Shown here: piece after piece, positions 1 through 36,193 of the stretch
Position numbering within the stretch: position 1 is the stretch's first letter
Layout of the letters: the number at the start of each line of letters is the position of its first letter
Assembly: GCF_023653455.1 (NCBI RefSeq)
Contig: NZ_JAKEDR010000010.1
Coordinates: 1-36,193, forward strand
DNA length: 36,193 bases
From: Paraclostridium ghonii
GTDB taxonomy: Bacteria > Bacillota > Clostridia > Peptostreptococcales > Peptostreptococcaceae
Direction: 5' to 3'
The notes under the pieces: model-generated
The model's database searches: none
Told to the model about the DNA's origin: nothing
The model's input: the letters and a program-made list of their open reading frames with translations, nothing else
Made by a program: the position numbers and the translations under genes

Positions 1-590
1 ATATATATGTGTCCATTTTCACATTTTATTTCTTTAAATAAATTTTCATAATAAAATTTATCTCTAACCACATAGCCATTGGATTTTGATAAAAAATAAT
101 TATAAATGAAAATCATCTCATCTATATGATTTTCATTTACCTTTTCAAAGTCTCCATTTATCTTAAATTGCTTCAGCCCATCTATATTTATTTTATACTC
201 TAGCTGATCATAGCAATGTTCATATCCATATTTTTTATATAATCTATAATCTATCGGCATAAGTAAAGATACTATTTGTCCTTTTTTATAAATTTCATTT
301 AGCGAAAAATCTATCATATCTTTCATATATCCTTTACCTCTAGCATTCGGATATGTAGATACCCCTACTACATAAGATATATCATAAATTTTATCATTTA
401 ATTTTATTTCATATTGGTTTAGTTGAAGTGATGATTTAAAATCATCACCTTCTTCAACAATTATAGTATTTTCTGGTTTGTACTTATTATTAAAATAATA
501 TTCGACGAATGATTCTTCATCTCCAAAACAATAATTCCAAATATCTTTTAATTTATCTAAATCTTCACCCTTAGCATATCTTATATTCAT
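1..590 (-). CDS. Eis-like GNAT N-acetyltransferase, partial
   Basis: The reading frame starts with ATG at 590 and runs off the left edge of the window, so only about 196 N-terminal residues are present. The translation begins MNIRYAKGEDLDKLKDIW. It carries an acetyl-CoA binding loop of GNAT type, GVSTYPNARGKGYMKDMI, around residues 82-99, followed by a second-half strand with KKYGYEHCYD. This layout, a GNAT core followed by a second, degenerate acetyltransferase half, is that of the Eis family, whose members acetylate amines, including aminoglycosides in some species. The substrate here is unknown. The ATG lies one base after the stop of the upstream DUF2156 gene, and the GGAGG of its ribosome-binding site is inside that gene's last codons, so the two are probably translated together. 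Confidence 0.72.
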   Translation of the reverse strand, partial: MNIRYAKGEDLDKLKDIWNYCFGDEESFVEYYFNNKYKPENTIIVEEGDDFKSSLQLNQYEIKLNDKIYDISYVVGVSTYPNARGKGYMKDMIDFSLNEIYKKGQIVSLLMPIDYRLYKKYGYEHCYDQLEYKINIDGLKQFKINGDFEKVNENHIDEMIFIYNYFLSKSNGYVVRDKFYYENLFKEIKCENGHIY

Positions 591-591
591 T

Positions 592-1497
592 TTATGCCTC
601 CATAACTGTATACTTTTCTACAAATTTACATGGATGGTATGAAAGCTTAGCTTTTCTAAGCCCTTCAATTCCTAAATCTTCTTCTCTATTTACAAACTCA
701 ACACTTTCAAATTCATGAACTAAAAATTGTTGATTTATATACTGATATAATCCTCTAATTTCTGGGTTAGCTTTTTCAATATGAATAAGTGCCATATCGT
801 CATTTATATATTCACCTATAGTAAATGACTCTAACTTATTATCTATATATACCCCAGCTACTTTTACTTCTTCTTCTAATACTTCATAATTGTCAAATAT
901 CTTTTTTATCCCTATAAATTCATCATCAATTCCATCATCTGTATCTCCATGTTCTTCCTTATTGTTAGCCCATTCTCTTAAAAGCTCTATGCAATCATCA
1001 AACTCTTTTTTCCCTAATTTTTTATATTCATATCTTCCTTCATATTCTTTTAAGAAATAGTTTAAATGATTTCTTTTCTTTTGATTTTTTCTTCCCTTTA
1101 ATGTTCTTAAGCTTTCGCCATCATATACATAATCAAAGTAATCTCTTTCTTCTATATATTTAAATTTTCCTGGATAATCTTTTTGTAACAATTCCACAAC
1201 TTCTTTTGTTACAGCTCTTAAGTAAATTTGATGATCCTCATGTTTAAAATAATCAATCATAAACTTTAACGCTTCATGGATTTTATCTTTTTTTGCTAAT
1301 GGAAGTACAGAGAATCTATCTCCTTCATATTCCCCAACAATTATAGCAAAATCATCATTTACATAATAACTAGTTTTATACACATGCCTCCACATATATA
1401 AAGTAGTAAAACAGTATTCACATGCTTCATAATCTACATGATGAAAGAATGGTTTCAATTCTTCATATGCATTTATATCAATTTCTTTAAAAATCAT
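592..1497 (-). CDS. DUF2156 (phosphatidylglycerol lysyltransferase C-terminal-like) protein
   Basis: This 301-aa protein starts MIFKEIDINAYEELKPFF and resembles the DUF2156/LPG_synthase_C family, which is built from two GNAT folds. Features include the aromatic-rich segment YCFTTLYMWRH (about residues 29-39), the basic GRKNQKKRNHLNYFLKEY region (about 135-152), and the end YHPCKFVEKYTV. In the best-known relative, MprF, this domain moves an aminoacyl group from tRNA to a lipid. Free-standing 300-aa forms such as this one have no transmembrane part and their acceptor is generally unknown. The ribosome-binding site AAAGGAG lies before the ATG. The gene heads a two-gene unit with the Eis-like acetyltransferase. 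Family assignment is fairly sure; biochemical role is not. Confidence 0.75.
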   Translation of the reverse strand: MIFKEIDINAYEELKPFFHHVDYEACEYCFTTLYMWRHVYKTSYYVNDDFAIIVGEYEGDRFSVLPLAKKDKIHEALKFMIDYFKHEDHQIYLRAVTKEVVELLQKDYPGKFKYIEERDYFDYVYDGESLRTLKGRKNQKKRNHLNYFLKEYEGRYEYKKLGKKEFDDCIELLREWANNKEEHGDTDDGIDDEFIGIKKIFDNYEVLEEEVKVAGVYIDNKLESFTIGEYINDDMALIHIEKANPEIRGLYQYINQQFLVHEFESVEFVNREEDLGIEGLRKAKLSYHPCKFVEKYTVMEA

Positions 1498-1531
1498 AAA
1501 TAACGCTCCTTTTGATGCTTTTATATATTAA

Positions 1532-1560
1532 TTTATATCTCCAATTTTTTTTTATTTGAA
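1532..1560 (-). promoter_or_regulatory. candidate promoter for the DUF2156-Eis unit
   Basis: On the minus strand a -35-like TTCAAA (1555-1560) and a -10-like TATAAA (1532-1537) are 17 bases apart, about 35 bp upstream of the DUF2156 start. The sequence is AT-rich, so chance matches are likely. Confidence 0.4.
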
Positions 1561-1659
1561 TTAATTTATAAGTTGAAGTCTAAAATAATAAATAATATTT
1601 TTATTTATTAATATTATCTTTGTTTATTCAATATAAACTGGTAATGATTGGAGTATATA

Positions 1660-2487
1660 ATGAAAAGACTCATATGTTTAACATTTATTATAATAACACT
1701 TTTAGTTGGTTGTGGCAAAAAAACGCCACTATCAGTACATGTAATAGATGTAGGTCAAGGTGATAGTATCTTAATTCAAACTCCAAATAAAACTAACATA
1801 TTAGTTGATGGAGGCGATGAAGATAGTTCTCTTATTATAAAAAATTTTCTTAAATCTAAAAAAGTAAAAAATATAGATTTAGTCATAGCAACGCACCCAG
1901 ATACTGACCATATAGGAAGTTTAGATGCTATTATTAATAAGTTTGATATTTCTAAAGTTTATCTACCAAACAAAGAAACAACTAGTGATGCATACTACAA
2001 TCTAATTAAATCTTGTACTAAGAAAAATGTTCATCCTCAATTTCTTGAAAAAGGAAATATCATCAACTTAGACAACAATATAAAATTAACTGTCTTAAAT
2101 CCTTCTTATACCCATTTGGATAACAATTCAAACTCAATAGTATTCAAGTTAGATTATGATAAAAAATCTTTTTTATTTACAGGTGACTGTACTTTAGAAA
2201 ATGAACAAGAAATTTTAAACAGCTTTAATTTAAACCATATAGATTTTTTAAAAGTTGCACATCATGGAAGTAAAAATTCTTCTAGTGAAAATTTCATAAA
2301 TACACTCTCTCCACATGTTGCAGTGGTATCTTGCGGGTATGATAATGAATACGGACATCCTCATAAAGAAACATTACTTAATTTTTCTAAAACAAATACA
2401 AAAGTCTACAGAACGGATAAACAAGGTCATTTATCATTTTTTAGCGATGGAAACACCATAACCACCTCATCCCCCCCAAAAGAGTAA
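1660..2487 (+). CDS. lipoprotein with ComEC/Rec2-type metallo-beta-lactamase domain
   Basis: The protein is 275 aa when started at ATG 1660, which has GGAG seven bases upstream; a longer frame from TTG 1648 is possible but would swallow that ribosome-binding site. The N-terminus is a lipoprotein signal: basic MKR, a hydrophobic run, and a lipobox LLVGC with Cys18. The rest is a metallo-beta-lactamase fold: HVIDVGQGDSIL, the metal motif HPDTDH (79-84), TGDCT, the second metal segment HHGSKNSS, and GHPH near the end. The closest well-known fold is the C-terminal domain of the competence channel ComEC. In ComEC this domain is thought to degrade the non-transported DNA strand; a free surface-bound version may be a nuclease or phosphodiesterase, which is inference. 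A comEA gene lies 8 kb away. Confidence 0.8.
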   Translation: MKRLICLTFIIITLLVGCGKKTPLSVHVIDVGQGDSILIQTPNKTNILVDGGDEDSSLIIKNFLKSKKVKNIDLVIATHPDTDHIGSLDAIINKFDISKVYLPNKETTSDAYYNLIKSCTKKNVHPQFLEKGNIINLDNNIKLTVLNPSYTHLDNNSNSIVFKLDYDKKSFLFTGDCTLENEQEILNSFNLNHIDFLKVAHHGSKNSSSENFINTLSPHVAVVSCGYDNEYGHPHKETLLNFSKTNTKVYRTDKQGHLSFFSDGNTITTSSPPKE

Positions 2488-2493
2488 ATTAAC

Positions 2494-2622
2494 AAAAAAA
2501 GTGATTGAGACTTAGCGAAGTGTTAATTAGTAATTTAATATACATTTACAGGCTATGTTTTAAAGACTGTATGTATATAAATTACTCATTAACATGTAGC
2601 ACTAGCCAAAATCACTTTTTTT
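2494..2622 (+). terminator. long hairpin, two-way terminator between convergent genes (hairpin E)
   Basis: An imperfect inverted repeat fills the gap between two converging genes. The outer arms are an A-tract plus GTGATT (2494-2506) and AATCAC plus a T-tract (2610-2622). The inner arms are 2522-2545 and 2571-2593, nearly complementary over 23 bp. Between outer and inner stems is an internal loop with GCGAA on the left (2515-2519) and TAGCAC on the right (2597-2602). The same loop recurs in the hairpins at 19086-19184 and 33369-33491. The A/T tracts at both ends suit termination in both directions, but the hairpin is far longer than a terminator needs to be. Confidence 0.65.
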
Positions 2623-2629
2623 ACTTAGT

Positions 2630-3334
2630 TTACTTTATTAAATCATTTATTACTACAGAAGCTATCGTAAGCCCTCCAACTGAAGGTACAAATGATATAC
2701 TTCCTGGAGTTATTTTCTTTCCGTTCATAATTTTTTCTTTTAACTCTACAGGCTGTTCTGTTGAATATACAACCTTTAATTTTTTTATCTTTCTATCTCT
2801 TAACTCTTTTCTCATGACTTTGGCTAATGGACACATTTGAGTCTTATATATATCTGTAACCACTATTTTTGTAGGATCCAACTTATTTCCCATTCCCATA
2901 GAACTTATTATATTTAAGTTCTTTTTTGTACAACTCTCTATTAAATGAATTTTCGAAGTAACCATATCAATAGCATCTACTACGTAATCATAATTTTCGC
3001 ATAAAATTTCTTCACTATTTTGTGCTGTATATTTTGCTCTTATTGCTTTTATATCTATATCTGGGTTTATATCTAATATTCTTTCTTTCATAACTTCAAC
3101 TTTATATTTACCTACAGTTGAATGCAATGCTGGTATTTGCCTATTTATATTAGTTATGTCTACATCATCAAAATCTACTATAGTCATCTTGCCTACTCCA
3201 GCCCTAGCTATAGCCTCAGCAGCAAAACTACCTACCCCCCCAACTCCAAATACTATTACATTTGTATTTTGAAGCTTTTCAAGCCCTTCATTTCCAATTA
3301 TAAGTCCTGTTCTCATTTTAAAGTTTTTGTTCAT
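2630..3334 (-). CDS. tcdA: tRNA threonylcarbamoyladenosine dehydratase
   Basis: This 234-aa ThiF/E1-superfamily protein carries the nucleotide-binding loop GVGGVGSFAAEAIARAG (30-46), the acidic strand end IVDFDDVDITNINRQ, and the segment VDAIDMVTSKI. These match TcdA (CsdL/YgdL), which uses ATP to close t6A at position 37 of ANN-decoding tRNAs into cyclic ct6A. It lacks the C-terminal tail of the E. coli protein (about 268 aa) but is within the range of Firmicutes homologues. The start ATG has an AGGAG about ten bases upstream. ThiF or MoeB are the main alternatives, but there is no thiamine or molybdopterin gene nearby and the length and motifs suit TcdA. A weak TTGATA/TATACA pair lies upstream. 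Confidence 0.85.
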   Translation of the reverse strand: MNKNFKMRTGLIIGNEGLEKLQNTNVIVFGVGGVGSFAAEAIARAGVGKMTIVDFDDVDITNINRQIPALHSTVGKYKVEVMKERILDINPDIDIKAIRAKYTAQNSEEILCENYDYVVDAIDMVTSKIHLIESCTKKNLNIISSMGMGNKLDPTKIVVTDIYKTQMCPLAKVMRKELRDRKIKKLKVVYSTEQPVELKEKIMNGKKITPGSISFVPSVGGLTIASVVINDLIK

Positions 3335-3406
3335 GCTTTAAATATCTCCTTGTTTAATTTTTATGTATAAGAATATAATTTAATATCAATTTTATAAATA
3401 TGGGTG

Positions 3407-3568
3407 ATGTTTAGAAAAAAATTAATACTCTTTTTATTTTATATACTACTAGTAAATATATTAGTTTCACTGGTTTTATTACTTAATGTACGTTCTTCTA
3501 AAAATAATATACATTCAGATATTATAAAATTCCCATCTAATAAAGATTATTATAATTCAATCAGCTAA
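3407..3568 (+). CDS. possible 53-aa membrane peptide
   Basis: In the 384-bp gap between tcdA and selC there is an ATG-to-TAA frame of 53 codons. It predicts a basic start (MFRKK), one long hydrophobic segment at about residues 6-28, and a short polar tail ending NKDYYNSIS. That is the shape of a single-pass small membrane protein. Against it, the purine-rich GGGTG directly abuts the ATG with no spacing, so there is no normal ribosome-binding site, and hydrophobic frames arise easily in AT-rich DNA. I do not recognise it. The remainder of the gap holds only the selC terminator. Confidence 0.3.
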   Translation: MFRKKLILFLFYILLVNILVSLVLLLNVRSSKNNIHSDIIKFPSNKDYYNSIS

Positions 3569-3676
3569 ATTTTAAAATAACTAATAAAGAAGATTTTATA
3601 AGATATATAGATTATATGCAACTTGATTTTTACAACGACTTCATCATTCATTTAATCTTATAATTTTTCTAGGCAT

Positions 3677-3708
3677 AAAAAAAGAACTTCCGAAGAAGTT
3701 CTTTTTTT
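3677..3708 (-). terminator. selC terminator
   Basis: Perfect hairpin AGAACTTC-cgaa-type with arms GAACTTC/GAAGTTC, an A-tract on the left and a T-tract on the right. It lies just past the 3' end of the tRNA-Sec gene on the minus strand and could also stop plus-strand transcripts. Confidence 0.8.
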
Positions 3709-3716
3709 ATTTTAAT

Positions 3717-3813
3717 TGGCGGGAGTGCGTGGGAATCGAACCCACCCAAGAAGCTCTTAACTCCTCATACTAGTTTTGAAGACTAGAGGGCACACCAGCA
3801 CCCATCCACCCCC
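3717..3813 (-). tRNA. selC: tRNA-Sec (anticodon UCA)
   Basis: Read on the minus strand, the gene begins GGGGGTGG and ends GCACTCCC-G-CCA, with CCA encoded at 3719-3717. The anticodon arm is CTAGT-CTTCAAA-ACTAG, giving anticodon UCA, which reads UGA. It has a long variable arm (AGGAG/CTTCT) and a T arm GTGGG-TTCGATT-CCCAC. The length of 97 nt, the long extra arm and the extended acceptor stem are typical of bacterial tRNA-Sec. This tRNA is charged with serine, converted to selenocysteine by SelA, and delivered by SelB. The last acceptor pair appears as G-G, so the stem is effectively seven pairs plus a mismatch. The selD-selA-selB genes 6 kb away supply the rest of the pathway. Confidence 0.93.
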
Positions 3814-3842
3814 ATATGGGATGTCCTCTCACTTACAAACTT

Positions 3843-3871
3843 ATATTACCATATATTTTTTTTTGATGCAA
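3843..3871 (-). promoter_or_regulatory. selC promoter
   Basis: Minus-strand TTGCAT (3866-3871) and TAATAT (3843-3848) are separated by 17 bases, with the tRNA 5' end about 30 bases downstream. This suggests that selC has its own promoter. Confidence 0.6.
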
Positions 3872-3956
3872 CTTTTTTTAGCAAACATTTTCATATTTTT
3901 ACAATTTTCTGTATAATTTAACTTTATTTTTTATAAATTTTAACTTTTTTAACCTT

Positions 3957-3991
3957 AAAAAATTAAATCCTTTCAAAATTTTAAAAGGATT
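3957..3991 (-). terminator. ung terminator
   Basis: Arms AATCCTTT (3966-3973) and AAAGGATT (3984-3991) form a hairpin followed, on the minus strand, by a T-tract (3957-3962). It lies downstream of ung and before selC, separating their transcripts. Confidence 0.65.
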
Positions 3992-4019
3992 CAATTTTTA
4001 TTATATATATTTTTTTAAT

Positions 4020-4694
4020 TTATATATTCGGTATTTGCCAGTCTATAATTTCTTTACCTAAACTAGTTAACATATCATTAACTTTTGAAAATGGCTTTGA
4101 TCCAAAGAATCCTCTACTAGCTGATAATGGACTTGGATGAGCAGATTCTATTATATAATGTTTATTAGTATCTATTAATTTCTTTTTACTTCTAGCATTA
4201 TTACCCCATAAAACAAATATTACAGGATCTTGTCTTAAATTTAGTGTTTCTATTATATGATCCGTAAATATTTCCCAACCTTTTCCCTTATGAGAATTCG
4301 CTTCATGAGCTCTAACTGTAAGTGCTGTATTTAATAATAATATCCCTTGCTTTGTCCAAGGAACTAAGTATCCATTATTAGGTATAAAACATTCAAACTC
4401 TGATTTTAATTCTTTATACATATTTAATAAAGATGGTGGTGTTTTTACTCCAGGCTTTACTGAAAATGCAAGTCCATGAGCTTGATTTTCTCCGTGGTAA
4501 GGGTCTTGTCCTAGAATTAGTACTTTAGTATCTTTATACGATGTATATTTTAATGCATTAAATATATCATACATATCAGGATATATAACATTGTTTTTGT
4601 ATTCCTCTTTTAAAAATTCTCTTAATTTTAAATAATATGGCTTTTCAAACTCACCTTTTAATATTTCATCCCAATCATTTCCTATACTAACCAT
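4020..4694 (-). CDS. ung: uracil-DNA glycosylase (family 1)
   Basis: The 224-aa protein has the two signatures of family-1 UDG: the water-activating loop GQDPYHG (62-68, catalytic Asp64) and the minor-groove intercalation loop HPSPLS (186-191, catalytic His186). It removes uracil from DNA after cytosine deamination or dUMP incorporation and starts base-excision repair in the cytoplasm. The length is standard. The ATG is preceded by AGGTG at normal spacing. It follows the NusG-II gene by only 14 bp and is probably cotranscribed with it, although the functions do not obviously connect. Confidence 0.96.
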
Positions 4695-4708
4695 TTTTTC
4701 ACCTACTT

Positions 4709-5074
4709 TTAATTTGCTATTGTGTCTATATCATTTTTTTCATTACTCATTATTTTTATACTTACTTTATTAGGTATACATACTATATTCTTATTAGATT
4801 TATCTATAAATCCAGTTTTCACACATACTTTATCTGGGCATGACGCATCTATAACCTCAACACCTCTATCATGAATTTTTATCTTATTAAACCCACTATC
4901 TGTCTTTATAATTATCTCTTCTGTATCATCAATAGAAACTTCTTTATATACTTTATTATCTAAATATATAATGATTTTTTCACCTTCATCTAGACCTTTT
5001 AAAAAATTAAACCCCATCCACATACCTATTATAATTAAAATTGATAACAAAAGAAAAAAGTCGTTTTTCTTCAT
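4709..5074 (-). CDS. membrane-anchored NusG domain II protein
   Basis: I start this at ATG 5074 ([16 protein letters not shown]), which has a strong GGAGGGG upstream; the longer frame to 5137 would overlap the divergent apbE start. The 121-aa product has one N-terminal membrane helix (about 5-24) and then a small beta domain of the NusG-II type with the pair of cysteines in [12 protein letters not shown]. Such proteins are common in Firmicutes beside apbE and FMN-binding or transport genes, and are presumed to act outside the membrane; their exact role is not known. Here apbE is divergent, its start 61 bp away, which supports a link to extracytoplasmic flavin chemistry by context only. Confidence 0.75.
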
Positions 5075-5135
5075 TTTTCCCCTCCAAGCATTTATAATAT
5101 AATTAAATATATCATAAATATAAAGGGGAAACATC

Positions 5136-6182
5136 ATGAAAAATAAAAAACTTATATTTTATATAGCAATTTTAGTAATTTTAGCTATATTTTCATCGTT
5201 TATTTTCAAAAAAAAAATAAATACATATTCTAAAACTATGTACTACCTAGGTACTGTTAATGAGGTTACATTGTATACTAAATCTAACGAAAAAAAAGCT
5301 AACGAAATATTATCTAATTGTGAAAGTATAGTAAAGGATATAGATAATAAAATGAACCCATCTACATTATCTAGTGATATCTATAAGATAAATGAAAATG
5401 CTGGTAAATCCTATACTAAAGTATCTCAAGATACATTTAACGTTATAAAAACAGCTCTTCACTTTTCAGATTTATCAAATGGTCACTTTGATATTTCAGT
5501 AGGTTCATTAGTTCAACTATGGAATATTGGAAATGAAAAAGCAAGAGTACCTGATCAAACTGAAATAGATTCAGTTTTATCTACAATAAATTATAAAGAT
5601 ATAATTTTAGATGAAAAGAATACTAGCATAATGTTAAAAAATAAGGGAACAAAGATAGACTTAGGGGGTATAGCTAAAGGATATGCAGCTGATAAAGTTG
5701 TAAAATACTTAGAAGATCAAAAATTCGAAGGTGCTATAGTAAATTTAGGGGGAAACATATACACACTTGGAACAAAAGATGGTAAAAACAAATTCAATAT
5801 AGGAGTTCAAGATCCAACTAAACCTAGAGGAAATGCTATAGGAAGCATAAATACAACAAACAACTCAGTAGTTACTTCAGGAATTTATGAAAGATATATA
5901 GAAAAAGACGGTAAAATTTTTCATCATATATTAAGCCCTAAAACCGGTTATCCTGTTGAAAATGAACTTAGTAGTGTAACTATACTTGCAAATAATTCAA
6001 TGAATTGCGATGCCTTATCTACAACAGCTTTTTCACTTGGAACTAAAGAAGGTCTTAAATTAATAGAATCCTTACCAAATACAGAAGCAATTTTTATAAC
6101 AAAGGATAAAGAAATATATTTAACACCTGGAATTAAAAATTCATTCCATCTTAAAGACTCCTCCTTCACCATCAAAAACTAA
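5136..6182 (+). CDS. apbE: FAD:protein FMN transferase
   Basis: The 348-aa protein opens with one membrane helix (about 6-24) and continues as an ApbE domain. Visible signatures are KMNPSTLSSDI, HFDISVGSLVQLW, the DLGGIAKGYAADKV segment, GGNIYTLG, VVTSGIYERY, and HHILSPKTGYPV followed by NCDALSTTAFSLG, which forms the Mg2+/FAD site. ApbE cleaves FAD and attaches FMN to threonine or serine in target proteins such as RnfG/RnfD or other FMN-binding domain proteins. The anchor places the enzyme on the outer face of the membrane. No obvious target gene is in this window. The ribosome-binding site AAAGGGG precedes the ATG. Confidence 0.93.
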   Translation: MKNKKLIFYIAILVILAIFSSFIFKKKINTYSKTMYYLGTVNEVTLYTKSNEKKANEILSNCESIVKDIDNKMNPSTLSSDIYKINENAGKSYTKVSQDTFNVIKTALHFSDLSNGHFDISVGSLVQLWNIGNEKARVPDQTEIDSVLSTINYKDIILDEKNTSIMLKNKGTKIDLGGIAKGYAADKVVKYLEDQKFEGAIVNLGGNIYTLGTKDGKNKFNIGVQDPTKPRGNAIGSINTTNNSVVTSGIYERYIEKDGKIFHHILSPKTGYPVENELSSVTILANNSMNCDALSTTAFSLGTKEGLKLIESLPNTEAIFITKDKEIYLTPGIKNSFHLKDSSFTIKN

Positions 6183-6310
6183 AAAAAGTAAGTATTGATT
6201 AAAAGTTAGATATATGGTTGCTTCCGAAACACTTAAAGACCTCTCTTTTTAGGTCTTTGTGTGAAGGAAGTAACCATATATCTAACAAACTCATCAATAC
6301 TTACTTTTTT
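6182..6310 (+). repeat. long hairpin with conserved core (hairpin A), between convergent apbE and selB
   Basis: The outer stem is a perfect 18-bp repeat (6182-6199 with 6293-6310) whose ends are A and T tracts. Then come an internal loop TAAAA / AAACTC, a second stem of 15 bp (6205-6219 with 6272-6286), CTTCC/GGAAG, a symmetric GAA/GAA loop (6226-6228, 6263-6265), ACAC/GTGT, an unpaired TT (6233-6234), and a tip stem AAAGACCT/AGGTCTTT. The blocks AAACACTT (6227-6234) and GTGTGAAGGAA (6259-6269) recur exactly in hairpins B and C. The position suits a two-way terminator, but the conserved core needs another explanation. Confidence 0.8.
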
Positions 6311-8193
6311 TAAAATAATACTCTTTTATTTTCGATTCTCTTTGTTACCTTATTTCTATCAAAGTCTTCAAGAATTATCATACAATTTTTTCTACTTGAG
6401 TTGACTAAATCTCTATAGTCTCCTAGAGTTATTTCTTTATGCTCTTCTAAATACCTTAGAAGTATTTCTTTAGCCTCATTATATACCTTAGAAGACATTA
6501 TATAACTATCCTCAAGTCTTACAACAGTATTTCCTATTAAAGACTCCAATACTTCTTCGTATTCTTTTTTATTCTCAGTTATATCTTCAATATTATAAAT
6601 ATTGTTAAGCCCAGCATTTTTTAATATTTTTTCTATATCATTTTTTATTTTTGTTTGTTTTTCATTAAATACAACATTAAATTTCTTTAAAGAAACTAAG
6701 TTTCCATCAACCTTTATAATCTCATCGTCTATAAATAAATCTAATAAAACATCAAAATCTCTTGTTTTAAATTTACTTTCAACTTTAGATCTTACTTCTT
6801 CTTTTAACATACCCTCTCTTAATCTAAATTTCTTATGATATGCTTGTAACTCACTTTCTGCTTTTTCTTTCAGTGTATTGTACTGATTTTTATGCATGTA
6901 CATATTATTTATGCATATAGCTTTACCGTGACTAACAAGCTTTTCTAATGCTTTTTTAATATTTTCTTCACTCTCTCCACTATAACTCATAATTTCTTTT
7001 ATATTTGGATAGTTTCTAGAGTTATTTTTTAAGTAAGCTTCTAATATGTCTGAAAGCTCTCCTTTTTCTTTTATCTTAAGGGCCTCTATAACATTAGTGT
7101 CAAACCTCTTGTGTTTTCTAGGATTAGTATCTATAACAATACCTCCACCTATAGTTTCCATAGGAGAATATCTTCTTACAACAAATTTATCTCCTTTTTT
7201 GGCAACTATACTTTCTTCAAGCCTAAGCTGAACCAGCCCACTTTCTCCCGGATTTATTTCTTCTATTTCTAATGGTACTGCTCTACAAAGTATTTCTCTA
7301 GTACCATGATAAAGTCTTAATCTATCCCAGTGTTTAAGCCCAATAGCTGTATGCTTAACAATACTTAATTTAACGTCTAACATCATAGCTTCTTCTAGTG
7401 AATGTGATGAAGCTAGTACATCTCCTCTATTGATTTCTTCAACTTTTACATTAGATATATTTATAGCTGTTCTTTGTCCGGCATAAGCAGTTTCAACACT
7501 TTCTCCATGAACTTGTATACTTCTTATCTTTGTTTTAAGTTCCTTTGGATATATAACTAAATCATCATCTATACTTATTTTTCCTTCTATTAAAGTTCCC
7601 GTTACAACTGTTCCAAATCCTTTTATAGAAAATACTCTGTCTATGTTAAGTCTTGCTGGCGCTTCTAGATTTTTATCTTCTATTTCATCCGTCATTTTAT
7701 CAATTTTATTTATAAGCTCATCTAATCCTTTTTTAGATATAGAATCAACCTCTATTATTTCTGCATCTTCTAAGAATGTTCCCATAACTTTTTCTTTTAT
7801 ATCTTCTTTTACTAATTCTCTAAAGTCTTCATCCACAGTATCACTTTTAGTTAAAACAATCATACCTTTTTTTATATTTAAAAATGTTAAAATGTCCATA
7901 TGTTCTACAGTTTGAGGCATAACCCCTTCATCTGCTGCAACAACTAATAAAACCATATCAAGACCTGATGCACCAGCTAACATATTTTTTATAAATTTTT
8001 CATGCCCTGGGACATCTACAATACCAGCTCTTTTATTACTTGGCAAATCAAAGTAGGTAAATCCTAAATTTATAGATATACCTCTTTTCTTTTCTTCAGC
8101 TAGTGTATCTGTTTCCCTTCCTGTAAGTGCTTTTATAAGAGTTGTTTTACCATGGTCTATATGTCCAGCTGTTCCTATTATTACGTTTTTCAT
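6310..8193 (-). CDS. selB: selenocysteine-specific elongation factor SelB
   Basis: This 627-aa GTPase replaces EF-Tu for Sec-tRNA. The GTPase domain shows AGHIDHGKT (9-17), [17 protein letters not shown] and the TKSD base-recognition motif; two beta-barrel domains follow, and the C-terminal third is the set of winged-helix repeats that bind the SECIS hairpin in mRNA (for instance [15 protein letters not shown] and the end [20 protein letters not shown]). Length and domain order match bacterial SelB. Its ribosome-binding site AGGAGG overlaps the end of selA, whose stop is two bases upstream of the ATG, so the two are translationally linked. The stop lies on the edge of hairpin A. Confidence 0.97.
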
Positions 8194-8195
8194 GT

Positions 8196-9605
8196 TTAAC
8201 CTCCTATTAAAGCTTTTTCTAACTCTTTTTTTACAACTTTAAATTCATCTTTAAATATAGTTCTCATATCTAACACATATTTATCATCATATACTCTAGC
8301 TATGATATGTGCATCGCTTAATCTAAGTTTTTTCTCTAGTGTTGAAACATTTATGTTTTTAGGAGTTATAGCTATAACCTTAGAGTCTATAGTTTCTAAA
8401 GGCATAGATCCCCCTCCAACCTGAGATAATCCATTTTCAATGTTTATATCTGCATATTTATCTAAATATTTTATTTCTTCATATAAATTGTTGGCTTTTT
8501 CTTCTAGTTCTTCTATATTATAAGTTAACATTTTTAATGTTGGAATTTCTTTTCTCGCTTTTTCTTCATCTAAGTACATTCTTAAAGTAGCTTCCAATGA
8601 ACATATAGTAAGCTTATCTACTCTTAACGCTCTTGTAAGCTGATTTTTTTTCATTTTTTCAATATATTCTTTTTTCCCAACTATAATACCAGCTTGAGGA
8701 CCTCCCAACATTTTATCTCCACTAAACGTAACTATATCAGCACCTTTTCTAATTGAATCTAATACTGTTGGCTCATAGCTTAATCCATATTTAGATATAT
8801 CTATAAAAACTCCACTACCTAAATCTTCAATAACTGGTATATCATGTTTCTTACCTAATTCGCATAATTCATCAACTTCTATACTTTGTGTAAATCCAAG
8901 TATTCTATAGTTGCTAGTATGAACTTTCATAAGTACTTTAGTATTTTCGCTTATAGCTTCTTCATAATCTTTTAGATGTGTCTTATTAGTAGATCCTACC
9001 TCAACTAAATCAGCTCCACTTAATGCCATTATGCTAGGTATTCTAAAAGATCCTCCAACTTCTACTAGTTCACCTCTAGATACTATAGCTTCTCCACCCT
9101 TTGCCATAGTACTTAGAACTAATAGTACAGCTGCAGCATTATTGTTTACAACCAATACATCTTCAGCTCCAGTTAACCTTTTTATAGTCTCCGTTAGATG
9201 TGTGTATCTTGAACCCCTTTGTCCTTTATCTATGTCGTACTCTAAATTTGAGTATCTAGATGCCGCTTCCCAAAGCTCATCTTTTATACTTTCACTAAGT
9301 AGAGATCTACCTAGATTTGTGTGAAGTACAGTTCCAGTGGCATTTATCACTTTCTTTAATGATAGTGAATATTTTAAATTACACTTATTTATCGTATTTT
9401 TTACTATTTCATCTATATTTAATTTAAATTTTTCAAAATCTATTTCTTTTAAATCTATTATTTCTTTTCTTTTTTCTTCTATAGATTCTCTTATTGCTTC
9501 AAGTAAAATATTTCTTGGGTATTCATTTAATGCATTTATTATCATTTCTTGATTTAGCATTTCATCTACTGAAGGCAATTGAGCAAATAATTCTCTTTTA
9601 TTCAT
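8196..9605 (-). CDS. selA: L-seryl-tRNA(Sec) selenium transferase SelA
   Basis: The 469-aa PLP enzyme converts Ser-tRNA(Sec) to Sec-tRNA(Sec) using selenophosphate from SelD. It has the usual N-terminal tRNA-binding helices ([17 protein letters not shown]), the [15 protein letters not shown] segment (87-100), and the PLP lysine in [13 protein letters not shown] (Lys298). The full family length is present. It follows selD by 24 bases with its own GGGGAGAGG ribosome-binding site and precedes selB by two bases, giving the order selD-selA-selB. Confidence 0.97.
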
Positions 9606-9629
9606 TAAATTTCCTCTCCCCTTAAGTCA

Positions 9630-10676
9630 TTACTTTACTGTTATATAGTTTTCTTTTTTCTCTACAACAGTTCCTATTATTTTAGCTTCTATAGACCCAT
9701 TTTTCTTCATATCTTCTACTAGTTTATCTGCTAGATCACTATTTACAGAAATTAGCAGACCTCCTGATGTTTGTGGATCATACAGTATATCTTCAATCGC
9801 TTCTTCTATATTTTCTAATTTAACATCATTTGATATATATTGTTTGTTTCTATACATACCAGCTGGTATTATTCCCATTTTAGCCATATCAATAGCTCCA
9901 TTTAGTATAGGTATTTCATTAACATTAAGTTCTATACTAACTTCTGATGCTTTTGCCATTTCTAGTGCATGTCCTAAAAGTCCAAATCCTGTTATATCTG
10001 TGACTGAGTTTACCTTTATATTATCAAAGCTCATAGCTGCATATTTATTTAAATGAACCATAGTTTCAACTACAATTTTACAAGTTTCTTCATCCACTAA
10101 ACCTTCTTTCATAGCAGTGTTTAATATTCCTACTCCTATAGGCTTAGTTATAATCAATTTATCCCCTACTTCTGCAGTTGCATTAGATAAAACTTTATCT
10201 GGATGAACGATTCCTGATACTGACAATCCATACTTAGGTTCTTTATCATCAACAGTGTGCCCTCCTACTAATAAGGCTCCACTTTCTTTTACTTTATCCA
10301 TTCCACCTTTTAATATTTCTGCTAATACATTCATATCATGACACGATGGGAAACATACTATGTTCATGGCAACCAAAGGCTTTCCGCCCATGGCGTAAAC
10401 ATCTGATAGTGAATTAGATGCTGCTATTTGTCCAAATATGTACGGATCATCTATCATTGGAGTAAAGAAATCTAGTGTTTGAATTAAAGCTGTATCATCA
10501 TTTAATTTATAAACAGCGGCATCATCTGAAGTTTCAAGTCCAACTAATAAATTTTCTTTTTTATCTGCTGTATTTTTAGGCAATTGAGCTAATACCGATG
10601 CCAGTACCTCTGGCCCTATTTTAGCAGCTCATCCTCCTGAAGTTGTCATATCTGTAAGTCTTTTCATCATTTCCAT
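9630..10676 (-). CDS. selD: selenide, water dikinase SelD (selenoprotein, UGA = Sec at codon 16)
   Basis: The gene starts at ATG 10676, which has AGGAG upstream, and reads [15 protein letters not shown], then UGA (10631-10629), then [18 protein letters not shown] and on without interruption to the stop at 9630, 348 aa in all. In SelD the catalytic loop is GGC/U-[AG]-x-K, so the UGA falls exactly at the catalytic Sec/Cys and the following Lys is the second catalytic residue. A frame that stops at this UGA can only begin at TTG 10583 and would lack the active site. A hairpin right after the UGA fits a bacterial SECIS. SelD makes selenophosphate from selenide and ATP. Later motifs include [18 protein letters not shown] and [18 protein letters not shown]. 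It heads selD-selA-selB. Confidence 0.96.
10586..10631 (-). promoter_or_regulatory. bacterial SECIS-type hairpin in selD
   Basis: Starting at the UGA, the minus strand has outer complementary parts GAGCT (10630-10626 region) and AGCTC (10590-10586), and an apical stem GCCAG (10614-10610) / CTGGC (10604-10600) closing a five-base loop AGGTA. The apical stem begins 14 bases after the UGA. A short stem with G in its loop close behind the UGA is what SelB recognises in bacterial mRNAs. The exact pairing of the lower part is uncertain. Confidence 0.75.
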
Positions 10677-10731
10677 AATTATGTCTCCTTTCTTTAAAGC
10701 ATTACATAACTAATAATATCATAATTAGCAT

Positions 10732-11439
10732 TTATTGAACACAGATATAGTCCTTCAAATCATTAAATTTATTTTCACCAATACCTTTTACATTTTTTAT
10801 TTCATCTATTGATTTAAACTCTTTATTTTCTTCTCTGTAATCTAATATTTTTTGAGCAGTAACTTCCCCGATTCCAGGTAATGAATCCAATTCCTCCATA
10901 GATGCACTATTTATATTAATCTTATTTTTTTCATTGCCTTCACTGCTAGTGTCTTCATTTTTATTCTCAGTTTCTACATCTAATTCATTAATCATTATTT
11001 CTTCACCTACTTTAGGTATTATGTAATGACCTTCGTCTTTTACTTTCATAGCCAGATTAATTCTATTTGTATCCGCTTCTTCTGTAAGCCCATTACAAAG
11101 TTTTACGCCTTCCATTAACCTATCATTACTTTTTAATTCCACAACTCCAGGTGAATTTACAGCCCCACTTATGTAAATACTAATCTTTTTACTTACATTC
11201 TCACTATTTTTAATAGTTTTTACATCTTCCATATTGTTAACTTTAGAAAAAGTCTCTTTTTTAGAGTCAGTTTGTTGTAAGTTATTATTATTATTATTTT
11301 CTGATTTATATTCTTCGCCTTCAACTTCGCTTACAACATAAGAATTATCTTTTTCGAAAAATTTACTATTTTTGATGAAAAAAACTGAACTTATGGTAAT
11401 AATTACTATTACAATAATAAAATTCTTTTTCAACTTCAT
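10732..11439 (-). CDS. comEA: ComEA family DNA-binding protein
   Basis: The 235-aa protein has an N-terminal membrane anchor (about 7-23), a low-complexity linker, an SLBB domain (about 87-146, ISIYISGAVNSPGVVEL) and a C-terminal double helix-hairpin-helix (about 172-235, ININSASMEELDSLPGIG then IKNVKGIGENKF). This is the normal Gram-positive ComEA plan; the protein binds double-stranded DNA outside the membrane for uptake. ComEC and ComFA, its usual partners, are not in this window, although a lipoprotein with a ComEC-type nuclease-like domain lies at 1660-2487. The ATG has GGAGTG upstream. It ends 55 bp before selD, so read-through into the selenium operon is possible. Confidence 0.92.
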   Translation of the reverse strand: MKLKKNFIIVIVIITISSVFFIKNSKFFEKDNSYVVSEVEGEEYKSENNNNNNLQQTDSKKETFSKVNNMEDVKTIKNSENVSKKISIYISGAVNSPGVVELKSNDRLMEGVKLCNGLTEEADTNRINLAMKVKDEGHYIIPKVGEEIMINELDVETENKNEDTSSEGNEKNKININSASMEELDSLPGIGEVTAQKILDYREENKEFKSIDEIKNVKGIGENKFNDLKDYICVQ

Positions 11440-11457
11440 TTTATCACTCCTTCAAAT

Positions 11458-11485
11458 TTGATTATTGACATAAATATGTTATACT
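11458..11485 (+). promoter_or_regulatory. promoter of the D,D-carboxypeptidase gene
   Basis: TTGATT (11458-11463) and TATACT (11480-11485) are separated by 16 bases, about 30 bp upstream of the ATG at 11517, in the short gap divergent from comEA. An alternative -35, TTGACA at 11465-11470, has no -10 at normal spacing. Confidence 0.55.
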
Positions 11486-11516
11486 AAAATATAAGTTTAT
11501 AATCGGAGGACAAAAA

Positions 11517-12881
11517 ATGTTTAAAAAAATATCAATACTATTATCTTTCATAATAACTTTTGTTAATTTATTCGCATTTGGTACTATTTCATTTGCGCAA
11601 ACACCACAACCTAATATATCTGCTGAATATGCAGTTTTAATGGATTATACAAGTGGTAAAGTTTTGTATGAAAAAAATTCTAATGCAAAATTATACCCTG
11701 CTTCTACAACTAAGATGTGGACTGCATACCTTACTTTAAAATATGTTAAAAATCTAGATGAGGTTGTAACAGTGGGAAATATAGGAAAAATAGATGGTAC
11801 AAGTATGCATTTAGTTCCAGGAGAGCAAGTTACTGTCAGACAGCTATTAGAAGGTTTACTTTTAGTTTCCGGAAACGATGCAGCAGTTGTTTTAGCACAA
11901 CATGTTAGTGGATCAATTCCAGATTTTGTAGATTTAATGAATGACGAAGCTAAAAAGGTAGGAGCTATAAATACACATTTTAATAATCCTAATGGACTTC
12001 CTGACTCTGATCATTATACAACTGCTTATGATATGTCTCTAATGGCTAGAGAGGCAATGAATAATGATGAATTTAGAAATATCGTAAATAAAAAGACATT
12101 AAAAGTACCACCTACAAACATTTCCCCAGAAAGAACTTTCGTAAATACAAACAAATTCTTAACAGGGACTACTAATATACCTTATAATGGCACGAATACA
12201 GATATCAAGTACGACATAGTAGATGGTATAAAAACTGGATTTACAGACGATGCCGGTAAATGTTTACTTTCTAGTGCTAAAAAAAATGATATGAGATTAA
12301 TTTGTACTGTATTTAAAACTGACGGAGAGCCTAATTTATATACAGATAGTAGAACTCTTTTAGATTATGGTTTTAATAACTTTAATTCTAAAAAAGTAAT
12401 AGATAAAAATGATTTTGAAGGTTCTAAGTCTATATGGTATGCAAAAGGAAGAAAATTAGAATACGCTCCTAAGTATAGTTATTACACAGTAATTAATACA
12501 GGTGATAGTGCTCCTAAATTTGAAACAAAAACAAAATTAAATACTATAAAACTCCCAATAAAAAAAGGGGATACTGTAGGTACCTTAGAGATTTATCAAG
12601 ATAAAGAAAAAAATCCTGTTGCGAATGTTCCTATAGTAGCTCAAAATGATGTGGTGAATATATTCTCATTATTATTGAACAATTCAATAGCAAAAAATAT
12701 GCAATCAGTGCTTATCATTGGAGCTTTATTAATTATTACTTTTGTAATATTGGTTTTAATAATAAAAAAGGTAAGAAACAATAAAATAAAAAAGTCTATA
12801 TATGATAAAAATAAATCTATATATTCAAACAAAAGAAATGATATTTATACAAGTAATAAAAGACGTAGAAGAAGACATTAA
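11517..12881 (+). CDS. dacF: D-alanyl-D-alanine carboxypeptidase (serine-type, S11)
   Basis: The 454-aa low-molecular-weight penicillin-binding protein has a signal peptide with probable cleavage after SFA (about residue 27). The active-site motifs are in order: SxxK at STTK (63-66), SxN at SGN (118-120), and KTG (239-241) in DGIKTGFTDDAGKC. A C-terminal PBP5-like domain follows, then a membrane helix (about 397-418) and a very basic tail ending RRRRRH. It trims the terminal D-Ala of peptidoglycan stem peptides outside the membrane. The transmembrane C-terminus, rather than an amphipathic helix, is common in Clostridia. Several paralogues (DacA, DacB, DacF) share this layout, so the symbol is tentative. 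GGAGG lies upstream of the ATG. Confidence 0.9.
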   Translation: MFKKISILLSFIITFVNLFAFGTISFAQTPQPNISAEYAVLMDYTSGKVLYEKNSNAKLYPASTTKMWTAYLTLKYVKNLDEVVTVGNIGKIDGTSMHLVPGEQVTVRQLLEGLLLVSGNDAAVVLAQHVSGSIPDFVDLMNDEAKKVGAINTHFNNPNGLPDSDHYTTAYDMSLMAREAMNNDEFRNIVNKKTLKVPPTNISPERTFVNTNKFLTGTTNIPYNGTNTDIKYDIVDGIKTGFTDDAGKCLLSSAKKNDMRLICTVFKTDGEPNLYTDSRTLLDYGFNNFNSKKVIDKNDFEGSKSIWYAKGRKLEYAPKYSYYTVINTGDSAPKFETKTKLNTIKLPIKKGDTVGTLEIYQDKEKNPVANVPIVAQNDVVNIFSLLLNNSIAKNMQSVLIIGALLIITFVILVLIIKKVRNNKIKKSIYDKNKSIYSNKRNDIYTSNKRRRRRH

Positions 12882-12906
12882 AAAAAGAGGCAATCGCCTC
12901 TTTTTT
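12881..12906. terminator. two-way terminator between dacF and sdaAA
   Basis: Hairpin AAAAAAGAGGC-aatc-GCCTCTTTTTT fills the 26-bp gap between converging genes and has A and T tracts suited to both directions. In contrast to hairpins A, D and E, this is a minimal terminator. Confidence 0.9.
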
Positions 12907-12907
12907 A

Positions 12908-13786
12908 TTATCCAAATATTTTCTTAGTTAAGCAGTTTCCTGTACAAGTTGCAGCAACTCCACCTAATGCAGTTTCTCTTAACTCCATCGGAAGACCTCT
13001 ACCAACAGTATACATAGCTTCAACAGTTTCATCAAACGGTATTATATTTAATATTCCAGCTAAACAAAGTTCTGCAGATATTAAAGCATTTGCAACACCT
13101 ATAGCATTTCTACCTTGACACGGAGCTTCAACAAGTCCTGCTATTGGGTCACATACTAATCCCATTACATTTTGTAAACAGTGAGATGCAGCAGAAACAG
13201 CAGCGTCTACACTTCCACCCATTAATTCAACTATTCCAGCAGCACTCATTGCAGCTGCAGCACCAGTTTCAGCTTGGCATCCACCTTCAGCTCCTGCAAC
13301 AGTTGCATTTCTAGTTATTATAGCCCCTATAGCTGATGCTGTAAACAATGCGTCTAACATTTCATCATCACTGAATCCGTATTCCTTACCTATAGTAACT
13401 ATAGCTCCTGGTAATATACCACAGGAACCAGCTGTAGGCGCAGCAACTATAAGCCCCATAGAAGCATTTACTTCCATTGTTCCCATTGCAGCAGCTAAAG
13501 CTTTGTTCATTAATCCACCACAAACTGTTTTTTGAGTATTTCTGTGATTTTCTAGTTTTTTAGCTTCTCCACCTATTAAACCACCTACAGATTTTATATC
13601 TTCTTTTACAGCTCTTTCAGTAGCTTTCTTCATTATATCTAAACTAACAGCCATCTTTTCTCTTACTTCTTCTTTTGAAAGACCAGTTAGTTCTGCTTCT
13701 CTTTCTAAACATAATTGACTTATAGTCATATTTAATTCTTTACATTTTTCTATTAATTCTGCTCCGCTTGTGAAGTTGTATTTCAT
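12908..13786 (-). CDS. sdaAA: L-serine ammonia-lyase, iron-sulfur dependent, alpha subunit
   Basis: The 292-aa protein is the catalytic subunit of the two-part [4Fe-4S] serine dehydratase. Motifs include GGLIGGEAKK, the Cys-containing APTAGSCGILPG, GGCQAETGAA, ASHCLQNVMG and VEAPCQGRNAIG; three of these cysteines hold the cluster and serine is bound by its open iron site. The reaction is L-serine to pyruvate and ammonia by way of 2-aminoacrylate. The enzyme is oxygen-sensitive, in line with an anaerobe. It directly follows the beta subunit (23 bp) with AAAGGGTG as ribosome-binding site, downstream of ridA and a threonine dehydratase. Confidence 0.96.
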   Translation of the reverse strand: MKYNFTSGAELIEKCKELNMTISQLCLEREAELTGLSKEEVREKMAVSLDIMKKATERAVKEDIKSVGGLIGGEAKKLENHRNTQKTVCGGLMNKALAAAMGTMEVNASMGLIVAAPTAGSCGILPGAIVTIGKEYGFSDDEMLDALFTASAIGAIITRNATVAGAEGGCQAETGAAAAMSAAGIVELMGGSVDAAVSAASHCLQNVMGLVCDPIAGLVEAPCQGRNAIGVANALISAELCLAGILNIIPFDETVEAMYTVGRGLPMELRETALGGVAATCTGNCLTKKIFG

Positions 13787-13809
13787 ATTCTGTCACCCTT
13801 TCTCACTAA

Positions 13810-14484
13810 TTAGAATTTGTCTAAAACTACAGCCTTAGCTATAACTTCAAACTTTCTTAATTGATTTAATACTTCAGCGTCTAAAGTTTCATCTGTTTCT
13901 ATTGTAACAAATGTATACTCAGCTCCAACTGGCTTATTAGTAGACATATTCGCTATGTTTTTATTGTTATGAGCAAGAAGTCCTGTTACAAAAGATACAG
14001 CTCCTGGTATGTCTTTTATTTCAAGTATAACAGCTGGTCTAGAACCATTAAAGTCAAGTGGTAATCCGTCCATTTCAGTAAGTTTGATATTTCCTCCACC
14101 TATAGATGCACCTTTAAGTTCTGCCTTAGAACCATCTTCTAGAGTCATTTCCATCTTAACTGTGTTAGGATGTTCATTTTCTCCTAAATTAATTTTTATA
14201 AATTCAAAGTTAACTCCTGCTTCTTTAGCTAAGTCGAAAGAATTTCTTATTCTTGCATCATCTGGTTGGAATCCTAATATCCCACCAACTAATGCTTTAT
14301 CTGTCCCATGTCCTTTATATGTTTCTGCGAATGATCCATGTAAATAGAATTTAACATCTTTAACAGGCTTTCCTGCTATTTTTAATGCCATTTTCCCTAA
14401 TCTTGCAGCACCTGCAGTGTGAGAGCTTGATGGACCTATCATATTTGGTCCTACGACATCAAATACACTATAATCTTTAGCCAT
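13810..14484 (-). CDS. sdaAB: L-serine ammonia-lyase, iron-sulfur dependent, beta subunit
   Basis: The 224-aa beta subunit begins MAKDYSVFDVVGPNMIGPSSSHTAGAARLG, the highly conserved N-terminal motif of the family (residues 1-30), and ends with an ACT domain (about 147-224, VILEIKDIPGAVSFV). The ACT domain is regulatory or structural; serine itself is the likely ligand. It forms the enzyme with the alpha subunit encoded next. An AAAAGAGG ribosome-binding site precedes the ATG. Confidence 0.95.
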   Translation of the reverse strand: MAKDYSVFDVVGPNMIGPSSSHTAGAARLGKMALKIAGKPVKDVKFYLHGSFAETYKGHGTDKALVGGILGFQPDDARIRNSFDLAKEAGVNFEFIKINLGENEHPNTVKMEMTLEDGSKAELKGASIGGGNIKLTEMDGLPLDFNGSRPAVILEIKDIPGAVSFVTGLLAHNNKNIANMSTNKPVGAEYTFVTIETDETLDAEVLNQLRKFEVIAKAVVLDKF

Positions 14485-14561
14485 TAATAATACCTCTTTT
14501 CATTAAATTGTCTTTTTCTTTTGTTTTTTTGTAAATCATTTCCAATAGCTGCTTAATTCAT

Positions 14562-14595
14562 AAAATGACCATCCTAAAGAGGTATGGCCATTTTA
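14562..14595 (-). terminator. probable ridA terminator
   Basis: Arms AAAATGACCA and TGGCCATTTT (one mismatch each side) form a hairpin just past the ridA stop. The T-run on the minus strand is short (TTTT), so read-through into sdaAB is likely. Confidence 0.45.
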
Positions 14596-14605
14596 AAGTC
14601 TATTA

Positions 14606-14986
14606 TTATTTTATTATAGCTATAGCTTCTATTTCAACTTTAACATCTCTTGGTAATCTAGCTACTTCTACGCAAGATCTAGCAGGTTTATTTTCACCGA
14701 AGAAAGAAGCATATACTTCATTTATTTCAGCAAAATCATTCATATCACTTATGAATACTGTAGTCTTAACTACGTCTGCAAAAGTTGCCCCAGATTCAGA
14801 TAGTATTTCTTTTAAACTTTCTAATGATCTAGCAGCTTGCTCTTTAGCTCCACCTTCAACTATTTCCATAGTTTCTGGGTTAAATGGAACTTGACCTGAT
14901 ACGAATACCATATTTCCATTTTTTATAGCTTGAGAGTATGGTCCTATAGCTTTAGGAGCCTTTTCTGTATGTATTACTTGTTTCAT
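14606..14986 (-). CDS. ridA: RidA family enamine/imine deaminase
   Basis: I start at ATG 14986, eight bases after AGGAGA; the TTG six bases earlier is too close to that site. The 126-aa protein has the RidA (YjgF/YER057c) features: [12 protein letters not shown] (about 10-21), [18 protein letters not shown], the catalytic-site arginine in [13 protein letters not shown], and VEIEAIAI at the end. RidA hydrolyses reactive enamines and imines such as 2-aminoacrylate released by PLP dehydratases. It lies between a threonine dehydratase and a serine dehydratase, the main kinds of enzyme that make such compounds. Confidence 0.94.
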
Positions 14987-15086
14987 AATCAATCTCTCCT
15001 TTTCTATTGTAGATGTTATTTTTATATTATACTTTTTTCAGTAATATTATACTACTAAACCGTATATATTGTATACAAAATGTAGT

Positions 15087-15126
15087 AAAAAAAGTGGAAA
15101 TTATGCAATGCATAATTTCACTTTTT
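15087..15126 (-). terminator. threonine dehydratase terminator
   Basis: AAAGTGGAAATTATGC and GCATAATTTCACTTT pair over about 14 bp, with one bulged base, and are followed on the minus strand by a T-run. It lies 25 bp after the dehydratase stop. It separates that gene, at least partly, from ridA. Confidence 0.8.
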
Positions 15127-15151
15127 CATTATATACCCATTATATCATAAA

Positions 15152-16363
15152 TTAATCTTCTATTGCAAACCCTGCAGACTCAACTGCTGATTTTATTTGA
15201 TTTATGTGATCTTTGTTAAATGTCTCTAATTCTATTTCAAGATATAAACTTCCAAGAGTTTCTTTTGCTGGTCTTGTCATATTTGCATTTAATATATTAG
15301 CATTTAATGCACTTATTATTCTAGTTAATTCTGCTAACCCACCTGGTTTATCTTGTATTTTAGTTTTAAATGCATATCTTCTACCTTCTGAAGTTAAAGC
15401 ATTTCCTATAACTCTGTATAGTGTATTAACATCTACATTACCTCCAGATATAACACATACAACGTTTTCACCCTTAGCCGGCTTATATTTTCCACTTATT
15501 AATGCAGCTGTTGATACTGCTCCTGAACCTTCAGAAACTAGTTTTTGATTTTCTAATAAGAATAGCATAGCTTGTGCTATTTCACTTTCTTCAACAACTA
15601 TTACTTCATCAACCAATTCTTTTATTATTTCAAAAGTATGATCTCCTGGAGTTTTAACTGCTATACCGTCAGCTATTGTAGTAGCTTTAAATGCAGTTGT
15701 AACATGCCCTTGCTCTATAGATGCTTTCATTGATGGTATGTTTGCGGTTTGAACACCTATTATTTTAACATTTGGGTTTAAAGCTTTAGCAGCAGTTGCT
15801 ATACCAGCTATTATTCCCCCTCCACCTATTGGACATAATATAGTATCAACTTTATCGTTTAACTGTTCAAATATTTCAAGGGCTATTGTTCCTTGTCCAG
15901 CCATAACGTATTTATCATTAAATGGATGTAAGAAAGTTGCTCCACTTTCTTTTTGTATTTCAACAGCTTTTGCATATGCATCATCATATACTAGACCTTC
16001 TTGAACTACTTCTGCTCCATATCCTTTAGTTGCAGTAACTTTTGCAAGTGGTGCAGTAGCTGGCATTACTATTGTAGCTTTTATTCCGCTTAACTTAGCT
16101 CCTAATGCAACACCTTGTGCATGGTTTCCAGCACTTGATGCTATAACACCGTTTGCCTTCTCTTGATCAGTTAAACTTGCTATCTTATTGCACGCACCTC
16201 TTACTTTAAAAGAACCAGTCTTTTGTAAGTTTTCACATTTATAGTATACGTTTGCCCCAGTCTGTTCACTAAGCTTAACGCTTTCTAACAAATCAGTTGT
16301 CTTAATTATATCTTTTATAGTTTCTCTAGCATCTTTAACGTCTTGTAATGTAACTCTAGTCAT
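15152..16363 (-). CDS. ilvA: threonine dehydratase (ammonia-lyase) with C-terminal ACT domain
   Basis: Started at ATG 16363, which has GGGAGTGAG upstream, the protein is 403 aa; the open frame continues to 16444 but without a matching ribosome-binding site. It is a fold-type II PLP enzyme: the PLP lysine is Lys53 in SFKVRG, and the phosphate loop is GGGGIIAG. A single ACT domain makes up the last ~75 residues (RRYAFKTKIQDKPGGLAELTRI). It deaminates threonine to 2-oxobutyrate through an enamine. The single-ACT 400-aa form occurs both as biosynthetic IlvA in Firmicutes and as catabolic TdcB-like enzymes; the symbol is tentative. The ridA and sdaAB/AA neighbours suggest an amino-acid catabolic role. 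Confidence 0.9.
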   Translation of the reverse strand: MTRVTLQDVKDARETIKDIIKTTDLLESVKLSEQTGANVYYKCENLQKTGSFKVRGACNKIASLTDQEKANGVIASSAGNHAQGVALGAKLSGIKATIVMPATAPLAKVTATKGYGAEVVQEGLVYDDAYAKAVEIQKESGATFLHPFNDKYVMAGQGTIALEIFEQLNDKVDTILCPIGGGGIIAGIATAAKALNPNVKIIGVQTANIPSMKASIEQGHVTTAFKATTIADGIAVKTPGDHTFEIIKELVDEVIVVEESEIAQAMLFLLENQKLVSEGSGAVSTAALISGKYKPAKGENVVCVISGGNVDVNTLYRVIGNALTSEGRRYAFKTKIQDKPGGLAELTRIISALNANILNANMTRPAKETLGSLYLEIELETFNKDHINQIKSAVESAGFAIED

Positions 16364-16415
16364 TTCGCTCACTCCCATAGTGTATAATTTTAATTTATAA
16401 TTATTTGACATCTTT

Positions 16416-16444
16416 ATTGTATATAGTTTTTCATCAAAAATCAA
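16416..16444 (-). promoter_or_regulatory. promoter of threonine dehydratase
   Basis: Minus-strand TTGATT (16439-16444) and TACAAT (16416-16421) are exactly 17 bases apart, about 55 bp before the chosen start codon. Three GGAAAACA copies lie just upstream (see findings). Confidence 0.6.
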
Positions 16445-16598
16445 CAGGAAAACATTTTTTGGGAATTTTTTAATTTGTCAAAAAACTTATAAACATGTTG
16501 TTTACGCTGTTTTCCTATGTGTTTTCCCAGAGAAAAAATTTTTATTTTAATTTTAAAACTAACTTTATTTTTTAAATTTTATAGTTTGTTTTTCTAAA

Positions 16599-16633
16599 TA
16601 AAAAAAGGTCTTTTAAAAAAAGACCTTTTTTTT
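16599..16633 (-). terminator. leuS terminator
   Basis: AAAAAAAGGTCTTTT and AAAAGACCTTTTTTTT form a hairpin directly after the leuS stop, with T-runs on both strands. Confidence 0.85.
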
Positions 16634-16635
16634 TA

Positions 16636-19056
16636 TTATTTTACAACTATGTTAACAAGTTTTTTAGGAACAGCAACTACTTTTACTATTGTTTTTCCTT
16701 CAACTAAAGCTTTTATTTTTTCATCATTCATAGCAGCTTCTTGCATATCTTCTCTAGATATATTTGCAGCTACATTTAACTTTCCTCTTACTTTACCATT
16801 AACTTGAACTACAACTTCAACTTCATCTTTAACTAGTGCAGATTCATCAAATGCTGGCCAAGATATATCAAATACACTTCCATCTTTGCCTATCATAGTC
16901 CATAGTTCTTCTCCCATATGCGGTGCAAATGGTGCTAGTATTGTAACTATAGTTTCTATAGCCTCTTTTATAACTGCATCATTTCTAGTTTCTAACTCTT
17001 TATATTTATACATCTCGTTTATCAATTCCATTAATGCAGATATAGCAGTGTTAAATCCAAACTTCTCATTTAAATCTTCACTTACTTTCTTTAATGTAGC
17101 GTTTATAGTAAATCTCATAGATTTATCTTCTTTAGTTAATTCACCCATATTAGTAGTAGCTTTAGTTATATCTGCTAATTCATCAACTAATCTATAAACT
17201 CTATTTAAGAATCTAAAACATCCTTCAACACCTTGCTCTGACCACTCTAAGTCTCTTTCTGGTGGTGCGGCAAATAATACGAATAATCTTGCAGTATCTG
17301 CTCCATACTCATCTATTATTTCAAGTGGTGATACAACATTTCCTTTAGATTTACTCATCTTAGTTCCATCTTTTAAGACCATCCCTTGAGTTAATAAATT
17401 TTTAAATGGCTCTTTAAAATCTAACATCCCTATTTCGTTGAATGCTTTTACAAAGAATCTAGCATAAAGTAAATGCATTATAGCATGCTCTACTCCACCT
17501 ATATATTGATCAACTGGCATCCAATCATTAACTACATCTTTTCCAAATGCTTCTTCAGTATTTTTAGCATCTATATATCTTAAGAAATACCAAGAAGAGT
17601 CAACGAATGTATCCATTGTATCAACTTCTCTTCTAGCTGACTTTCCGCAACAAGGACAAGTGGCGTTCATAAATTCTTTTGAAGTTGTAAGTGGAGATTC
17701 ACCTTTTCCTGTAAACTCAATATCTGTTGGTAATAGTACTGGTAAGTTTTCTTTCTTTTCAGGTACTAATCCACATTCATCGCAGTAAACTACAGGTATT
17801 GGACATCCCCAGTATCTCTGTCTAGAAAGTAACCAGTCTCTTAATCTATAATTAACTGTTTTCTTTCCTATTTCCATTTGTTCTATTTTTTCTATTATTG
17901 CATTAAATGCTTTTGAAGCATCCATTCCGTTAAACTCTCCTGAGTTTACCATTATATTCTCTTCATTTATAACTTCAACTACTTTTAAATCATATTTAGC
18001 TGCAAATTCTGCATCTCTTTCATCATGAGCAGGAACAGCCATTACAGCTCCTGTTCCATAGTCAGCTAATACGTAGTTTGCTATCCATAACTCAACTTTT
18101 TCACCATTTAATGGATTTATAACATGCTTACCGATAAACATTCCTTCTTTTTCTAAATCGCTTGAAGTTCTTTCTATTTCACTCATAGTATGCATCTTAG
18201 CTATGAACTTTTCAACATCTTTTTCATATTCAGTTCCAGCAACTAATTCTTTTACTAAATCATGTTCTGGTGCAAGTACCATGTAAGAAACTCCATGTAC
18301 TGTATCTGGTCTAGTTGTGAATACTGTTATAGATTTATCCATTCCATCTATTCTGAAAGCTATTTCAGCTCCAGTACTCTTTCCTATCCAATTTCTTTGC
18401 ATTGTTTTAACTTTTTCTGGCCATCCATCTAAAGTATCTAAATCTTGAAGTAACTCTTCTGCAAAGTGAGTTGTTTTAAAATACCATTGTTCTAAGTCTT
18501 TTTTAACTACTACAGAATCACATCTTTCACAAGCCCCTTGAACAACTTGCTCATTAGCTAAAACTGTTTCACAAGATGGACACCAATTAACAAAAGATTT
18601 TTTCTTATACGCTAGTCCATTTTCTAAAAACTTTAAGAATATTTCTTGAGTAAACTTATAGTATTCTGGAGTAGATGTTGCTATTTCTCTATCCCAGTCA
18701 TAGCTAAGTCCTAATAACTTTAATTGACCTTTCATGTCTTCTATGTTTTCCATAGTCCATTTATGAGGATGTATACCATGCTTTATAGCTGCATTTTCTG
18801 CTGGAAGCCCAAATGAATCCCATCCCATTGGATGAAGTACATTATATCCTTGCATCTTTTTAAATCTAGCTATAACATCACCTATAGAGTAGTTTCTTAC
18901 GTGTCCCATGTGAATCTTACCTGACGGATAAGGTAACATTTCTAGTGTGTAGTATTTTGGTTTTGATGAGTCTTGTGTATTTGTCTTGTATTGGTTATTT
19001 TTTCCCCAAACTTTTTGCCATTTAGATTCAATTTCATTTGGTTTGTAAACGTTCAT
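16636..19056 (-). CDS. leuS: leucyl-tRNA synthetase
   Basis: Started at ATG 19056 ([18 protein letters not shown]), preceded by AGGAGG, the enzyme is 806 aa, normal for bacterial LeuRS. The frame extends upstream to 19158 but that part is leader sequence containing hairpin B. The class-I signatures are the HIGH-type HMGH in [17 protein letters not shown] and KMSKS in [12 protein letters not shown]. The inserted editing domain ([19 protein letters not shown]) removes wrongly attached amino acids, and two cysteine pairs (CPSCETV, CERC) form the zinc site. It charges tRNA-Leu. Expression is controlled by a T-box leader with a leucine specifier about 330 bp upstream. Confidence 0.97.
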
Positions 19057-19085
19057 TATTTTACCTCCTGTAATTTTAGTTTCGT

Positions 19086-19184
19086 AGGAGTTGCTCGTTG
19101 TTAGATTAGTTGTTTCCTTCACACAAAGTCCTACGGACTTTAAGTGTTTAGTCAACAACTAATCTAACAACTTCGCTTTTCTCC
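19086..19184 (-). repeat. long hairpin with conserved core (hairpin B), in the leuS leader
   Basis: On the minus strand the order is CTCC-partner GGAG outer ends, lower internal loop GCGAA (19176-19172) / GAGCAA (19096-19091), a perfect 18-bp stem (19154-19171 with 19097-19114), an asymmetric loop, ACAC/GTGT, unpaired TT, and a tip AAAGTCC-gta-GGACTTT. Core blocks AAACACTT (19149-19142) and GTGTGAAGGAA (19124-19114) are identical to those in hairpins A and C, while the main stem differs. It ends 30 bp before the leuS start codon. Confidence 0.8.
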
Positions 19185-19241
19185 CAATTCTCATAAATAT
19201 TATTTAAACTTTATATATTTATAATAAAAAATTCGCTTCGC

Positions 19242-19299
19242 TTGAGCGACTACGTCGGCGAACCACTTCATGTCGCCAACAACTTCGTCTGTTGCTCAA
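19242..19299 (-). other. GC-rich imperfect hairpin in the leuS leader
   Basis: TTGAGCGAC (19242-19250) and GTTGCTCAA (19291-19299) pair with one mismatch, and an inner GGCGA/TCGCC (19257-19261, 19073-type partner at 19273-19277) closes the loop. This is much richer in G and C than its surroundings. A T-run follows on the minus strand after a GCGAAGCG stretch, so weak termination is possible. Confidence 0.5.
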
Positions 19300-19391
19300 A
19301 AACCTTTTTTATGCTCAGAACATAGTATGTTTATATAACTAAGCTTCATAAGTTACCACAAATTTTTAATAAGTGTAATTTCCTTAAGCAT

Positions 19392-19600
19392 AAAAAATCC
19401 CCGTCACTAAACAAATTAATGTTTAGGGACGAGGATATTACTCGCGGTACCACCCTAATTAGTTATTTATAAAAATAACTCTCTCGTACTAGTCTTTATA
19501 CCAACTACGGTTAAATAGGTTGTTCTAGCAAGTTCAAATCAATCTAATACTAGTTCACACCATCCACTAGCTCTCTGAAATCTAAATTTAATTTTACTAC
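19392..19600 (-). promoter_or_regulatory. T-box leader (leucine) with terminator, controls leuS
   Basis: Read on the minus strand, the leader holds the stem I distal motif GGTGTGAAC, a specifier region GAA-CTT-GC with Leu codon CTT at 19532-19530, the T-box sequence AGGGTGGTACCGCG (19456-19443), and a terminator (GTCCCTAAACA / TGTTTAGTGAC, then a T-run at 19397-19392). Uncharged tRNA-Leu binds the specifier and the T-box, preventing termination. The next gene downstream, leuS, agrees with the specifier. Unusually, more than 330 nt lie between this terminator and the leuS start; they hold a GC-rich hairpin and hairpin B. Confidence 0.9.
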
Positions 19601-19646
19601 TCTAGTCTATTTTTATTTTTAATTATATTTTATTATTATATAATTA

Positions 19647-20000
19647 TTAAGCTAATGTGTCAACATCAACATATGGAGCATCTTTCCACATTTTTTCTAA
19701 ATTATAGTATGCTCTGTTTTCTTCATTAAATACGTGAACCATTATATCTCCAAAATCTAATAATATCCACTCTTGTGTTTCGTATCCTTCTTTACCTCTT
19801 GATTCTATTCCTAATTTAGTAAGTTCATCTTCTACATTGTCAGCTATAGCTTTTACTTGTCTTTGAGATCCTGCTGTAGCTATTACAAAGTAATCACATA
19901 AGCTTGATACTTCTCCTACTTTTATTATAGATATATCTTTTCCTAGTTTATCATCAATAGCATCATATATAACTTTAACCATTTGTTCTACTGTCGTCAT
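19647..20000 (-). CDS. rsfS: ribosome silencing factor RsfS
   Basis: The 117-aa protein matches the RsfS/YbeB (Iojap) family: DYFVIATAGSQRQVKAIADNVEDEL in the centre and EWILLDFGDIMVHVFNEENRAYYNLEKMW near the end. RsfS binds ribosomal protein L14 and prevents subunit joining when nutrients are low. It lies downstream of nadD and yqeK, a conserved arrangement. An LytR-like gene often found between yqeK and rsfS is absent here; a 155-bp gap with its own promoter takes its place. Confidence 0.96.
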   Translation of the reverse strand: MTTVEQMVKVIYDAIDDKLGKDISIIKVGEVSSLCDYFVIATAGSQRQVKAIADNVEDELTKLGIESRGKEGYETQEWILLDFGDIMVHVFNEENRAYYNLEKMWKDAPYVDVDTLA

Positions 20001-20038
20001 ATTAAATTCCTACCTTCCTTAATTTTTTGCGTTTTTAT

Positions 20039-20066
20039 ATTATACCACAAAAAACCACCTTCATAA
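20039..20066 (-). promoter_or_regulatory. promoter of rsfS
   Basis: Minus-strand TTATGA (20061-20066) and TATAAT (20039-20044) are 16 bases apart, with TGG directly before the -10 (extended -10). An inverted repeat AATACTAA/TTAGTATT (20065-20072, 20083-20090) overlaps the -35 and could be an operator. Confidence 0.55.
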
Positions 20067-20155
20067 TACTAATTTTATACTCTTAGTATTGACTAATTCT
20101 CAGAATATTTTTCATTTTTTTAATTTGTTAATTATATATTATTATTTATTTATAT

Positions 20156-20728
20156 TTATTGTGATATTTTTTCTAAAATATGATTTCTAGCTTCTATCGT
20201 TCTTGGATGTATTATTTGTTTTCTATCTATTACTAATTTTATAGTGTTGTCAAAAGATTTTAATAAAGCTTCATCAAGCTTTTCATTATAAGCTAATTCT
20301 CTTAACTCTTCCACTCCAGGATAATCTCTGTTTTCCTCAATTAAATCTGCTATATATATAATTTTTTCTAGCATATCCATATGTGATCGACCTGTTGTAT
20401 GATATCTAACAGCTGTTACTATATCAACATCATCTATGAAAAATTCATGTCTAACCAAAATTGAACCTATTGTACTATGGGATAATGCTAAATTTCCGTT
20501 TTCATAATCATCTAAATATATTTCATATTTTTTTACGTAACAATCAACTTGTTCTTGGCTTAAATATTTTGCACAATCATGAAGTATTCCTGCTAGGTAT
20601 GCTTTTTCTTCATCATATCCGTATATTTTACTTAGTTTAACTGCACACTTAGCTACTCCTTCTGAATGTAACATTCTATTTTCAGGTAGCATTTCATTTA
20701 ACTTAATTATTAAATTCTGCAAATCCAA
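20156..20728 (-). CDS. yqeK: YqeK family HD-domain hydrolase (Ap4A symmetrical hydrolase)
   Basis: The 190-aa protein is an HD-domain metal hydrolase: His21 in HSEGVAKCA, the His50-Asp51 pair in GILHDCAKYLS, LSHSTIGSILVRHEF, and the late Asp in IIYIADLIEENRDYPG. YqeK enzymes split diadenosine tetraphosphate into two ADP. The start is TTG at 20728, two bases after the nadD stop, with GGAG inside the end of nadD; there is no better ATG, so translation is coupled to nadD. Confidence 0.92.
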   Translation of the reverse strand: MDLQNLIIKLNEMLPENRMLHSEGVAKCAVKLSKIYGYDEEKAYLAGILHDCAKYLSQEQVDCYVKKYEIYLDDYENGNLALSHSTIGSILVRHEFFIDDVDIVTAVRYHTTGRSHMDMLEKIIYIADLIEENRDYPGVEELRELAYNEKLDEALLKSFDNTIKLVIDRKQIIHPRTIEARNHILEKISQ

Positions 20729-20730
20729 AA

Positions 20731-21420
20731 TTATTCAACTCCATTTGTATATATTTTTTTTTCATAAATATAAGACTCCACATATTCAGGTATTAAGTAT
20801 TTTATAGACTTACCTTCTCTTATATGATCCCTTATATAAGTTGACGATATATCCAGCGAAGGAACATTTACTGACCTTATTTTTGCATCATATCTAGTTT
20901 TTAATCTTTCTATTTTTTCTTTAGCTTCATTAGAATTTATTCCTGGTCTATTTGCCGCTATAAAAGTTGCTAATTTAAAGTTTTTTCCAACATTTTTCCA
21001 ACTTTCCATATCGCAAATAGTATCAGCTCCAGTTATAAAGTATATATTAGCATTTGGATAAATTTTATGTAGTTCTTTTAAAGTATCTATTGTATAAGTC
21101 CTATTATTTCTATTTATTTCCATATCTGAAACTATAAAATTATCATTGTTTATTGTAGCTAATAATACCATGTTATATCTATCTATTTTATCCGTTCTTA
21201 ATTTTGACTTATGAGGTGGATTACCTGTTGGTATAAAAAGTATTTTATCAAGATTATAAGTTTCTCTTACATATTCAGCTGTTGCTAAATGTGCATAATG
21301 TATAGGGTCAAAAGTTCCTCCCATTATACCTATATTTATATTCTCATTTCCCATTTTATGAAAATTTGATTTTAGGTTGTTAAATTTTTTCGCCTTTAAA
21401 ACTAATTCATCAATTCTCAT
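20731..21420 (-). CDS. nadD: nicotinate-nucleotide adenylyltransferase
   Basis: The 229-aa enzyme joins nicotinate mononucleotide and ATP to give deamido-NAD. It has GGTFDPIHYAHL (34-45), with the HxxH-type nucleotide site, GNPPHKS, ITGADTICDMESWKN, and the C-terminal ISSTYIR motif. It is about 20-30 residues longer at the N-terminus than usual; the core begins near MGNENINIGIMGG, residue 23. I keep the upstream ATG 21420 because it alone has AAAGGAG at good spacing. It is first in nadD-yqeK. Confidence 0.95.
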   Translation of the reverse strand: MRIDELVLKAKKFNNLKSNFHKMGNENINIGIMGGTFDPIHYAHLATAEYVRETYNLDKILFIPTGNPPHKSKLRTDKIDRYNMVLLATINNDNFIVSDMEINRNNRTYTIDTLKELHKIYPNANIYFITGADTICDMESWKNVGKNFKLATFIAANRPGINSNEAKEKIERLKTRYDAKIRSVNVPSLDISSTYIRDHIREGKSIKYLIPEYVESYIYEKKIYTNGVE

Positions 21421-21452
21421 TAAAAATCTCCTTTTGTCCTTTATACTTATTA

Positions 21453-21484
21453 TTGTATCATTAATTTTAACTTCTTTGATACAA
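21453..21484. promoter_or_regulatory. inverted repeat between nadD and recX
   Basis: TTGTATCA (21453-21460) and TGATACAA (21477-21484) are perfect 8-bp arms 16 bases apart in the divergent gap. The geometry fits a dimeric regulator operator, although which gene it would control is unknown. Confidence 0.35.
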
Positions 21485-21509
21485 TTATTCTATATTTTAC
21501 TGTATAATT

Positions 21510-21539
21510 TTGTACATATTTAGAAATCTATTTTATAAT
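21510..21539 (+). promoter_or_regulatory. recX promoter
   Basis: TTGTAC (21510-21515) and TATAAT (21534-21539) are 18 bases apart, about 28 bp before the ATG. Confidence 0.55.
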
Positions 21540-21567
21540 AAGTACTTTTTAAAATAAAGGAGGAGTT

Positions 21568-22209
21568 ATGTCTATAATAACAAAAATAGAGGTTCAACAA
21601 AAAAACGAGGATAGAGTTAATATATACTTAAATGAGCAGTTCTTTATGGGGATTTATAAAGAATTAGTTTTCACTTTAAATCTAAAAAAGGGTATGGAAA
21701 TAGATGAAGACATCTTAAAAGGTATGCTACACGATGAAATGTATATAAAAGCTAAAAATAAAGCTTTAACAATACTTTCTAAAGCCCCTCAATCTGAAAA
21801 AAATATAATTAAAAAACTATCTAATGACTTTGATGAAGATATAATAGAAGAGGTTTTAGTTTTTTTAAGAAAATATAATTTTGTAAATGATGAAGATCTT
21901 GCCCAGAGAATAACTAATACTAATTTAAAAGTTAGTAAGTGTGGCAAAAACAGAATAAAGCAAAATTTATATAATAAGGGTATCGATAGAAATACTATAG
22001 ACTCTATCGTTTCTGATATTGATAGTGATGTAGAGTTTGAAAACGCAATGTATTTAGCAAAGAAAAGATATGAACGTGTAAAAAATGAAGATAGAAATAA
22101 AATATATCAAAAAATTTCTCAACACTTAGCTTATAAAGGATTTGATTATGGTGTTATAAAAAGGGTTTTAAATAAACTTCTTAATTTTGATGAATCTGAT
22201 TACTGTTAA
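21568..22209 (+). CDS. recX: regulatory protein RecX
   Basis: The 213-aa protein is built of RecX three-helix repeats: YIKAKNKALTILSKAPQSEKNIIKKL, then VLVFLRKYNFVNDEDLAQRITN, GKNRIKQNLYNKGIDRNTI and YQKISQHLAYKGFDYGVIKRVL. RecX binds RecA filaments and limits their growth. recA is not in this window. An N-terminal beta-rich segment of about 55 residues is usual for Firmicutes RecX. The ribosome-binding site GGAGGAG precedes the ATG. Confidence 0.92.
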   Translation: MSIITKIEVQQKNEDRVNIYLNEQFFMGIYKELVFTLNLKKGMEIDEDILKGMLHDEMYIKAKNKALTILSKAPQSEKNIIKKLSNDFDEDIIEEVLVFLRKYNFVNDEDLAQRITNTNLKVSKCGKNRIKQNLYNKGIDRNTIDSIVSDIDSDVEFENAMYLAKKRYERVKNEDRNKIYQKISQHLAYKGFDYGVIKRVLNKLLNFDESDYC

Positions 22210-22337
22210 AAAAGGTGATTCAAAACAGTAGGTCTTAGGGTAGATATACAAGTTTTGCTCCCAAAGCTAAAAAATGCTTTAAAGGTCGCTAAAACTTATA
22301 TTTACCCTTTGCTACTTAATTTTGAAACACCTTTTTT
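22208..22337 (-). terminator. long hairpin, two-way terminator between recX and the ABC permease (hairpin D)
   Basis: Outer arms 22208-22225 and 22320-22337 pair over 18 bp with one mismatch and end in A and T tracts. Inner arms 22238-22257 and 22289-22307 pair imperfectly, and a tip AAAGC/GCTTT closes the element. On the minus strand the tip reads CC-TT-AAAGC-loop-GCTTT-GG. This has the same bulged TT and A-rich tip stem as hairpins A and B, but without their core sequence. Likely a terminator for both converging genes, and possibly a diverged family member. Confidence 0.65.
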
Positions 22338-22341
22338 TGTA

Positions 22342-24723
22342 TTACTCGTTATATCTAACTCTATCAATTAAAGATTCTTTATTGAAATTTTTACTTATTA
22401 TGTAAGTCAAAGTTAATTGTGCAATAACTATACATAAAATCATAATTAAAATTGGTAATAATGGAAATTTATATGATGCATAAGAAGCTCCAGCTTTTCT
22501 AAAAGCGCAAACTGCAATATAGCCTAATTCACTGCCTAAAGTTAAAGTACTTAAAAGCATAGTTCCTGTGTAAAACATAGCTTCAAAATTTAGTATTTTT
22601 ACAAGTTGTTTATCGGTTAATCCTATAGCTTGTAACATTCCTAATTCTTTTTTTCTAGTTATTATGCTTGTTATCATAGAGTTTATTAAGTTCATAAATC
22701 CTATTATTCCTATTATCATAACTAAGCTATATCCTATAGCTTTCATTATACCTATTACTAATTCATTAGAAGCTATTTCATCATCTATATATCTAGCATC
22801 TATATATTCATTTGACTTATCTAAATTTTTAATAAAATCTTTTATGTTTTCATATTTATCTTCATCAATATGTATACCTAAAGTATTAGTCGTATCTGTT
22901 TTAAACAACTTTTTAAATGCATTATTATGAATTTTAAAAACTCCTGGCCCTGATGTTATAGCTTGAACTTTAAATGATTTATCAAATTTATTTTCCCCAT
23001 CATATAGTGTTAAATTTATTTTGTCTCCTGCTTTTACATTAAATTCTTTTGCCATTTCTGGGTTAGTTAAAAGTATTTCATCTCCAGTTTTTAATTTTTC
23101 AATATTTATTTTCCCATCCTCTATATAAAACTCTAAATCATCTAAATCCTGTTCTTCAATTCCGCTTAATTGCTCATATTTATATTCACTTTCAAAACCT
23201 TTAACTTCGACTTTTGCTTCATTTATGCTTTCTAAACTTACAACTCCATCCATATTTAGAAGTTTACCCCTAAAGTCTTTTCCTAAAGGATTTTTAGTTT
23301 GTAAAATATTTAATTCAGTATTAGGACTATCTTCTTCTCCAATTGTGTATCCATCTAAACTTAATTCTATATCATATGGAAAATATTTTCTTACCATTTT
23401 TTCAGCATCTATACTATTCATGACACTTGCCATAACTACAAATATTATTCCACTTAATGAAAGTGATATTATAGTTACATAAGTACGTTTTTTATTTCTT
23501 TTTAAGTTGGCAATAGAAAGTCTTTTTAAGTTTATATTCTCATATCCTTTTCTAGTTTTAGATTTGTTATCATCTCCATTATATCTAACCGCATCAACAA
23601 TAGATACTTTTGAAGCAACTTTCATTGGCTTTAATAATGATACAAATACCGTTAAAAAACTTATAGCCATTACCCCTATTACTATAGGTAGTTTTTGTAC
23701 GTCTTCACCTTGGAAAAATATATTTCCTAATATAAATTCATTTATTATATATCCTAACCCTAATCCTAAAGGGATAGATATTATAGATAAAAACATACCT
23801 TCTTTTAAAACAATTGATTTTATTTGTTTTCTTGTAGCTCCTATAGCGCTAAGCTTTCCAAATTCCTGAACTTTACTTGTTATCGATAAATAAAATACAT
23901 TGTAAATTACTAATACACTAGATAATATAACTATTATTGCTATTACCGCTCCCCACATTATAACTTCCATATCTGGTTTTAATGTGTTTATGTAATCTTC
24001 ATTTACATATATACTTCCCTTAGGTATTTCTAAATCTTTACCTATCTTTTCTACTTTAGATATTAACTCTTCTCCAGATATTTTATCAGCATCTTTTATA
24101 GTTACAAATACATTAAAAACTTCTTTATCCATATCCCTTGTTGATTCCATATAATCTTTAGATATAATTCCTGAGTATGACTTTTTAATTTTAGATAATT
24201 CATTTACTCTTGTAATTCCAGTTAATATAAATTCTGAAGTTGTTATACCTTTTTTTGTGTTATCTTCATATTCTAGTTTAATTTTTTGTCCTAGTTTTTT
24301 TTCATATCCCATTTTTTCTAAAGCTAAGTCATCTAAAACTATTTCATTTTTTTTACTTGGAAGATTTCCTTCTATTAAATCTCTACCTCTAAATCTTAGT
24401 GTATTTTCATCCATGTATCCTATACCTATTTTTGTTTCATCTTCATAATCCTTACTCCCTATACCATTTAAAATTCCAACTTCTTCAATTTCCGAATGTG
24501 TTTTTATTTCTTTTAACTTATCTTCAGTTATTCTTCTATAGCCTCCATGTTGAGTTCCAGAATATTTTATAGCATTTTCTTTATTAAACTCACCCCAATC
24601 TGCACAAGTCATTCCAACAGCAGTTAAAAGTGTAGTAGCTAGAAGGATGGTAATAATAATCAATGTAGATTTTGATTTATTTTGTTTTAAATTACTTTTA
24701 GCAATTTTAGTAGTGTTAATCAT
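22342..24723 (-). CDS. ABC transporter permease with two FtsX domains
   Basis: The 793-aa membrane protein has a first helix near residues 18-38, a large outside domain, three helices at about 255-370, a repeat of the pattern starting at about 415 (KKRTYVTIISLSLSGIIF), a second outside domain, and three final helices (about 668-780). This duplicated MacB/FtsX plan is typical of transporters that sense or extrude peptides or lipids rather than classical importers. It overlaps the ATPase gene by 8 bp and lies in one unit with a two-component system, an arrangement common for defence against cell-envelope antimicrobials. The ligand cannot be told from sequence. Confidence 0.88.
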   Translation of the reverse strand: MINTTKIAKSNLKQNKSKSTLIIITILLATTLLTAVGMTCADWGEFNKENAIKYSGTQHGGYRRITEDKLKEIKTHSEIEEVGILNGIGSKDYEDETKIGIGYMDENTLRFRGRDLIEGNLPSKKNEIVLDDLALEKMGYEKKLGQKIKLEYEDNTKKGITTSEFILTGITRVNELSKIKKSYSGIISKDYMESTRDMDKEVFNVFVTIKDADKISGEELISKVEKIGKDLEIPKGSIYVNEDYINTLKPDMEVIMWGAVIAIIVILSSVLVIYNVFYLSITSKVQEFGKLSAIGATRKQIKSIVLKEGMFLSIISIPLGLGLGYIINEFILGNIFFQGEDVQKLPIVIGVMAISFLTVFVSLLKPMKVASKVSIVDAVRYNGDDNKSKTRKGYENINLKRLSIANLKRNKKRTYVTIISLSLSGIIFVVMASVMNSIDAEKMVRKYFPYDIELSLDGYTIGEEDSPNTELNILQTKNPLGKDFRGKLLNMDGVVSLESINEAKVEVKGFESEYKYEQLSGIEEQDLDDLEFYIEDGKINIEKLKTGDEILLTNPEMAKEFNVKAGDKINLTLYDGENKFDKSFKVQAITSGPGVFKIHNNAFKKLFKTDTTNTLGIHIDEDKYENIKDFIKNLDKSNEYIDARYIDDEIASNELVIGIMKAIGYSLVMIIGIIGFMNLINSMITSIITRKKELGMLQAIGLTDKQLVKILNFEAMFYTGTMLLSTLTLGSELGYIAVCAFRKAGASYASYKFPLLPILIMILCIVIAQLTLTYIISKNFNKESLIDRVRYNE

Positions 24724-25399
24724 TTATAACACCACCCTTTAAAACTCTTCCATCCTCAATATATATAACGCTATCTGCCATTTGTGCTATAGTCTCATCA
24801 TGAGTTATCATAACCAACGTCTGGTTATATTTTTTTATCATAGTTTTTAATAAAGTCATCACTTCATCTGATGTCTTTGAATCTAAGTTTCCCGTTGGCT
24901 CATCAGCTAATATTATAGATGGTCTAGTTGCTAACGCACGAGCAATAGCGACTCTTTGTTGTTGTCCACCTGACAAAGTGTTCGGTAACGAATCTTTTTT
25001 ATCACTTAATCCCAAAGCATTTATTATATCATTTATAAAATCTTTATCTATAGTTTTATTGTCAAGGCCTATAGGTAATACTATATTTTCCCAAACATTA
25101 AGTGACGGCATTAGATTATAATATTGAAATATAAATCCGAGTTTTCTTCTTCTAAAAATAGCTAAGGCTTCATCTTTTAATGAAAATATATCTTTACCAT
25201 CTATAAATACACTTCCATCTGTTGGTCTATCTAAACCGCCTATCATATGAAGTAATGTACTTTTCCCCGATCCTGATTTCCCTATTATAGCTACAAATTC
25301 ACCTTCTGTTATCTCTATGTTATTATCATCTATTGCTTTTACTAAATTATCTCCCTCTCCATAATATTTTTTTAAATTTCTAGTTTTTAATATAATCAT
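24716..25399 (-). CDS. ABC transporter ATP-binding protein (MacB/LolD type)
   Basis: The 227-aa ATPase has Walker A GKSGSGKST (about 40-48), the Q-loop FIFQYYNLMPSLNVWENI, the signature LSGGQQQR, Walker B IILADEP and the switch His in MITHDE. These features place it in the LolD/MacB/BceA family, which pairs with FtsX-type permeases such as the one encoded next. An AGGAG ribosome-binding site precedes the ATG. It follows the histidine kinase across an 82-bp gap that holds an inverted repeat. Confidence 0.93.
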   Translation of the reverse strand: MIILKTRNLKKYYGEGDNLVKAIDDNNIEITEGEFVAIIGKSGSGKSTLLHMIGGLDRPTDGSVFIDGKDIFSLKDEALAIFRRRKLGFIFQYYNLMPSLNVWENIVLPIGLDNKTIDKDFINDIINALGLSDKKDSLPNTLSGGQQQRVAIARALATRPSIILADEPTGNLDSKTSDEVMTLLKTMIKKYNQTLVMITHDETIAQMADSVIYIEDGRVLKGGVIND

Positions 25400-25449
25400 A
25401 AATATTACTCCTTCTCTTTTTTCTTTACTGTTTACACTTTAATAATAAG

Positions 25450-25487
25450 GTGTAAGTCTTACATAATACTTTCATAATGACTTACAC
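25450..25487 (-). promoter_or_regulatory. inverted repeat upstream of the ABC genes, likely response-regulator operator
   Basis: GTGTAAGTC (25450-25458) and GACTTACAC (25479-25487) are perfect 9-bp arms around a 20-bp centre, and a further CTTACA/TGTAAG pair sits at the right edge. One arm overlaps the last codons and stop of the kinase gene. Such repeats before an ABC gene pair next to a two-component system are usually the binding site of its response regulator. Confidence 0.5.
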
Positions 25488-26723
25488 TTTTGTAAGAAAT
25501 AAAGAGAATTTGCTTCCTTCATCTTTTTTAGATGATACAATTATATTTCCACCTTGGCTTTCTAGTATTTTTCTACTTAAGTAAAGCCCGACTCCCGATC
25601 CTTCTAATTCTTGGACTTCTTCACTTCTATAAAATCTTTTAAAAATATTATTAAATTCATTCTTATCTATACCTATTCCATTGTCTTTTATATCAATTCT
25701 TATAAAGTTTATAACATCTTCAACATATATATTTATTTTCCCATTATAATTTGTGTATTTTACTCCATTTTCTAAAATATTAAATATACACTCTTCTGTC
25801 CATTTAGAATCATGAGGAATCATTTTGTCTTCAAAGTCTTCTAGTTTAACTTCTATACTTTTTATATTAGCTTTTGATTTAACACTTTCTATAGCTTTAA
25901 GCAAAGTATTTTTTATACTTTTATTTTCTTTTTTTATACTTATCATATTTATTTCTAATCTAGATATATTAACTAAAGAATCAATAAGACTATGTAATTT
26001 ATTTATAGACATTTTATTTGTTTCTAAAAATTCAATTCTATCTATTTCATCCAGTTCTTCTTCTAATAACAAAGAATTGTATAATTTTAGTGATGCTAAT
26101 GGAGTTTTAAGTTGGTGCGATATATCAGTTACCAATTCTTTTATACTTTCTTTTTCTTTATCTAAATTTTTAATTTTTATATTTATACTTTTTGATAATT
26201 TATTTAAATCTGAACGTATTATACTAAATATACCTTCTTCTTTAAAATCATCTTCAATGTTATATTTACCATGAATTATATTTTCTATATTTTGACTTAC
26301 TGTACCTAGTTTATTAAATACACGTTTCATCAAATTACACATAATTAACATTATTAATGTTATTATTCCTACAAAAATAATTAAATTATTTACCAGGAAA
26401 TATTTTAAATGGTGCTGAAAATTTATATTTTCTATCATTTTATAACTTTCATCGTATCCATATTTTCGCAATGATTTTCCACCTAAATCACTATAATCTT
26501 CATCTTTATTATATATACTATTTACTATATCTGCTTCAAGTTCTGGATGTTCATTTACTATTTTCCCTACAATTTTTTTATTTATATTTAACTGTTCTAA
26601 ATATATATTTTTTAAATTTTTATACTGATTTATATTAAACATTAAAAAAATTATCATGAGAGATAATATCATCCATAAGTATACCTGCTTTACTATAGGT
26701 TCTCTCCTAAATAGCTCTATCAT
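25482..26723 (-). CDS. sensor histidine kinase
   Basis: I start at ATG 26723, which overlaps the regulator stop as ATGA and has GAGGTG upstream; the GTG at 26735 lacks spacing from that site. The 413-aa protein has two membrane helices (about 13-31 and 107-129) around a roughly 75-residue outside segment, a HAMP-like linker, the phosphoacceptor His in DISHQLKTPLASLK, and the ATPase boxes NILENGVKYTN, DNGIGI and GSGVGLYLS. It is the partner of the adjacent OmpR-type regulator. The signal is unknown; the adjoining transporter suggests an envelope-active compound. Confidence 0.93.
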   Translation of the reverse strand: MIELFRREPIVKQVYLWMILSLMIIFLMFNINQYKNLKNIYLEQLNINKKIVGKIVNEHPELEADIVNSIYNKDEDYSDLGGKSLRKYGYDESYKMIENINFQHHLKYFLVNNLIIFVGIITLIMLIMCNLMKRVFNKLGTVSQNIENIIHGKYNIEDDFKEEGIFSIIRSDLNKLSKSINIKIKNLDKEKESIKELVTDISHQLKTPLASLKLYNSLLLEEELDEIDRIEFLETNKMSINKLHSLIDSLVNISRLEINMISIKKENKSIKNTLLKAIESVKSKANIKSIEVKLEDFEDKMIPHDSKWTEECIFNILENGVKYTNYNGKINIYVEDVINFIRIDIKDNGIGIDKNEFNNIFKRFYRSEEVQELEGSGVGLYLSRKILESQGGNIIVSSKKDEGSKFSLFLTKV

Positions 26724-27412
26724 TTTTTCATACACCTCTTTTCAAAAGTGTATCCAATTCCCCTAATATTTTTTATAAACTTAGGATTAGATGAATCTTC
26801 TTCAACTTTTTGTCTAAGTCTTCTTATATTTACAGCTATTGTATTTTCATCTACATAATTACCATCTATATCCCACATAGCTTCTATTAATTGTTCTTTA
26901 GTAACTATTTGACATGAGTTTTCCATTAAATATGTAAGTAATTTACCTTCATTCTTACTAAGCATGATTTCATTATCTTCTTTTTTAAGTTTACTATCCA
27001 CATAGTTATAACTTAAACCTTCACAACAAATACAGTTTTCATTTATAGAATTTCCAATTCTTTTCATAAGTGCATTAACTTTAGATATTAAAACAATTAA
27101 GCTAAATGGTTTTGTTATATAGTCATCTGCACCTACTTCATATCCTGTAACTATATCAACTTCTGCGTCTAACGCAGTTAACATTATTATGTGAACATCA
27201 CTAATACTTCTTACATGCTCACAAAAATCAAATCCATCGCCATCAGGAAGCCCAATATCAGATATAATTAAATCAATTTTATTATTTAAAAATAACTCCT
27301 TAGCTTCTTTTATGCTAAAAGCTTTAAATACTTCATAACCTTCTCTTTTTAATTTAAAGCTTATTCCCCTATTTAGTGATTTATCATCCTCTAATAATAA
27401 AATTACTCCCAT
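26720..27412 (-). CDS. OmpR/PhoB family response regulator
   Basis: The 230-aa protein has a receiver domain with the acidic pair LLLEDD, phosphoacceptor Asp52 in LIISDIGLPDGDG, and Lys101 in DDYITKPFS. A winged-helix DNA-binding domain follows (about 130-230, with EAMWDIDGNYVDENTIAVNIRRLRQKVE). It is the first gene of the regulator-kinase pair. The next unit downstream, the ABC genes, is the expected target. Confidence 0.95.
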   Translation of the reverse strand: MGVILLLEDDKSLNRGISFKLKREGYEVFKAFSIKEAKELFLNNKIDLIISDIGLPDGDGFDFCEHVRSISDVHIIMLTALDAEVDIVTGYEVGADDYITKPFSLIVLISKVNALMKRIGNSINENCICCEGLSYNYVDSKLKKEDNEIMLSKNEGKLLTYLMENSCQIVTKEQLIEAMWDIDGNYVDENTIAVNIRRLRQKVEEDSSNPKFIKNIRGIGYTFEKRCMKK

Positions 27413-27504
27413 AAAATTCTCCTTTATTTTACATTATATGTATATATTACTATGAAGTTTTTTCTTTATAAAGATTTTACGTAAAAGAAAAAATATAATC
27501 GCAT

Positions 27505-27547
27505 TAAAAAATGGCTGTAGTACTAAAAAATAGTACAACAGCCATTT
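27505..27547. terminator. terminator after the flavoprotein gene
   Basis: AAAATGGCTGT-a-GTACT and AGTAC-a-ACAGCCATTTT form a 16-bp hairpin with A and T tracts, directly after the stop at 27551 on the minus strand. It separates this gene from the two-component operon. Confidence 0.8.
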
Positions 27548-27550
27548 TAA

Positions 27551-28885
27551 TTACTTACTAACATTACCAGCTACATTAAGTATATCCCATGTTCTTGCAA
27601 ACGGTGGTGCATAGCATAAATCTAACATCCCTAATTGGTCTGTAGTTAACTTTCCAAATATGCATGCAGCTATTACATTACATCTTTGAACTGCATCTTT
27701 ATATCCTGCAACTTGACCTCCTAATATAACTTTAGTTTCAGCATCATATATAAGTTTTACATACATTTTATTTCTTCCAGGATAATAGTTAGTTTGATTG
27801 AAATCTGATATAAATTTAGCTTTAACTTTCATACCTAGTTTTTGCGCTTGTATTTCTGTTAACCCTGTACAGGCAGCTTCCATATCCATGATTTTTATAC
27901 AACTTGATCCTAATGACCCTTGGAAACTGTTATTATATCCAGCTAAGTTTTCTCCAACTATTCTACCTAATTTATTAGCTCCTGTTGCAAGGGGTACATA
28001 TGAGTCTTTACCTGTTACTATATTTTGTATAGTTGCACAATCCCCTGCAGCATATATATCCTCCACTGAAGTTTTTCCAAATTCATCAACAATTATTGCT
28101 CCATTTAAAAGCATATTTATTTCAGTATCTTTTAAAAACGAAGTATTGGGTCTAACTCCAGTTGCTATTATAACTAAATCAACATCATATTCACCTTTAT
28201 TTGTTATAACTTTTTTAACTGTTTTATCTCCAGCTAATTCACTAACTATTTCTTCTAATCTTAAATCAACATTATGTTTTTTAATTTCATCCTCTAATAT
28301 ATCAGTTATTTCTTTATCAAATACTTGAGGTAAAATCCTATCTTCTAGTTGAAATACAACTACATCTTTTCCTAGTTTTTTTACAGCTTCGACACCTTCA
28401 AGTCCTATAAATCCTGCTCCTATTATAGCAACTTTTTTTACTTCATCTTTATTTATCAGTTCTTTAACTCTTATGCCATCTTCTAAGTTTTTTAATGTTG
28501 ATACATTTTCAAGTTTAACATTTTTTATAGGAGGTATTATACTGCTAGCACCTGTAGCTATCATTAATTTATCATATGAATCTTCAAATATTTTTCCGCT
28601 TTTTACATCTTTTAGATTTAATTTTTTAGATTTAGTATCAACCGAAATAACTTCATGAAATATGTTTAAGTCTATTCCACTTTCTATAAATTTCTCTGGA
28701 GCTCTTGCTATCATATTTTGTGGGTCATCAAAAAATCCACCAACAAAATACGGAAGACCACATGCTCCAAATGATACTACATCTGTTTTTTCATAGACTA
28801 CTACATCATATTGTGGCTTCATTCTTTTTAATTTGGCCGCAGCACTCATACCTGCTGCCACCCCACCAATAATAACAACTCTCAT
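27551..28885 (-). CDS. CoA-disulfide reductase / NADH oxidase-like flavoprotein
   Basis: The 444-aa protein begins with an FAD-binding GGVAAGMSAAAKL (7-19), has the redox cysteine Cys42 in SFGACGLPYF, a central NAD(P)H-binding IIGAGFIGLEGVEA, and the second FAD motif DIYAAGDCATI. The end, CYAPPFARTWDILN, is the C-terminal dimerisation segment of this group. A single active-site cysteine after the GxGxxG is the mark of CoA-disulfide reductases and NADH oxidases or peroxidases; the exact substrate (CoA disulfide, persulfide, oxygen or peroxide) cannot be settled by eye. No rhodanese domain is attached. It is probably transcribed alone, with AAGGAG before the ATG. A role in thiol or oxygen stress is likely for an anaerobe. 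Confidence 0.85.
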   Translation of the reverse strand: MRVVIIGGVAAGMSAAAKLKRMKPQYDVVVYEKTDVVSFGACGLPYFVGGFFDDPQNMIARAPEKFIESGIDLNIFHEVISVDTKSKKLNLKDVKSGKIFEDSYDKLMIATGASSIIPPIKNVKLENVSTLKNLEDGIRVKELINKDEVKKVAIIGAGFIGLEGVEAVKKLGKDVVVFQLEDRILPQVFDKEITDILEDEIKKHNVDLRLEEIVSELAGDKTVKKVITNKGEYDVDLVIIATGVRPNTSFLKDTEINMLLNGAIIVDEFGKTSVEDIYAAGDCATIQNIVTGKDSYVPLATGANKLGRIVGENLAGYNNSFQGSLGSSCIKIMDMEAACTGLTEIQAQKLGMKVKAKFISDFNQTNYYPGRNKMYVKLIYDAETKVILGGQVAGYKDAVQRCNVIAACIFGKLTTDQLGMLDLCYAPPFARTWDILNVAGNVSK

Positions 28886-29020
28886 AATTTTTCTCCTTAA
28901 AACAATGTATTTTAAAATAAATTTATTTATTTTTATATATTATTAAATAATTATAGTATACCACTTACCCATTATTTATAATACATTAACATATTTTAAT
29001 TAGTATATTTTTATTAATCA

Positions 29021-29051
29021 AAAAAATACCTAATAAAATTAGGTATTTTTT
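29021..29051 (-). terminator. yhbY terminator
   Basis: AAAAAATACCTAAT and ATTAGGTATTTTTT form a hairpin just after the yhbY stop, with a T-run in the proper direction. It ends the rplU-to-yhbY run of genes. Confidence 0.8.
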
Positions 29052-29053
29052 AA

Positions 29054-29422
29054 TTATCTCATAGATTTTTTAGTAGGTCTTCCTTTTTTACTCACTGTGT
29101 TGTCAACTTTTTTAGCTTTTGCTTGCTCGTGACCTGGGAAGATTATTTGTGGATTTTCTTCATTTCTTTTATATATAGTGAATTTAAATCCTATAGCTTG
29201 TACAAATTCAGCTCTTAAAGCTTCACATATAGCATTTGCTGTTTCTTTTGCATCTAATCCTGCATTGTCTAATATAGAAATTTTAACTATTTCTCTAGCT
29301 TTTAACATATCTTCTAATTGATCTAAAAAACTTTCTGTAACACCTTCTTTACCTATTTGAGTTATAGGCTTTAAAGTGTTAGCTACAGATCTTAGATACG
29401 CTCTTTGCTTACCTTTTAACAT
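29054..29422 (-). CDS. yhbY: ribosome assembly RNA-binding protein YhbY (CRM domain)
   Basis: The first ~97 residues are a CRM/YhbY domain: LKGKQRAYLRSVANTLKPI, QIGKEGVTESFLDQLEDML, and the GxxF-type end FKFTIYKRNEE. It binds the large-subunit rRNA during assembly. The remaining ~25 residues (KAKKVDNTVSKKGRPTKKSMR) are a basic tail beyond the usual ~97-aa length. It lies 28 bp after obg and is probably cotranscribed. Confidence 0.93.
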   Translation of the reverse strand: MLKGKQRAYLRSVANTLKPITQIGKEGVTESFLDQLEDMLKAREIVKISILDNAGLDAKETANAICEALRAEFVQAIGFKFTIYKRNEENPQIIFPGHEQAKAKKVDNTVSKKGRPTKKSMR

Positions 29423-29450
29423 GTGTCCACCTCTTTACGTATTGTTCATT

Positions 29451-30728
29451 TTAATTGTAGAATTCGAATTCTATATCATATATCTTAGCAGTATCTCCAT
29501 CTTCTATGCCCATTTCTCTTAGCTTATCAAATACACCTTGAGATTCCATAGATTTTTGGAAGAACTGTACAGATTCCATATCTTCAAAGTTAACAGAGTA
29601 CATTATTCTTCTTAAAGCTTTACCAGTAACAACATATACTCCATCTTCTATTTCAACTTCTAGTCCATCTTCAGTTTCTTCAACTAATTCTGGTCTATAC
29701 ATTTCTTCTTCAGTTACTAACTCAACATCTTCAACTTCGTTTAATAATTGTGCAACGTAAGCTATAACATCATCAATTCCTTGTCTTGTTGCTGCAGACA
29801 TCTTGAATACTTTATATCCTCTTGACTCTAATTCATTCTTAAAGTTTTCAAAGTTACTTTCATCTTCCATTATGTCTATTTTGTTAGCAACAACAACTTG
29901 AGGTCTTGTCGATAATTTTTCATTATATAATTTTAACTCATCGTTTATTTTATCAAAATCTTCTAAAGCATCTCTGCCTTCTATTCCTGATATATCAACT
30001 ATATGGATTAATACCTTAGTTCTTTCAACATGTCTTAAGAAATCATGCCCTAATCCTATACCTTCTGCAGCACCTTCTATAAGTCCTGGTATATCAGCAA
30101 GTACAAAACTTTCTCCAAACTTAGTTTGTACAACTCCTAAATTTGGTGTTAACGTTGTGAAATGATAGTTAGCTATCTTTGGTTTAGCTTTAGTTACTAC
30201 TGATAAAAATGTTGATTTACCTACATTTGGGAATCCTAATAGACCAACATCAGCTATCATTTTCAACTCTAATATTATCCACTTTTCTTCTCCATCAGTT
30301 CCTGATTTAGCAAATGCAGGAGCCTGTCTTATTGCATTGGCAAAGTGCTGGTTTCCTCTTCCACCTCTTCCACCTTTTGCAACTACTGCTTCATCGCCTT
30401 CTTCTTTTAAGTCAGCTATAATAAGACCTGTCGCTTCATCTCTTATTATTGTACCTGGAGGAACTAATAAAACTAAGTTTTCACCGTTTTTACCAGCTTG
30501 TCTTTTCTTAGTTCCATCTCCACCAGCTGGCGCAGAGTATTTAGTTTGATATTTAAAGTCCATTAATGTTCTTAATCCTGAATCAACCTTAAATATTATA
30601 CTTGCTCCACGTCCACCGTCTCCTCCGTCTGGTCCGCCTGCTGGAACGTATTTTTCTTTTCTAAAAGAAACTGATCCGTTACCACCATTTCCAGCTTTAA
30701 CAAATATTCTAGCCTTATCTATAAACAT
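29451..30728 (-). CDS. obg: GTPase Obg/CgtA
   Basis: The 425-aa GTPase has the glycine-rich Obg fold at the N-terminus (AGNGGNGSVSFRKEKYVPAGG...), the G domain from about 160 (GFPNVGKST, DIPGLIEGA, NKID), and a C-terminal OCT domain (VVTGKALRRIMYSVN). It acts in late 50S assembly and is essential in most bacteria. Its place after rpmA follows the classic rplU-prp-rpmA-obg order. A 130-bp gap with the rpmA terminator precedes it, so a separate promoter is likely, though I cannot point to a clear one. Confidence 0.97.
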   Translation of the reverse strand: MFIDKARIFVKAGNGGNGSVSFRKEKYVPAGGPDGGDGGRGASIIFKVDSGLRTLMDFKYQTKYSAPAGGDGTKKRQAGKNGENLVLLVPPGTIIRDEATGLIIADLKEEGDEAVVAKGGRGGRGNQHFANAIRQAPAFAKSGTDGEEKWIILELKMIADVGLLGFPNVGKSTFLSVVTKAKPKIANYHFTTLTPNLGVVQTKFGESFVLADIPGLIEGAAEGIGLGHDFLRHVERTKVLIHIVDISGIEGRDALEDFDKINDELKLYNEKLSTRPQVVVANKIDIMEDESNFENFKNELESRGYKVFKMSAATRQGIDDVIAYVAQLLNEVEDVELVTEEEMYRPELVEETEDGLEVEIEDGVYVVTGKALRRIMYSVNFEDMESVQFFQKSMESQGVFDKLREMGIEDGDTAKIYDIEFEFYN

Positions 30729-30821
30729 ATTTATTCACCTTCTTTTTTAAAGCTTTTTTTATTTATATTTGCCACAATCTATAATATAAATTCCATCCGA
30801 GCTATATTAATTATTATAAGT

Positions 30822-30852
30822 AAAAAAGGAGTGTATGAACACTCCTTTTTTT
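30822..30852 (-). terminator. rpmA terminator
   Basis: AAAAAAGGAGTGT and ACACTCCTTTTTTT pair around a four-base loop, directly after the rpmA stop. Confidence 0.85.
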
Positions 30853-30858
30853 AGTATA

Positions 30859-31143
30859 TTACTCAGCAACTGGGTATACACTTACTTTTTTTCTTTTCTT
30901 GTCTTTTCTTTCGAATTTAACAGCACCGTCAACTAATGCGAATAAAGTGTCATCTCCACCTTTACCTACGTTAGTTCCTGGATGTACTTTAGTTCCTCTT
31001 TGTCTAACTATTATACTTCCAGCAGTTACAACTTGTCCATCGAATCTCTTAACACCTAATCTTTTAGATACAGAATCTCTACCGTTCTTAGAAGATCCTA
31101 CCCCTTTCTTAGATGCAAGTAATTGTAAGTTCATTTTTAACAT
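30859..31143 (-). CDS. rpmA: 50S ribosomal protein L27
   Basis: The 94-aa L27 begins [23 protein letters not shown]. In Firmicutes the first nine or so residues are a propeptide removed by the Prp protease, encoded by the preceding gene, so that the mature protein starts near SKKG and can reach the peptidyl-transferase centre. Here the residues before the presumed cut are LLA rather than the FFA or LFA known from Staphylococcus. The rest, [11 protein letters not shown] and [13 protein letters not shown], is standard. GGAGGTG lies upstream of the ATG. Confidence 0.97.
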
Positions 31144-31157
31144 TCTGGAGTCACCTC

Positions 31158-31475
31158 CTACTTTTTTAGAATTTTTATATTTTTTGGGTATTCCCTTTTA
31201 ATTTCATTAATGGCTAATTGAAAATGTTGTAGTAATAATTGAGCTTTGTCTAGATATTCATCTTTTACAATGCACTCAATGTGACCTTCTTGTCCTATTA
31301 CTTTTTCAAATTCAATTTTTTGCAATGTACTTAAAGAATTTATAACTGATAATGCATTGGATGTAACCGCCGCACATACGATATCAGAACCTAGTTCTGC
31401 ATAGTCAGCATGTCCCTTAAGACAAAAACCTTTAAGCATGAAATCATCATTTTGATAATATTTAATCTTTATCAT
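31158..31475 (-). CDS. prp: ribosomal-processing cysteine protease Prp
   Basis: The 105-aa protein has the Prp catalytic pair: His22 in [18 protein letters not shown] and Cys34 in the same segment. Prp (YsxB) cuts the N-terminal extension from L27. It sits between rplU and rpmA, as in all Firmicutes that have the L27 extension. The extension is present here, which agrees with its function. Translation likely depends on rplU, since only a weak ribosome-binding site is seen. Confidence 0.95.
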
Positions 31476-31486
31476 GGCTCTTACGA

Positions 31487-31798
31487 TTAAGCGTTTATTT
31501 TTTCAACTACTAACTTAGTGTAAGCTTGACGATGTCCGTTCTTTCTTCTGTAGTCTTTCTTAGCTTTATACTTGAAAACTATAACTTTCTTAGCTTTCCC
31601 TTGCTCTACAACTTTAGCAGTTACAGATGCACCATCAACAGTTGGAGCTCCAACTACTAAGTTTCCATCTTTAGAACAAGCTAATACTTCGTTTAAAGTA
31701 ACTACATCACCTTCGTTACCGTTTAACTTTTCTACGAAGATTACATCACCTTCAGCAACTTTATATTGCTTTCCTCCAGTTTTAACTATAGCGTACAT
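31487..31798 (-). CDS. rplU: 50S ribosomal protein L21
   Basis: Started at ATG 31798 ([18 protein letters not shown]), the protein is 103 aa, the usual length; the frame nine bases longer lacks room for the AGGAGG. The conserved C-terminus [24 protein letters not shown] is present. It binds 23S rRNA. It is first in rplU-prp-rpmA, with a strong promoter and a structured leader before it. Confidence 0.97.
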
Positions 31799-31886
31799 TA
31801 AATACACCTCCTCGGTCTCAAACTCGCCAATGCAAGGTACTCATTAAGAGATTTACAAACCTTTATTGAGCGGCACTACTTTATAA
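31799..31886 (-). promoter_or_regulatory. rplU (L21) leader RNA
   Basis: The ~88-nt leader between promoter and start has the hairpins CTC-ttaat-GAG and CTTGC-attg-GCGAG and a conserved-looking stretch ending GAGTTTGAGACCGAGGAGG, which overlaps the ribosome-binding site. It agrees with my memory of the L21 leader found in Firmicutes, thought to be an autoregulatory site. I could not test this against a covariance model. Confidence 0.6.
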
Positions 31887-31915
31887 ATAATACTATAATT
31901 TGTATAAACTGTCAA
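31887..31915 (-). promoter_or_regulatory. rplU promoter
   Basis: Minus-strand TTGACA (31910-31915) and TATTAT (31887-31892) are separated by 17 bases. The -35 directly adjoins the stop codon of rng. Confidence 0.8.
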
Positions 31916-33313
31916 CTAACTATTAAAAATAATATTCATTTTTTCATGTTGAATTTCAGCTTTTTTATCTATATTTATTATTACATTATATTTCTCACTT
32001 ATCTTATCTATTTTATCTTTATAAGATTCGTTGATTTCATCTACAACATAATTGTTTAACTCTATTTTTACTGTATTATACGAAGTATGTTCTTTTATTC
32101 TCATTACTTCTTTTTCTACTTCATCTAAAACTCTATTAGTTGACTTTATCCTCTCCCCACATTTACATACAAAGCATTCTTGAAGGTAGTAACTATCTAT
32201 AGAATCTTTTTCTCTTCTTCTAGCAATTTCAACTAATCCAAGCTTTGTCATTCCCATTACATTGGTTTTTCTTTTATCCTTATATATTTCTTCATTTAGA
32301 ACTTCTAGCAAACTATTTTTATATTCATTTTTTTGCATATCTATAAAGTCAATAATTATAATACCTGCCATATCTCTAATTCTTAGGAGCCTTGCAATTT
32401 CTACAGCTGCTTCTAAATTAGTTTTGTATACTGTTTCTTCTAAGTTAGAATTCCCAGTAAATTTGCCTGTATTTACGTCTATAACAGTTAAAGCTTCTGT
32501 TTTATCTATTATTAAATATCCACCACTTTTTAGCCATACTTTTCGATTTAAACATTTATCTATCTGACTTTGTACCGAATATAAATCAAATACATCTTTA
32601 TTATTTTCTAAAATCAGTTTGTCTTTATATTCTTTGTTTATATTTACTAATATACTTTTTAACTCTTCATATTTATGGTTATTATTTACAATAATTTTTG
32701 AAACACTGTCATTTACATTATCTTTTATATATTTTGAAGCAAAGTCTAAATCTTTATATAAAAGCTTAGGCCCAATTCCTAACCTAAACTCTTTTAATAT
32801 ATTTGTATACTTTTCTTTTAACTCTAATATATCACTTTCTATCTCTTCCTTAGAACATCCAACTGCTTCTGTTCTTATAATACCTGTAAAATCTTTATCT
32901 ATACTCTGTACTATCTTTTTTATTCTAAATCGCTCTTTTTCTGATGTAATTTTATTCGATATAGTAAGTCTATCGTTTGATGGGATATATACTAGATATC
33001 TTCCTGCAAAACTTATTTCCGTATTAAGTTTTGCGCCTTTGGTTCCTATAGCTTCTTTATTAATTTGAACTAAAATGTCTTGCCCACACTTAATATTTTC
33101 ATTGTTCTTCATACTTAAATATGCAAGTTTCTCAGTTCCAATATCTATAAAATAAGCTTCTATTCCTTTTAATGCTTTTTTTACAACCCCTCTATAAATA
33201 TTTGAAACAGTTTTACTTGAACTACTCTCTATAAAAAGTTCACTTAGCTTTCCATCTTCTAAAACAGCTACCTTTTGAGAATTAACCAAAGACTCTATAA
33301 CAATATTTTTCAA
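31916..33313 (-). CDS. rng: ribonuclease E/G family protein
   Basis: The 465-aa protein has an S1 domain near the start (about 38-115, SNIYRGVVKKALKGIEAYFIDIG), the RNase E/G core with the metal-binding aspartates in VIDVNTGKFTG and IIIDFIDM, and the zinc-link region with CFVCKCG near 385. It processes 5S/16S rRNA or mRNA with preference for 5'-monophosphate ends. The start codon is TTG at 33313, preceded by AGGAAGTGAG; there is no ATG in frame upstream before a stop. This length without a long C-terminal scaffold is RNase G-like. It follows the TIGR03960/TIGR03936 pair, the usual clostridial order. Confidence 0.93.
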   Translation of the reverse strand: MKNIVIESLVNSQKVAVLEDGKLSELFIESSSSKTVSNIYRGVVKKALKGIEAYFIDIGTEKLAYLSMKNNENIKCGQDILVQINKEAIGTKGAKLNTEISFAGRYLVYIPSNDRLTISNKITSEKERFRIKKIVQSIDKDFTGIIRTEAVGCSKEEIESDILELKEKYTNILKEFRLGIGPKLLYKDLDFASKYIKDNVNDSVSKIIVNNNHKYEELKSILVNINKEYKDKLILENNKDVFDLYSVQSQIDKCLNRKVWLKSGGYLIIDKTEALTVIDVNTGKFTGNSNLEETVYKTNLEAAVEIARLLRIRDMAGIIIIDFIDMQKNEYKNSLLEVLNEEIYKDKRKTNVMGMTKLGLVEIARRREKDSIDSYYLQECFVCKCGERIKSTNRVLDEVEKEVMRIKEHTSYNTVKIELNNYVVDEINESYKDKIDKISEKYNVIINIDKKAEIQHEKMNIIFNS

Positions 33314-33368
33314 AATCTCACTTCCTATCCTTTCCTTAATTCATCTTCATAGAATATCCATAATCTTT

Positions 33369-33491
33369 TATGATATAAATTTTAATACAATGCGAAGAGT
33401 GTTATATATGCATTGACGAAACACTTTACGTGCAAAGCACGTCGTGTGAAGGAAATACATATATAACACTCGAGCACCCTCTTATATCATA
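33369..33491 (+). repeat. long hairpin with conserved core (hairpin C), between TIGR03936 and rng
   Basis: Outer arms TATGATATAA (33369-33378) and TTATATCATA (33482-33491); lower internal loop with GCGAA (33392-33396) on the left and GAGCAC (33472-33477) on the right; a perfect 14-bp stem (33397-33410 with 33458-33471); core blocks AAACACTT (33419-33426) and GTGTGAAGGAA (33444-33454); tip ACGTGC-aaa-GCACGT. The core is the same as in hairpins A and B; the lower loop is the same as in B and E. It is not between convergent genes and has no strong T-run of its own. Confidence 0.8.
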
Positions 33492-33497
33492 TCAGAA

Positions 33498-33523
33498 AAG
33501 AGGTGGATATCCACCTCTTTCCT
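33498..33523 (-). terminator. terminator after the TIGR03936 gene
   Basis: AGAGGTGGATATCCACCTCT is a perfect palindrome followed on the minus strand by TTTTC; it begins at the stop codon of the gene ending at 33522. The T-run is short, so partial read-through to rng is likely. Confidence 0.6.
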
Positions 33524-34220
33524 ACATTGGAGTTACTAATTCTCCATCTTTAACTACATATAATTCTCTTCTTAATATATCTACATCTAGTGGATCTATA
33601 TCTAACCCAAATACCTCTAATATTTTTGGTATAAATATATTAGTGTTTAAGTTCGCTTTAGATCCCGTAGCCACTGTTGCTTCTAAAGTTATTATTTTAT
33701 CTTCAATATCTATAACATCAAAGTTCTTTATCATAGGTCTAATATTAACCTCAACAGTTTTTCCTTTTTTATTTTTCTTGCTTATCATAATCTCTTCTGT
33801 GTTCATAATCTCTAATACTTTAGTTTTTATAAATGCTTTAGATAATTCTTTATCTACTTCTATAGTAAACATATATTCACCATACTCTATAGTAGATGCT
33901 AATGATGGAACTTCTTTAGTTATTTCCATAGCCTTTATAAACTCTATACCGTTTGGCATAGTAGCATTTATCTTAGTTAAAAATTCATCAGCAGTTAAAT
34001 CTTCCTCTATTTCAACATCTAGATACTCTCCTTGACTTTCTGTACCAAGTGCTAGAGCATGGCCATAACTCATCTTAGGATGTGGATTAAACCCTTGAGA
34101 ATATGATAATTGTATCTCAGCTCTTCTAAAAGCTCTTTGTAATAATCTTTGTAAATCAAGATGTGATATATATATCATGTCATTTTCTTTTTTGAATTTA
34201 CATCTTATTATTTTACTCAT
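33522..34220 (-). CDS. TIGR03936 family radical-SAM-linked protein (DUF2344)
   Basis: Started at ATG 34220 (MSKIIRCKFKKENDMIYISHLDLQRLLQRAFRRAEIQLSY), which follows the upstream stop closely, the protein is 232 aa. The stretch ISHLDLQRLLQRAFRRAE and YSQGFNPHPKMSYGHAL are the hallmark of the TIGR03936/DUF2344 family, found with or fused to TIGR03960 radical SAM enzymes. No biochemical function is established to my knowledge; the genomic link to rRNA/ribosome genes suggests RNA or ribosome modification. The ORF could begin at GTG 34229, overlapping the radical SAM gene by 7 bp, but that start has no ribosome-binding site. Confidence 0.9.
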   Translation of the reverse strand: MSKIIRCKFKKENDMIYISHLDLQRLLQRAFRRAEIQLSYSQGFNPHPKMSYGHALALGTESQGEYLDVEIEEDLTADEFLTKINATMPNGIEFIKAMEITKEVPSLASTIEYGEYMFTIEVDKELSKAFIKTKVLEIMNTEEIMISKKNKKGKTVEVNIRPMIKNFDVIDIEDKIITLEATVATGSKANLNTNIFIPKILEVFGLDIDPLDVDILRRELYVVKDGELVTPM

Positions 34221-34222
34221 AA

Positions 34223-36070
34223 TTAACACATCCCCTTTCCTATATTATGTGTGTTTATTCCACAACCATTACATTTATGTCTACAATCAACTGTTATAGT
34301 ATCTTGTTTTGATTTTTCATTTTCTCTCATTAGGAACTTTTTGTTAACTCCAACATCTAAATGATCCCATGGGAATACTTCTTCATAATCTCTTTCTCTA
34401 TTTGCATAGAATGCTATATCAAGATTATTATTATTCATTGCTTCTTCCCAAATTTCTAGTTTAAAGTGCTCAGCCCATCCATCAAACTTAGCACCAGCTT
34501 TATATGCATCATATATAACTTTACCTAGTTTTCTATCTCCTCTAGCAATAATTGCTTCCATTAAACTAGTTTTTGAATCATGATAGTTATATTTTATATT
34601 TCCATTTTTTAATTTTCTAACTAAGTGTCTTTGTTTTTCTCTAACTTGCTCAGTTGTATCTTGTCCATGCCATTGGAATGGTGTAAATGGTTTAGGTACA
34701 AAAGTTGAAGTACTTACTGTTACCCCAAATGCTCTTCTTAATTTCCCGCCATTTACATCTCTGTATATATCTATAACTTTATATGCAAGGTTTGCTATAC
34801 CATCTAAATCATCGTATGTTTCAGTTGGAAGTCCTATCATAAAGTATAATTTAACGCTATTCCATCCCATTTCAAATGCTTTTCTTGTAGCATTTTCTAA
34901 ATCTTCTTCAGTTACACCCTTATTTATAACATCTCTCATTCTTTGAGTTCCCGCTTCTGGTGCAAAAGTAAGCCCTGATTTTCTTACTTGTTGTATTTTT
35001 TCTGCTATTTCCATAGAGAAGTTATCTAGTCTAAGTGAAGGTAGAGATATTCCTATATTTTTAGATGCATACTCTTTTACTAAATGATCAGTAAGTTCTT
35101 CTAAGTTACTGTAATCACTTGTACTTAGTGAAGATAATGATATTTCATCGTATCCAGTACTTTTAACTAATTTTTCTAATATTTCTTTTAATCTATCTAA
35201 ACTCTTTTCTCTTATTGGTCTATATATCATACCCGCCTGACAGAATCTACATCCTCTTGTACATCCTCTAAATAATTCTAAAACTATTCTATCATGTACA
35301 GTGTCTATAAATGGTACTATAAGTTTTTCTGGATATTCTACTAAATCCATATCTTTGATTATTCTCTTATGAGGGTTTGCCGGTACTCCCTCTTTGTTTG
35401 CTTTAACTTCTTTTATAGTATTATCTTCATTGTAAGATACATCATAGAATTTTGGTATATATACACCTTCTATGCTAGCTATTTCTAATAAGAACTCATC
35501 TCTAGTAGTCTTATTTTTCTTCCACTCTTTATATTTATTAACTATTTCTAAGTTTACCTCTTCTCCTTCTCCTAAAACAACTATATCAACAAAGTCTGCT
35601 ATAGGTTCTGGATTATACGCACAAGGTCCTCCAACTAATATAAATGGATCATTTAACTTTCTATCTTTTGCTAATATTTCAACTTTTGCTAAATCTAACA
35701 TATTTAAAATATTAGTATATGATAGTTCATATTGAAGTGTAAAAGCTAGGAAATCAAAATTAGTTATAGCTTCTCTTGACTCTAATGCAAATAAAGGAAT
35801 ATCATTTCCACGCATCTTTTCTTCCATATCTACATTTGGAGTATATACTCTCTCACAAAAAACTTCTTCATCTCTATTTATAACATCATATAATATATGA
35901 CTACCTAAATGACTCATTCCAACTTCATAAAGATCAGGGAAACAATGAGCATATCTTATTAGATTTTCATTTGTTGTATCTTTATGTATAGAATTCACTT
36001 CATTCCCTAAATATCTAGCAGGTTTTTCAACCTTTTTTAGAATCTTTTTTAAGTCTACTTTTTTATTCAT
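34223..36070 (-). CDS. TIGR03960 family B12-binding-like radical SAM protein
   Basis: The 615-aa protein has an N-terminal Rossmann-like domain as in B12-dependent radical SAM enzymes (LIRYAHCFPDLYEVGMSHLGS, ILVGGPCAYNPEPIADF, VVLGEGEE), the [4Fe-4S] motif CTRGCRFC (Cys270, Cys274, Cys277), and radical SAM core motifs ISLSSLSTSDY and APEAGTQRMRDVI. The tail has a further Cys group, CRHKCNGCG, and a final Cys. The substrate is unknown. It is cotranscribed with the TIGR03936 gene and lies upstream of rng and rplU. GGAGG precedes the ATG. Confidence 0.93.
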   Translation of the reverse strand: MNKKVDLKKILKKVEKPARYLGNEVNSIHKDTTNENLIRYAHCFPDLYEVGMSHLGSHILYDVINRDEEVFCERVYTPNVDMEEKMRGNDIPLFALESREAITNFDFLAFTLQYELSYTNILNMLDLAKVEILAKDRKLNDPFILVGGPCAYNPEPIADFVDIVVLGEGEEVNLEIVNKYKEWKKNKTTRDEFLLEIASIEGVYIPKFYDVSYNEDNTIKEVKANKEGVPANPHKRIIKDMDLVEYPEKLIVPFIDTVHDRIVLELFRGCTRGCRFCQAGMIYRPIREKSLDRLKEILEKLVKSTGYDEISLSSLSTSDYSNLEELTDHLVKEYASKNIGISLPSLRLDNFSMEIAEKIQQVRKSGLTFAPEAGTQRMRDVINKGVTEEDLENATRKAFEMGWNSVKLYFMIGLPTETYDDLDGIANLAYKVIDIYRDVNGGKLRRAFGVTVSTSTFVPKPFTPFQWHGQDTTEQVREKQRHLVRKLKNGNIKYNYHDSKTSLMEAIIARGDRKLGKVIYDAYKAGAKFDGWAEHFKLEIWEEAMNNNNLDIAFYANRERDYEEVFPWDHLDVGVNKKFLMRENEKSKQDTITVDCRHKCNGCGINTHNIGKGMC

Positions 36071-36114
36071 AAAAATCCTCCGTAAGTTTATTTCATTGTA
36101 TAAACATAAGTATT

Positions 36115-36143
36115 ATTATACACGATATACTAAGATGTATCAA
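36115..36143 (-). promoter_or_regulatory. promoter of the TIGR03960-TIGR03936 unit
   Basis: Minus-strand TTGATA (36138-36143) and TATAAT (36115-36120) are exactly 17 bases apart, about 45 bp upstream of the start codon. Confidence 0.75.
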
Positions 36144-36193
36144 AATATAATTACTTATATATTTGCAAATTATGGTTTATTATATACAAAACC

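Follow-up and report, generated by a model that had tools for sequence, protein, structure and literature searches.

A dispersed hairpin family of Paraclostridium with a conserved core and changing stems

Three hairpins and their neighbouring genes

The window, a 36,193-nucleotide stretch of Paraclostridium ghonii DNA, harbours three intergenic hairpins (A, B and C), whose places and strands were correct in the first-pass annotation (Table 1). Copy A lies at the end of selB. Copy B is located in the leuS leader, between the T-box and the ribosome-binding site and in the sense of leuS; together with its orthologs, sense and in a leader, it is an exception to the gene-end position described below. 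Copy C is located between two minus-strand genes, opposite to the message of both. A 24-nt palindrome (33497-33520), a terminator by eye, is present between copy C and the TIGR03936 family gene.

The three sequences fold much better than their dinucleotide shuffles in the sense originally described (z of -17.0, -9.3 and -7.4 in A, B and C respectively). Reading inward, the hairpin is composed of a variable outer helix, a GCGAA/GAGC loop, an 18-bp helix, a GA-N-GAA/GAA-N'-GA loop, ACAC/GTGT, a TT bulge and a tip. AAACACTT and GTGTGAAGGAA are identical across A, B and C, as claimed earlier. The earlier main-stem lengths (15, 18 and 14 bp) had to be revised: the stem has 18 positions in all three copies, running on through GCT in A and including one mismatch in C. 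The second loop, GCGAA/GAGC, is present at the base of the 18-bp helix in B, C and part of the family (exact GCGAAG start in 24/115 copies). In copy A the outer stem contains A and T runs, and Watson-Crick pairs replace the outer part of the GA loop.

Table 1. Coordinates of the hairpins, their parts and adjacent genes in the window.
Feature	Position	Strand	Description
Copy A, outer helix	6182-6199/6293-6310	+	From the fold
Copy A, main element	6200-6291	+	Model match 88.6 bits
Copy A, 18-bp helix	6205-6222 (5' arm); 6269-6286 (3' arm)	+	
Copy A, core	6223-6268	+	Loop strand 6223-6228; ACAC 6229-6232; TT 6233-6234; tip 6235-6258; GTGT 6259-6262; GAAGGA 6263-6268
selB	6310-8193	-	TIGR00475 above cut-off; gene end 18 nt from last model base of copy A
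Copy B	19092-19176	-	Model match 93.1 bits
Copy B, 18-bp helix	19154-19171 (5' arm); 19097-19114 (3' arm)	-	
Copy B, core	19115-19153	-	GACTAA 19148-19153; ACAC 19144-19147; TT 19142-19143; GTA-triloop tip 19125-19141; GTGT 19121-19124; GAAGGA 19115-19120
Copy C	33392-33476	+	Model match 82.9 bits
Copy C, 18-bp helix	33397-33414 (5' arm); 33454-33471 (3' arm)	+	
Copy C, core	33415-33453	+	GACGAA 33415-33420; ACAC 33421-33424; TT 33425-33426; AAA-triloop tip 33427-33443; GTGT 33444-33447; GAAGGA 33448-33453
TIGR03936 family gene	33522-34229	-	Copy C 45 nt behind gene end

The family, its stems and their change

A, B and C are members of a real family without an Rfam entry: no Rfam match was obtained for any of them even at E 5, and no family reached its gathering score. 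The pattern AAACACTT-N5..34-GTGTGAAGGA occurs seven times in the whole genome and the reversed pattern never. The model search proposed in the first-pass annotation gave at least 43 matches in the P. ghonii genome (one of them an antisense double) and copies in all six Paraclostridium genomes searched; no copies were found in 291 other genomes of the order, searched with reduced sensitivity. First-look candidates were scored in part (150 of approximately 3,400-3,800 per genome in five large genomes, 150 of 768 in G003; 14 per genome in the rows listed for the wider search). Consequently, the number of related hairpins per Paraclostridium genome, up to about forty, is a lower bound, and absence elsewhere is to be read at that reduced sensitivity. 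A virus origin was rejected, as viral contigs gave no exact pattern match. Model matches span 77-93 nt, except for one row of 136 nt that contains an insert. Among 112 scored tips there were 21 triloops (13 GNA; 19 closed by C-G) and no tetraloops.

A constant core surrounded by changing yet pairing stems was borne out in alignments of 7 and 52 copies. With 7 copies, two-sided change affected 21 of 32 pairs, a value reached by none of 500 shuffles, and the covariation score was 0.57 (0.07-0.16 for slid structures); with 52 copies, it affected 30 of 32 pairs, with a score of 0.754 (0.06-0.11 slid). The helices allow any sequence that pairs, and the G-A-rich core is kept. The N-N' pair of the purine loop also covaries (C-G 37, A-T 6, T-A 4 and other 5 in the 52 copies); among 115 copies, this central pair alone is Watson-Crick in 61, and the outer three positions are closed by Watson-Crick pairs in nine. 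The main stem shows a mild preference for wobble (67 G-T vs. 39 A-C; 13 to 0 in a control based on two tRNAs), an excess that fits DNA and also weak selection on RNA. G and T prevail in the 5' arms (80% of the G-C pairs have G there and 62% of the A-T pairs have T), an arm skew of a kind described for RNA stems in passages of PMC8794818.

Change between orthologs was analysed in 42 pairs (55 copies), keeping single-copy sites with a gap within 25 nt of that expected and dropping other sites; two pairs include a copy below 45 bits (L169, L127), and P values treat sites as independent. Paired two-sided stem changes were far above the expectation for independent mutation, an excess that template switching would produce. 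Core and tip were below neutral divergence in two of three comparisons, the own genome vs. G001 and vs. G004 (in the latter, 10.3% in the core and 6.5% in the tip against 25% at 4-fold sites), while the core was not significantly below neutral sites between G001 and G004 (4-fold divergence 9.9%); the model misses any copy whose core is no longer recognisable, and this flatters conservation. Core divergence below that of neutral sites is not required of a purely selfish repeat. The rewritten block of L127 had no second occurrence in the DNA compared. Gene conversion between paralogs was rejected as the stem source, as few arms are alike outside tandem copies and the G005 subfamily.

The first-pass annotation listed mobile elements as a candidate to exclude; the data speak for mobility. 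Copy L016 of the own genome is missing from the four relatives examined (one clean insertion), and G005 harbours a recent amplification, in which eight copies agree at 14-18 of the 18 arm positions and three of the eight have dissimilar flanks. The family therefore spreads. By eye, no target duplication is apparent at the only clean empty site, that of L016. Within the left insert of L016, 12 nt repeat the ancestral right flank in inverted form; among 200,000 random 40-mers, 10 matched equally well. This inverted copy was noticed after looking and in this insertion only; the second candidate insertion, L141 (G005 vs. G002 alignment), had no inverted copy by eye. The gene between two copies (L021 494-1417) was discarded as a transposase, having no NCBIfam match.

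Genomic position and the strand predicted to fold better

Genomic context was counted for 115 of 139 model rows (own genome 34, G001 27, G004 27, G002 14, G005 13; G003 excluded), after dropping 24 rows below 45 bits, five of these antisense doubles. One copy has no called right-hand gene, giving 114; orthologs and tandem copies are counted more than once, and genes were called as the longest open frames, with a minimum of 100 aa (70 aa for the first 30 copies of the own genome). The right-hand gene is opposite to the motif in 96/114 copies (26/30 among those first copies), placing the structured strand opposite the message, and in 65 of the 96 its stop codon is 5-25 nt away. Both neighbours are on the other strand in 69 of the 115 copies, 24 are convergent and 16 sense. 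Left-hand genes in motif sense end 5-25 nt from the element in 11/41 cases, compared to 3/71 left-hand genes starting at that distance, so that some convergent sites lie near two stops. The motif strand folds better than its complement in 98/115 copies with DNA energies and in 102/115 with RNA energies. In G001, 20/27 copies run against the leading strand (GC skew); a replication-polarity motif was rejected, because copies L108, L113 and L145 of this genome follow the gene and break the replication rule.

The earlier view that the element is not a plain terminator was confirmed. With a strict finder made for this analysis (a stem directly followed by a T run), overlap with a gene-sense terminator was detected in 2/114 copies and with a motif-sense one in 9/114, and an intrinsic terminator was rejected on these counts. 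Gene-sense terminators are located behind the element in 27/114 copies and before it in 7/114, motif-sense terminators before it in 29/114. A strict pattern for an own promoter in motif sense was found in 1/115.

The choice between an RNA and a DNA hairpin had initially been left open. We hold a DNA hairpin to be likelier than a transcribed RNA, because of the opposite orientation, the near absence of the strict promoter pattern and the only mild preference for G-T pairs. The covariation, taken earlier as a sign of structured RNA or of a protein-recognised DNA hairpin, is real, but such a rate of paired changes is compatible with template switching as well, and covariation by itself is therefore no proof of RNA function; DNA elements may yield strong covariation, a warning that a functional RNA is not necessarily implied. 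Our best explanation, put forward tentatively, is that A, B and C are copies of a dispersed REP-like palindromic repeat, found in Paraclostridium only among the genomes searched, that likely forms a single-stranded DNA hairpin opposite the message and is probably bound by a putative protein. Template switching during replication would keep the stems paired while rewriting them, recognition would concern the folded DNA strand and not RNA, and it may serve the spread of the repeat and perhaps some function at gene ends. This putative protein likely reads the core; the searches gave no protein partner, and recognition is thus something we infer.

The main rival, which we consider unlikely, is a 3'-UTR RNA hairpin, in which the complement strand is co-transcribed with the gene and would influence the message directly after the stop codon, through the ribosome, decay or termination, like some REPs. 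The short distances to stop codons agree with it, as do the reduced divergence of core and tip (own genome vs. G001 and G004) and the excess of gene-sense terminators behind the element, which likely places part of the copies inside transcribed 3' UTRs; in passages of PMC12306157, ribosomes are reported to stall at REPs that lie no more than 15 nt from a stop codon. However, the loops become pyrimidine mismatches in the complement, which folds less well than the motif strand, and wobble goes in the wrong direction (39 vs. 67).

A motif-strand structured RNA, antisense to the gene end and produced by read-through or from a promoter of its own, is improbable. The G-A-rich loops and the mild G-T preference are on this strand, which the convergent and sense contexts could transcribe, but the scarcity of the strict promoter pattern, the 69 copies with both neighbours on the other strand and the motif-sense terminators before the element argue against it. 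Palindromes kept by mutation alone, with template switching equalising the arms and no part functional, would fit the dominance of paired two-sided changes and a G004 site lacking core and tip whose stem is short, perfect and includes a compensated change, but this is the least probable explanation, as template switching should erase the internal loop too, whose outer positions are so rarely closed compared to its central pair, and as core and tip are so far below 4-fold divergence (own genome vs. G004).

Comparison with known systems

Skipping-rope and Drum are long imperfect hairpins, a likeness to the family; neither these nor other Rfam families matched A, B or C. The traits of a MITE, conserved terminal inverted repeats and a target duplication, were not found: the arms differ between most paralogs, and L016 shows no duplication by eye. 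Template switching has been described in RNA genes and microRNAs, with multi-base compensatory changes and a G-C/U-A arm skew (Monttinen and Loytynoja 2022; passages of PMC8794818). The Paraclostridium stems share the multi-base compensatory changes and the arm skew with those of that work; here they belong to a dispersed bacterial repeat, and the likeness is one of pattern. With its many natural copies and close relatives, this family allows both template switching and compensatory changes to be counted over short evolutionary distances.

The attC site lies behind a cassette gene. The family resembles it in that the folded strand is opposite the gene (96/114) and is the stabler one (98/115, DNA energies). 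In the passages concerned of PMC6393395, attC likewise keeps its structure with variable stems, and its central spacer, extrahelical bases and terminal structure are comparable to the internal loop, bulge and variable tip of the family. An integron attC was nevertheless rejected: RYYYAAC/GTTRRRY boxes were found in 0/115 copies (within 30 nt of the ends, either strand) and the integron integrase NF011946 above cut-off in 0/6 genomes, its sub-threshold matches being present in all six genus genomes and also in all 14 control genomes. Copies A, B and L016 were gained or lost with no gene moving along. It is quite improbable that this is an attC-like family without an integron, i.e. folded bottom-strand DNA hairpins behind ordinary chromosomal stop codons, read by a putative recombinase via a G-A-rich two-loop core 18 bp above the second loop, with stems self-rewritten by template switching.

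The explanation we prefer likens the family to REP elements. Like them, it consists of palindromes dispersed outside genes, some of them a short way behind stop codons (as in passages of PMC12306157; here 65/96 opposite copies at 5-25 nt), and has grouped copies (as in parts of PMC3733652). A RAYT partner was rejected, since PF01797, which leaves RAYT and IS200/IS605 transposases undistinguished, is absent from three of the six Paraclostridium genomes (G002, G003 and G005); one match is present in G001, one in G004 and two fragments in G000. GTAG tags at the 5' base were found in 12/115 copies and CGTC in none (0 and 2 in control windows); GTAG is thus above control, yet no family feature. REP elements of the GTAG and CGTC super-families, with their RAYT transposases, measure 20-40 bp according to parts of PMC3733652, whereas the Paraclostridium family measures 77-93 nt, with an 18-bp helix and two internal loops, and has neither conserved helices nor a constant GTAG tag. 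It adds to these systems a Gram-positive palindromic repeat family that keeps its structure, not its stem sequence.

Copies in the window and extent of the family

The first-pass annotation had described three intergenic hairpins (A, B and C) with changing stems around a conserved core. All three lie at the positions proposed, fold in the proposed sense (z -17.0, -9.3 and -7.4, respectively) and have the core blocks AAACACTT and GTGTGAAGGAA in common. None matched Rfam at the gathering score, nor at any E-value up to 5. The exact core pattern occurred 7 times in the whole P. ghonii genome (G000; 3.53 Mb in 374 contigs), and the reversed pattern was not found there. Copy A sits behind selB and was not present in G002 and G005; copy B was not present in G002, G003 and G005, and in both cases a gain and a loss would explain the difference equally well. 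Copy C was common to four genomes, with much altered stems.

Features in the window (P. ghonii contig NZ_JAKEDR010000010.1) and around further copies
Feature	Location	Strand	Remark
tRNA-Sec gene	window 3721-3813		about 2.5 kb from selB
Hairpin A	window 6182-6310	+	
Hairpin B	window 19086-19184	-	
Second repeat	window 19202-19400		about 200 bp, two modules; adjoins copy B
L21 leader match	window 31817-31872		weak ribosomal protein L21 leader match, 29.7 bits against a gathering score of 36; small minus-strand genes lie downstream
Hairpin C	window 33369-33491	+	
Repeat within a tip	L057 1501-1636 (G005)		by eye, like the second repeat; within one hairpin's tip, as if inserted
Flanked gene	L021 349-1590 (G000)		direct-orientation hairpins flank a small gene (307 aa), cassette-like layout
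Flanked gene	L153 4086-5497 (G004)		same layout, 315 aa
Hairpin pair	L174 10989-12123 (G002)		identical 5' arms, 1,048 bp apart; N run beside the first

A covariance model built from 7 copies gave 30 matches in G000, with copies in all 6 genomes of the genus Paraclostridium (G000 to G005) and in 0 of 54 genomes outside it. A second model, built from 52 copies, gave 140 rows in the genus (G000 43, G004 31, G001 29, G002 18, G005 15 and G003 4), or 138 once two antisense doubles were taken out. An order-wide search of 297 genomes, with sensitivity reduced by scoring 14 candidates per listed genome, matched only the six of the genus. An exact 23-base pattern, searched in one genome per species across 84,980 species (records close to G000 possibly omitted), matched 6 stretches, each from either Paraclostridium benzoelyticum or [Eubacterium] tenue; the viral contigs scanned with the exact pattern gave no match. 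Among the papers listed for Paraclostridium or its old names, with most subscription journals outside the scope, none dealt with the family, judged by title and abstract start. The hairpins are a real palindromic repeat family, confined to one genus among the genomes searched; neither Rfam nor the literature listings surveyed give it a name. Being a dispersed repeat is its ordinary side; the freely rewritten stems round a structured core, the strand and the place are unusual.

Anatomy and stem change between orthologs

Outermost in the element is a helix that varies and is present in some of the copies. Inwards of it follow a base loop, often GCGAA/GAGC, an 18-bp main helix, a purine loop, ACAC/GTGT, a TT bulge and a tip. 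Context and anatomy were analysed in 115 copies that scored 45 bits or more, from five genomes. In 26 of these 115, pairing past the model edge exceeded in strength the 5th percentile for mismatched flanks. The 5' arm had 18 letters in 77 copies, 19 in 32 and 17 in 6, and the 3' arm had 18 in 99. The inner loop has the form 5'-GA-N-GAA / 5'-GAA-N'-GA (exactly GACGAA/GAAGGA in 33/115). The N-N' pair covaries (C-G 37, A-T 6, T-A 4, other 5; n=52), and the purines around it therefore likely form non-standard G-A pairs. No tetraloop was present among 112 tips scored (3 were unscored); 21 tips were triloops (13 GNA, 6 AAA; 19 with a C-G closing pair), and a second kind had longer loops, often with G or A first and A last. 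In DNA, triloops of the C-GNA-G type have unusually high stability. A shortened-core variant (AAC-GTT-AAAGCC..GGCTTT-A-GTGAAGG) was common in G005.

The compensatory change claimed at first was borne out in the 52-copy alignment, which had been fitted to the structure: change was two-sided in 30 of 32 pairs, 93.9% of cells were paired and the covariation score was 0.754, compared to 0.062-0.108 with the structure slid. Between G001 and G004 (9.9% divergence at 16,102 4-fold sites, the neutral reference), 16 usable ortholog pairs diverged by 20.7% in the arms, 7.1% in the core and 6.8% in the tip stem, core and tip not being significantly under neutral (p 0.1 and 0.14). Arm differences out of 36 were 0, 0, 0, 1, 1, 1, 2, 2, 4, 10, 12, 12, 14, 17, 18 and 25, a scatter far exceeding a Poisson process. 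Both sides had altered to another Watson-Crick pair in 40 of 288 stem pairs, where independent neutral mutation would give about 1% (about 3). Core and tip were below 4-fold divergence in G000 vs. G004 (9 pairs; 10.3% and 6.5% vs. 25%, p 5e-7 and 2e-7) and in G000 vs. G001 (10 pairs; 12.8% and 4.4% vs. 24.1%, p 5e-5 and 1e-9), while the arms were at neutral (24.5%) or above it (33.9%). One G004 copy (L127) had a block change in one arm with the opposite arm unaltered; therefore, not all changes are compensated. We infer that these patterns fit template switching, in which copying of one arm onto the other would produce them.

Gain, loss and neighbouring repeats

Mobile elements had been listed for exclusion, yet one copy (L016) was gained in G000, being missing from G001, G004, G002 and G005, and alike copies occur in G005. 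As read from the alignment, L016 went into a small palindrome of the ancestral site, within the loop. On the left side of L016, 12 nt repeat the ancestral right flank in inverted form, a match equalled by 10 of 200,000 random 40-mers. Three losses were seen in G004: a deletion between 5-bp repeats, a site with stem but without core and tip, and a half-deleted copy. Eight G005 copies had 14-18 of 18 arm letters equal, three in unlike flanks and the rest in partly shared flanks. Tandem pairs were found in G000, and the L174 pair suggests a duplicated unit. The 307-aa flanked gene had no NCBIfam match; its G001 counterpart (L118) has on one side only a weak hairpin match, on the other strand.

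The second repeat was more abundant, with at least 54 matches in G000 to a query containing it (40 candidates scored), most of those listed falling on the repeat itself. The leuS locus of five relatives lacks it, which makes a recent insertion beside B likely. By eye, a third repeated stretch adjoins two hairpin copies (L131 flanks, G000 C316).

Place, strand and comparison with known systems

Reading the motif 5' to 3', the right-hand gene was on the opposite strand in 96/114 copies (26/30 among the first 30 of G000 alone). Its stop codon was 5-25 nt from the copy in 65 of those 96, and none of the 18 same-strand right-hand genes started that near; opposite-strand left-hand genes lay at a median of 153 nt. 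Copy B is an exception, lying in the leuS leader, sense to leuS and behind a T-box. A strict finder (n=114) placed gene-sense terminators behind the element in 27 cases, before it in 7 and overlapping in 2; motif-sense terminators were before it in 29, after in 12 and overlapping in 9, and some of them are probably identical with gene-sense ones, as hairpins that work both ways. Judged by GC skew, 20 of 27 G001 copies run against the leading strand, and three (L108, L113 and L145) agree with the gene and not with replication. The motif strand was more stable than its complement in 98/115 copies with DNA energies and 102/115 with RNA energies, to which a model made in the motif sense may add slightly.

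A transcribed 3'-UTR hairpin, formed by the complement strand, would favour A-C mismatches here (its G-U), but no such excess was observed: main-stem mismatches were 67 G-T and 39 A-C among 2,051 cells (26 vs. 14 in copies of at least 70 bits). Watson-Crick pairs in 42 ortholog pairs changed to Watson-Crick (143), G-T (47), A-C (21) or other (30). The tRNA control for wobble was 13 to 0, from 2 tRNAs. The arms were skewed, with G in 80% of G-C pairs and T in 62% of A-T pairs; this is the same kind of skew as that reported for RNA stems, and explained by template switching, by Monttinen and Loytynoja (PMC8794818). Taken together, these observations lean towards a DNA hairpin.

RAYT-type REPs, as described in PMC3733652 and PMC12306157, are likewise dispersed and, for part, placed behind stop codons, but the hairpin family differs from them in transposase, tag and size. 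Integron attC sites, as described in PMC6393395, resemble the family in having stems that vary and in folding on the bottom strand, but the attC boxes and the integron integrase are missing here.
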